Made by a program: the position numbers and the translations under genes. A DNA stretch of 64,000 nucleotides from Brachycybe producta (Eukaryota > Arthropoda > Diplopoda > Playtdesmida > Andrognathidae): the NCBI GenBank assembly GCA_036925085.1, contig JAUPFP010000001.1, positions 20,237,229 through 20,301,228 on the forward strand, in the 5' to 3' direction. Shown here piece after piece: positions 1 to 64,000 of the stretch. The notes beneath the pieces were generated by a model. It had not been told where the DNA came from, did no database searches, and saw only the letters and a list, made by a program, of their open reading frames with translations. Each line of letters begins with the position of its first letter. Position 1 is the stretch's first letter.

Positions 1-1019
1 GCTGTTAAATCTGGTGTACCCCAGGGTAGTGTGCTGGGTCCTCTTTTGTTCCTAATATTTATTAATGACCTCAGCAACACAGTTGTCAGCAATTGTAGAC
101 TATTTGCTGATGATACTCTAATTTACAAAAAGGTTGATGGTATCCGAGACTGTGAAAACATTAGCTCTAGACTTGAAGGCAATTGAGGATGGTGTAATAC
201 ATGGCAACTTCAGTTGAATGAGGGGAAGTGTAGCGTTATGAGGCTAACTCGGGGTAGAAATCCAATTATGTTCAATTATAGTATGAATGACACTATTCTT
301 CGGAGTGTCCAGTGTTATAAGTACTTGGGGGTTACAATGACAGATGACCTTTCTTGGAAAAAACACATTGATGGTGTTACTGGGAAAGCTCTACAAATGT
401 TTCGTTTTAGTCAAAGGACATTGGGCACCTGCTCAGCACAAGTTAAAACTATTGCCTATCAAGCATTGGTTCAGCCTCATCTTGAGTATTGCTGCAGTGT
501 ATGGAATCCTCATTCTGTGACACACTCATGCAGTTGAAATGGTTCAGTGTAAGGCAGCTAGGTTTGTTTGTGGCAGGCACACATTTAGAGATAGTGTCAC
601 TGAGATGCTGTCAGTGCTACAATGGCATAGTTTGGCACATCGCAGGGCTGAGTTAAGTTTGAAATTGTTTGGGAAAATTACATGTGGTGATTGTCCTAAA
701 CTGCAGTCCAGTGATATTCATAAAGCACTATATATGGGCAGGGCTGACCACTCTAAGAAAATTAGGGAGATTTTTGCTAGGATAGATTCATATTATTGGT
801 CTATTTTTTCCTAGAGTTATAAGACAATGGAATGCTCTTCCTGAGTCAGTGGTGAATGGGGATAATTTTGTTTTGTGGGATTGACATTTGTATATTCATT
901 TTGTTTTTATATATGTACAAGTATATGTACTTGACAATGCTTAATGCTGCATATGGACTTTTATGTCCCTCTGCCATAGGCCTATTTGGCTGCTAGCAGA
1001 GTACTAATTGTAATTGTAA
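1..1019 (+). mobile_element. Non-LTR retrotransposon (CR1/Jockey group), 3' portion
   Basis: Translation shows reverse-transcriptase signatures: [14 protein letters not shown] and then FADDT, the catalytic palm motif, followed by KYLGVT and a thumb region ending in LVQPHLEYCCSVWNPHS. The reading frame is broken, with a stop after about 60 codons and a frameshift near 535, so the copy is dead. The 3' tail carries a short TAATTG/TAATTGTAA repeat instead of poly-A, as in CR1-like elements. The window edge cuts its 5' side. A related piece lies at 10550-11047 and an inverted 3' end at 25940-26205. Clade assignment is from motif memory. Confidence 0.85.
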
Positions 1020-1023
1020 GGAC

Positions 1024-2038
1024 ACAGGCATTTAAGTCTAGTATACACCGGAATACTTTGTTGCGATACATTGTTGCGGGGCTGAATCGCGGCTGAATCT
1101 CGTCTGTTGCGATTCTGTCCTGCAACAATGTTGAAATGTTTCGGGGCTGAATCGCGTCAGCTCAGATTCATGTTTTTTTGAGTCCCATCGAAATGGGAAA
1201 CATTTCAACATTGTTGCAGAACATTTCATGGTGTGGACGTCTTTTGGAACATGAACAAAGACTCAAAAGGCTCAGTTTGCTTTTAATTATAAAAGACGTC
1301 TTTAATAATTAAAAGCAAACTGAGCCCTTTGAGTCTTTTTTAGTGGTCCACGTCGTTTTTTAAGTCTATAGAACTAGACTTAAAAAATATGTGTAAAACT
1401 GAAAATATTGTTAAACTACATGTAATTGAGGACCTTCTGTATGAATTGTGTTTGTGGGGAGTTATGGTCTTCTGACTACAAAGGAAAATAAAAGAAATGA
1501 AATTTAGAAATCCTGCCCCATCTTCCAATTTCAGGGTGTCCAAAAGGCTTAAACCGAATGTGCTCTCAGCTGAGAAGAGCTTGTGTGCCCACCACCGTTT
1601 CTGCTTTTTTTGCCCCTCTTTATAAATCATCGTGTAGGCCCATATTGCAAGGGCCGCTTCCGCTGGTAATATTTACATGGTGAAAGCAGGAAGGAGGAAG
1701 AAACACTGAGTGCCGGGTGTAGACACGGAACAATGTTGCGGGTCTGAATCGCGTCAGTTGCGATTCTGCCCCGCAACATTGAATCGGAGCAGTCCCGCAA
1801 CAATGTATCGCAACAAAGAATCCAGTGTATACTAGGCTTTAGAAATCGGGGAAAACACACATATTGGCTCCGCCCTTTTTATGACGACTGGCAACTTCTA
1901 ATTGGTTGCTTATGTAGTCTGACGTCACATGCTCCACCCTTTTCAACATCGAACCATACAACAAACCAATTAGAAGTTCCCGGTCATCATAAAAAGGGCG
2001 GAGACAACTTGTGTTCGTCCCGATTTATAAATGCCTGT
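1024..2038. mobile_element. Palindromic DNA element (family P9), split by a nested insertion
   Basis: Ends read ACAGGCATTTA at 1024-1034 and, inverted, TAAATGCCTGT ending at 2038. The 9-bp flanks TGTAAGGAC (1015-1023) and TGTAAGAAC (2039-2047) look like a target-site duplication with one mismatch. The inner part holds inverted GGGCGGAG boxes and CCAATTAGAA boxes seen in about ten other copies. It sits in the tail of the LINE above and is itself interrupted at 1035-1838. Confidence 0.75.
1035..1838. mobile_element. Harbinger-like foldback element nested in P9 element
   Basis: Terminal inverted repeats begin AGTCTAGTATACAC at 1035 and end GTGTATACTAGGCT at 1838; the arms continue for about 45 bp through GATACATTGTTGCGGG. 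It is flanked by TTA on both sides (1032-1034 and 1839-1841), and removing it restores the P9 sequence. A 3-bp TTA duplication is typical of PIF/Harbinger elements. No transposase is visible. Confidence 0.65.
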
Positions 2039-2419
2039 TGTAAGAACAGGTCAGGGGTCCCCTGACAGGGGAGTGAGGATATCACCGAAACTGGAGAAAA
2101 AATGAGGAAATGAGAGGAAAAAATGACGGAAAACATAATTTTCGAAAAGAAATTCACAAAAATGTTCAAGAAAAACTGCATTGTAAAACTATTCTTTTTT
2201 GTGTAATGAAAATTTTTTTCATATTGAAAATCAACCGAGTTTTTATTATTTGAAAAACATGTGTTTCGCCTGCAGCACACCCTGTATAAAACTACACGTT
2301 TAAAAATTGGACTGAATATATTATAAATTTAAAAAAAAAAATAAGATAGATTTAGATTTGATGAAATCAGCTGGTTTTAAACCGTTAACGCCTCTCGAAG
2401 TCTTCATTATTCTATCTTT

Positions 2420-2640
2420 CAGGTGTAAAAAATGTAGATATCTTTCAAAATAAACTTTTTTATAGAACAAAAATTTTAAAAAAATATCGCTTGCTAAGGC
2501 GATAAGGCTTAAAGTTGTATCATTTTCAAACTCACATTAAAAGTTTATTTTGAAAGAGATATCAACATGAAAATACTATTTACTGATTGAGCTCCCGTTC
2601 TAGCTTCTAAAACACTTTCTAGTTTCTCTTCATTTTTGCT
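2420..2640. repeat. Palindromic intron/flank repeat (TAGAAGGGTAGCTC family), partial
   Basis: Contains GATATCTTTCAAAATAAAC and, about 100 bp on, its inverse GTTTATTTTGAAAGAGATATC, then CTGATTGAGCTC and TTCTAGTTTCTAAAACAC. The same hairpin module recurs at 11270-11470, 23225-23400, 23725-23945, 40430-41450 (several), 44120-44325 and 45085-45320. Full copies run from CTAGAAGGGTAGCTCAATCA to its inverse, so I read it as a roughly 200-bp foldback MITE family. It lies just upstream of exon 1 in copies A and B. Confidence 0.6.
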
Positions 2641-2763
2641 CTTCTGAAAGACAGAGAATAATCAAGAGTTCAAAAATCAGCTGTTACATAAATCACCTTA
2701 ACTTGTGAGTTGTGCGTAATTATTAAAACACTGATTTTTATTTAGGTTTCATTTTGTTGCAAT

Positions 2764-5700
2764 ATGTTGAAGCTGATTCTAATCTCAATGGCCATTTGTC
2801 ATGTAGTCTCTTCATTTGAAGGTAAATTAATGAAAGAATTAAGATGGCTCTATAGATATTTATTTTGCTTTTGTCATCCCCCTAGATGGCGCCACTGCAG
2901 TAGCTAATGCTAAGCCCTTCATAGACGTTTTCAAAAAAGTTAGACGCAAAAACGTCAAGCGAACGTTTTTTTAGAAACAGCATATTAATAAAAAAAAAAT
3001 TCAAATTGTATTCAAAACTAGAATGGTAAAAAATTTTAATAAATTTTTTTTAAAAAAACATTTAGCATTATCATCACCAACTATTCTAGTTTCTAAAACA
3101 CTGAAAGTTTTTTTTGTTAATGTTTTTTTCCTGAAAAACGTTTACTTGAAAGATATCAATTTTCGCAAAACCGCAGGTGAGCGAGAAGAAATCTCCTAGC
3201 CACACAGGATCACCATCCCGGGGGTGGAGATATTAAAACAAAATAACTATCTATTGAGCCACCTTAACAGCAGAGTGATTGTTGTGCCTGTTACACATTT
3301 TCTTTAAGAGGTTTTATCGCAAAATTACTTCGAAAAATCTCCACAAAGAGTGCTAAGAATGCATCGTATTTCCATTGAGCCCATAGACCGGATGTTAAAG
3401 AAGAAACGTTAATTTTTAAAATTTACACAGTCGCGGCGGCAATATGTTTATTTTTCATATTTTAAGTTGTCCAGGATTAACTTTTCAAAGTGCAATATGC
3501 ACCTTAAATGTATGCTGATCGAGTGTTAGAATGACAAAAATTTGATAAGTGCGGTTCTATTTTTAAAAACTATTTTAGAATAGCGAATTTCTAACTCTTA
3601 TGTTAAACTCCATTGAGTACGCCCAAGTAACAAACCAATTAGAAATTGATGACGTTCATAAAAGGGTTGAGCAAAAGAAATTCTAATGCTGGGCACAATT
3701 GCCTGTGATAAACTGTAGTTTAATTTTGCTACTATTATCCCATCCCCTTTTTAGATTTGAAAAAGAAAATGAGTTTTTCATTTTCTCTGGTGTGCGCATG
3801 CGCGTCGTTTGTTCCTTTTTTACTCCTTTCATTTCAATTTCAGTTCCCCCTCCCCTTTTTTCTCTCTTTTTTCCCTCTCCCCCCTCTACACTTTCCAACC
3901 TTTTCCCCCTCTCCAATTTAATATCAATGGGGTTCTTGGATGGGGAGAGTGCAACATATAGTTGACCTTGAGAAAAAAAGCAGTTCATTTATTCAAATTT
4001 ATATAAATTCCGACGTGCTTCAAGGTTTGTACAGCGTTAAACACACATACACAGACCTGGCTTAATATATATATATATATATAATTTTCTATATGTTAAT
4101 TCTTAGAAACCAATAAACACCATCTAGAACGTAGATCAGGTGTAGGTTCTAGCAGTGGAGTTCTCGTTGAAGATACTAATGCCATCGTTGAAGAACCTAA
4201 TGCCATCGTTGAAGAACCTAATGCCATCGCTGCAGTACCTAATGCAAACGTCGAAGAATCTCCTCCTGCGCATGACGACAATCACATTTATTGCCGTAAT
4301 CCCACACCGTCTTATGGAAGATACTTCGGAGGAATTGGTTTAACAGTTTGCAACGCAAGAAGGCCTGGTTATCACATGGAAGCAATGTTTGCCTTGTGCA
4401 CTAATCGACGTGAAGTGCATTACGGCGATTTCTTTATAAGAGAAAATGTAAGTAGAAAAAGGGGGAGGGGGAGGGGGTAAAGGGATCACAAAGTATTATG
4501 AGGTGGGGTGGGGGACAGGCGCAACCAGGTTTTGTTGCGCCCCCCCCCCCCCGCCATATAAAACTTTGTGTCCCTTTAACTCCCTCTCCAAATAGCCCTC
4601 ATACTGGGTGGGGGTGCTATTTTGATGAACGGCGGAACAGGTCTGAACAACTATAGGAACAGTCGGAAGGTCAGGAAAGGTTAGGTAATTAAGCTTGTTG
4701 CAGGAGGTCTGGGGGCGCAGCCCCCCCCCCCCCCCCATTTCTTAAAGAATTATTGAAAAAAATTTGTCCATTTTTCTGACCGTTCCTCCCATTAATCAAA
4801 TTAGGAAACAGTCGAACAATGGACTAATTTGATTTAATAAGTCTTTAAAAACTGGAGGCTGTGCCCCTAACCACCCTGCAACAAGCTGAATTTAACTAAA
4901 CCTAACCTTCCAACTGTTCCTACTATTTTTCCGACTATTCCTACGCCGTGCCCATTGATCTCTATGAACATTTACTGGTACAATGGGTACATTTACTGGT
5001 TCATCCAGAAAAAGCGTCGACCGATCCCGGTCGGTTTGGACCCGGCAGAGTGGTAGGCAACCCCGGGCCCACTTTTGACCAACCGTGGCCGAATCTGACC
5101 GAAAATGGCCAAAAGTGGTCATGGGAGCCATACGTTGGGAACGGTAAAAAAAGTTACGCCCCGGGGGAGTAAACCCCTAGGATTATTTGACTTGGTTGCG
5201 CCCCCACCCGCCACTTAAAACTTTGCGCCCCCTTACCTCCCTCTCTACGTAGCCCTCATACTGGGTGGGGGTGCTATTTTGATGAATGGCGGAACAGATT
5301 TGAACAACAGTAGGAACAGTCGGAAGGTCACGAAAGGTTAAGAAATTAAGCTTGTTGCAGGCGATCTGAGAGGCGCAGCCCTCTAGTTTTTAAAGAATTA
5401 TTAAAACAAATTTGTCCATTGTTCCAACCGTTCCTCCAGTTAATCAAATAAAAGAACAGTCAAACAATGGACTAATTTGATTTAATAATTCTTTAAAAAC
5501 TGGAGGCTGTGCCCCTAACCACCCTGCAACAAGCTTAATTTAACTAAACCTAACCTTCCGACTGTTCCTACTATTTTTCCGGCTATTCCTACCATTGTTT
5601 TGACCGTGCCTCTGCCATGCCCATTGATCTCTATGAACATTTACTGGTGCAAGTTTGTCGTTTTTAAAAGTAAATATTAAATGAAAGTCGATTTATTTTT

Positions 5701-6596
5701 GAAATTAACTGAATAAATTAAGCGAGCGATTCGGAATCACTCAATTTATTCAATTATTTTTGAAAATACATAACTTTCCTTTCGTTTTTTGCGCTCCCAA
5801 ACCTCCTGCGCCCCCCCCCCCCCCCCCCGCAGTTGCGGGTCTTGCGGTTGCCTAGCTACTCCCCTGATGCAAATTGATGCCAGCAACCCTATATACCGAC
5901 GCTTATATATCGGCCCTTATTGTCCATGGTGGTTTCCGACCCTCTTAAATGGCTATGCCAGGTATTGCATCATACTTGTCTCAGTTACACTGATAGCCTC
6001 TTATAAGCTATGGAGAGCTACTTTTTTATATTCTCAGCCACATTTGTGTTCTGTGCTCACACAACTTTCAGAAGAGAAAAAAAAAGCTTCCATATTAAGA
6101 TATTCTTTCACTAATGTTCATTCATTTTTTTATAACCCCCGTTCTAGGTACAAGAGCTTTGTCGAAGCGATAAACCAAAACCGAAACATGTTGTCGTAGC
6201 TTACATCACACAAGCGAATTTCCATCTTCGCAACGCAATAGAGCAACAAGTTTCCATTTTTATTAGCTGTGACCGTTATTCCATGACAGTACGCATTTTT
6301 TTTGTTTTTGTTTTTTTCATAAAAAAATTACTCAGTGCTAACCTCTCAGTTAATTTGAAATTTAATTTTATTAGGTTGCTGACCAAAGCTGCCAAGTTAA
6401 ATTCAACGAAAGAACAGTCTTGTTTGATAACAGAGAGCGCAAACAGCCCGTACAAAAAGAAAATGGCAATCGATTCTTTTTTGTCTCGCTGACTAAAAAG
6501 GGTCTTGCTAAACTTACTGCTCCCCCACCCCCTCCTTCAACCTTTATATTTCCATCTCTACTAGTTGCTTGTCCAATTCTAAATACTTGCTGCTGA
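2764..6596 (+). CDS. Tandem family copy A: predicted secreted Cys-containing protein, 253 aa, four exons
   Basis: Exons by eye: 2764-2821, 4107-4447, 6148-6288, 6375-6596; all introns are GT-AG with phases 1, 0, 0, and the joined frame is open. Exon 1 encodes a signal peptide (MLKLILISMAICHVVSS). Exon 2 has a variable heptapeptide run (NAIVEEP) and then YCRNPTPSYGRYF, PGYHMEA and a third Cys. Exon 3 has the core HVVVAY and SIFISCD. Exon 4 starts VADQSC and ends with a proline run plus a hydrophobic tail ending NTCC. I do not recognise the family. Copy B matches it exon for exon. The start is the only ATG in exon 1 and is shared with copies B and D. Function unknown; secretion is inferred from the leader. 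The hydrophobic tail might be a GPI-type signal, which is a guess. Confidence 0.8.
3300..3600. repeat. Fragment of TTAA-flanked long foldback family
   Basis: Begins TTTAAGAGGTTTTATCGC and shares the block CAGTCGCGGCGGCAATATG and the TAAACTCCATTGAGTACG end with the full palindromes at 38930-39500 and 41866-42663. Only one arm is present. A second one-armed fragment lies at 13630-13860 in the matching intron of copy B. Confidence 0.6.
3615..4085. repeat. Dispersed repeat shared with 26660-27190 and 27230-27575
   Basis: Starts with half of a P9-like element (ATTGATGACGTTCATAAAAG, then TAATGCTGGGCACAATTGCC), continues through a C/T-rich tract and ends in an (AT)n run at 4067-4082. Two further copies lie between copy C exons. 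The open frames through the C/T-rich stretch are composition artefacts. Confidence 0.6.
4490..5850. repeat. hAT-type non-autonomous element cluster with poly-C/G tracts
   Basis: Repeated blocks include CTGTTCCTACTATTTTTCCG, GCAACAAGCTTAATTTAACT and G-run or C-run tracts of 14 or more at about 4541, 4720 and 5811. The same family is clearer at 14595-15281, where both ends read CAGTGGCGTAGCTAGG, a terminus common in hAT MITEs. Here at least two copies are fused in tandem and the ends are eroded. It lies in the exon 2-exon 3 intron of copy A. Confidence 0.55.
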
Positions 6597-6604
6597 GTTT
6601 CTAA

Positions 6605-7369
6605 TGGCGCATTCACACTAGGCTGATTAATCAGCTGCTGGTTGCTGTTTGCTGGTTGCAGCCAGCTAGCAGCATAGTGTGAACCGCTACCAGCAGCTGC
6701 TTTCTCCAGCACACTAGTGATTTTAACAGTGGCTGGTGAAGTTGAACATGTCCAACTTTAGCAGCTACCAGCTGGTCATGTGACTCCCTTCCTGCTGCTA
6801 CCAGTGTGTAACTCCACTGCTTGGATTGGTTGTTATTAGACTTGAATGACTTGTGCTGCTAATACCAGCAGCTAGTGACTGGAAAAAGCGGCAGTCACAC
6901 TAGGCTGGTTTACAAGCCGCTGGTTGCTGCTGGCTATTAGCAGCAACAGCAAGCAGCAGCTGCTTTGGGTTCACACTTGTCCAGTCACTGCTGGTATTAG
7001 CAGTGCAAGTCATCCAATCACCGTCTTGCAAAAACGCAAAATCTAACAACAACCAATCCAAGCAGTGGAGTTTCAACTACCACTAGTGACACTACTAGCA
7101 ACAAAAAGTTCACACTAGATGGCAGCAGCAGGAAGGGAGTCACATGACCAGCTGGTAGCTGGCCACTGTTAAAATCACTAGCCCGCTGGAGAAAGCAGCT
7201 GCTAGTAGCAGTTCAGACTATGCTGCTAGAGCGCTACAACCAGCCAGCAGCAACCAGCGGCTGGGAAACCAGCCTAGTGTGACTGCGGCAAAAGCAGCCA
7301 CTGCTTGCTGTTGCTACTAATAGCTAGCAGCAACTAGCGGCTTGTAAATCAGTCTAGTGTGAATGTGCC
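6605..7369. mobile_element. CAG/CTG-rich foldback element in the 3' end of copy A
   Basis: Begins TGGCGCATTCACACTAG and ends with the inverse CTAGTGTGAATGTGCC, flanked by CTAA (6601-6604) and TTAA (7370-7373). The interior is rich in inverted CAGCAGC/GCTGCTG tracts, and a second inverted pair near 6893 and 7285 suggests a nested copy. It starts 8 bp after the copy A stop codon. Copy B lacks it (TGAATACCTAACTTTG at 16044), giving an empty site. A TTAA-type target suggests piggyBac or Kolobok relatives; that is inference. Confidence 0.7.
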
Positions 7370-7464
7370 TTAACTTTGGAAATTTTTATTGCAAAATCAA
7401 CCCCCCCCCCCCTCCGAATTAACATTTCAAACTTATGATGCAGTTTTAAAATGAAACTATAGAG

Positions 7465-7822
7465 CAAGCATGTCAAACTCAAAGGCTAACACGGGCCAAA
7501 TAAACAATGGCCTAAGTTCATGTGGGCCGCAAAAAAACAAAAAACTTCAATTTTTATAGAAACGTAGGTTTTGATTTCGAAATGAACAACGACAACAGTG
7601 AAATAATGTTTTCCTCCTGTGACACTTGGCATCTCTTTTCTGCTACAACTTTTCCTACTTGGGGGGGGGGGGGGGGGGAAGGGGGGAATCTTGTTCGCAT
7701 TGATTACTTTCAAAACTAACCAAAATTGAATGTCAGTAATCCTGGATCTGACAGGGGCTGGGCCACAAAGATATTCGTTGCAGGCTGCATGCGGCCCGTG
7801 GGCCGTGAGTTTGACATGCTTG
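7465..7822. mobile_element. hAT MITE, CAAGCATGTCAAACTC termini
   Basis: Terminal inverted repeats CAAGCATGTCAAACTC and GAGTTTGACATGCTTG are flanked by an exact 8-bp duplication CTATAGAG (7457-7464 and 7823-7830). A G-run of about 17 lies near 7662. A partial relative is at 30415-30612. An 8-bp duplication and these termini fit the hAT superfamily. No transposase is visible. Confidence 0.85.
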
Positions 7823-7830
7823 CTATAGAG

Positions 7831-8157
7831 CACAGAATAAGGAGAAGTACAGAAGGGAAACTCGTGCGGCGCCTTTGAAGTTGCTGTGACAGAATTTCAT
7901 GACCTTGGACTGAAAACTTCTCTTATTTTAACAGGTTACTTGATAGCCGCCACTGTTGAATGTAATACTGCATATGTGAAAGTAATACATTTCCAAATGG
8001 CGGTTTTAACCGGTTACTTGATAGCCGCCATTTTGGTTGTATTACTGCATATGTGAAAGTAATACATTTCAATGTGTGGTGGCGCCACACATGCGCAGAA
8101 AAATTCTGTCACTACTTAATTGCTCAGTTTCACTTCTGTTGTTCTCCTTATTCTGTG
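7831..8157. mobile_element. hAT MITE, CACAGAATAAGGAG termini
   Basis: Inverted ends CACAGAATAAGGAGAA and TTCTCCTTATTCTGTG, flanked by CTATAGAG on both sides (7823-7830 and 8158-8165). It shares its left target duplication with the preceding MITE. Internally it has two direct copies of GGTTACTTGATAGCCGCCA (about 7935 and 8012). Confidence 0.85.
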
Positions 8158-8284
8158 CTATAGAGTATATAATGTACATTATACACAGTGTCAATAAAAA
8201 AAGAATATAAACTGTTTCAACACTACATGTTATTATCTTTTTTGTTGTTGAACTTAATTTGAGGTCCTGGTTTGGAAAACAAAA

Positions 8285-8960
8285 TGTAACACCCAGCAAC
8301 CTGCGATCCTGCCAAAACCATAGCTCGGGGGGGGGGGGGGGGGTAAACAACTCCTGTTTGTCTCTCCCTCCTCTCCTAATTAAAATTCAGACGACGGATT
8401 GATACTCTTAGGACCATGGTCACTTGGACCTGGTTACACCTCGTAGGTGTACACAGGTCCAAGGTATAAAAGGACCATGTTCCTTTTTGTTCATTGTCCT
8501 TCTCTTTGTTCAACTTTGTACTACATAGATTCTTATACGTACCACATCATGGGCTCAAGGACGCATCTTTGATAAAACATATTCATTCTTGTACTCTTAA
8601 CGTTTCTGAGCAAGGATCAATAAAAGCGTTACAATGAGAAACTGCATTGTCTTTATGTTCGGTAATTAATACTTCTCTACAGAGGCCGGAGACACCATAG
8701 GGCAAGGAGACATACGATCCTGGAGCAGCTACAGCATCTTCATTTGGGTAAACAACAAAGGAAGATGCATATCAGCGTCGACTACAAGAAAGATGGCCAC
8801 CATCCTTCTGCACCGATTTCACCCCCATGCAGGAGGATGATTGCAATCGATCTCCATCCGACTCTTTCTGTAGCTCGAAGCTTCTCCGTGCGGGCACCGC
8901 ACGATGCAGAAAAGGAACGAGCTATAGAAATCATCATCATCAAGTTGGTAAAATATTAGA
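8285..8960 (+). mobile_element. LTR-retrotransposon-like fossil fragment
   Basis: A segment of about 397 bp opens TGTAACACC and closes TCTCTACA (8285-8681), with a TATAAAAGG box and an AATAAA signal in the usual LTR order, followed by about 280 bp of shared downstream sequence. Related copies are at 17947-18600 and, inverted, 33240-33873. It looks like an old non-coding remnant. The LTR assignment rests on terminal TG/CA and signal order only. Confidence 0.45.
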
Positions 8961-9149
8961 GTCGACGTCAAAAGCTAACAAAAATAATGATGATTGCTTT
9001 TCGAAAAATCTGCTATTTTCTTAAAGCACAGAAAAAGTGTAGCTTCCTTAGCATCCTACTCACTTTGCGATTCTGTACAGAATGCGATTTTCTCAGCAAA
9101 CTTACTCGACCGATTTTTACACAGGCATCTCTGCCTAGCACTAACTTTT

Positions 9150-9935
9150 GGTTTGTCCCAAAGCTAGCTTCATGCTCTGGCGAAGGCAAAAACCTGAAGC
9201 TCTGACGTCATTTTTGAAGCTTCGCAGGCTGCTTTGCCGCTTAGCAAGGGAGTATAAACCAACCCCAAAGCTTAGCTTGTTCACACATACCTGTGGTCTT
9301 GCAAAGTTTACCCTATTCTATAACCTTTATATCCTATAAAACAGATACACAAAACAATAGAACCCTTTCCCCTTCTGGAAGAAAAAAAGGTGTGACTTGT
9401 TCACCCCTTTTGTGTATCCGTTTCCTGATTGGTGCTTTGAATTGCTAAGCTTTGAAAAGTTGAATAATTTCAAAGGTAACTTCATGCTCTGGCGAAGACA
9501 AAAATCTGAAGCTCTGACGTCGTTTTTGATGCTTTGCAGGCTGCTTTGCCGCTTAGAAATTAAGTATAAACCAACCCTCACTAAGCAGCAAAGCAGCCTG
9601 CGAAGCTTCAAAAATGACGTCAGAGCTTCAGGTTTTTGCCTTCGCCAGAGCATGAAATTGTTCAACTTTTCAAAGCTTAGCAACTCAAAGCACCAATCAT
9701 ACAACGGATACACAAATAGGGTGAACAAGTGACACCTTTTTTTGCTTCCAGAAGGGGAAGGGTTCTATTGCTTTGTATTACTGCTTTATATAAGGGTAGA
9801 AAGGTTAGAAAATATTGTGAAGTTTGCAAGACCACATGTTTGTATGAGCAAGCTAAGTTTTTGTGAGCTCATTTTTAGGAGCTTCAAAAGCTTGCGAATC
9901 TTAGCAAAGTTTGGAGTATAAACCTACCCTTAGTG
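9150..9935. mobile_element. Foldback element, nested or compound
   Basis: Two arms of roughly 320 bp meet near 9575. Matching inverted landmarks include CATGCTCTGGCGAAG (about 9171 and 9483) against CTTCGCCAGAGCATG (about 9640), and ACCTGTGGTCTTGCAAA against TTTGCAAGACCACATG. The ATAAACCAACCC motif recurs near 9255, 9568 and, in variant form, 9919. The open frames across it are shadows of the palindrome. Confidence 0.7.
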
Positions 9936-10549
9936 TAATGAATTTAAACCTAAATTCATGCACCACATTTTTTTACTTTTTAGATGCAATATTTTTTTAA
10001 AAAAATAAAACGGTTCTCAACAATAAGGTTGACGTAGAGTTAGTTAACAGCTGTTTCACACGTTAAGACTTACAAAATCGTAAAACATGTATTCTGTGTT
10101 ATTCTTATCATGTGATATGCAGTACTTTTATATTATTATAACACACTGTGCAAATGTAGAAAAAATTGGCATAAACATTGGCATTTTCTTTAAAATATCA
10201 GTATTGAGAACATTAAAGAGGAAGATTTTTTGGCCATTTTTAAAAGTTTGTTATAATTTCAAAGCAAAATTACAACATCCCTCGTAAGTATGGCATAATT
10301 TACTGATTTCTCATATGATTTATTTTAATTTGCTAAAACTAACTCTACTAAAAACACAGGGTGCGCTGCAGAGGAAACGCATGCTTTTCAAATAATTAAA
10401 ACTCAAGTCAATTTTGAATATTAAAACTTGCAACCTCTCCTCGAAATTCTGCATTGCTCTTCCCAACATTTTTTCTTCCCAGAGTAGCGATTTTTCTTGG
10501 CGAATGGACTTTTTCATCTAATAGACGTTGCTTAGTCATAGATGGTGCG

Positions 10550-11047
10550 TAGTCTCATTTCTGATAACCAACATGGTTTCCTGAGACTCAACTTATCCTG
10601 GTAGTGGATGACCTCCAGAAGAGTTTAGACAATGGTAAACAGGTTGACATGGTGTTTCTTGACTTTTGTAAGGCATTTGACACTGTTTCACATTCAAAAC
10701 TTCTGGCAAAAGTTGCAGCATATGGGTTGGGGGGGCCGGTAACCAAATGGGTAACTTCTTTTTTAAGTGATAGGAAACAAAGGGTAGTTATAAATGGGTC
10801 TCACTCAAGAGTGGTTGGCTGTTAAATCTGGTGTACCCCAGGGTAGTGTGCTGAGTCCTCTTTTGTTCCTAATATTTATTAATGACCTCAGCAGCACAGT
10901 TGTCAGCAATTGTAGACTATTTGCTGATGATACTCTTAATTTACAAAAAGGTTGATGGTATCCGAGACTTGTGAAACATTAGCTCTAGACTTGAAGGCAA
11001 TTGAGGGATGGTGTAATACATGGCAACTTCAGTTGAATGAGGGGAAG
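10550..11047 (+). mobile_element. CR1/Jockey-group LINE fragment (reverse-transcriptase palm)
   Basis: Encodes MVFLDFCKAFDTVSHSKLL, then [13 protein letters not shown], and after a frameshift SGVPQGSVL and FADDT. From 10820 onward it matches window positions 1-230 almost exactly, and the match breaks at 11047. This is the upstream flank of the A/B segmental duplication; the copy stops abruptly at the deletion join described in the findings. Confidence 0.85.
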
Positions 11048-11606
11048 TGTTTCGTCTGCAGCACACCCTGTATAAAACTACACATTTAAAAATTGGACTG
11101 AATATATTATAAATTTAAAAAAAAATAATTATCTTTTTAAGTTGTTTTAATTAGTTGCTAACATCAAAATATAATAGTTAAGCCACAGCATATTTTCGAC
11201 TTAGATTTGATGAAATCAGCTGGTTTTAAACCGTTAACGCCTCTCGAAGACTTCATTATTCTATCTTTCAGGTGTAAAAATTGTAGAAATCTTTCAAAAT
11301 AAACTTTTTTATAGAACAAAAATTTAAAAAAAATATCGCTTGCTAAGGCGATAAGGCTTAAAGTTGCATCAAATTCAAACTCACATTAAAAGTTTATTTT
11401 GAAAGAGATATCAACATGAAAATACTATTTACTGATTGAGCTCCCCTTCTAGTTTCTAAAACACTTTCTAGTTTCTCTTCATTTTTGCTCTTCTGAAAGA
11501 CAGAGAATAAATCAAGAGTTCAAAAATCAGCTGTTACATAAATCACCTTAACTTGTGCGTAATTATTAAAACACTGATTTTCATTTAGGTTTCATTTTGT
11601 TGCAAT

Positions 11607-14600
11607 ATGTTGAAGCTGATTCTAATCTCAATGGCCATTTGTCATGTAGTCTCTTCATTTGAAGGTAAATTAATGAAAGAATTAAGATGGCTCTATAGAT
11701 ATTTATTTTGCTTTTGTCATCTCCCTCCCTCCCCCTCCCCCCAAATCCGGTTGACGTCAATGTAGTAGCTAGTACTATGCTCCACACTCCACAGACGTCT
11801 TTTTGATAAAAAAAAATTTGCATGCGAAAACGTCAAGCAAAACTAGAATGGTGACTATGGTGTAAGATAATGAACACAGGTTTTTCCTGGCAATATCGTA
11901 AAAAAATCTGTTTTTTTTTTTTTTCTTTCTTGAAATAAAATCTGTAGCTAAGCTAGAAAACTGCATATAAAGCTAACAAAAAGGGTGTGATAGAGCTTTA
12001 GATTTCTTTCCAACTTAATGAGTACGTCACCTGAAGATTGAAACGGTTGGGGGGTCACTACAGCTACCAAGGCTCACAAGCGCTACTAGCGGGAGAACGC
12101 TATCTACTTGGGTCACTACAGCAACCAAAAAAATATAACTCTTTCTCCCTAACCAAACCTTACTTAATGAAACCAAACCGAACCTTACCTAATAAAACAA
12201 ACCTAACCGAACCGAACCTAACCGAACCTAACCGAAACTAACCGAAACTAACCGAAACTAACCGAAACTAACCGAAACTAACCGAACCTAACCGAACCGA
12301 ACCTAACCGAAACTAACCAAACCGAACCTAACCTAACCGAAACTAACCGAAACTAACCAAACCGAACCAAACCTAACCGAACCAAACCTAACCGAACCAA
12401 ACCTAACCGAACCAAACCTAACCGAACCAAACCTAACCGAACCAAACCTAACCGAACCAAACCTAACCGAACCAAACCTAACCGAACCAAACCTAACCGA
12501 ACCAAACCTAACCGAACCAAACCTAACCGAACCAAACCTAACCGAACCAAACCTAACCGAACCGAACCTAACCGAACCGAACCGAACCGAACCTAACCGA
12601 ACCTAACCGAACCGAACCTAACCGAACCGAACCTAACCGAACCGAACCTAACCGAACCAAACCTAACCGAACCAAACCTAACCGAACCAAACCTAACCGA
12701 ACCAAACCTAACCGAACCAAACCTAACCGAACCGAACCTAACCGAACCGAACCAAACCTAACCGAACCAAACCGAACCGAACCAAACCTAACCGAACCAA
12801 ACCTAACCGAACCAAACCTAACCGCACCAAACCTAACCTTACTTAATGAAACCGAACCGAACCGAAACTAACCAAACCTAACCGAGCCAAACCTAACCGA
12901 ACCTAACTTAATGAAACCTAACCGAACCGAATCTAACCTAAACTAAACGTATTGATAAAAAAGACCTATATTTTTTGGTAGCTGTAATGACCCAGGTAGC
13001 TCTAGTGAACCAGTCCCGATTGAAAACACATGCTCGTATTATACAAGTTTTAAGAGGAAAATGAAGACAATAAAAATGCATATAAAATTATATAGCCTAC
13101 TATAGTAACCATTTGGGCCCAAATAGAAGACTCAAACATGTCCTGTAGAAGGAAGAAAGAAAAACGTACTGTTCGTACAACAACAAAATAAATAAAATAT
13201 TGAAAACATCCAGCTTTATTAAATGTGACACAACTTCACGCAAGAACAAGTCGAGAGCTGCTCGTAATGGCGATCATTTCAAAATTTTAAAAATCTGTTT
13301 GTTGCCAAACCGGTACAGATTTCCATCAATCCCATCACGGCCGCGACGAAATGTGTTGTACACGGAGGCTAGCCTCTGACGGAGATTTCTAGTTAATAAG
13401 CCATTAAGCAGGACGGACATAAGGACATGAACCAAATAAAAATTGACTTTAATTATTAATATTTTAAATTCAAATACTAAATCAATATTTTAATGTCAAT
13501 AGTTTATATAATTATATTTAAGTTAATTAACTCAATATTTTCAGATTATTAACTGAATAAATTAAATTCGACATGTTGTTTGTTTGCCCTTTCACAGGGC
13601 CCCAGACTACTTCGAACTACTTTACTACTTTACTTCGAAAAATCTCCGCAAAGAGCGCTAGCATCGTTTTTCTATTGAGCCCATAGACCCAATGTTAAAG
13701 AAAAAACGTTAATTTTTAAAATACACAGCAGTCGCGGCGGCAATATGTTTATTTTTCATATTTAAAGTTGTCCAATTTTGATGGTTTAAAGTGCAATTTG
13801 CACTTTAAATATATGCTGATCTAGTGATAGAATGACAAAAAAAAATTGATTTTCGGCTTTTTCAAACCCATTAACATGAATTGATACCCACCAGTCTCCA
13901 CTTTCAACTTTCACTGGTTGCCAAAACACCATATATAACCTCATACATTAAAATGGAACATACAGTTCACTATTTCATTTCGATGCAAAAACACTAACAC
14001 GATTAACATTTAAACTAACAACGATATTAATAGAATTAAATCTTAAATAATTTTCTATATATTAATCCTTAGAAACCAGTAAACACCATCTAGAACGTAG
14101 ATCAGGTTTAGCTTCTAGCAGTGGAGTTCTCGTTGAAGAACCTAATGTCATCGTTGAAGAACCTGATGCAAACGTCGAAGAATCTCCTCCTGCGCCTGAC
14201 GACAATTACATTTATTGCCGTAATCCCACACCGTCTTATGGAAGATACTTTGGAGGAATTGGTTCAACAGTTTGCAACGCAGGAAGGCCTGGTTATCATA
14301 TGGAAGCAATGTTTGGCTTGTGCACTAATCGACGAGCAGTGAATTACGGCGATTTCATTATAAGAGAAAATGTAAGTTAAAAAAACAAAAAACATGCTAC
14401 ATGCTAATCAGATACTAGTTTTTGCAAAGACTCAACAGCAAGACCGGATCTAGGTGAGGGCCAGGGCCGTCTTAGGGCATGTCGGGGCTTTTGCCCGCCA
14501 CCGCCGATCCATAATTAATTTGCGGCACACACGTCTAGGCGCCAAACGAGTTTTTTTTTCCCCTTGCTTCCAAGCAAGGTGGGTTACCCCTACTCAGTGG

Positions 14601-16046
14601 CGTAGCTAGGCTTGGTTGCGCCCCCCGCCACGTAAAACTTTGCGCCCCCCCCCCGGGCTGCTTAAAACGTTGCGCTCCCTTTAAGTCCCCCTCCACTTAG
14701 CCCCATACTGGGGGGAGGTGCTATTTTGATGAACGGCGGATCAGTAAGAACAGTCGGAAGGTTTAGTAAAATGAAGCTTGTTGCAGGGGGCCTGGGGGCG
14801 CAGCCCCCCATTTTTTTAGCGTTATTAAATCAAATTTGTCCATTTTTCCGACCGTTCCTCTCATTGAACAAATTACAGAACAGTCGGAACAATGGACTAA
14901 TTTGATTTAATAATTCTTTAAAAAAAAAGTCGGGGTCTGCGCCCCCCAGAACCCCTGCAACAACTTAATTTTACTAAACCAAACCTTCGGACTGCTCTTA
15001 CTATTTTTCCGACTGTTCGTACCGTTGTTCGGACCTTTCCGCTGTTCATCAAAATAGTACCCCCTATAAAAATTTCTAAGCACAATAAACGAAATGAAAG
15101 TCGATTTATATTTGAAAATAACTGAATAAATTAAGCGAGTGATTCGGAATCACTTGCTTAATTTATTCACTTATTTTTGAAAATACATCGACTTTCATTT
15201 TGTTTTTTGCGCCCCCAAACTTCCTGCGCCCCCCCCCCCCTCCGCAGTTGCGGGTCTGGTGGGTCCCTAGCTACGCCACTGCCCGCCCCTCCCATGAATA
15301 TTTACTAGTGCAACTATGTAGTTTTTAAAAGTAAATATTAAATGAAAGTCGATTTATTTTCGAAAATAAATCGACTTTCATTTTGTTTTTTGCGCCCCCA
15401 AACCTGCTGCGCCCCACCGCAGTTGCGGGTCCTGCGGGTGCCTAGCTACGCCAGTGCCCATACTAGAATTTTGCTCCCGTTATTTATAACGGGTTACCCC
15501 ACTAGAAATTCTCTCCCGTCATTTATGACGGGTTACCCCCACTAGTATTTAGATATTTTCCACTAATGTTTATTCAGTTTTTTTTTATAACCTCATTCTA
15601 GGTACAAGAGCTTTGTCGAAGCGATAAACGAAAACCGAAACATGTTGTCGTAGCTTATATCACACCAGCGAATTTCCATCTTCGCAACGAAATAGAGCAA
15701 CAAGTTTCCATTTTTATTAGCTGTGACCATGATTACATGACAGTACGCATTTTTTTTTTGTTTTTACATAAAAAAAATTACTCAGCGCTAACCTCTCAAT
15801 TAATTTGAAATTTAATTTTATTAGGTTGCTGACCAAAGCTGCGGAGTTCCATTCAACGAAAGAACAGTCTTGTTTGAAAACAGAGCGCGCAAACAGCCCG
15901 TGCATAAAGAAAACGGCAATCGATTCTTTTTTGTCTCGCTGACTAAAAAGGGTCTAGCTAAACTTACTGCTGTCCCACCTCCTCCTAGCAAATGTTTAAT
16001 TCCTGCTCTACTAGTTGCTTGTCCAATTCTAAATACATGCTTCTGA
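11607..16046 (+). CDS. Tandem family copy B: predicted secreted Cys-containing protein, 239 aa, four exons
   Basis: Exons 11607-11664, 14073-14371, 15602-15742 and 15825-16046; GT-AG introns with phases 1, 0, 0; open joined frame. Exon 1 is identical to that of copy A. Exon 2 is 42 bp shorter because it has two fewer heptapeptide units. Cys positions match copy A except near the C terminus, where the last residues are NTCF and an extra Cys lies in the proline-rich stretch. A hand count against copy A gives about 29 amino-acid-changing and 11 silent codon differences outside the heptapeptide tract. AATAAA at 16151-16156 is a plausible poly-A signal about 105 bp after the stop. Introns hold the telomere-like array and hAT and Helitron pieces. 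Family and function not recognised. Confidence 0.8.
12120..12950. repeat. Telomere-like pentamer array (NAACC), about 830 bp
   Basis: Made almost entirely of pentamers TAACC, GAACC and AAACC. TAACC is a rotation of the arthropod telomere unit CCTAA/TTAGG. In the middle part the three types alternate regularly, giving a 15-bp higher-order period (TAACCGAACCAAACC). It lies in intron 1 of copy B and has no counterpart in copy A. The minus-strand open frame (MVRLGLVRLGL...) is a by-product. Confidence 0.9.
13395..13600 (-). mobile_element. Short TIR element (TACCTAGTACACAC family), partial, inverted
   Basis: Matches, inverted, the middle of the elements at 22736-23035, 24196-24490 and 32072-32385: GACATGAACCAAATAAAAAT, an AT-rich core, then GAATAAATTAAATTCGACAT. 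The terminal repeats are missing. A related fragment in plus orientation is at 17000-17225. Confidence 0.55.
14595..15281. mobile_element. hAT-type MITE, CAGTGGCGTAGCTAGG termini
   Basis: Left end CAGTGGCGTAGCTAGG at 14595, right end CCTAGCTACGCCACTG at 15281, about 690 bp, with C-run tracts near 14640 and 15229 and the TTTTTCCGACTGTTC block inside. The 8-bp flanks no longer match, so it is probably old. A partial copy follows directly at 15282-15455. It lies in the exon 2-exon 3 intron of copy B. Confidence 0.7.
15460..15551 (+). mobile_element. Two tandem Helitron 3' ends
   Basis: Twice in about 80 bp there is a short GC hairpin (CCCGTTATTTATAACGGG, then CCCGTCATTTATGACGGG) followed by TTACCCC and ACTAG(T). 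A hairpin about 10 nt before CTAGT is the classic Helitron 3' terminus. The inverted form ACTAGTGGGGTAACCC occurs at about 26628 and 27200. Confidence 0.65.
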
Positions 16047-16164
16047 ATACCTAACTTTGAAGATTTTCGTTGCAAAATGAACCCCCCCCCCCCCCCCCTT
16101 GAATTAACATTCAAACTCAAATGCAGTTTTAAAATAAAACTATAGAAGAGAATAAATGTTCATA

Positions 16165-16420
16165 GAGATCAATGGGCACGGTAGAGGAACGGTTGGAACA
16201 ACGGTAGGAATAGTCGGGAAAAATAGTAGGAACAGTCGGAAGGTTAGGTTTAGTTAAATTAAGCTTGTTGCAGGGTGGTTAGGGGCACAGCCTCCAGTTT
16301 TTAAAGACTTATTAAATCAAATTAGTCCATTGTTCAACTGTTTCCTAATTTGATTAACGGGAAGAACGGTCGGAACAATGGACAAATTTGTTTTAATAAT
16401 TCTTTAAAAATTGTAAGAAT
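16165..16420. repeat. Partial hAT-type repeat downstream of copy B
   Basis: Inverted version of the GTTCCTACTATTTTTCC and GCAACAAGCTTAATTTAACT blocks of the 4490-5850 and 14595-15281 elements. Ends are not visible. From 16420 to 17000 I see only AT-rich unique sequence. Confidence 0.5.
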
Positions 16421-17454
16421 GTAGCCTCTTAATGAAATTTACAGAATTTGAAAAAAATGAATATTTTCCCTTATTATCATCCCTGACTTTCCTGATGTCC
16501 TCACATACATGTTAATCATCATTAGTTAAATGGGCCAAAAAATAATATTAAAACGATTCTTTCACAAATTGTCTATTGATAGTAATGCTTTGATGATCAC
16601 TTACTTTGTTGTTGCACATCTTCTGAGTTTCGAAAATAATTGGTAATTTTTTTTAAAAACCGCGTAATTAACAAACACCGCACTAAGTTATTATAAATTT
16701 GAATTAAACTTGATCGCGAAACTTAAAACTTAAATATGTTTTAAAAAAAATGAAAACTGTCCATTTCACAAAGTTCACGCAAAAGATGTTCCAACAATCT
16801 ATGCAAATTATACCTAGAAACAACAACAAAAACTTATGTTAGACATTAGTAAATGAAGCCGTGCATTTCCAAAAACATTGTAGTTGCCAAATTTGAAATT
16901 TTTTCAGGAGATAGAAAAAAAAATCAAATTTTCTACTAAACCAATTTACATGAAACGTAATAAAATATTGTTAATACAATTCACACGAAGAGCTCTTGTA
17001 CCTAGTGCACACCTTGATAATTTAAATGCATTTAAATAATAAATGTTTTCTACAGAGTCCCGTGAAGGACAAACAAACAATACATGTCGAATTCAATTTA
17101 TTCAGTTAATAATCTCAAAATATTAAGTTAATACTTAAATATAAAATATAGAAACTATTGATATTAAAATATTGATTTAGTTATTTCAATTAAAAATATT
17201 AATAATAAAGTCAATTTATCTGCAAGCCGCAGGCACACAAAAAACGCCAAATGACATAAATTTAAACTACTGATTAGGATAAATGTTCTTTTAGGGCAAG
17301 TGGATTTAGGGCAAATGGTTTCAGGACAAATGGTTTTAGGGCACATGTCTTTCGGGCAAATGTCTATATCCCACATGCGACCTATATTTATAACATGTAT
17401 CTATGTATTCATAAAATAAAAGTTGTATGCGTAATTCACATTGAAGCAAGAAGA

Positions 17455-17514
17455 ATGGGGTGGCAGGGGCACCTTCATATTTTGCCCCGGGCAACGCCGG
17501 GTATCTCTGCTAGT
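17455..17514 (+). mobile_element. Helitron 3' terminus
   Basis: TTTTGCCCCGGGCAACGCCG is followed by GGTATCTCTGCTAGT. The CCCGG/CCGGG hairpin and the CTAGT end fit known Helitron 3' ends. It lies 36 bp upstream of the orphan exon at 17550. The 5' end was not found. Confidence 0.65.
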
Positions 17515-17549
17515 ATTATATATATAGTTATTTAAAATATTTTGTATAG

Positions 17550-17744
17550 GTGGCTGACCAATATTGTGGCACTGGATTCAACAGGAGGACAATTTCATTT
17601 GGTGATTGCAGCGAAACGGACTCAAAAGAACTTAATTGCGGTGCTGGCGTCCATTTTGTCACTTTAATCACAGCATCAACTTCTCCACTACAAGGAGGCT
17701 TGTTTGCTTCTATAATGTATTATTTGCGTTGCAAATGCCTCTAA
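17550..17744 (+). CDS. Orphan last exon of the tandem family (exon 4-type)
   Basis: Preceded by a good acceptor (TTTTGTATAG), phase 0, starting VADQYCG and closely matching copy C exon 4 (NRRT, DSKELNCG, HFVTLITAS, SPLQGG, SIMYYL), with 65 codons including the stop. No matching exons 1-3 lie between it and copy B. It could be the relic of a lost copy, or an alternative terminal exon for copy B, since both last exons take a phase-0 acceptor. Its open frame supports recent function but does not prove it. Confidence 0.6.
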   Translation: MADQYCGTGFNRRTISFGDCSETDSKELNCGAGVHFVTLITASTSPLQGGLFASIMYYLRCKCL

Positions 17745-17946
17745 TACTGTTTTTTTTTGGCTTAAGGCGGCTTGATAGATATTCAATTTGCTTTTGTCCC
17801 TCCAGACAGTGCCAAAAAATTCAAATTGCTTTCAAAACTAGAATGGTAGAAGATTATGCTAAAAGTTTTTTCATAACAATTTCTTACAAAATAAACAATT
17901 TGATAGTTCAGTTTGAAAATGACCCTGTTTTTTTGGCTTTGTCAAT

Positions 17947-18600
17947 TGTAACAACCAGTAACTTGTGATCCCACCAAAACCATAGCCTGGGGGGTAAACA
18001 ACTCATACTTGTCCCTCCCTCCCTCTCTGACTCATACTGAAGTAGTGGATTTATACTCTTAAGACCATGGTCACTTGAACCTGGTTACACCTCATAGGTG
18101 TACACAGGTCCAAGGTATAAAAAGCCCATGTTCCCCTTTGTTCTTTGTTCACTCTTTTGCCCTGTCTTTGTACTACGTAGCTTACTATATCCGTATCACA
18201 TCATGGGCCCGTGGACGCACCTTTAATCAATAACTATTCTCTCTTGTAATGTTACTGTTTCTATACAAGAGTCAATAGTGTTTACAATATGAAACTGCAT
18301 TGTCTACTGTCTGGAAATTAACCCTTCTCTAGGCAAGCCGGAGACACCATAGGGCAAGGAGGCATGGAGATCCTGAAGGAGCAACATCATCTTCCAGCCA
18401 AGAAGGAAGATGCACATAAATGGTGGCCAGAAGAGATGGTCACCATCCTTCTGAGCAGATTACACCCCTACGCAGAAGGATGATCACAATCCATAACCAT
18501 CCGACTACTTCTATAGCTTGAATCTTCTCCGTGCGGGCACTGCACAATCAAGAGAAGAAACAAGTTATAGAAAAACAGCATAATGAATTGGTAATTATTC
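17947..18600 (+). mobile_element. LTR-retrotransposon-like fossil fragment
   Basis: Second copy of the 8285-8960 element: opens TGTAACAACC, has ACCATGGTCACTTG, a TATAAAAAG box and the GGAGACACCATAGGGCAAGG block. Old, non-coding, same orientation as the first copy. Confidence 0.45.
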
Positions 18601-18954
18601 ATGAGGTCACCACAAAGCTCACATAATTGACATTTCACGAAAAACTATTTTCGCCTTTTTCAAACTGTCATAAAAAGTTTATTTTGAAATATATCATTAT
18701 GAAAAAAAAACATTTAACATTATCAACAACTATTCTAATTTCTAAAACAGCTTTGAATTGTTTCGCTATGTTTCTCCTGAAAAATGTTTGCTTGAAAAAT
18801 ATGAATTTTCTCAATACTGTATTGTTGGGGGAGATACCTCCTGTAGACATCTGGGAGGACAAAAACAAAATAAATATCTATTACCTTAATAAAAACTGTA
18901 ATTTTAATGTAACTTTTCATTTTGAATAAATGACTGCAAGCAGTCTCTGGAGAG

Positions 18955-19570
18955 GGGAGCCGGGTGCTATTTTGATGAACGGCAGAATGGTCGGAACAAC
19001 AGTAGGAACAGCTGGAAAAAAGTAGAAACAGTCGGAAGGTTATGTTTAGTTAAATTATGCATGTTGCAGAGGGTCTTGGGGGCGCAGACCCCCAGTTTTT
19101 AAAGATTATTGGACCAAATTAATCCATTGTTGTGACTTCTGTAATTTGATCAGTCATCAATGGGAGGAATGGTCGGAACAAACGACTAATTTGATGTCTT
19201 ACCCCCTGCAACAAGCTTAATTTAACTAAACCTAATCTTCTGACTGTTCATACTATTTTTCCGACTGTTCCAACTGCTGTTCCGACTGTTCCAACTGCTC
19301 CAACTGCTGTTCCGACTGCTCCAACTGCTGTTCTGACTGTTCCAACTATTTTTCCGACTGTCCCTACCATTGTTCTGACTGTTCTTACTGTTGTTCCTAC
19401 CATTGTTCCGCCTGTTCCTATCGTTGTTCCGACTGTTCCTACTATTTTTCCAACTGTCGCTACTGTTGTTCCGACTGTTCCTAATATTTTTCCGACTGTC
19501 GCTACCATTGTTCAGAATGTTCCTACTGTTGTTCTGACCTGTTCCGCTGTTCATGAAAATAGCACCCCCC
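18955..19570. repeat. GTTCC-rich minisatellite within hAT-type repeat
   Basis: Opens with the GTGCTATTTTGATGAACGG block of the hAT-type family. From 19210 to 19550 it becomes a degenerate tandem array of short units of the form GTTCCGACTGTTCC(A/T)ACT. The minus-strand low-complexity open frames here (Asn/Ser-rich) are artefacts. The stretch 19570-20100 holds a hairpin-module fragment (about 19670-19790) and otherwise nothing I recognise. Confidence 0.7.
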
Positions 19571-20100
19571 TCCTCCCCTCCCCTTATAGAAGGCATCTTC
19601 CCCCACCTGCAGTTTCGAGAAAATTTATATTTTTCAAGGAAACTGTTTTTCAGTAGAAACATTTCGAAAAAATATTAAGTGTTTTAGAAAGGAGAATAGT
19701 TTGTGATAATGCTAAAAGTTTTTTTATAATGATATCTTTCAAAATAAACTTTTTATGACAAGCTTGAAAAAAGGCAAAAATAGTTTTTCATGAAATATCA
19801 ATAGAGAATCCAATAATCCAAAAATATCTTACCTCAAGTTTTGTCCTAACATGATTAGGAGAATTTTCACATGTCAACCATCAAAAACGCGACTAAAACC
19901 TTTGGTAGAAAATAGCCTCAAATACAGCCAGTTGGGGCAGCCAGAAAATTTCCGTTAGAATCAGACCAATAACAAACAGAATCAAACACGTAACAAATCT
20001 AAATAACCAATCAGAACGAATTTTTCTGGCTGCACCCATCCTGCTTCCGCCTCAAATACCCGCAGGAATGACAACAAGACAAAGATTGTCACGTGACAAG

Positions 20101-21090
20101 AATGAGCCGTATGTCCAATAAGCGCCTCTCTAGTGGCACTAGGCTAAAAGATGGCCCCCTAAGAAATTAGCAGACGAAACTTTAACATAGAACTCTATAA
20201 AAAAAATTGCTGCATAGGTAAGTTTTTTTGCCGTTTTCTCAGAAATTACTTCCCCAATTTTCGTGAATTTTTGAAAAAAAAAAAAATAAAAGTATGTAGT
20301 TTTACATCCTTGCATTATTTTTTTTAATATTTCACATTGTTTTGTTGTTTTCGATGTTTTGTTCTGAATGTTGCTGTTAAACCTAAACTTTTAACATGGA
20401 AGCCAATGGAGATTTCGATATGTCCCCGAGTTCTTTTGCTTATTTCTTGTAAATTACTTCCATAATTATCGTGGAATAAAGAAAAACGTACGCAGTTTCA
20501 CAATCAGGCATTGGTTTTTTTTTTTAATGTCCCTCGTTTGTTTGTTTGTTTTCAATGTTTTATTCTGAACCCTACACTGAATAATTGGAGTGAATTTTTT
20601 AAATAACACAAGAAAAAAAAAAAAAAAAAAAAAAAAAACCAGGAAGAATATTTAATTAAACAATGATTAATTATAAAACTAGCTATTTTTGTCTTTATTT
20701 CTTTAAAATTTCACGATAATTGTGCAAGTAATTTGCAAGAAATAAGCAAAAGAACTTACCGACTTATCGAAATCTCCATTGGCTTCCATGTTAAAAGTTT
20801 AGGTTTAACAGCAACGTTCAGAACAAAACATCAAAAATAACAAAACAATGTGAAATATTAAAAAAAATAATGCAATGATGTTAAACTACGTACTTTTTTC
20901 TTTATTTTTTTCAAAAATTCACGAAAATTGGGCGAGTAATTTGCGAGAAAACGGCAAAAAAATTTACCAGTGCAGCGATTTTTCCATAGAGTTCTATATT
21001 AAGGTTTCGTCAGCCAACTTCTTAGGGGGGGGGGGGGGGGCATCTTTTAGCCTATGCCACTAGAGGCGCTTATTGGACATATGGCTCATT
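20101..21090. mobile_element. Giant palindrome of about 990 bp
   Basis: Starts AATGAGCC(G/A)TATGTCC and ends GGACATATGGCTCATT. The arms, about 480 bp each, match along their length: AGCGCCTCT, CTAAAAGATG, GTTTAGGTTTAACAGC against its inverse, CATTGGCTTCCATG against its inverse. The centre near 20600-20640 is a long A-run. A G-run of about 18 near 21028 disrupts one arm. No coding potential. Confidence 0.85.
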
Positions 21091-21099
21091 AAGAGACCG

Positions 21100-21660
21100 T
21101 TACAACCAGAACAGAGAAACCGTATTTGAAGTTAATTTCTACGAAACTTCTCACAAAACTGAAGAATAAAAAAAGTTCTTTCAATTCATTTCTCGTTAAG
21201 CAAAAATCTGTTTAACGATTTATTTGTAAACGATTGTCTTTCACAATTTGACGCGAAAACAAAACTGAAAAAAACAAATATATAGAAAACAACTCACAGC
21301 TGACACAGTAATAAAAAATAACGCGCCATTTTTATGTAACTATTTCTAGTCCCAGTTACTGATCAAAAGTTAAACAGATTAAGAACGCTCAATCATGTAG
21401 ATGACGTTAAAAACATCAAGCGATTTTATGACGTACCTGGGAGACCCAATTTAGTTAGTACAGTAGGGTACCACATGAACACAGCGGTCGTTGGCGATAG
21501 CGGTGGTCAATTTGAATTCGCCAATAGGAACGCAGTACTTTATTTTTGCAGCATTATAAAACCCAAGGGTTACAAAGTAACAAGTGTGCTCATAATTTTC
21601 AGCCAATAGGAAAGACCCCCCTGGGTCAGCTGTGACGTCATAATACTTTCAGCTTGTAAT
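21100..21660. other. Unassigned intergenic sequence
   Basis: AT-rich sequence with no open frame, splice pattern or repeat match I can support. Confidence 0.5.
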
Positions 21661-21677
21661 ACTAGACCATTGCAGTC

Positions 21678-21882
21678 ACAGGCAATTAGAAATTGGGACA
21701 CACAGAAGTTGTCTCCACCCTTTTTACAACGAACGCAACTTTTAATTGGTTGGTTATGTAGTCTGACGTCACATGCTCCACTCTTTTCAACGTTGAACCA
21801 CACAGCAAACCAATTAGAAGTTGCCGGTCGTCATAAAATGGGCGGAGCCAACTTCTGTTTGTCCCGATTTCTAATTGCTTGT
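21678..21882. mobile_element. P9 palindromic element
   Basis: ACAGGCAATTAGAAAT to its inverse ending TTGCTTGT, with inner GGCGGAGCCAACTTCTG and CCAATTAGAAGTTGC. A 15-bp direct repeat GACCATTGCAGTCAC lies at 21665-21679 and again at 21890-21904, a little outside the right end, longer than the 9-10 bp of other copies. Confidence 0.75.
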
Positions 21883-22084
21883 GAGTCGTGACCATTGCAG
21901 TCACGTGCAGTACGTTCAAAATCAGTCTTTTGAAATGTTTTCAAGTTGTGAATATAATGTATTGTAACCATAATCAGGTTGCGTCCTCCCCCCCCCCCCC
22001 CCCCCCCGGGCGGAGCCAAAAAAATTCTGAAGAAGTTGTCTACAGGTGCCTGTTATATTGTGCTCTTGACTATGTCAAAGCTGC

Positions 22085-22277
22085 ACAGGCAGGTGTGCTC
22101 AGCACAAATCCATCGTCTGCCCCGCCTTCTTATGAGCATCAGACCAAATATCAACAAGTTAGAAACTGAAAAGGGCGGAGCATATGACATCAGTCCAAAT
22201 AAGAAACCAATAAGAAGTTGCCATTCCTCATAAAAGGGCGGGGCAAATGATAGATTTTTGCTGAGCACACCTGCCTT
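22085..22277. mobile_element. P9 palindromic element, GTGTGCTCAGC subfamily
   Basis: Left ACAGGCAGGTGTGCTCAGC, right GCTGAGCACACCTGCCTT, flanked by an exact 10-bp duplication TCAAAGCTGC (22075-22084 and 22278-22287). A half copy of another subfamily lies just before it (22010-22057), next to a C-run of about 20. Confidence 0.8.
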
Positions 22278-22735
22278 TCAAAGCTGCCAGTCTGGTTTGA
22301 ATTTTAAAACAGCACACATTCAATTTCATTTATAAAACCACACACAAACCTAATGCAGTTCCTACAGTTTCATTTGCTGTTAACTTATGACGTCATACAA
22401 TTTGTCATATTTTGCAGCTGAAATGTTTCCTTTAGTTGTCTGAAACCGTGAAGGTTCAAACAACTAAGGAAAACACCACTGAAACACATTAACAATTTTG
22501 AAACCATTATTATTATTATTAATATTTCAGTTATATAGGCATATATATTAAATTTTAATTTTCCTTTCTTTAAAGAAACTTAAAATACAGTTTTATTTTA
22601 TAATACTTAGTTTCAAAAAATATTAATCATCGTTATTGTATTTTTGTACGAATATGTCAATGGAATTTTTTTGTAAGTTCATTTTTTTTTGTTTTTAATT
22701 ATGCTTTTTTTTATTATGATTCTGAAAGTGTGTTA

Positions 22736-23035
22736 TACCTAGTACACACACCTGACAATTTAAATGCATTTAAATAATAAACGTGTTCTACAGAGGCCTG
22801 TGAAGGACAAACAAACAATATTTCGAATTCAATTTATTCAGTTAATAATCTGAAAATATTGAGTTAATACTTAAATATAATTAAAACTATTGACAAAATA
22901 TTGATTTAGTATTTCAATTTAAAATATTAATAATAAAGTCAATTTTTATTTGGTTCATTTGTCCTTAACTGGATTCCGTATAATTCACCTAAACACATTT
23001 CATTTGAATTCATTTAACTCATGTGTGTGTGTGTG
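22736..23035 (+). mobile_element. Short TIR element (TACCTAGTACACAC family)
   Basis: Opens TATACCTAGTACACAC and closes TGTGTGTGTGTACA; the best copies (24196-24490, 32072-32385) end TGTACAAGGTAT, an imperfect inverse of the start. The core is AT-rich with TTTAAATGCATTTAAATAAT and ACAAACAAACAATA. About 300 bp, no coding. An inverted copy is at 48595-48890. Confidence 0.65.
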
Positions 23036-23523
23036 TACAATTTATTAGGAAACATGAGTGGCGTTGTGCACCGCCGCCCTCTTACTGCTTAAAACATTGC
23101 GCCCCCTTTGCACTCTTAAAATGCGCCCGTCGGACCCTCCAATCCTCCCACAGTCGCGAGGGGCGGCGGATCTGCAGCTACGCCCCTGAGAAACTTGAAA
23201 GGTAGCCTAAATCCCCTAATTTACTTGTATTTTCATCTAATATATCTTTCAAAATAAACTTTTCATTTAAACAAAAAATGAAAAAAAAAAAAATATCATC
23301 TGGTTTAATTTGAGGCATTTTCAAACTGACATAGAAAGCTTATTTTAATATAAAATTACTCATAAGTGATTGAGCTACCCTTCTAGTTTATAAAACACTC
23401 AAATTTTATTCTTAAATTTTCTCCTGACATCTTAAACTTGTGTGTTCTTTTTTGAACAATTGATTTTCAAATTCTGATAATTCTGTTTTTTTTTTTAGGA
23501 ACAAAAATAAGATAAACTTGAAT

Positions 23524-23716
23524 ACAGGCAAGTGTGCCCAGCAGTAAAATTTTGTCGGCCCCACTCTTTTATGAGCGTCAGAAGAAATATCAACCAATTA
23601 GAAATTAAAAAGGGCGGGGCTTGTGATATCAGGCCCAATAACAAACCAATTAGAAATTGATGACACTCATAAAGGGGCGGAGCCAACAAAATGTTACTGC
23701 TGGGCACACTTGCCTT
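23524..23716. mobile_element. P9 palindromic element
   Basis: ACAGGCAAGTGTGCCCAGC to its inverse, with GGGCGGGGC and CCAATTAGAAATT boxes. The direct repeat ACTTGAAT lies at 23516-23523 and 23722-23729, the right one displaced by a few bases. Confidence 0.75.
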
Positions 23717-24195
23717 CATTCACTTGAATGAGTTTTAGAAACTAGAAGGGTAGCTCAATCACTGAAGGGTATTTTCATGTTGACATCTTTCAAAATGAAC
23801 TTTTTTATAGACCAAAAATTTACAAAATATCGTCTTGCTTAAAGTTTTGTCATTTTCAAACTCAAATAAAAAGCTAATTTTTTTTTCCGAAGATATCAAA
23901 ATTAAAATTTCCTTAACTTTTCTAGTTTCTAAAACATTTTCAATTTTTTTTTTCTTTCTTAATTTTGATTCTCAAAAACAGAAAAACAAAATTTTGAGTG
24001 GCATTTACAAACTTTAAAACCACCTTAATGATATTTTTCATTTTGTTGTATTCAGATTCAGCTATAATATTGAAGATTTTTCTATTTTGGGCTATTGTCG
24101 TCTTTCAATTAGAAGGTACAAATTATATCAATTAGAAATTACACCAATGCGCAACACCTGCAGCACCACTGACGCAGTTTTTGCTTTGTCACCCT

Positions 24196-24490
24196 AATAC
24201 CTAGTACACACCTGATAATTTAAATGCATTTAAATAATAAACGCGTTCTACGGAGCCCTGTGAAGGACAAACAAACAATATGTCGAATTCAATTCAGTTA
24301 ATTAATCTGAAAATATTGAGTTAATACTTAATTATAATATATAAACTATTGACAAAAATATTGATTTAGTATTTCAATTTTAAAATATTAATAATAAAGT
24401 CAATTTTTAATTTGGTTCGTGTCCATAACTGGATTCCGTATAATTCACCTCAACACATTTCATTTGAATTCATGTGTGTAAAAGGTATAA
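24196..24490 (+). mobile_element. Short TIR element (TACCTAGTACACAC family)
   Basis: Near full-length copy: ATACCTAGTACACACCTGAT at the start, GTGTGTAAAAGGTATAA at the end, same AT-rich core as its relatives. Confidence 0.65.
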
Positions 24491-24574
24491 ACTACATTTT
24501 ATTATAAAAATAACTTTCACATAAAGAATGACGTAACAGCCATTTTGAGAACACCTTTTTTGTTGTTTTGAAAG

Positions 24575-24769
24575 ACAGGCAAGTAAGCACAGTATAATAC
24601 AGTCGTTTGCCCCGCCCTATTATGAGGAATGGCAATTTTCTAATTGGTTTGTTATTTGAGCTGACGTCACATGACCTGCCCTTTTCAATTTCTAATTGGT
24701 TAATATTTGGTATGACGATCATAAAAGGGCGGGGCAAACGACTGTATTTTACTGCGCTCGCTTGCCTGT
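24575..24769. mobile_element. P9 palindromic element
   Basis: ACAGGCAAGTAAGCACAGTA to inverse CTTGCCTGT, with AGTCGTTTGCCCCGCCC and its inverse near the ends. The flanks TTTTGAAAG and TTATCAAAG look like a decayed 9-bp duplication. Confidence 0.75.
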
Positions 24770-24934
24770 TTATCAAAGTAGCAATTAATTAGAGATGGTT
24801 CTTGGCGCCCAGAGACAAGGGGTTTATTTTGCGCCCCCCAACAAATAATATTTTATTTACCATAACCAAAATCTGAAGCTCACAGATACATTTGCAATAC
24901 GAGCATACCTACTGTAGAGTATGCTTCACCTGTC

Positions 24935-25141
24935 ACAGGCAGTTAGAAATCGAGGAGAACTTCAGTTGGCTCCGCCCTTGTTATGACGACTTGGCAACTT
25001 CTAATTGGTTGGTTATGTAGTCTGATGTCACATGCTCCGCCCTTTTCAACCTCGAACCACACAACAAACCAATTAGAAATTGCCGGTCGTCATAAAAAGG
25101 GCGGAGCCAACTTCTGTTTGTCCCGATTTCTAATTGTCTGT
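24935..25141. mobile_element. P9 palindromic element
   Basis: ACAGGCAGTTAGAAATCG to inverse CGATTTCTAATTGTCTGT. No clear flanking duplication. The stretch 25145-25935 after it holds no feature I can support. Confidence 0.7.
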
Positions 25142-25939
25142 TGCAAGGTTATCCTCTCCTGGTCAGCGTTTTCATGTATAGTTTGTTTTATGCATGGGGA
25201 ATTGTTATAGAACTTTCTGAAAAAAGTTTTATTTTGACAATGCAATGCCTATGCTGGTTTTGAACTATAGTCCATATGTCACCGGCCCTCTGGGCTGTTT
25301 GCAGAGAAATTATTCAAATTCAAAGGGGGTCATTTATATCACGTATAATTTAGATCCAGATAAAACTTGTACTTTGTAAACATACTCGTCTTACTACAGT
25401 GTAGTGAGACAAGTAATCATGTAGTGACAACAGCACTTGCAAAGCACTTTTACCAGATCCCTAACTAATTTTACGCTCGAGGCAAGAATAACACTGTCCT
25501 AGTTCTTCCTAGTTCTGCCCTAGTCTTCGCCCTAGTTATGGCTCTGACTGCCACAATCAATAATTAACTTAATCTCCTAATTGCTACTAAATTAGACATA
25601 GGTAATAGACTGAAGCATTGGTTCTGGGGCTTACTGGATAGTCCACACTCAAAACAAGAGAAAATTTAATACAGAAGAAAGCAAAACAAAACAAAAGTTC
25701 CTTTAAGGACCTGGACACTTCAGAGTTGCACGTACCATAAGACATGGTCGATTTTATAGTTCCTAATTTACTTAAATGGCTCTAGTCTATAGCGACCAAA
25801 TGGTAATTTGAAATGTCAAGAAAATTCCTCGTTACTTGGTGAACATATTAAAGAATATGCCTAGTGTTTCGTAAAAGCTGAAAAATATTCCTGAAGAACA
25901 AGATATACATGTAGCGAGCAAAATGGACCTTTGTTGTGG

Positions 25940-26205
25940 TCAATGACTGTTTTACAGTTACAATTACAATTAGTACTCTGCTAGCAGCCAAATAGGCCTA
26001 TGACAGAAGGACATAAAAGTCCATATGCAACATTAAGCATTGTCAAGCACATACATGTACATATATATAAAAACAAAATGAATATACAATTGTCAATCCC
26101 ACAAAACAAAATTATTCCCATTCATCACTGCCTCAGGAAGAGAGTTCCATTGTCTTATAACTCTAGGGGAGAAAAAAGACCAATAATTAATATGAATCTG
26201 GCGGA
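25940..26205 (-). mobile_element. Inverted 3' end of CR1/Jockey-group LINE
   Basis: Reverse complement of window positions about 790-1019: TTACAATTACAATTAGTACT, CTGCTAGCAGCCAAATAGGC and GAGTTCCATTGTCTTATAAC. A severely 5'-truncated insertion between copy C exon 1 and exon 3. Confidence 0.85.
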
Positions 26206-26627
26206 TTATCCTTCAAAATAAACTTTTTATAGGCTTATTTATTTTGAAAGATATCAACATGAAAATAAACTTAAGTGATTAAGCTATACTTACATGCAAT
26301 TAGGTGTTTCTATAGTGTTTAAATGTGTTTTACTAATTTAAATAAATTATGGTATTCATTTACACATATTTATAGGTCATGCACCTATGTCGAAGTACTG
26401 GAGAACCTGAACTTCTACCGAATCAAGTCGTTGTCTCCTATTATAGCGACAACGACGCTTACAGACGTAATGTCCACGACATCAAACATCATGTGGCCAT
26501 ATTTCTTGGTTGCAACCATGACGCCATGTTTGTAAGATCTAAGATCTAATTCAAACAATTTTTTTATTTTGCCCTCTCCCACCCTCTGGTGCAAAATGAA
26601 GAAAAACTTGAAAGTTTATTACAAACT

Positions 26628-27580
26628 AGTGGGGTAACCCGTCATAAATGACGAGAGCAAAATTCACAAGCAATTGTGCCCAGCATTAGAATTTCTTTTC
26701 CTCCGCCCTTGTATGACATCAGACCAAGTAACAAACCCAATTAGAAATTGATGACGTTCATAAAAGGGCTGAGCAAAAGAAATTCTAATGCTGGACGCAA
26801 TTGCTCGTGATAAACTGTAGTTTAATTTTGCTACTATTATCCCCTCCTCTTTTTATATTTGAAAGAGAAAATGTGCTTTTCATTTTATCTGGTGTGCGCA
26901 TGCGCGTTGTTTGTTCCTTTTTTACTTCTTTCATTTCAATTTCAGTCACTCCCTCCCACTTTTTCCCCCTCCACGTTTCTCTCTCTCCCCCCTTCTACAC
27001 TTTCCAACCTTTTCTCCTCTCCAATTTAATATCATGGGGTTCTTGGATGGGGAGTGTGCAACATATAGTTGACCTTGAGACAAAAACAGTTCATTTATTC
27101 ATTTAAATTTATAAAAATTTAAATTTATATAAATTGTACAGCGTTAATCACACACACACACACACACACACGGACCTGGCTTAATATATATATATATATA
27201 CTAGTGGGGTAACCCGTCATAAATGACGGGAGCAAAATTCACAGGCAATTGTGCGCATGCGCGTCGTTTTTTCCTTTTTTTTACTCCTTTTCATTTCAAT
27301 TTCAGTCACCCCCTCCCACTTTTCGCTCTCTCTCCCCTTCTACACTTTCCAACCTTTTCCCCTCACCCCCTCCCACTTTTCTCTCTCTCTCCCCCCCCCC
27401 CCCCTTCTACACTTTCCAAAGGAAGAGTTCAACATATAGTTGACCTTGAGAAAAAAAAAAACGGTTCATTTATTCAAATTTATATAAATTCCGACGTGCT
27501 TCAATGGTTTTGTACAGTTGTTACTACACACACACACACACATACCTGGGATATTATATATATAATAACTAGAAGGGTAG
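26628..27580 (-). mobile_element. Helitron-like repeats, tandem pair
   Basis: ACTAGTGGGGTAACCCGTC at about 26628 and again at about 27200 is the inverse of a Helitron 3' end. Each is followed by the P9-like CA(A/G)GCAATTGTG start, C/T-rich tracts and an (AC)n or (AT)n run. The unit also occurs at 3615-4085. Short open frames here are compositional. Confidence 0.55.
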
Positions 27581-28009
27581 CTCAGGCCTCAGGGTTTTTT
27601 TTTATGTTGATATCTTTCAAACTAAATTTTGTTTTAGGACATAAAAAAGTTTGTTTTGAAAGGTATCAAAACATGAAAGTACCCATAGGATGGCTGAATA
27701 GATATTTATTTTGTTTTCTTCCACACCCCCTCTCAGATGGCACGTAGATATTGGGATTTTGGTGTGTACAAGGTATAATGTATTATACAGTTATTTAAAA
27801 CATTTCATAGGTTGCTGACCAATTTTGTGAAACAGAATTCAACAGAAGGACAGTATTATTTCAGAATGATTGCCTTGGAATGGACTCAAAAGAACTTAAT
27901 TGCGGCTCTCGCTTCCATTTTGTCACTTTAATCACAGCATCATCTTCTCCACTACAAGGAGGCTTTTTTACTTCTATAATGTATTATTTGTGTTGTAAAT
28001 GCCTCTAGT

Positions 28010-28740
28010 AGACCTACTGGGTTTTTTGGCTTAAGAAAAAAAAATGTAATTTTAACTGCCCCAGAGGGCCAGTGGCAGAGGAGCTATTTAGTCCAAAAGT
28101 GCATTATAGAAAAATGTATTGTCAAAATAAACTTCTATCACCTGCTTTGGATAAATTTGTGTTTCAATGGCTCACGGGCACTAACAAAAAAATCTGAAAA
28201 TCACTAAGTTACAGTACATTTTCACAGTTAAGATCCTTGATAACCTCCATCTTGATATGAGTGTTACTATTATGATGTTACTAAAATTTCAAGAAATTGT
28301 CTCACAATCGTTCAATTGAAGATACATTAAAGTGCAAAATGTAATATAAGGTGGTCGTTTTATGTAAATTTAAAAAAAAAAATATCACATAGAACCAACA
28401 AACTGTTCAACAAAAGTTTGAAGAACTCTCGTTAAAAACGATTTAGAGCAATAACAAACAAATAAGCACGTGCATTAATGTATTGGCTTCATGCTAATTA
28501 CTTTATATAAGCTTGACACGTGCAGTTATTTTTCTATTAATTTTTGTGACTTTATACCCTTAGACAAAAAACCGTTCAAAAAAAAATTTTATGCCAAAAA
28601 CGATTGCAGCGCCTACATTCGATGAAATTTTGAATCAAATACTGTATCTACACTCAACATCAACATATCCTCGTTTAAGAAGTGAAACCACGTAACTAAC
28701 AAAATATAAATTTTACAAGAGGAACAATTAAAAAACGTTA
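28010..28740. repeat. Dispersed foldback-type repeat with GCACGTGCATTAATG motif
   Basis: 28320-28600 shares AACGATTTAGAGCAATAACA, GCACGTGCATTAATGTA and GTGACTTTATACCC with 45940-46320, and inverted with 44400-44900. Element ends were not resolved. No gene seen. Confidence 0.5.
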
Positions 28741-28744
28741 TAAG

Positions 28745-29655
28745 TAGGGCCAACGGTTTTATGAAAATGCATATTCTTTTTGCTGCTTTATATTTCATGC
28801 TGTGTCAGATTTAAGCGCGATTCATGTGATATGAAGTCGAATAACACTAGTTTTATTTTGCATATAATTGCATATTTAAGGGTATTTGTATTTTGCGTGC
28901 ATATTTTGGGAATTTTACATGTTAAGGGCATATTTGAAACTTTTTTCTAGAAAAATTAGGATTTTTCTATTTTAGTTCAAGAAACTGAACAAATTTTCAG
29001 TCATTCAAGAACTGCAAGACAATTTAAAATGTGCTACTGGAAATACTTCCAAAGAAGCAACAAAGAAATTGTCAACTGTATTACAAAAAATAAAGGCTAT
29101 AAAGAGCTCCAGACGATTTGTGCCGTTTTGAATGGTGAAAATCTTAATGAAGATATCAGTTTGTCTATTTCTGATATTGCTTGTTTTAAGCGGAACTAGT
29201 TACATCTTGTGATGTAGAACGTACTTTCTCGAAGTACAAAGCACAGGCATTTAGAAATCGAGACGAACACAAGTTGGCTCCGCCCTTTTTATGACGACCG
29301 GCAATTTCTAATTGGTTGGTTATGTAGTCTGCCGTTACATGCTTTCCCATTTCAACATCGAACCACACAACAAACCAATTAGAAGTTCCCGGTTGTCATA
29401 AAAAGGGCGGAGCCAACTTGTGTTCGTCCCGATTTCTAAATGCCTGTGTATAAAGCTCTACTCCATAACAATCTGCATAATTTTAAATTTGAAAAATTGA
29501 GAATGTTTCTTGTTGTGTATTTCAATCCCAAAAAAAAATTATTGTGCAAATGATATCCAATAGCGCATATTTTGTGGGGGCATATTTTAGAATTTATGAC
29601 AGCATATTTGCATGCATATTTCTTTGATTTTTAGGGCATGAAACCGTTGACCCTA
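28745..29655 (+). mobile_element. hAT element remnant with transposase C-terminus, disrupted by a P9 element
   Basis: Ends TAGGGCCAACGGTTT and its near inverse AAACCGTTGACCCTA. Codons around 29200-29242 and 29448-29530 read CDVERTFSKYKA and LLHNNLHNFKFEKLRMF, the conserved hAT C-terminal dimerisation region. The frame is split by the P9 element at 29243-29447 and carries other breaks, so it is dead. The 8-bp flanks agree at 5 of 8 positions, suggesting age. Confidence 0.75.
29243..29447. mobile_element. P9 palindromic element inside hAT transposase
   Basis: ACAGGCATTTAGAAATCG to its inverse CGATTTCTAAATGCCTGT. Flanks GTACAAAGC (29234-29242) and GTATAAAGC (29448-29456): a 9-bp duplication of the transposase codons Y-K-A. 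Because the target is a known coding sequence, this copy fixes the family's ends and target-duplication length. Confidence 0.9.
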
Positions 29656-29659
29656 GCCA

Positions 29660-30410
29660 TAATTAACATAATTATGTTACATACAATTTTTTTCTTCTAA
29701 ATATTCGCAAAACCACATTAAATGGATTTGAACACGTTATTTCGTGTCATTTTCCGGCAGTTACATGGTATCACTTCTTAACTTACAATATGCTACATGT
29801 AATGATGTGGGCTGCCTTTTACTACTTGGAAATGATGTCACAACTGTTTTAACAATCCCTTTTGAGAACCATGTTTTGCTCAGATGATTCTATTATAATG
29901 TATATTCAAGCCGTATTTTTCGCCCAGTTTTTTACACGTCAACTTTCAGTCAAAATTCAAATAACGCATTTGAAATAATATTAACTGCAAAGAGAAAATC
30001 AACTAATTTTTTTTCTATAAAATTATAACCATTTTAATATTATTAATATTATTAAGCGAAAATCGTTAAAAATTTTATTGTTTTCATATTGCAGATAAAC
30101 ACAATGTAAGTTGCATTTTTATTTTAACGTTCTTTTTTTATTATTTAAACCGGATTTTCATTAATTTGATCCTTAAATACATTCAAGTTAGTTGTTGTTT
30201 TTAGATGAATTATATATGGAGATCAGGGCCCGGTGATCTCCAATCACTTGAAACGTATGGATTTGTAATTTACAAGTGTTTTACGGGGAGGAAGGGAGGG
30301 AAGGGGAAACTTGTAATAAATACAAAATTATTGTGGTCCTGAATGCTTTTTTGTACACTTGTGATTTACAACTCAACTTCATATTTATATGAATATTTTT
30401 ATTTATATTG
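29660..30410. other. Unassigned AT-rich intergenic sequence
   Basis: No coding frame or repeat structure I can support, apart from a short GGAAGGGAGGGAAGGGG tract near 30290. Confidence 0.5.
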
Positions 30411-30414
30411 GTAA

Positions 30415-31005
30415 AATTAATGTTTTCTTCCTGTGACACATGGCATCTCTTCTCTGCTACAATCTTTCCTACTTCGGGGGGGGGGGGGAATCTTGTTTGC
30501 AGTGATTACTTTCAAAACTGAGACAAGTTCAATGTCAGTAATCCTGGATCTGATAGGGGATGGACCGCAAAGATGTTCGTTGTGTGCTGTGAGTTTGACA
30601 TGCTTGATATAGACCAGGGGTGGCCATAGCGTGGCTCGCGAGCCACGTGTGGGTCTCGCAGGCGAGTGGTGCGGCTCTTATGCTAGTAAGTACTATTAAG
30701 CCGCACGCCTAGTAATTATCTAAACACTAATGTATTGCCGACGTTTACGGTTGCGGTCGTATGTCTTTTCTTAGCCACGAAATGGCGTGATGAATCACGT
30801 GTGCTAAACACTCTTGTCTGATTTGTTCCAGGCGTCCGAGGGGAGGGGAGGGAAGATCTGTTGGTAAACTACTAAACTTTAAAAAATTGAACTTATTTTT
30901 CAGTTTCTCATTGTTTGTTTTCTTATCAAAGATCAATAAATGGCTCTTTCAAATATTCCTTCCTGAAATGTGGCTTCCAAACTTAGTGTAGCTGGCCACC
31001 CCTGG
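30415..31005. mobile_element. hAT MITE fragment followed by CAGGGGTGGCCA hAT element
   Basis: 30415-30612 is the right part of the CATGTCAAACTC MITE (ends GAGTTTGACATGCTTG). From about 30621 a second element opens CAGGGGTGGCCA and closes TGGCCACCCCTG near 31004, typical hAT termini, with ATAGAC on both flanks. Inside is an (inverted) AATCACGTGTGCTAAACAC stretch but no transposase I recognise. Confidence 0.7.
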
Positions 31006-31084
31006 ATAGACTGTTATATAAAAAAAACTTTTGCTCAAGTTACAGTTGGTTAATTATATTTGATGGAAGATTATTACTTATTAG

Positions 31085-31792
31085 TAGGGTTGGTAATTTG
31101 TGTGATTTTTAGACCTTCATTTGTGTTGTGATTTGTGTGAAAAAAGTGGTCATTTGTGTGAAACAATTTGATTTTCTTCTTTCACGAACTTATTTCTCGA
31201 GTACAAATAAACAGGCTATCACATGAATTAATGGATGATATCATTACAATAGCATATTTAGTACACAATATCGTACTTATTCATTTAAGAAAAGCATTGA
31301 AATGCACAACGTTATACATTTTAAGGTTTTCTGTGGTAAACTGTGTGCGATTCTTCCTCAGAATGGCCTTATAGATGGAAAATGAACGCTCAACATCTAC
31401 AGATACAAGTGGCGCATACAACACTTTCTGTTTATGACTAAAGCTATTTTTAGAATCTGTAAATTTTATCAAATCAGGATTCTTTTTCAGAGATTTCTGC
31501 AGCTAACGAAGTGGCTCATCTTTAAGATGTGATTGAACACTATCGAGAATAGTGAGTTGCTCCTGTAATGTATTAAGACTAGTGTACATATTTTTAACTT
31601 TTTTTGTGACATATTTGTGATTTTTGTGCATTTATTGCACTTTTGTGTGATTTCTCCAAATTTTTGCCTAATTGTGTGATTTCAATTAGTGCTTATTAAG
31701 CTTAATTTGCATAGTTTTGTAAATATCTGCTAAAAGTAAGCTGAATAATTGAAAAATAAAATAGTTGTGATCAGAAATCTTTACCAACCCTA
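31085..31792 (-). mobile_element. hAT element with transposase dimerisation-domain remnant
   Basis: Ends TAGGGTTGGTAA and TTTACCAACCCTA, flanked by an exact 8-bp duplication CTTATTAG (31077-31084 and 31793-31800). A minus-strand frame near 31281-31472 reads PLVSVDVERSFSIYKAIL followed by MYNVVHFN, the hAT C-terminal signature. The rest of the transposase is missing: an internally deleted copy of 708 bp. Confidence 0.85.
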
Positions 31793-32071
31793 CTTATTAG
31801 TTAGTGTTTTTCTGAAGGGCGAGCACAGACAACAGACAATCGGTGGTAGTCTGAATTGTAGTAATGTCAGTACACACAGCAGACAAGTCAGTCAGATGTC
31901 CGAGGCCAACAATACGCAAGTGCACACGACCGTCAGTTTGTCGGTCGTTGTGCTTGTGCGTGGATGCCTGCCATCATGATGATATCCCACAGCATCGAAC
32001 AGTTCATTCGAGTCAAGTAGTCTGGAACAATGTGTTCCAAACAAATTGTTTCGAGCAATGGGTAAGCGGGC

Positions 32072-32385
32072 CTAATACCTAGTACACACACCTGATAATT
32101 TAAATGCATTTAAATAATAAACGTGTTCTACAGAGCCCTCTGTGAAGGACAAACAAACAATATGTCGAATTCAATTTATTCAGTTAATTAATCTGAAAAT
32201 ATTGAGTTAATACTTAAATATAATATATAAACTATTGACAAAATATTGATTTAGTATTTCAATTTAAAATATTAATAATAAAGTTAATTTTTAATTTGGT
32301 TCATGTCCTTAACTGGATTCCGTATAATTCACCTAAACACATTTAATTTGAATTCATTTAACTCATGTGTGTACAAGGTATAAGT
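32072..32385 (+). mobile_element. Short TIR element (TACCTAGTACACAC family)
   Basis: Full-looking copy from ATACCTAGTACACACACC to TGTGTGTACAAGGTAT, about 310 bp, ending roughly 155 bp upstream of copy D exon 1. Confidence 0.7.
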
Positions 32386-32540
32386 GATTCAACAATTTCA
32401 GCTACCCGTCTAGTTTCTAAAATACTTTTAAAAAAATCAGCTGTTCATTAAATACCTTAATATTTAAATGTCTAACTTTGTAAGTTTTTTTTTTGCAAAT
32501 TTCTTAAAACATTTTTATTTTCTATTAATTTAGTGCAATA

Positions 32541-35500
32541 ATGTTGAAGATTGTTCTCATATTCTTGGCCACTTGCAACATTATTATTAGACTGAATGGT
32601 AATTAATAAGACTAGTAATTATAATGTAAATAAAACATATGACATGCAGACAATTTTTGCAATGTTCTAATTGGTTTGTTGTGTGGTTCGACGTTGAAAA
32701 GGGCGGAGCATGTGACGTCAGACTACATAACCAACCAATTAGAAGTTGCGTTCGTCATAAAAAATGGGCGGAGCCAACTGAAGTTCGTCCCGATTTCTAA
32801 TTGCCTGTCACCAGCATACCATGAGTTTTGCTAGGTGTGTCACGACTTACGAGCGTATTCCTGGCACACACAAAAAAAGTTTGGGAACCACTGTACTACA
32901 CTTTAAGACACATCGTTGTATAATGTAACCCAGAAACCTTCACATTTCAATTTACGAAAAATATTCATTTTTTTTTACATGTTGTTCATTTTTGCAGCTC
33001 TGGAATACATCAAGTGTAGATTTTTTTCAAGAGGCTATGGTAGAGTCATTACTAGCCGCCATAGTGAATCGGACTGCCCTGATAATACGCCTGGATATTC
33101 TTTGGACGCCATTAATAGATTTTGCAACCCTCTTGGCCCCAGGCTGACATTTGGCAAATTTGTACAAATGGAAAATGCAAGTACAAGTGCTTTCCTTGCA
33201 CATTACAAAAAAAAAACATTTCGTAAACCTTGTTAAACTCAGGGCCGTAACTATTGTGAGCGTGCTGGCGATTTCTGACCTCGTGTCGTAACCACACGAG
33301 GAAGATTGGAGTTACCAAAGTAGGCGGTTGGTGATAGATTGTAGTCGTCCTCCTGAGTAGGGGTGAAATCTCTCAGAAGGATGGTTACATCCACTTCTGA
33401 TCGCCGGTGTTTCTTTTTTCTTCTTCCATCGGAAGACGTGCTCCGTAAGGGATCCGTATGTCTTCTTGCCCTATGGGGTCTCTGGCCTGTTCAGAGAAGG
33501 GTTAGTTTCCAAACATAAAGACAACGCAGTTTCGTATATAAACACTTTATTCATTCTTGTATCGAAACAGCAACATTACAAGAATGAACGTTTTAGAATC
33601 AAAGGTGCGTCCACGTGCCCATGATGTGATACGGATAGAATCGACGTAGTACAAAAGTTGAGCGAAAGAGTGGACGAGGACCAAGAGGAACATGGTCCTT
33701 TTATACCTTGGACCTGTGTACACCCACGAGGTGTAACCAAGTCCAAGTGACCATGGTCCTAAAGGTATCAATCCACTGATTGAGTTTAAATATAGACGGA
33801 GGGAGGGACAGAGATGAGTCACGCACCCCCCAAGCTAGCATTCCAGGAGGATCATGACTCACTTGGTGTTACACTATACTGGGTTTTACTGGTCCTCTAA
33901 ACCAGGGCCTTTCTTAAAGGGGTGCCCAAATGACAACACACAACTCTATTTTTAAACCTCAATTTTTTAAGTCCCCCATAGGACCCACATTTAATTTGTA
34001 GCTACTTTTTTTGGTTCTCGGCCTATTGGCCGAGAATCTCCAAAATCAAATGGAGCACATCTACCCCCAAAGACCGTCCTCCTATTGGCGTAGTGGCCCT
34101 TGAACTCGAGTCTCTAGCCTTACCATAAAATGGGACAGACTAATCGTAGGTCACTACGTGACCTACACTTCCAGATAGCTATTTGGAGAACTGTGGGTCA
34201 TTCAGTGACCTACACTTTTCAATATGAACTGTGGGTCACTCAGTGACCTACAATTTTCGATATGAACTGTGGGTCACTCAGTGACCTACAATTTTAGATA
34301 AGAACTGTGGGTTACTCAGTGACCTACACTTTTCGATATGAACTGTGGGTCACTCAGTGACCTACAATTTTAGATATGAACTGTAAGTTACTCAGTGACC
34401 TACACTTTTCGATATGAACTGTGGGTCACTCAGTGACCTACAATTTTAGATAAGAACTGTGAGTTACTCAGTGACCTACACTTTTTGATATGAACTGTGG
34501 GTCACTCAGTGACCTACAATTTTAGATAAGAACTGTGGGTTACTCAGTGACCTACACTTTTTAACATTCTGGGGACCTGCACCCCAAGACCCCATACAAC
34601 AAGCTTAATATATAAAAGAAGTTCTAAAGTGTAGGTCACTGGGTCACCTAGTGACCTACGATAAGTTTGTTCCCCGTACAAATATATTTTTTTAAAAAAT
34701 CATTTATCAACTTCTAGGTGGCGCAAAAGTGTTCCCAAGGAGGAGACTTTCTTGATTTTCCAGAAGATGTTGTTGTTTCTTACTACCAACCAAACATTCC
34801 CTCAAGCAGTAGACTCGAATTGGCAAACCAGGCTTTTATATTTCTTTATTGCGATGAAGAATCTATGGATGTAAGAAATAAATGTTTAAAAACATCTAAG
34901 ACTTGAGACATATTGCTCCCACCCCCTCCCACTTTTGTTAAAAAATATTGACAAATCAGTCAACAGAAGTCATATTCCCAAGTGTTGAGAAGAAATCGTA
35001 CAAAAAGTAACGAAATTACAATTTCAAGTACAATTTCTTCGAATCCGAATCACAAACGGTTTTCGAATCCCTCGAATCTTCTGAATCTCTGGAATCCTTA
35101 TTCATCATCATTTCATGTGCCTTATCCAGCAAGCAGCAGGATCGGCCTTGCTGGTTCTAACTCTCCACTCTTTCCGATTTTGCACCAAGCCCCCAGTAAC
35201 CCCACATGCTACCATATCCCGTTTTACTACAACGTCTCAGGTTTGCTTGGGTCTTCCTCTACCCCGTTTTATTCCCAGGTCTAAGTTCATTGCTTGCCTC
35301 AGCTCGCTGTTTGGCCTCTATCTTGGCACGCTTGTATTCTATCTGGGCCTCCCTGCTTCCATTGTGCCACCAAGTCTTGAAAGCATCTTTCTTCTTTTTA
35401 ACTGCCATCTGTACCTCCTCATCCCACCACCAGGTTTCTCTGTCTAATCGAGACCCCCTACTCGTACTGTCCCAAGTACCTTGTTTCCACAATCACGGAT

Positions 35501-38090
35501 CTGTTGTGCTACCCTTGTCCACAGCTCCCCTGCAGTGCCATCTAAATCCCATGCTATCTTACCTGCCATTTTCTTAAACTCTTCCACCTTGTCTAGTAAT
35601 GCCCACCACCTAATTGCTGTCTCTCTATGTCTGACCACCTGTTTTGCACCCCTAGGTTTTAGGTCTAACACTACTAGCCTATGTTGTCCCGCTAGGTTTT
35701 CACTCGGTATCACTTTACAATCCTTGCACTCGTTTCTATCCTCACTCCGAATCATGAAGAGATCAACCGGGGATTCTCCTGCTCTGCTCTTAAAAGTAAT
35801 GAAATGTTCCTCTCGCTTCTGAAATAGTGTTTGCTAAAATTAACTTATGTGCCACTGCCGCCTCCAGCATACTCTCCCCTGCTTTATTTTGCTCTCCATA
35901 GCCCCACCCACCATGTACCTCTTCATACCCTTCCCTACCTCTACTTACCTGTCCATTAAAGTCCCCACCAATTATGACCCGTTCCTCCCTACTCAGGCCC
36001 AATATCAGGTCATCAAACTGTTCCCAGAATGCTCGTTTCCTGGCTGTATCTAATCCAACCTGGGGCCATATGCACTAACTACATTTATAACAATGCCACC
36101 CCAAACTACCTTTACTACTAACAGCCTACTATTTATCCACCTAACCTCAACGACACTACATCTGAGTTCCTGATCTAGGACAATTCCCACTCCATTTCTA
36201 CCCTCCTCACTACTTGCATAAATTTGTGTATACCCATCCCCAATGTCCCTGGATTTATCACCTTTCCATTTTGTCTCCTGCAGACATGCAACATTTACCC
36301 TCCTAGCCTTTAGCACACCCGATAACTCCCTAGTCTTCCCTGTCAAACTCCCTATATTCCAGGTGCCAAACCTAAGTTTAGTACCTCCACTTTTACCACT
36401 ACTTCCAAGACCTCCTTGTTGTTGATGCTGGACTCGCTTCTTTAGCCCCACCCATCCACTGTGGGGTAGCCCTCGCAAATTTATCACAGCCACTGGGCGT
36501 TGCAGCTGCATGTCGCTTATGGCGGGGGACGCCCTAGCCATATTTGGAATACTATTTAGAACCAACATCATTTGTTTTGGCAAATCTTTACAACCGGCTG
36601 CCAACCTGACGTCGACCCTCCACTTTTGCACCCGGGCTGGGGGACCGGCAATCGCGAGGTTTGGTTTTGGTCTGCCCTGAGTATTTTATGCCCTCAGTAC
36701 CCTCCATAACTGGCGGGCATTCCCCTATCCGCCACCTGGGGAGGCACCCGATAGGGGACCAACAACCCCCTCGGGAAATGAAATAAAATATTATATTAAT
36801 ATAATTTAATATTTAATATTGAAATAAAATATTAAATATTAGATTATATTAATAATTTAATATTTTATATTTTATAATAAAAAAAAGTGTGGCACTCAGG
36901 GTCGCCACAAGGTGATATTGGTGATCCGGATACTACCGAAATGGAGTTAAAACTAGTTTTACCAAAGTTTTTAACAGTTTTTTTTAGGTTAGGATTCGAA
37001 AGATCCGAAAGATGAAAAAAGCGCGAAGATTCGAGTTTTCGAATCTCGAATATTTTTCAAGACTCGAGCGGATTTGAATGTCCCTTCCCTAATTTCAAGT
37101 AATTAGTCTGCCTAAAATGCAGAAAATAAAAATAAACGGGAATCCTAGAAAAAATTATGAAATTTTTGTCGCTCGCTGCGCTCGCAGAAGATATTCTGCA
37201 ATCCAACACTATTTTTTAACTCTAAAAAATTAATAATTGATATTTAATAAGTAATTACTATCGGGAACTGGTTTATTTAATAATTTCATAGTTAATATAT
37301 AAAATTCTATAAACCATTGCAATCACTGGGTATCGATAATATCGATTAGCCCCATCGCAGACCAGAATCCTGGTTGTGCCACTGATGTGTGTGTGTAATG
37401 AGTGTCAGACCAAGTATCAACCAATTGGAAATTGAAAAGGGCGGGGCATGTGACCAGATAACGTAATGTCAGACCGCATAACAAAACAATTAGTAGTTGC
37501 CGGTTCTCATAAAAGGGACGGAGCAAACGACTGTATCTTACTGTCTTTACTTGCCCTTATACCCTCTGGATGGGTGGGGCGTAGAATAATTCCTGTCTTT
37601 ACTTGTCTGTCTGAGCACACAGGCATCTGTAGACAGCTTCAGAATTTCTTTGTCTCCGCCCTTTTATGAGCGTCCGATCAAATATCAACCAATTAGAAAT
37701 AAAAAGGGCGGGACATGTGACATCAGACCCAGTAACAAACCAATTAAAAATTGACGACGCTCATAAAAGGGTGGAGCCAAAAGAAATTCTGAAGCTGTCT
37801 ACAGATGCCTGTGTCTGAGCACAGGATGCCCCAGATGGAACACGTCCACATTCAGTTAATTAACAATAATATATATTTAAAATATTTCATAGGTTGCTGG
37901 CCAATGGTGTGGAGAGGATTTTGAGATAAGAACAATTTATTTTGATGATTGCGAAGAAGTACAAACCAATCATCTTTATTGTGGAAGAGATTTTTATTTT
38001 GTTTCCAACTCTTCAGAATTGATCGTACAGCGTTTTCTTTATAAAACTATGTTGTTAATTTCATTTTTCAGATGTATTTGGTGTATTTAA
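32541..38090 (+). CDS. Tandem family copy D: predicted secreted Cys-containing protein, 195 aa, four exons
   Basis: Exons 32541-32598, 32998-33176, 34718-34870 and 37893-38090; phases 1, 0, 0; open joined frame. Exon 1 (MLKIVLIFLATCNIII) has the same length as in A and B. Exon 2 lacks the heptapeptide tract but keeps CR, YGR, PGY, a Cys about 10 residues later and a final EN. Exon 3 keeps DVVVSYY and FIFLYCDEESM. Exon 4 starts VAGQWC and ends in a hydrophobic tail RCIWCI. The exon 2 donor is GCAAGT, so this would be a GC-AG intron. AATAAA at 38089-38094 overlaps the stop codon. Introns contain an LTR-like fossil, a 38-bp array and an RTE element. Highly divergent from A and B, which argues that the family is old. 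Confidence 0.75.
32650..32808. mobile_element. P9 palindromic element, left end truncated
   Basis: TTCTAATTGGTTTGTTG, GGGCGGAGCATGTGACGTC and the right end CGATTTCTAATTGCCTGT are present. It lies in intron 1 of copy D. Confidence 0.7.
33240..33873 (-). mobile_element. LTR-retrotransposon-like fossil fragment, inverted
   Basis: Inverse of the 8285-8960 element: the LTR-like part spans about 33488-33873 and the shared downstream part lies to its left. It is in the exon 2-exon 3 intron of copy D. Old, non-coding. Confidence 0.45.
34130..34680. repeat. 38-bp minisatellite inside a foldback element
   Basis: About ten 38-bp units (AACTGTGGGTCACTCAGTGA then CCTACAATTTTAGATATG), with two unit types tending to alternate. 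Each unit holds the palindrome GGTCACTCAGTGACC. The array is bounded by inverted flanks CTAATCGTAGGTCACTACG (about 34140) and CTAGTGACCTACGATAAG (about 34655), so array and flanks together look like one foldback element. Confidence 0.8.
35085..36780 (-). mobile_element. RTE-type LINE, internally deleted
   Basis: On the minus strand the 5' region (from about 36780) leads into an AP-type endonuclease: LRFGTWNIGSLTGKTREL, VACLQETKWKG, VSAYGPR, IIGGDFNG. Then come the QHRLVVLDL region and ETWWWDEEVQMAVKKKKDAF. After PGNKTG the sequence jumps to the C-terminal end (RGRPKQT, MVACGVTG, ADPAACWIRHM) and the 3' tail ATGATGATGAATAAGG. The whole reverse transcriptase is missing while both ends are kept. 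Several frame breaks exist in the remaining part, so it is dead. It lies in the exon 3-exon 4 intron of copy D. Confidence 0.85.
36885..37390. other. Unassigned intron sequence with TTCGAATC-type repeat
   Basis: 36980-37090 shares GATTCGAGTTTTCGAATCTC-like sequence, in inverse, with the left flank of the RTE element (about 35035-35100), so the LINE seems to have landed in a dispersed AT-rich repeat. Nothing else recognised. Confidence 0.4.
37395..37560. mobile_element. P9 palindromic element, partial
   Basis: AATGAGTGTCAGACCAAGTA, AAAAGGGCGGGGCATGTGAC and the right end GACTGTATCTTACTG are the family blocks. The left end is truncated. Confidence 0.65.
37619..37812. mobile_element. P9 palindromic element, intact ends
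   Basis: ACAGGCATCTGTAGACAGC to inverse GCTGTCTACAGATGCCTGT, flanked by an exact 10-bp duplication GTCTGAGCAC (37609-37618 and 37813-37822). It ends about 80 bp upstream of copy D exon 4. Confidence 0.85.
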
Positions 38091-38224
38091 TAAAAAAAAG
38101 TGTAATTACAAGGAAATGTAATTAAGAGCCGTTTCTTCTTTAACATGGGGTCTACGGGACCAATAGAAAAACGATGTTAGCGCTCTTTGCGGAGATTTTT
38201 CGAAATAATTTTGTGATGTAGCCT

Positions 38225-38862
38225 CTAATGCCTAGTTCTCACAACCTTCTTGTAGCTCGGGCTAAAATAGCCTTGGCTAAACGACTGTGTTCACATGTGA
38301 GCAGCTACATATGGGCTTCGTGACCTGCCTAAAGGTAGCGCTCACTACAGTATATTTATTTCATTTTTACAAATTTGGCACTGGCCATTATGTGTGGACA
38401 TTGTGCGTGTGTATAGCCTGCATAATGTATACATAATTGGAGGGAAAATGGCTGATATTGTCCATACTAATGAAACTGAATTGCATGGTCTTCATTGAAC
38501 ACACTAAATGCAACATAGTTTAATTGTAGGTAGGTTGATGATTTAGAGTTGATGGAAATAAGTAATTATTAAATAAAGATCAATTGATAATTTTAAATTA
38601 CTTTAATAAATTAACAATGAAAATAGAAAATGAATGACGCCATTTTCTATTCAGATTTATGACCACCAGGTGGCGTATTATCAAGTTAACTTTGTTTTGC
38701 ATTCACACTAAATAATGTGTAGGCTACATATGGGTAACCAAGGCTACCTAACCAAAGCTAACATTTGACATTGACCACCATCTAGTGTGTGTTCTCACAA
38801 CCCTTATACATAGGCTAAGTCCTTAGCCTGAGCTACATGAAGGTTGTGAGAACTAGGCATAA
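38225..38862. mobile_element. Foldback element, ATGCCTAGTTCTCACAACC termini
   Basis: Left ATGCCTAGTTCTCACAACCT, right AGGTTGTGAGAACTAGGCAT, then inner inverted GTAGCT and AGCCTTGGCTA blocks. It separates a short inverted arm of the TTAA foldback family (38130-38224) from the rest at 38930, so it was probably inserted into that element. Confidence 0.8.
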
Positions 38863-38929
38863 CAAGTTTTTTTTTTGTTGATCTCCCCTAGAGGAAAATC
38901 CTACCTACACTACTGTTTGAAGTCACATA

Positions 38930-39500
38930 AAAATTAATAGAAAATTAAAAACTTTAAAAATCGCGAATTGCTAACTCGTTATGTTAAACTCCATTGAGTA
39001 CGCGCTCGTAAGCAAAAAATAAATCCATTAAAATGCTCATAAAATATGTAAAAATAATTTTAAAAAAAACACAAACCACAGTGAAGCCAACAGATTGGCA
39101 CACGTGCTGATTTTTTTTTTCCGGTTTTTTAAAAATTATTTTTAGGTATTTTTACGAGCATTTTAATGGATTTGTTTTGCTTACGAGCGCGTACTCAATG
39201 GAGTTTAACATAAGAGTTAGAAATTTGCGATTTTGAAATATTCTTTTAAAAATAGAACGACACTTACCAATTTTTTGTCATTCTATCACTCGATCAGCCT
39301 ATATTTAAGGTGCGCACATTGCACTTTGAAAACTTAATATTGGACAACTTTAAATATGAAAAATAAACATATTACCGCCGCGACTGTGTGTTTTAAAAAT
39401 TAACATTTCTTCTTTAACATCGGGTCTATGTGATCAATAAAAAAACGATGCTAGCACTCTTTGCGGCTATTTTTTGCGAAGTAATTTTCCAATGTTGCCT
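38930..39500. mobile_element. TTAA-flanked long foldback element
   Basis: Inverted pair GTTAAACTCCATTGAGTACG (about 38985) and CGTACTCAATGGAGTTTAAC (about 39190) around a loop with CACACGTGCTGA, then TTCTATCACTCGATCAGC, CCGCCGCGACTGTGTG and GTTGCCTCTTAA at the right end. Its left outer arm appears to be at 38130-38224. Confidence 0.7.
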
Positions 39501-39637
39501 CTTAAACAAACTATGAAATTATTATTTAAAAAAAACACTTTAATATTCGTAAAAATCTAAAACTGTCATGATTGGTTTTTAGAATAGACCTACAGATACA
39601 AATCTGTTCAAAACCAATAACATTAGAGCAAACTTAA

Positions 39638-42600
39638 TTAATTGGCTGCGTTTTCGCAGTATTGGCCAACATATCCCGGTCTGCACAAACACCTGCCACA
39701 TTCACAATTTCCATGTCCACTGCAAACATTCTGCAGTAGGAAGAAAAAAAAAAAAGAAAAATTGAAAAATTACCTTAAATTCGCAATCATTTCTGATGAA
39801 CTTAATTAATTAAGATATAAAAACAAAAATTAACCCCTAATTCTCTTGGAGCAATGCAGGTTGTAATTTCCGTTGGACACTCGCACGTTGCACCCGTGTA
39901 ACCAGGTGCACACCTACAAACACCACAATCACAGAGACCTTTTCCTACAAAAAATAAATAAATAAACAATTAAGATATGAAGAAAAATAACAATTAATAG
40001 TTTAAATTACGTAATCAATAAATTCCATTCAGATTAAAGACCAAATTCAAGAAGATAACTTGGCCCTTGAACGTAATAAAGTTTCAAATAAAGTTTCAAC
40101 AATGACTTGTCTCCTGTTTTCTTCAGCACAGTTAAAATTAGTTTTTTTTTTCTATGTAAGAACCTTGCTTAGAGGGTTCAAGTTAAAAATTCAAACGTCA
40201 AGTTATCTTCTTGACTTTGGACCTTAGCACTTTGAACCAATTGAAATCCTAAAATGGAAAAAAAAAAATTCCTTGTTATTGAAATACCCTTGAAAAAGGC
40301 TTATTTTCTTTGTTAGAACTCTTTATTTAAGGTGAATTTATGAACAGCTGATTTTTTGAACTCTTTATTAATTATTTCTGTATATTTCAAAAGAGAAAAA
40401 TGAAAGGAAAACTTGAAAGACGTTTTAGAAACTAGAAGAGTAGCTTAATCACTAAGGGCATTTTAATGCTGATACCTTTCAAAATAAACTTTTTAAATAA
40501 GTTTGAAAATGACCAAACTTTAGATTAAGATATTTTTAAAACTTTTGTCCATAAAAAGTTTATTTTGAAAGATATCATCAACATGATAATCATTCATAAA
40601 ATATGGTATATATTTTATGAATAGTTGATTTTTGAACTGTCTTTTTTGAAACACACTAAGGGCATTTTATGTTGATTTCTTTCAAAATTAACTTTTAAAT
40701 AAAGTTTGAAAAGGACCAAACTTTAGATTAAGATAATTTTTAAACTTTTGTCTGTAAAAAAGTTTATTTTGAAAGATATCAACATGAAATCAACAGCTGA
40801 TTTTTGAACTCTGATTATGCTGTCTTTCAGAAGAGCAAAATTTAGACAAACTAGAAAGTGTTTTAGAAGCTAGAAGGGTAATTCAATCACTTCAGTGCTT
40901 TTTTATGTTGATATCTTTCAAAATAAACTTTTTAATAGACAAAAATTTTTAAAAAAATATCGTCTGCTTTAAAGTTGGGTCATTTTGAAACTGACATAAA
41001 AAGCTTATTTTGAACGATAATATCAATATGAAAATTAGCCTTAAGTGATTGAAATACCCTTCTAGTTTCTAAAACACATTCAAGTTTTTCTTTATTTTGC
41101 GCCTAAAAGGCAATAAAACAACATTAAAGGATTAAGTTGGTTTACGGAAAACTATCATTCGAACTCCGATTACTTTGTTTTCCAGGAGCAAAATAAAAAT
41201 AAACTAGAAAGTGTTTTTTTAGAAACTAGAAGGGTAACTCAATAATTTAAAGGGTATTTTCATGTTGATATCTTTCAAAATAAACTTTTTACAGACAAAA
41301 ATTATAAACAATACTGTCTGCTTAATGTTGGGTCATTTCGAAACTCATAAAAAGCTTATTTTGAAAGAGATATACATCCACATGAAAATACACTTAAATG
41401 ATTGGGCTACCCTTCTAGTCTCTAATACACAATCAAGTTTCTCTTTATTTTGCACCTCAAAACAGAATAATCAAGAGTTCGAGAGGCATTATTTACACTT
41501 TAAAAACTACCTTAAATTAATTAATTATTTTTTAAAAATAATTATATAATTAATTTCTTTCAATTTTTGTAATTAAGTTTTTAAAAAAAAACTTACCACC
41601 ACATAATTCGCCATTACGACGACCACACGACATATTGTCGCATTCGCAAAACTGTCCAAAAATAAATCTACCAAAATACTAGAATTTTTTTTGGAAGAAA
41701 AAAAAAGTATATTAAAAAAATTAAAAATTCAAATTTAGTTGAAACCGTTTATAACACGAGAATGGATAACACGAAATATTATGACCATTAGAATATTATA
41801 AAAAAATGTCTTCTTTTAACACGAAAAAATATTCCGATCCCTTCCATTTCGTGTTAAGAGGCTACATCACAAAAGTATTTCGAAAAATCTCCGCAAACAG
41901 CGCTAGCATCGTTATTTTTTTGAGCCCATAGACCCAATGTTAAAGAAAAAATGTTAATTTTTAAAAAAACACAGTCGCGGCGGCAATATGTTTATTTTTC
42001 ATATTTAAAGTTGTCCAATTTTGATGGTTCAAAGTGCAATGTGCACCTTAAATATATGCTGATCTAGTGATAGAATGACAAAAAAAAAATTGGGAAGTGC
42101 GGTTCTATTTTTAAAAAGTATTTCTAATCCCGAATTTCTAACTCTTATGTTAAACTCCATTGAATACGCGCTCATAAGAAAAAAATATTCATTAAAAATG
42201 CTCGTAAAAATACCTAAAAATAATTTTAAAAAAAAACACAATTAAACCACAGTGAAGCCAACACATTGGCGCATGTGCTGATTTTTTTTCCAGTTTTTAA
42301 AATTATTTTACGTATTTTTACGAGCATTTTAATGGTCGTTTTTTTCTTATTTGGGCGTATTCAATGGAGTTTAACATAAGAGTTAGAATTCGCGATTTTG
42401 AAATAACTTTTAAAAATAGAACCGCACTTACCAATTTTTTGTCATTCTATCACTCGATCAGCATATATTTAAGGTGCACATTGCACTTTGAACCATCGAA
42501 ATTGGACAACTTTAAATATGAAAAATAAACATATTGCTGCGACTGTGTATTTTAAAAATTAAAATTTTTCTTTAACATTGGGTCTATGGGCTCAATAGAA

Positions 42601-43700
42601 ATACAATGCTAGCGCTCTTTGTGGAGATTTTTTGAAGTAATTTTGCAATGTAGCCTCTTAAATGGGTTCTACTGTATTTTTCACTTGAAACATTATTTTG
42701 TGCTTACAGTTTGATAACAATCACAAACACCACATGAACAAGTTCCTTTACCACTGCACACTATATCAGAACCGGCCCTGTATTTAATAAAGAAAAATTG
42801 AAAAATAAACAATATCGTAAATTTGAATGAAAAAAAAGAAACAAAAATGAAATTTGCAATTTTGAAAAATTAAAAAAATTGTAAATTTTACTACGAAAAG
42901 GGTTGGCAGAAACTAAAATAACATGACATTTTCACTTTTCTGTTTTTCTGGAGCAAAAATAAGAGAAACAGGTTATAAATTTAAAAATTATAATTTTAAA
43001 ATGTTCATAATTTTATAAATTATAATTTTAAATTAAATGTTCACAATTTTATAAATTATAATTTTAAAATGTTTATAATTTTATAAATTATAATTTTAAA
43101 ATGTTTATAATTTTATAAATTATATTTTTTGTTTATAATTTTATATTTTTGAGTATACATTTTGAACTTATTGGAGCCACCCTGTAAAGGTTCGCAGTAT
43201 TACAAAAATTAAAAATTATCTTATTATTTTATAATATTTATAATTTTATAAATTTCAACGTACATTTCGCGACATATTTTTGATTATACTCGTATATTTT
43301 ATATTTTTTAAATTTTACAAAAATTTTTTTTTTAAAAAAATGAGTATATTTTATACATTTTAAACATACATTTTGCAACTTTTAAGCCACCCTGTATATA
43401 TATATTTTTTTTTTTAAAAAAAAATTAATATTATATTTTATAAATTTCAACGTACATTTTGCAACGAGCATCACTGACATCGGGTTGACTATCTCGAGCG
43501 TTACATTCGCAGGAATTACCACCGTAACCTTCGTTACAGGTGCAATTTCGGTTATTGCACGAATACGTTCCGACACCCGAACATATCGGACTGTTCGGTT
43601 CCAGATCATCGTTAGGACCACAATTTCTTATTATCTCTGATGTGACAAAAATATTTGTCAAATAAATGACAAAAACAAAAATTAAACAAAATTTAAACAT
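39638..43700 (-). CDS. Secreted protein of integrin-beta-type EGF modules (I-EGF), 190 aa, five exons
   Basis: Exons (minus strand): 43456-43700, 42708-42777, 41597-41651, 39835-39944, 39638-39730; all donors GT, acceptors AG, phases consistent. A signal peptide ([19 protein letters not shown]) is followed by about four Cys-rich modules: [17 protein letters not shown], then [53 protein letters not shown] with ECP, and [19 protein letters not shown] ending CENAAN and a stop. The spacing and the CECDN-x-SC-x-R-x-N-x-ELCGG block are those of the integrin beta-subunit stalk. There is no beta-I domain, tail domain or membrane segment. It therefore resembles ITGBL1-type secreted I-EGF proteins and is unlikely to be an integrin. 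It could also be a fragment of a lost integrin gene, but the added signal peptide and stop argue for a real short gene. Confidence 0.8.
40425..41450. repeat. Cluster of palindromic TAGAAGGGTAGCTC-family repeats in an EGF-gene intron
   Basis: At least three copies: 40425-40620, 40855-41085 and 41205-41445. Each has ACTAGAAG(G/A)GTA(G/A)(C/T)TCAATCAC near one end, GATATCTTTCAAAATAAAC and its inverse inside, and CCCTTCTAGT(T/C)TCTAA at the other end. Confidence 0.7.
41866..42663. mobile_element. TTAA-flanked long foldback element, complete
   Basis: From GAGGCTACATCACAAAA to its inverse TTTTGCAATGTAGCCTC, with TTAA on both flanks (about 41862 and 42660). Each arm is about 330 bp and includes GTCGCGGCGGCAATATG, CATTGCACTTTGAACCATC and TAAACTCCATTGAATACG; a smaller palindrome fills the centre. 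A TTAA target fits piggyBac- or Kolobok-like mobilisation. It sits in the exon 2-exon 3 intron of the I-EGF gene. Confidence 0.75.
42970..43145. repeat. AT-rich tandem repeat
   Basis: Four to five units of about 33 bp built on ATAATTTTATAAATTATAAT and TTTAAAATGTT, in intron 1 of the I-EGF gene. Similar AT-only sequence continues to 43440. Confidence 0.8.
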
Positions 43701-43719
43701 TTTTAGTTAAATTATTATT

Positions 43720-46330
43720 TTTCTTTTTAGATAATAAATTAATTAATTATTATAACTGTTTATTTTATATTTAGTTTAAAAAAAATAAGAGAAAAAAAAA
43801 TAAAACTTTTACTGAACGGTTTTAAAAATTTAAGATTATGAAGTGAAAGTGTTTTCAACAAGTATTTTAAATAAAAATTTCAAAGTCAGCCTATGGAGTT
43901 TGGAATAATACTTTGTTACTGTCCCGGTTTACGTAACATTTGATTCAAACATCAAAATATATCAAATTTCAATATTTTATAAAAGTTCAAATTTGATAAC
44001 AAAATAAAAACGTCTTAATATATAATTAAGACGGTTTTTAAGTGAACAGCTGATTTTCGAACTCTCGTTATTTCTTCTGTCTTCAAAAGCAAACACTATA
44101 AGGAGACATTGATAGGGTTTTTTATAAACTAGAATCCCTTAAAAGTATTTTCATGTTTGATATCTTTCAAAATAAACCTTTTTTTATAAAAAATATAAAA
44201 AATAATATCGTCTGGTTAAAGTAGGGTAATTTTCATACATAAAAAAGCTTTATTTTGAAAGATATCAATATGAAAATATCACCCTAAAGCGATTGAGCTA
44301 CCATTCTAGTTTCTACAACACTTTCATGTCACTATGTTTAGAAACCTCGGTGACCAACCGAGTCACTTAAGGCTATGTTTTATGAAGAACCTAGATACAG
44401 CGTTTAATTCAAAATTTCTCCAAATGAAGGCACTGCAATCGTTTTTAGTATACATTTAATCCTGGTATGAAGTCACATCAAATTAATAAAAAAAAATAAT
44501 TGCACGTGCTAAGCTTATAAAAAAGAATCATCGGGACGCCAATGTATTAATGCACGTGCTGATTTGTTTGTTATTGTTCTAAATTATTTTTAATGAGAGT
44601 TCTTCAACCTTCTGGGGGATGGATTTTTGGGCCTATGGGATTTAACATGGAGTTAAGAAACGTATCATTTTAAACATTATTTAAAAATAGAAAGACCATT
44701 CCAAAATGAATATAAAGTGATCCGCGTGAAGCCAATACATTAATGTACGTGCTAATTTCTTTTGTTATTGCTCTAAATCGTTTGCAAGAGAGTTCTTCAC
44801 CCTTTTGTGTAATGAATTTTTGGTCCTATGGGATTTAACATAAGAGTTAAAAAAACGTACGATTTTAAAGCGACCACTTAATTGAACAATACTTTTTATT
44901 GCATTTTGCGCTTTAATGTATCTTCGTTGAACGATTGTGAGACTATTTCTTGCAATTTTAGTAACACCGTATTAGTAACACTCATCTCTCTCACTGTCGC
45001 CTGCTCAAAACAACAATATGGAGGTGTAGCTAGGCTCTTAAGACGTATTCAAAAGCAAACAATAAGTTTACATTTTTTTATATAAACTAGAATCACTTAA
45101 AAGTATTTTCATGTTGATATCTTTCAAAATAAACTTTTTTATAGACAAAAATTTAAAAAAAAAATATCGTTAGCTTAAAGTTAGGTAGTTTCTTGTCTCA
45201 AACTCATGTTGCAATTTTGTCAGCTTGATGTGATCCCGGCCTAATACTGAAGTTTTTTTTCTTGTTTGGACTTTTTCGAACACAAAAAGTTTATTTTGAA
45301 AGAAACTTTATATTACTTTCTAAAAAAAAAAAATGTTTATCCAAATCTGTCTAAATTAAATAACTAATTTGTTTTTTTAAAGTTTATTTTTACATTTTCT
45401 TCTGAAATCTGAAATATCAGATATCTGTTTTAAGCTGTTTGAAGGTGAAAGGAAAGTGAAAGATGATTAAAAATATAATATTCAGCTTGAGTCTGAAGTC
45501 GATTGGATGTAATAGAATTAGAAAAAAAAGCTTCATAAACTGAATCTCAAATGTGTAAATAAAAACAGAAAATAGAAATATAAATACAAAATCTAAATAA
45601 AAATTTCATCTATATTTCTGCTAAATTAATTAATCGGAAATTTTTAAATTTGACTACAACGCCATCTATTAGTAACTTCTTTTAATTAGCAAGAAATGGT
45701 TCCATCGCGACTTCAGTGGCTCATGCAATATTCCAGGGACACTTTTGTAAATATTGGGCGCAGAAATGTCAAAAGAACGTTTTTTTTTATTAACAACCAT
45801 TATGAAAAAAAAAATTCAAATTGTTTTCAAAACTAGAATGGTAAAAGATTATGTTAAGAGTTTTTTCATGGCAGTATCTTAAAAAATAAACAATTTTACA
45901 GCAGTTTGAAAATGGCCCGTTTGCAATAGAAAGTATTATACATTAAGTGGTCGCTTTATATAAATTTTAAAAGGTCCTTTTATTTTTAAATAAGGTTTAA
46001 AATCTTAAGTTTTTTGTTTGTAACTCCCATGTTAAATTCCATAGGACCAAAAAACTGTCCAACAAACATTTGAAGAACTCGCGTTAAAAACGATTTAGAG
46101 CAATAACAAAAGCTGAGCACGTGCATTAATGTATAGGCTTCAAGCTGATTCCTTTTTATAGGCTTAGTATGTGCAAATCTCTTTCTATTAATTTTTATGT
46201 GACGTCATACCTGGACAGAAACCATTCAAAAACCATTTTCATACCTTTGAATTAAACACAAATAGTGTTTAATTAAAAAATTTTCCTACTGTAGGCGCAG
46301 CGATCGTTTTTGGTATGAGCCTAAATGGCT
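43720..46330. repeat. Upstream flank of I-EGF gene: mixed foldback repeats, no gene seen
   Basis: 44120-44325 and 45085-45320 are hairpin repeats of the TAGAAGGGTAGCTC family. 44400-44720 and 44720-44900 form two related blocks with (GTTATTG)CTCTAAAT and GAGAGTTCTTCA, inverse to 45940-46320. I found no promoter element I would defend. Confidence 0.5.
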
Positions 46331-47540
46331 CTTAAGTTTAGCATTTATTTAGTTTACTAGTGTAGCATTCGTTCGCTTAGCTATAAATCAAATTAGCTCT
46401 AAAGAATGTTAGCCTGAAGAATATCTGAATAATAAATTTTAAGTCATTCAGATTTGTATACTTTTCGGCATTTTACACATATGAATTGTTTAAGTGCACC
46501 AATCATAGATGACAATTCAGTGAAAATATTCTGCAGATGCGCAGTAAAAAGCGGACTTACCTTAATAAGACGCATAATTTAGCAAGTTATTCCCAATCTG
46601 TTTTTTTTTCCATTAAATTTAGCACTTACCGTACCTTTTTAATTTAGCATTTTTCAAATCAGCTTTCTTTAGCTATCCTTCAATGTAGCATCTTTTCTTT
46701 AGCTATGATTCAAGTTAAGAACTTAGGGACATCTCAGCAATTAATTATTAGAATCAGCAGATTTTTCTTGAATTTCTCTTCAATTTAAAACTTTTAGCTA
46801 TCAATCAATTTAGCACTTTCTTTAACTATCATTCAATTTAGCATTTTTTAGCTTATATCTGATAAAAAAAAACTTGCCACAACTTTTTTTAAAACAGCAA
46901 ATTTTTCTTTAGCTTTTGTTCAATTTAAAATTTTCTTCTTTAACTATCATTCAATTAGCACTTTTTCTTTAGCCATTACTCAGTTAAGCATTTGTCACCT
47001 TAGCTATTTTTAAAAATCAGTAAATTTTTCCTCAACTTTCCTTCAATTTAAAATTTTTTAGCTCTTTTTTAGCCTCTCTTTTTCTACTTTTCAATTTTAA
47101 AAAAAATGTCTTTCCAGTTTTCTTTTACAATTTATCATTTTTTCTTTATTACTCAGTTACGCATTTGTCAACTTAGCTATTTTTAAAAATCAGTAAAAAA
47201 AATGCCTCAGCTTTTCTTCAATTTAAATTTTTTAGCCTCTCTCTTGCTACTTTTCAATTTCAAAAATTACTTTCCAGTTTTCTTTTACAATTTAGCACTT
47301 TTTCTTTAGCTATTACTCAGTTAAGCATTTCACCCTAGCTATTTCTAAAAATAAGTAAATTTTTCCTCAGCTTTTCTTTAAATTAAATTTTTTTTAGCTC
47401 TTTTTTAGCTTCTCTCCTTTGCTACAGTTCAATTTTTTGAAAAAAATGTCTTTCCGAGTTTTCTTTTACAATATAAAATACCCTTTTTTTGCAAAAGCTA
47501 TTATTCAAATTTAGCATTATTTTCATTAGATGAATCCAGA
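46330..47540. repeat. Degenerate TTTAGC-rich tandem region
   Basis: Short blocks such as TTCAATTTAGCA, CTTTTTCTTTAGCTAT and CTCAGTTAAGCATTTGTCAC recur irregularly every 40-60 bp. It looks like an old, diverged minisatellite. 47540-48450 is AT-rich with no feature I can support. Confidence 0.55.
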
Positions 47541-48465
47541 TCCGTTGACCTATTTAAACCCTATCTAATAACCGATATATATAACACCATGTAGAAAACA
47601 TTTATTTATACAAAAATTCTCTCTTTTTTTAATATAATATGCAAATAACTTTTTTTTTCTCCATATTTTTAAGAAAGAGAGAAACAAAAAAATGAAGAAA
47701 AAAAAAACAACAAAAACAGTGAAAACAAAAAATGAAAAGAAATGAAAATTGAGATATTTTTCTTTTAAAATCAAATTTTTTTTATGTATTTTTTTCTTTA
47801 TATTGAACATAAAATTCTGTACAGTGACTGAACAAATACATCGCCTACTTGTTAGTATTGGCTCTATTAATATAACACAACCAATAAGAACCTGTTTTTT
47901 TTTTTTGTTTTAAAAAACCAATTTTCCCCCAAAAAAAAGTATTTTTTGTATTTTTTTTTTGTTGCACCCATTTTTATAAATCAAAGACTATGGTTCACCA
48001 ATAAAATCTATATTTATATTTATATATAATATATCACATGAATTCCTCTATGAATTTATAATAAATATATAATCTTTCCATATATACTTTCTCACAAGCG
48101 TATTCCATCTTTTTCAAAATTTACGTTTTTGTTTTTTCTCCTGAGAGGGGGAAAAAAATGAGGGATCAAGTGGGAGGAAGGTGGAGGTGGAGGAGGGTTG
48201 AAATGACAACAATTTTTTTCATATTTTTCAATAAAGATGACTCAAGAAGTAATTTCTGTATATTAAAATTAACAATTATTATTTAAAAAAAAATGATTGG
48301 CAGAAATTTTAATAGGTAAATAACGTTGTAGAAAATGAAAGCTAAAATAGAAATTACAGCTAAGGTTTGTAGTTCAGATTTCTAAAGAAATTAGCTATGT
48401 TAGCTTATAGGACAAGTGTGTTTTTGGAGCTAGAAGTTGGACCCCAATTTTTAGATTACATTAAG

Positions 48466-49062
48466 GGGTGCATTTACTAGTGAGCTGAAGAACTTATGCT
48501 TCTCCCCAATATCAGCTCTGACATTTAGATGTAAATTGAAGATGAAAGATTTCAGCTGAAGCAGCAAATTGGAGCTTAAAATGCATTTCACACACGAGTT
48601 AAATGAATTCAAATTAAATGTGTTTAGGTGAATTATACGGAATCCAGTTAAGGACATGAACCAAATTAAAAATGGACTTAATTATTAATATTTTAAATTG
48701 AAAATACTAAATCAATATTTTAATGTCAACAGTTTCTATATTATTATTTAAGTATTAACTCAATATTTTCAGGTTATTAACTGAATAAATTGAATTCGAC
48801 TAATTGTTTGTTTGTCCTTCACGGGGCTCTGTAGAACACGTTTATTATTTAAATGCATTTAAATTATCTGGTATGTACTAGATATTAAGACATTTCAGCT
48901 CATTTGTAGCTGTTCAGCTAGTGATATCATCACATGATGAAAAGCTGAGCTGTTTTGTTGCAGAGCTGAAGATGGATAAACACAATTAGCTGAAACACAC
49001 ATGTTCATTCTCAGTTACTGCTTCAATACAAGAATTTCATCTTCAGCTCACTAGTAAATCCG
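48466..49062. mobile_element. Foldback element with nested short TIR element
   Basis: Left end GCATTTACTAGTGAGCTGAAG, shortened here to TTTACTAGTGAGCTGAAG, and right CTTCAGCTCACTAGTAAA. The inner arms are rich in CAGCTGA-type motifs. The short TIR element (TACCTAGTACACAC family, inverted) occupies about 48595-48890 inside it. Confidence 0.7.
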
Positions 49063-49609
49063 CCAGCTGATTCTGCCAAGTCCAGTTCCCTTGGCTGCAA
49101 CTTCACAAGAAAGAAGTTAGGGACACAGTGAGAATCCCATTAATTCATTCGTACACGACACCAATTAAATGAAGGAGGCACCTTACTACCTTAAGAGTCA
49201 CAGGTCACCTCGTTCAGAATACTAGCCCTTTAGAGGTATACAATATTTTCATAGTTGTATTGGGCAGCTTTAGCCTTTAAAAAGATTCTAGCTCAAAACC
49301 TCCTCGAGAATCGAAGCTATAACTAATTCCTTTAGAAATCTGAGCAATTCTGGCTGCAACATCTAAATAGCCAGATTTTCTACTACAAATATAATAATTC
49401 AGATTAGAGAAAGCGGATTTATATGCACTACAAACTAGAAAATTTCCATGCAAATATGCATCAAAAAGTTATGCGAAACACGAGCGTACTTGCAAATGAT
49501 GAAAATAAGGACATATTATTCATTTTTTTCCACATTGTCGTGTTTAAATTTTTTTTTTTTTTGGGGGGGGGGGGGAGATTTTTTTAATTTTTGAAATGTT
49601 TCTTCAAGG

Positions 49610-49780
49610 CCCTTGTTTCCATTGGGGCGGAAAATTTGAACTTTTTGAAAATTTCAACTTGTGAAAAATTTAATGCACGTGACCTCTGCCTATGATAGTG
49701 AATGGGCGGGGGTCACACTTCTATTTTTCACCAGTTGAAATTTTCAAAAAGTTCAAATTTTCGCCCCAGTGGAAACAAGG
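49610..49780. mobile_element. Short palindromic element
   Basis: CCTTGTTTCCATTGGGGCG and its inverse CGCCCCAGTGGAAACAAGG, with AATTTGAACTTTTTGAAAAT arms around a loop with CACGTGACC. A G-run of about 14 lies just upstream (49563). 49070-49600 and 49800-50425 contain nothing else I can name. Confidence 0.75.
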
Positions 49781-50429
49781 CATAAATGTTCAAATTAGTC
49801 TAAAAAGACATGAAATGTGTTTAAACTAAAAAACTAAAAAAACATTCAGGGGTTGGAAACACACAGGAGATTAACTTTAAAGTCGCCTGTTGTCGCCAAG
49901 GCTGGCGTCTTTCCATAGAAAATACATTGCGACGACAACTCTGCGACGTTTTGTCGTGAAAAAGTCTTACAAAAGTCGCCCGTGTACCGAGGTCCATTGT
50001 TGTTGAAAACATTTATAAGCATATATATTATATGAAATATGTTCTAGCCAACTTGCACATAAGCAAATAAAAAATGTTATTGCATATAAATCCGCTTCCC
50101 ATTCATGATATCGTTTAAAATAAACTATGATAGAGTTTAATTTAATTTTTTTTTTATCAAATTTTGAATCGTATTTGCTGTAATATTATTTGAATATGAT
50201 AGAAGTATCTGCGCATGATGAAAATCGTTTAAAATAAACGATTAGAAAGACAATTTATCTTTTTTTTAAAAAAAAAATGCAAAGAAAAATTTGGAAATTT
50301 GGAAATGAAAATTATTATTTTCAATTTGCTATCAAAAGTTTAATTTAAAAAGATATCGTAATTAAATTTACTTTTTTAAAGAAAATTTACCTATTAATCT
50401 AGTTTAATACAAACTAATTTTTTATGAAA

Positions 50430-50941
50430 TTAGACAACGGCCGTAGACGTAACGTTTAACTGTGCAAATTTAACTGCACAGGTCTACTCGTTCTATGCCA
50501 CGCCATTCATGTCAAAATACTCCAAATTACTGATAAGTTATAACTATTTGAATTAGTGTTATCATAAATCGAATGTGATATCATAAATTGAATTAGTGAT
50601 ATCACAAATTGAATTAAGAGAAATCATAAATCGAATTAGTGATATCATAAATCGAATTAGTGATATCAAAAATCGAATTAGTGATATCATAAATCGGAAT
50701 TAAGAGAAATCACAAATCGAATTAGTGATATCACAAATTGAATTAAGAGAAATCATAAATTGAATTAGTGATATCATAAATTAAATAAGCAAAATCATAA
50801 ATTGAATTAAGTGATATCACAAATTCAATTACTGATATCACAAATTCGAATTATTTTTGCCATGAACGGCGTTGCATAAACAGATAGACCTGTGCAGTTA
50901 AATTTGCGCAGTTAAACATTACGTTTACGGCCGTGGCCTAA
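50430..50941. repeat. TIR-bounded GATATC minisatellite
   Basis: Inverted ends of about 85 bp (ACGGCCGTAGACGTAACG, GTTTAACTG, GCACAGGTCTA) enclose roughly 300 bp of tandem units near 21 bp: GAATTAGTGATATCATAAAT with variants. The whole looks like a non-autonomous element that carries or amplified a satellite. Confidence 0.8.
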
Positions 50942-51504
50942 GTTAAAAAAAATGTTTGTCCAATTTGGAAATTATTTTCTAGAAAACAAAATTTACTAAT
51001 GAGTCAACTTTTTTTTAAACCCAAAAAAAAAATATGTAAAAATAATAAAATCGTAAATAAAAAACACAAAAATTTGTACGAAAAAAAACAAAAAAACAAT
51101 TCCATTAATCGAATTATTTTTAAACAACTTTCTCATTTTCAAAATTATTTTTTTTTGCTTGTTGAAATTATATTAATTATGATGTTAAAAACTAATCACA
51201 CTCGAGAATGAGAGAAATAAGAACAAAATTTCATTCATAATAAATGATAATTATAAAGAAAACAATTAACAGGTTTTTTTTCTTTTCTTTGTGAAAACGT
51301 GAAATAAAAACTTTTGTTTTTAAACAAAATTAACAATAAATTGTTGAGGTAATTATTCTTTTTTTTTTTTTTTTTGTTGTCTCACTAATGTTAAAAAGGT
51401 CACAATTTACGAATTCAGATTTGTTTTGTTGTTGTTGTTTATTGTTGTTTGTGATAAACCTGTGGTTCTTATTTATCTTAAAATTGAAATTGTGTGTCAG
51501 CAAC

Positions 51505-52140
51505 ATGTATCTTAATGACACAATTGTTTGGAATTAAAGCAACTCTCTTGTGTTTTTTATCAGTGAAACTTGAAACCTGTATCAAGTGTCACTAGAAACA
51601 GTTAAGTTTCTGTGAAACTTGAAACGCGTGTCATAATTAAGAAATGTTTCTTAGAGACACTGGATACTTAGAAACATTTGTTTCTTTATGACACCTTGTT
51701 GCAATAAAAGCAACTCATATTTGTCTATCAGTGACACTTGAAACATAAATCAAACGTCATCAGCAACACTTCGGTTTCTGTGAAACGTAAAAAATGTATC
51801 ATGTGTCACAAATAAATGCTTCTCAAGAGACACTGGATGAAGTCTCAGATCTAATTGTTTCTTAATGACACATTGTTGGAATCAAAGCAACCCATGTTTC
51901 TTTCAGTGATACTGTAAACTTGCATCAAGTGACATCAACACTTTTGTTACTGCGATACAGGTCAATGGTATCAAGTGTCACAAGTAACAAATCCATTTTT
52001 CAGAAACACTAAAAATCTGCATCAAGTGTCATCAATAGGCCCTAACACGAAACCTGCATCAAAGTGTCAAAAGTAACAAATGTCCCTCAGTTGCCCATTA
52101 AATTTGTATCAAGTGTCTGTCATTGGTAACAGTTGTTGTT
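51505..52140. repeat. Diverged tandem repeat, about 178-bp period
   Basis: Blocks TCTTAATGACACA(A)TTG, AAAGCAACTC, CAGTGA(A/C)ACTTGAAAC, TATCAAGTGTCA and GAGACACTGGAT recur in order at about 51509, 51683 and 51861, giving three and a half units. No coding frame. 50950-51500 before it is AT-rich with no call. Confidence 0.65.
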
Positions 52141-52311
52141 TCTCAAGTGAGACATTCTTGGAAACACTGCCAATAAAAGTTTGGTTGTGTAAAACTGTTT
52201 CAAGTGACTGACCACCACTTGAGGTAAAAAAAAAAACAATTTTAGGTATCTGGGGCAGATTTTGTTCCTAATATAACCTGTGTTTCCGCGAGTTCTCGAG
52301 TAATATACGAT

Positions 52312-52478
52312 ACTGTCGATCTGCAGATTGCCTAGGCAATGTGCAAAACAACCAACCATCTACCTCTCTGCTAGCGAATCTGCCAAAATTCAACGCCTAA
52401 AATGTATTGAATTTTGCAGATTCCACTAGCAGGTTGGTTGTTTTGCAGATTGCCTAGGCAATCCGCAGATTGACAGTA
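52312..52478. mobile_element. Short palindromic element with 9-bp flanking repeat
   Basis: ACTGTCGATCTGC to its near inverse, with GATTGCCTAGGCAAT near each end. The 9-bp repeat ATATACGAT occurs at 52303-52311 and 52481-52489. About 165 bp. 52500-53590 after it shows no feature apart from a G-run near 52937. Confidence 0.75.
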
Positions 52479-53596
52479 ACATATACGATACGTCAAGCAT
52501 CATCATCGTCGTAATTTCTCGCTTTTACTTTCTACAAACTGATTTCAAGAGTATCAAACTCTCGACAATTTACAACATGAAAAATCGTATCAAACGATTA
52601 TTTCAAAATATTATACATAATTTTCTCTTTTTTTTTCTAAAAAAAAAATTCTATCTCAAATAGAACTTTGATATTGATGAGCATTCTTCTACCTGAAATC
52701 TTACTCCAAAACGAAAAAAATTCATCGAAAAGATTTCAAATTAAAAACTAAAAAAATCATTCTTTTTTCTTTTCTTAAGAAAAAGAACTCGTCACTAAAA
52801 ACTAAGCAAAAATTAAGCGAAAAATTACGAAACAGTTCGAAAACGGTTCGTTTCTCGAGAACAACTCCATTCGACATAAAGGAGTACTTAATCGAGAGAA
52901 GTGTCGTAACTTAAAGTGTTTACTTAAAATGTTTCGGGGGGGGGGGGGGGGACACCCTGATCTCAAATTAAAAATGCTTCGCTTACGAGTGGCTGCATGG
53001 CTACGTAGCAGGGATGGATATTAGAATTGGAATTGGAATCTAATCGGGATTGTTACTTCACAATTGGCACTTGGGGCCCACAGATTGCGAAAAAAACAAT
53101 TGCATAAAAATCGGAGCTAAAATTATCGCCCTACTATTCTAGTTTTTAAAACCAAATTTGCCGCAAATGTTCACATTATTCACAAAGCCAACTTTTTTTT
53201 TTTAAACCAAAAACTTAATTAAGGACCACAGGTTAATCATTAAACAATAAAAAACACCCATTAATTAAAATGATTCTTGCTATTTCATGTGTAAATTAAA
53301 AGTATCATAATTTTTTTTAAAAAAAAAACAGAACCGAAGAAAAAAAATATATTAACGATAAAGAGAAAGAGAGATTTAGAGGTAATAATTGGATGCAAAT
53401 ATTAGTTAATTCGTGGTTTTGTGGTGGTTTGTGTTGTGTCAAATCTTCATAAATATCTATAATAATAATAATATGTACACGTACAATTGCATGAAGTGTA
53501 AGGTAGTAAAGTTACACATTTAAAAGACGAGAAAACAAGTTATCAGAATATGTCTCTTGTATTTTTTTTTAAAACTTTGTTAACGTGCCCGCAATA

Positions 53597-53984
53597 TACA
53601 GGGTCCGGCAAGGAGGTATGGAATGTTTTAAAATACTGTCGCACATATATTTTTCAACGAAATGCAAATTTTTATTTATTTAATAAACAGCTGAGATATT
53701 GCCATTACATGATACATAGTGAAAAATGAGAAAAAGTAATCACGTGCGAAAAATGACGTCAGTTAGGTGGTGTCCGTTTTTGTCCAAGCACTCTCGTAGA
53801 CGGCGTGAGAAGTTGTCCATACTCTTCATAAGCATTTCACGCGGAAGCCTTCGGGATTTCTTGGCTTATTGTTTGTTATTGTTCTCATTTTTCACTATGT
53901 ATCATGTAATGGCAATATCTCAGCTGAAAAATATATGTGTGACAGTATTTTAAAACATTCCAAACCTCCTTGCCGGACCCTGTA
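53597..53984 (-). mobile_element. mariner-type element, long inverted ends, transposase C-terminal remnant
   Basis: Inverted ends TACAGGGTCCGGCAAGGAGG extend for about 100 bp each and are flanked by TA. The minus strand between them (about 53738-53865) reads LPREMLMKSMDNFSRRLREC then LDKNGHHLTDVIF, resembling the C-terminus of Tc1/mariner transposases. At 388 bp it is non-autonomous. Confidence 0.8.
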
Positions 53985-54214
53985 TAACCCGCTTTCGAAC
54001 AAACACGAGTTAGGCCAAAACGCTTAAGTGACGAGGCGGCATTTCGTCGCGCTGTCAAACAAAACCTCTCTCGCAGTAGATAAGAGAGGTAGTTGAACAA
54101 GAGATGTCGACATACGATTCCCGATATACTCGCAATGGCACGACATTGTTAAATTTGGTGGAAAAAAACAAACTACTTCCCCCCCCCGCAAGCCAAGCTC
54201 GAGGTGGATTGCCA

Positions 54215-54428
54215 CTAGGCTTGCCACGTTTCCTCCTCCTTTGTGGAGGACAGTCCTCCATTCGGAAGAAATGTCCTCCGACCAGGACCGTCCTCCACGA
54301 AGGCAAACATGTGTCCTCCAACACAATAAATTGTATAAAAACTTAAATACGTTCGTGGAGGAGGATGGTCCTGGCCGGAAGACAGTCCTTCCCGATGGAT
54401 GACTGTCCTCCACAGGTGGCAAGCCTAA
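54215..54428. mobile_element. Small TIR element, AGGCTTGCCAC termini
   Basis: AGGCTTGCCACGTTTCCTCC and the inverse GGTGGCAAGCCT, with ATTGCCACT on both sides (about 54209 and 54428), an 8-9-bp duplication that fits hAT. The inner GTCCTCC repeats are in both orientations. Confidence 0.65.
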
Positions 54429-54980
54429 TTGCCACTAGGATTGCCACCCGTCGTCTTCCTTTGTGGCGGACAGTAAGGATAAAAGAAACCAGCCAGCCAG
54501 CCACTAGCGTCAAAAAGCCAGCACCGTGTCAAATCACACTTTACTGACACAATTTACAGGCGAAGTTACTTGGTAATTCCATCATCACTTCAACGTGTGG
54601 CCCTCGCGGAACATAATTACTGACACTAGCAAGTGCAAAAGTATAATTAGAATTTGAGGAGGGTATTTTTTGTTTTTGTTTTCGTAAATCTTTCGTGTTA
54701 TTTTTTCTCTTTTTGTACAAATTTGATTTATGAGAAAACTGAATATTATAAAAACGAATAGTCGGTTTTTTTTTATTTGTTTATAAATTTTTTTTAGAGG
54801 TAATAATCTCTTTCTCTTTTAACGTATCTTTTTTTTTTTAATTGGTTGCCGAATTTACTCGTGATCGATTGCAATCTTTGACGTTATCACGTCCGTATAT
54901 ATCTTTCGAGGCCTATCGTGTATCTTTCATTTTTAAAAATTAAAAAACTCGAGGTGTCACCATTAGGTTTTTATTTATAA

Positions 54981-55775
54981 ATCCGTGCTCCTAGAGCCGT
55001 GTAGCCACCACGTGGCCACGTCCATTGAGTTGTATGTTGAAAATTAACTGAGCCAATTTACCCGGTAACAAGTATGTAGATTTTTAAAAGCATTTTATTA
55101 AACAAAACTCGTTGTCTTTTCGAAACTTGATGAATAAATTAATCGATTGAACCCTTTTTTTGTGACGTTTCCCCGTTCAGTAATAATTAATAACAGTTTC
55201 AAAAGGCGGATAATGGCAAAAACCCCAAAATCAGCGTTTTAAAACTGGCACAAAACGATTATTACTAGGGCTCGGATTCTGATGCAATATCAACCGGAAT
55301 GTTTCTCAATATGTGGCCCAAGTGGCAATTGTGAAGTGACAATCTCGTTTAGATATAAAAAAAAACGATTGTTCTAATTAAAAACAATGGTTAGAGGCTA
55401 GAACTCTAGTTAACAACTGATAGTAACCAGACATCTAGCCCCTCTAACCAGCTTTTTTGATTAGAAATAACATAATTGCAGTTGCTCTAATGATTACTTC
55501 ACATTTGGCACTTGAGCCACAAATTGAGAAACATTCCGGTTGATATTGCATCAAAATCCGAGCCCTAATTATTACCGAACAGATCATCACGAAAAAGCGT
55601 TCCCTCGCTTCATTTATTCGTCAAGTTTCGAAAAGACTAATGAATTTTGTTTATAAAAAAAATGCTTTTAAAAACCTACATACTTGTTACCGGTAAAATT
55701 TGCTCGTCGAACTTAGCCGACATCCATGAGAGCTCTATAAGGAGCGTGGCCACGTGAATTCACGGTAACTCCATG
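54981..55775. mobile_element. Foldback element interrupted by a hAT MITE
   Basis: Arms of roughly 230 bp: CACGTGGCCACG, CCGGTAACAAGTATGTAG and TTTTAAAAGCATTTTAT at the left, with the inverses at the right (about 55630-55760). The MITE at 55266-55567 occupies the centre. Confidence 0.7.
55266..55567. mobile_element. hAT MITE, TAGGGCTCGGAT termini
   Basis: TAGGGCTCGGATTCTGATGC and the inverse ending CCGAGCCCTA, flanked by an exact 8-bp duplication ATTATTAC (55258-55265 and 55568-55575). Inner arms share AATATCAACCGGAATGTTTC. Confidence 0.9.
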
Positions 55776-55799
55776 TAGTTAGTGGCCCATCATTTGTAA

Positions 55800-57340
55800 T
55801 TAATTCTAATAAAAACTTATTGGTGACACACGTTAAAAAAAACTATTACAGAAAAATCTTCTTTCGAAAAAACACTTTTTCGAAATGTTGTCGCGAGGGA
55901 AGAAAAGAAATAAGAGAGAGAGGAGGGTGGAAAAAAAAAATGATGGGACGCTATGTGGAAATACGACTCTCTCAAAACAAACAAACAAACAAAAAGAATT
56001 CTAATTATAACAATGAAAAAAAAAACAAATTTTCCCAGCACCCTCCCCAGAGAGAGACGATATTTTTAAAAAAATGTTCAGCAAAAACGTGCAAAAAAAA
56101 AAATCGTATCATTATCATCCAAACAACAGCAACAAAGGTGAAAAATGAAAAAAATGGATAAAAAAAAAACAAAAACAGAAGAAATATTTTCAGAAAAAAA
56201 GGAGAAAAAAAAAAACAAACATATAACACATTTTTTAAAAAATAAAAAATACATCACCGGGTGAAAAATAAAACACGTGAAACAGAAGAAAATTAATATT
56301 TCTTTCCACAGTTCTGAGAAGATGAAGAAGAAGGAGTCTTTTTTTCTCTCTTACTCTCTCGAATCCAGTCGTTTTAAGTCTTAACGAGGCGCTTATAATT
56401 TTCTTTTCTTTCTAACTCTCTCTCTCTCTTTCTCCGATTTGCCTCGCGTGCATATCTCTCTCTCTCTCGCCATGCCCGTTATTTCATTGTGCGCTTAGTG
56501 AAGAAATTAAAATAAAAAAAGTTCCTTCCTTTTTTTTTGTTTGTTGCAAATTGTTCAAAATTAAAAATTAAAAACTAAGAGGCAGAGCTTCGTAGATACT
56601 TAAAAAACTAAAGAAAATTATTTCACGAGATACTCGCCGTTCTCGCAAAAAAATTTTCCCGCCCGTCGAAAAGTACGAATCATGCAACCGTGTTTCTTTC
56701 CCCTCGAGTGTTGCGATTGGATCTAAACATTTCGAGCTCCGGAGTTGGTTTACAATAAGTTTCAAAACTTCCTCCGACGCGCTTGATTAAAATTTTGGAA
56801 AGTTACTTTTGTATAAAAAAAAAAATATCGAATTAGAATTTTATTTTAAGAAAAAGTGGTTCAACGTCTGTCTGTCCACCACACGAAGTTATCGCCGACG
56901 AAGGTACGAATTTACGTAAGATAGCAACAACAAAAAAACTCATGGGTTGCTGCTTCTTTGATCTTTCCTAATTTGTACTTCTGTCTAAATCGTTTCGTAA
57001 TGCCGAACAATGGCGCCAAAAGTGCAAGAAAATACGACCATTTTGTTTACGTAAACCTAAATTTTGAATTTCAAAAACAGGACACGAATGTCCAATTGCA
57101 GCATACAAAATGCATTCCCAAAAATTACGTGAAGTGTCAGAAACTTTGTTAGGTTTCAAAAAAAAAAATGATTGCAACCAATTTTTACGTATCTAATAAA
57201 GAAATTCTTACTCATTCTTTACGTAACGGTCGTCAAGCAAAAATTATCTTTTTGCTAGCATTGCTCGACAAAAAACCCCGTTTGATCTCACGGCAAATTA
57301 GCCATCAGTTCGAAACACGTCTACGGATTTTGATTTAAAG
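55800..57340. other. Low-complexity A-rich intergenic sequence
   Basis: Long A-runs, GAGA/CTCTCT tracts (56405-56475) and no frame with codon structure. The open frames on either strand are Lys- or Phe-rich and look compositional. Confidence 0.5.
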
Positions 57341-57348
57341 ACAGTACA

Positions 57349-57408
57349 CGACGTTGAACACACTGAAACTCGTTCGATCACCAAAGTTAAGCAACATCCG
57401 AGCTTGAC
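57349..57408 (+). ncRNA. 5S rRNA-like segment, degenerate
   Basis: ACGTTGAACACACTG is followed by TCGTTCGATCACCAAAGTTA and AGCAACATC. This closely follows the internal part of arthropod 5S rRNA (TTCTCGTCCGATCACCGAAG, TTAAGCAAC), including the 5' part of the internal promoter. The start of the gene (GTCTACGG near 57319) is displaced by about 20 extra bases and the 3' half is hard to follow, so it is a pseudogene or a 5S-derived SINE head. Identified from memory, not alignment. 57410-58276 holds nothing else I can call. Confidence 0.55.
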
Positions 57409-58276
57409 GGCATTCAAGAACACCGAGAAAGCATTAAAACATTTTGGCTTTAAAAGCTCGACCGCGAAAACGAACTCCGAAGCTCGAAATATTTTTTCTT
57501 TTTTTAAAAAACCGATCTCGCACGCAAAAACTCCCAATCTCAACAATAACAACCAGAAAAATTAACAAATCCTCTGCCTTTTAACACAAAACGATACCGA
57601 AATACGTCAAAATAAAAACACACCCAAACAAAAAAAATTGGCCTGTAATCATTGCACAACCCGCTGAAAAATAAAACCACAAGTTTCGAATGCAGTTCAG
57701 AAGATTTCATATGGTTAAGAAACAAATAATGGGACTTCCTCCTTCCGCAGCACGTTGGCGAAAGAAATTTCCCACTCCAGAAAGAAAGAAAAAAACAGTA
57801 CTTAAGATCTTTTTTTCTTCTACTGTTAAGCACAAATGGGCAGGTACTTCTATTAACACACGACCGGACACATTTGACCTCCTCAACAAAAAAAAAACAC
57901 TGGCTTTGGTTCAAAAGAAAAAGAAAAAACTGTACACGTTACGAAGGAACAGAGAAAGCCGAAAAAAAAAAGCTCCTCGTCGCGATCCTTCGCACACACC
58001 TCTTTTCTTCCGGTCCGACAAAGGTTCTAAAATCTTCGAGATCGTTTTAGAGAAAAGGAACCCGTAAGAAGAAGAAGCCGAGAACAAAAAAAAATGGTAC
58101 TTTTTTATCTTTCTTTTTTTTTTTTTTGCTTTCTACCCGATAAGAAACGGGTGACATCGAAGCAAAGACAAAAACAAGAAGAAAAATCCATTTCTGTTCA
58201 CCCAAGATGTAAGAGCAGCGAGGATGAGAAAAGGAAAAAAGGGGGAACCAAAATTTACGAAGTGTTTTTTTGATAC

Positions 58277-61200
58277 CTAGCTGTTGACGTCCCAGATTTC
58301 GGCCAGGAATGCAGGCAAATGCTTGTTCTGCAACTTCAGCGAGAAGCAAACCTCGGAGTTGAGAGAACCGAGGGTCCGTAATTCGGTCAACGTCGTCAGA
58401 AGACGTGCCAACATGCACGAGTTCTTAGGACGACGACCGTTAACGTACTTCCGTAGCGCTCCCAGATAGATATCCTGAATCGCTTCAACCTTTTGAGGTT
58501 CGAGAAGGTTAGGCCGATCTGAAAAAAAGCACGCAAAAACTGTTCAATATTTCTTTCGATCTAAAACCGTGCCGTGATAAAGTAACGCCTCGAACACACG
58601 CGGAATTCCTCTATTAAAAAAGAAAAGAAACTTATGGCTTTGTAGACGCCATGTTTGTTTCTATTTTCGTCACCATTGTGATTTTAGGCGGAAAATTTCA
58701 CAACAGAAAAAAAAAAGCTGATATTGGTTCAACTCATTTTTCGACAAATTTCCGTTCACCTTTGGCAGACAATTTTCTCATTGACATATTCTGTCGTGAA
58801 TTTTCGAACAGAAATCCGTACGTGTTCTTACGTGTAGCAGCAAAGTTCTTCTATCAATTACACCTAAAAGGTGCATTTTTTTCCGAGATACGAACCAGAA
58901 AAGAGAATGATGCAAGTGAGGAGTGCGTATTCGGCATTGTCCGTCTTCATCAGACACATCTTGCGAGCAAAGTCGAACACGGGATCCGGTAAATCATTCA
59001 GACCTGCACTTCTGTAGTTGTCTCGAGTGTACGGTTGGTCGTTCGCAAACACGATGCAATCCGTGTTTACGTCGTACCTCCGTGTTGACCTCAAAGTCAT
59101 CACTTCGCTGGAGCAAGCCTAACACGGTTTCGAAATAAAACGTTTTAACGTAAGACATCAAACTGTCAAAAGAACTCTCTGACACCTGTTTGCGATCACA
59201 GCTATTACTATAAACTTTCATCATGGTGCGCGCAAGTATACGAGTAGCCCGTGAAGCCAAATGTCATAGCTTGAAGCTGAATATGCCGACAAAAAATCCC
59301 AATTGCTTCAGAATTCGCAACTATTTTGCTCGCAGTTACGTTCTTAGCAAGAAAACTAAGAACCTTCGCGCCCGAGCCACTTTCGAGTGGTCGAGCTCGA
59401 TTGCAAAATGTCGTGGCAGGTAGCTGGACTGTGGTTGACAATGTATTGCAATGGAAAGATGCTAGGCTTTCTGTCGCCAGAAAGTGGGCGACCCAGCCAC
59501 TAGCGACAGTGCTTCGTCTTTTCACACGAACTACTGTAAACCCTCGTGTCGCGTCTCTTTGAGTTTGTTCAATTCCTACAACGCTGAACAACAACAAAAA
59601 CGTTTCCTGGTCTAAGTCCATTTTTTCTGAATGGCTAGCGAAGCCGTTCCAGTCGTCAATTACGGCCACTTTGTTTTTGACAGTTCACTCAAACAACTGG
59701 TGATAAAGCTAAGTGCATTTTAAATTCAAACTCGACCACCAAAAGTGGTGGTTGTGAAAATGCTCTCAACTACACAACACCCACGGCCACCAACTCGAGT
59801 GGCCGGTTTCGGCAACAAGCTGACTACATTTTGCAGGTTGAACTCGACCCACTCAAAAGTGGTTATTCCGAAAAGGTCCTAATCGGTTTTGACCACTTTT
59901 TTTTTAGGAATTTTTTTAAAAAAACTATTGCTCTTTTGAAAATACGAAATTCCATGAAAAAGAAAAAAAAAATGTTTCGCTAACCTTTAGAAGGGTTATT
60001 TGATCTTCCCTGAGCAGAGTGTCGAACCAAGGAACGCGCTTTGCAAATTCCACGATTAACCTTATTGTGAAAATCGTAATTTCCGTAATGTGTTTGAACT
60101 GTTTCTCGCCGTCTTCGACTTCGATCTCGTCCAGCGCCTAAAAAACAGACATCAAATAAACATTAGCCACACATTTTTCATAAAACAAACAATGATTGAA
60201 AGAAACTAGAATCTTACGGCAATCTTTGCTAGGTCTTCCGATGACGGTGACTCGAATTCCTCTTGAAAGAAAACTATGCGTTCGATGAGTTCTTCCTCTT
60301 CGAGAGTGAGTTCGTCGTCGTCGGGAGACGGTCGTGGCAAACTGTTGCTCTGTACTCCGTTCTGAACCTCTGGAGATCCCGCGGAATCTTTTGTCGTACT
60401 ATTTGGCTTATCCTTGTCTTTTTGCGCCCTTTTTGCTTCCCGTTTAACGGCACACTGATACTCGGGTACGACACCTGCAAAAAATGAAAACAACTTTACG
60501 ATTCCTGAATGAACCGCTCCATGTTTTTAAAGAGCGCACAGTTAATGCTTCCAGATTACAGCGTCACTACTCTCAACCTCGGAAATAACTAATTGTATTA
60601 AGAAAGCTCCTCCTTTTAGAGGTCTTCCGATTGCTTTACGTGTTCCCATAAGAATTCTTAGTCTCGAAAATACCCTAAATGCCTGAAAGGAGTTCTGCGA
60701 TTCTTCAGAATGCTCTCAAAGTATTACAAAGTCTGAAATGTGTGTTCTGAGCTAAACACCCATCCAGTAACTCTCGCTCACATTAAGAGCACAGGTAATT
60801 TTGCTTTGAGAGTTCTCTACAATATTGCTTTAAGAATGCATCAAGAGTGCTCTCGACGTCAGAAGAGTGCACATCATCTCGCTAAATAACTTCTTGCTTT
60901 AAGAATTAAGTCAAGAGCGCCCTCAGTTGCAAAATAGGGCCTCTCGGCGCCAAAAGGGAGAACCCTCTCGGTCTCAAAAGAGCGGCCCTCTCGGTGCCAA
61001 AAGAGAAGGCATCTCGGTGCCAAAAAGAGGCCCTCTTGAGCCCTCTCGGTGCCAAAAAGAGGCCCTCTTGAGCCCTCTCGGTGCCAAAAAGAGGCCCTCT
61101 TGAGCCCTCTCGGTGCCAAAAAGAGGCCCTCTTGAGCCCTCTCGGTGCCAAAAAGAGGCCCTCTTGAGCCCTCTCGGTGCCAAAAAGAGGCCCTCTTGAG

Positions 61201-63726
61201 CCCTCTCGGTGCCAAAAAGAGGCCCTCTTGAGCCCTCTCGGTGCCAAAAAGAGGCCCTCTTGAGCCCTCTCGGTGCCAAAAGCGGGACCCACTCGGTGCC
61301 AAAAGCGGGACCCTCTCGGTGCCAAAAGCGGGACCCTCTCGGTGCCAAAAGCGGGACCCTCTCGGTGCCAAAAGCGGGGCCCTCTCGGTGCCAAAAGCGG
61401 GGCCCTCTCGGTGCCAAAAGCGGGGCCCTCTCGGTGCCAAAAGAGGCGCCCTCTCGGTGCCAAAAGAGGAGCCCTCTCGGTGCCAAAAATATGAGCCCTC
61501 TCGGTACCAAAAAGATGAGCCCTCTCGGTGCCAAAAGAGGGCTCTGCATGTCAAAAGCCTTTCAGTTGCCTGAATGCCTCTGAAAAACAATTGCTTTAAG
61601 ATAAGCTCACGAGTACCCTCAATAAGACAAAACTAGCCGAAAGTACTCTTAGCTAGTGCTCTTGACGCTGCATCGAGAGTGCTCTCGGTAGATTGCTGTT
61701 CATTTTTAATAGTTTCTACTCCGAGTTCCGACCTTCACTGAAAGAGAACGAATAACGCGAAAAAAAAATTATAAAATTTCTTTAAACACAAAAAAAAATA
61801 TTCTGATTGTTTCCAATTTCGTGTTAAACGGTTTCCACAATGTTTTTAAATTTAAACTCTCCAGACCACCAGTTCTCGCAAGTCAAAACAAATATAACTT
61901 TTCCGAGTATTTTTTTTTTCTTTTTCATTCTCCTCGTTAATTTACTTAACAGAGAGAAAGAGAACAAACTCACTTTCAAAAAAAAAAGTGTCACCCCCGT
62001 AACAGGTGTTTGCCACAAACGGGGTAAATATATAAAAATGAGAGCATCATTAATCATACGAGATGGCAAATAATTGCATAAGAAGAACTCGGCAACAAAG
62101 TGTGCAATATGTTTTTTTTTTCTCCTCGTGATTCACTTTCTTTCTCTCTCGGAATCACTTTTCGAAAGAGAAACAGAGACTTTTGATTAGAAATGTGCCG
62201 ACAAGTCTGTCAAGTCTTCACATTTCCTTTTGTGTGATAAATACTAACCGGAAGTTTCGTGTAATTTGGCAAACTAAATGCAGAGATATAATAGTATATT
62301 TAAACAAATTTTGAAATACATTCAAGTTTGTTTCGACAGCAAGTTTTCTAAAATTTGCCATCTTCGACACGCCGTAAGCCCCTCCACTTACACACGTATC
62401 AGAGTTACGGCGGCGGATTCGTAGCTATGCGGTTGCGAGGTGTAGGTTACGTAAAAGCGTTGCAGCATTCATTTGCGCCATTTGATTCACTGAGGTTTCT
62501 CAAAAACTCAACAGAATCCGCCATTAAACCCTTAACTTTTCAGTTTTTTTTTTGCAAGAAACGTTAAGGCAAAGATCAACTAAGCTAAGACTTAAACTTC
62601 TACACTGCCACCTTCAACTAATTTTAGACTTAACTTTTGATAGAATCAGCTAACAGTTTTAATTTTAACTTTTTCCCATGAAAAATTGAATTGAAGATCA
62701 ACTGAGCCTAGACTTTACCTTATACACTGCGATCATCAACTAATCTGCGACTTAACTTTTGATAGAATCAGCTAGCAACTTAACTTTTCAGTTTTTCCAT
62801 GAAAAATTGAATTGAAGATCAACTGAGCCTAGACTTTACCTTATACACTGTGATCATCAACTAATCTGCGACTTAACTTTTGATAGAATCAGCTAACAAC
62901 TTTAACTTTTTCCCATAAAAAATTGAGTTGAAGATCAACTGAGTCTTGACTTTACCTTATACACTGCAATCATCGACTAATCTTCGACTTAAATTGATAG
63001 AATTAGCTAGCAACTTAACTTTTCAGTTTTTTCATAAAAAGTAAAGTCGAAGATCAACTAAGCCTAGACTTTACCTTATATGCTGCAATAACCAACTAAT
63101 CCTTGACTTAACTTTTGACAGGATCAGCTAGCAACATTTTCCATTTTTCCATAAAAAGTTGAGTCGAAGATCAACTGAGCCTAGACTTTACTTATATACT
63201 GTAACCATCAACTAAAATTCGATTAGAATTAGCTACTAAAAGTCTTGTTTCAAGTTTTTCCATGAAAAGTTAAGTCGAAGATCAACTGAGCCTAGACTTT
63301 ACTTATGCACTGCGACCTTCAAAACTAAAGTTTGACTTTTGATTAGTATTAGCTACTGAATTAGTAAACTTAAACGTTTCAGTATTTCCATGAAAAGCTA
63401 AGTCTGAGATGCAAACCGAGCCTCGACTTAATCTTATTCCCCAAGCTGTTGACAACTGAAACTAAACTAAACTAAAAAAAAAGAACTAATTTTTAAGATT
63501 TTAAAATCGCGATTTAAATCAGCGACTTAATTCGGTCCATTTCTGCTCAAGTCCTAGCAAGCTTCACTTGACAACATCACGAGAAAAAAAAAGTGTTATT
63601 TATTCTACATCCTATAGTGAGTTTTCGACAAGATTTCGTAAAGTACTTTTTCGGGAGTTTTTTTCTTCTCTCTCTCTCTCTCTCTACCGAAAACGAATAC
63701 AACTCAACATCCATTAATTTAAGCGG

Positions 63727-63786
<60 letters not shown>

Positions 63787-63966
63787 CTCTTTCTTTCTCT
63801 CCACCATCACCATCTCACCACTTACATTCTGGCCTCATCCCAACTTTCAGACATTTCTTCAGCCGACATTCTTGGCATTTCCTCCGCATGTACATATCAA
63901 TCTCACAGTTATTGCCATATTTACACTGATAGACGGCATTTTTAGTGATGCTGCGCCTGAAGAAAC
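58277..63966 (-). CDS. EcR: Ecdysone receptor (EcR, NR1H1), partial: second zinc finger to stop
   Basis: Ligand-activated nuclear receptor for ecdysteroids that acts with USP/RXR. Exons on the minus strand: 63826-63966, 60218-60474, 59985-60137, 58896-59118 and 58277-58518; GT-AG introns, phases consistent, about 337 aa. Exon 1 here begins at the conserved FFRRS junction and carries finger II ([27 protein letters not shown]) and GMRPEC. Next come the hinge ([24 protein letters not shown]) and the ligand-binding domain: [96 protein letters not shown] and the helix-12 segment [11 protein letters not shown] near the stop. The A/B region and finger I lie beyond the window. No sign of decay. Confidence 0.97.
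60905..61545. repeat. 32-bp and 23-bp minisatellite in EcR intron
   Basis: About eight units of 32 bp (GCCCTCTCGGTGCCAAAAAG, AGGCCCTCTTGA), then about a dozen of 23 bp (GCCAAAAGCGGGACCCTCTC, GGT). The shorter unit is the longer one without the extra CTCTTGA-containing part. Because neither stop nor frame is interrupted in several frames, long artificial open frames arise on both strands. Confidence 0.95.
62560..63460. repeat. Diverged tandem repeat, about 120-bp period, in EcR intron
   Basis: Blocks GAAGATCAACTGAGCCTAGA, CTTTACCTTATACACTG, ATCATCAACTAATCT, CGACTTAACTTTTGATAGAA and TCAGCTAGCAAC recur in order seven to eight times, more diverged toward 63400. No coding. Confidence 0.8.
63667..63800. 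repeat. (CT)n/(GA)n microsatellite next to EcR exon
   Basis: A CT run near 63667-63687 and a longer one at 63731-63800. The long run ends about 25 bp from the donor of the zinc-finger exon, so transcribed EcR pre-mRNA would have a long GA tract just after the splice donor. Confidence 0.9.
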
Positions 63967-64000
63967 CTAAATGAACAAAAAAAAACCAAACAAAGAAAAC

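Follow-up and report, generated by a model that had tools for sequence, protein, structure and literature searches.

A tandem cluster of genes for small, putatively extracellular cysteine proteins in Brachycybe producta

Among the described systems closest to the cluster reported here are the tandem families of secreted cysteine proteins that are confined to particular lineages; it is like them in its tandem copies, its leader, its broken neighbours and its lack of an outside match, with no feature shown that would distinguish it from such families generally. Small GPI-anchored cysteine proteins of arthropods, Ly6 for example, also combine a leader, a disulphide core and a hydrophobic end; this is a likeness in the manner of working only. 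The cysteine pattern of Ly6 is unlike the pattern found here, and the Pfam Ly6/uPAR family yielded no match. The cluster appears genuine but unremarkable in kind, one more lineage-specific tandem family whose products would be small extracellular cysteine proteins.

Gene models and relationship of the copies

The window, that is, the whole 64,000-nucleotide stretch of DNA that was analysed, contains on its plus strand, from the ATG of the first gene at 2764 to the stop of the last at 38090, three complete four-exon genes (A, B and D), one broken copy (C) and one isolated last exon (X), arranged head to tail:

2764..2821, + strand: gene A exon 1, with the start and leader and a phase 1 donor
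4107..4447, + strand: gene A exon 2, in which acidic repeats of the VEEPNAI type precede CR-x5-YGR and PGY-x2-EA
6148..6288, + strand: gene A exon 3, with VVVAY and IFISC
6375..6596, + strand: gene A exon 4, with VADQSC...RT and a hydrophobic tail, lacking two core cysteines
11607..11664, + strand: gene B exon 1
14073..14371, + strand: gene B exon 2
15602..15742, + strand: gene B exon 3
15825..16046, + strand: gene B exon 4
17550..17744, + strand: X, an isolated last exon whose acceptor is intact and whose frame is open, nearest to C exon 4
about 24067..24115, + strand: C, probable exon 1 relic, weak, without a start codon, phase 1 donor retained
26376..26531, + strand: C exon 3, open, both splice sites present
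27811..28008, + strand: C exon 4, open, acceptor and stop present
32541..32598, + strand: gene D exon 1
32998..33176, + strand: gene D exon 2, with a GC donor directly after it
34718..34870, + strand: gene D exon 3
37893..38090, + strand: gene D exon 4, with the stop

Across their four coding exons, A, B and D have reading frames free of stops (253, 239 and 195 residues, respectively) with intron phases 1-0-0 in all three, and the splice sites are GT-AG in eight of their nine introns and GC-AG in the remaining one, intron 2 of D. The first-pass annotation had proposed three complete four-exon copies, a degenerate copy C and an extra last exon, together with a shared frame of five motifs. The models and the 1-0-0 phases hold, and all five motifs (CR-x5-YGR, PGY-x2-(E/D)A, VVV-(A/S)Y, IF(I/L)xC and VA(D/G)QxC-x3-F-x2-RT) were found in A, B and D.

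The exons of A, B and C match the D locus in the correct order and phase. A profile comparison of D with A, C and Bx, a hypothetical chain in which B exons 1-3 are joined to X, gave a probability of 99.16 and an E value of 3.1e-19 over 140 columns. The earlier description, in which small proteins with conserved cysteines and a leader form a tandem family, is supported. As a chance control, the D-locus bit score of each of six exon peptides was compared with its best match in each of 100 Markov-shuffled windows; for five of the six queries the D-locus score was reached in none of the 100 shuffled windows, and for the sixth, A exon 2, it was reached in 16. We consider it almost certain that the cluster is a gene family.

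Searches of Pfam, NCBIfam, PHROGs, the PDB by sequence, IMG/VR and GTDB contigs, among which there is no animal proteome, yielded no significant family match. Rejected candidates included chance-level matches in Pfam (Noc2 with A, E 0.019; Vps8_C with Bx, E 0.29), NCBIfam (BPSL0067, E 0.031; PRK11788, E 0.041; PRK15446, E 0.15) and PHROGs (two families, E 0.23 and 0.53), as well as a chance match that was the sole PDB row (7pkt_G, E 0.66). EBA-175 region VI (PF11556) was matched by the hypothetical Bx chain only, at 19.5 bits (E 0.0012), under the curated cut-off of 27 bits. A cystatin identity was likewise set aside, its profile score being reached by 30 of 60 column shuffles and no Pfam cystatin match being returned. 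The domain is therefore unnamed by the libraries searched; animal proteomes lie outside them and the literature is not searchable by motif, so novelty is not implied and is unproven. The proposal that the cluster belongs to no known family fits every library searched, but the word "undescribed" cannot be demonstrated from libraries that hold no animal proteome.

Several other features of the window were recorded. On the minus strand at 58277-60526 are exons for the ligand-binding domain of an ecdysone receptor, the joined pieces of which best match PDB EcR chains (E 5.5e-80); the seven best PDB rows for the nuclear-receptor ligand domain are all EcR chains, ahead of LXR. This neighbour identifies the DNA as that of an arthropod, with nothing that points to chelicerates in particular. 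At 41568-43706, also on the minus strand, is a short initial segment of a protein, bearing a leader and EGF cysteines of the integrin-beta type (Pfam I-EGF_1, E 0.00048, under cut-off), downstream of which two more cysteine-rich exon-like pieces were seen by eye. Inside the last intron of D, an endonuclease/exonuclease/phosphatase-like frame on the minus strand (36050-36685; E 0.00018, under cut-off) probably belongs to a retrotransposon. There was no tRNA or Rfam match within the window. The region is rich in repeats, with tandem arrays at 12171-12938 (unit 15, AACCGAACCGAACCT), 34188-34561 (unit 38/76 bases) and 61012-61541 (units of 32, then 23 bases). A dispersed repeat roughly 300 bases long is also present, with copies 90-96% identical at 22735-23028, 24193-24490, 32071-32383 and 48589-48898; one copy closely precedes D and another closely follows the C exon 1 relic.

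Leader, cysteines and tail of the predicted proteins

Read by eye, A, B and D each begin with a leader; next in A and B, though not in D, comes an acidic linker containing VEEPNAI-type repeats. The core of D and of Bx holds eight cysteines (exon 2, three; exon 3, two; exon 4, three), and that of A and B holds six, the second and third core cysteines of exon 4 being absent. An even core count together with a missing pair that is adjacent in exon 4 is as expected if those two cysteines pair. The tails contribute three further cysteines in A, three in B and two in D, and the totals of A and B, tail counted, are an odd nine each, which argues for placing the tail outside the disulphide-bonded domain.

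When the last 16 residues were ranked by hydropathy among 424 control reading-frame ends of the window, A fell in the top 2.4%, B in the top 1.4%, D in the top 7.1%, C in the top 9.9% and X in the top 16.5%, and a hydrophobic tail is clear in three of the five last exons. In a combined simple tail test, A, B and D passed and C and X failed, with 33 of the 424 control frames also passing; the tails of D and X contain charged residues. Folded alone, exon 2 was modelled as strand-strand-helix (35-42)-strand (pLDDT 50.2) and exon 4 as a helix spanning 48-63 and nothing else (pLDDT 41.0, low confidence), and these single-exon models are too poor for a fold to be named.

In the proposed working of these proteins, the exon 1 signal peptide, as judged by eye from the leader, would export the protein, and exons 2-4 would form an extracellular domain stabilised by disulphides in a predicted pairing. 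The hydrophobic C-terminal tail may then be replaced by a GPI anchor at the cell surface, or the domain may be free, and once exported it would act as a binding or recognition protein. As a whole, the cluster is best explained as a birth-and-death tandem family of exported, disulphide-bonded recognition domains, free or GPI-anchored, a reading to which we assign a probability of about 0.45. Attachment by a GPI or other tail anchor is a tentative part of it. A role in recognition or defence, suggested by how such tandem families generally behave, is possible and short of probable. The products had initially been called secreted, which agrees with the leader in A, B and D, but a surface anchor is also conceivable, given that the last exons have hydrophobic ends. 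Immunity, reproduction or secretions, the uses suggested in the first-pass annotation, are conjectural, as was stated there.

That same leader would equally be expected in an unanchored, freely secreted orphan protein, such as one of a gland, the haemolymph or an egg coat, in which the hydrophobic ends would be buried strands or a helix of the domain itself. The tails of X and C, unexceptional against the controls, are consistent with this; it sits less well with the odd cysteine totals of A and B once the tail is included, and with the fact that the ends of A/B and of D are both hydrophobic though their sequences differ. Free secretion is a credible alternative, though a doubtful one.

It is unlikely that the part encoded by exons 3-4 is a diverged cystine-knot growth-factor-like domain of the neurotrophin/Spaetzle/coagulogen fold, in which case the products would be secreted ligands or clotting-type proteins and the knot would end in the C-terminal CCxC of copy C. 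The Pfam NGF family (PF00243) matches C exons 3-4 at residues 31-98 with an E value of 0.021, and a short stretch resembles GCRGIDSKHWN; however, this match is not supported, being confined to one of four members at 15.4 bits, under the curated cut-off of 27 bits, and the cysteine spacing is unlike that of the neurotrophins. As with Spaetzle and coagulogen, the predicted proteins would be extracellular and are cysteine-rich, and copy C, alone in having a CCxC end, terminates in CCKC, as in the CCKC of Spaetzle, with an NCG cysteine 29 residues ahead of the CC in both by a count made by eye. In contrast to those proteins, this family has three more cysteines upstream, in exon 2, and A and B are without two cysteines required for the knot; the Pfam Spaetzle family gave no match at E 10 or below. 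Profile scores against neurotrophin were reached by 4 and 5 of 60 shuffles, not convincingly above them, and those against Spaetzle (18 and 30 of 60) and coagulogen (60 and 57 of 60) lie in the shuffle range, as do the full-chain scores against the three (13, 15 and 20 of 60), although thin knot profiles have low power, Spaetzle itself reaching only E 0.01 against the neurotrophins.

Divergence and broken copies

For the preferred reading, a tandem family of exported recognition domains, evolution by birth and death is proposed. The aligned pieces of A and B are collinear throughout, introns included, and on alignment the pair is a recent tandem duplication. Between them, 0 of 58 sites differ in exon 1, 19 of 299 in exon 2 and 32 of 363 in exons 3-4. 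The first-pass annotation had read this family as having a conserved leader and a variable body, and this holds in part: exon 1 does not differ between A and B, yet the surrounding noncoding DNA, where aligned, matches at 97% (12 differences in 470 sites), so the identity points to recent duplication or conversion rather than to selection on the leader, and the D leader is 47% identical over 15 residues. Over 416 bases upstream of the ATG, A and B are 95% identical, and short blocks upstream of A have counterparts in D, at -92..-63 and -177..-146. Because the block at 2420-2640 recurs in the window as many partial copies, the -177..-146 match and most of the upstream match between A and C are probably a dispersed repeat.

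Rates between A and B were dN 0.076 and dS 0.078 by NG86 (219 codons) and dN 0.071 and dS 0.104 by YN00; with dN about equal to dS, constraint on this pair is not demonstrated, and relaxed and diversifying change are indistinguishable. The last exons of C and X gave dN 0.135 and dS 0.202, and D is distant from the other copies, with synonymous sites near saturation. Between the old copies, third codon positions were the most changed in exon 3 of C and B (p 0.003), exon 4 of D and C (p 0.046) and exon 2 of D and A (p 0.157), giving 78/59/105 by codon position when pooled (p 0.0007); exon 3 of D and C, outside the pool, also had a third-position excess (p 0.038). Such an excess is what once-constrained coding sequence would give.

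In copy C, the stretch at 24067-24115 is a probable exon 1 relic, scoring weakly with nhmmer (E 0.012, high bias), and neither exon 2 of C nor exons 1-3 of X were found by tblastn or nhmmer. The exons of X and C are open and have good splice sites, despite the upstream exons being missing or without a start codon, and their phase is compatible with that of B exon 2 or 3. Since the end of exon 2 and the starts of exons 3 and 4 are in phase 0 in all copies, B (or A) might use the intact C exons 3-4 and the lone X as alternative 3' ends, such that a new extracellular domain family would give rise to several surface proteins via cross-copy splicing, an arrangement that we regard as improbable.

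Least likely of all is that the copies are only pseudogenes in a repeat-rich region, none of them expressed, which would account for the loss of the start codon and exon 2 in C, the single exon of X, the near equality of dN and dS between A and B and the abundance of dispersed repeats, but not for the three complete open frames, in which every splice site is present, or for the third-position excess between old copies.

If the family is already present in a known proteome, it is routine. If cross-copy splicing were true, the cluster would be a compact example of cassette diversity. Were other animals to lack the family, it would add a small extracellular domain without a known relative, and the cluster would allow complete copies to be compared with broken ones and with spare 3' exons.
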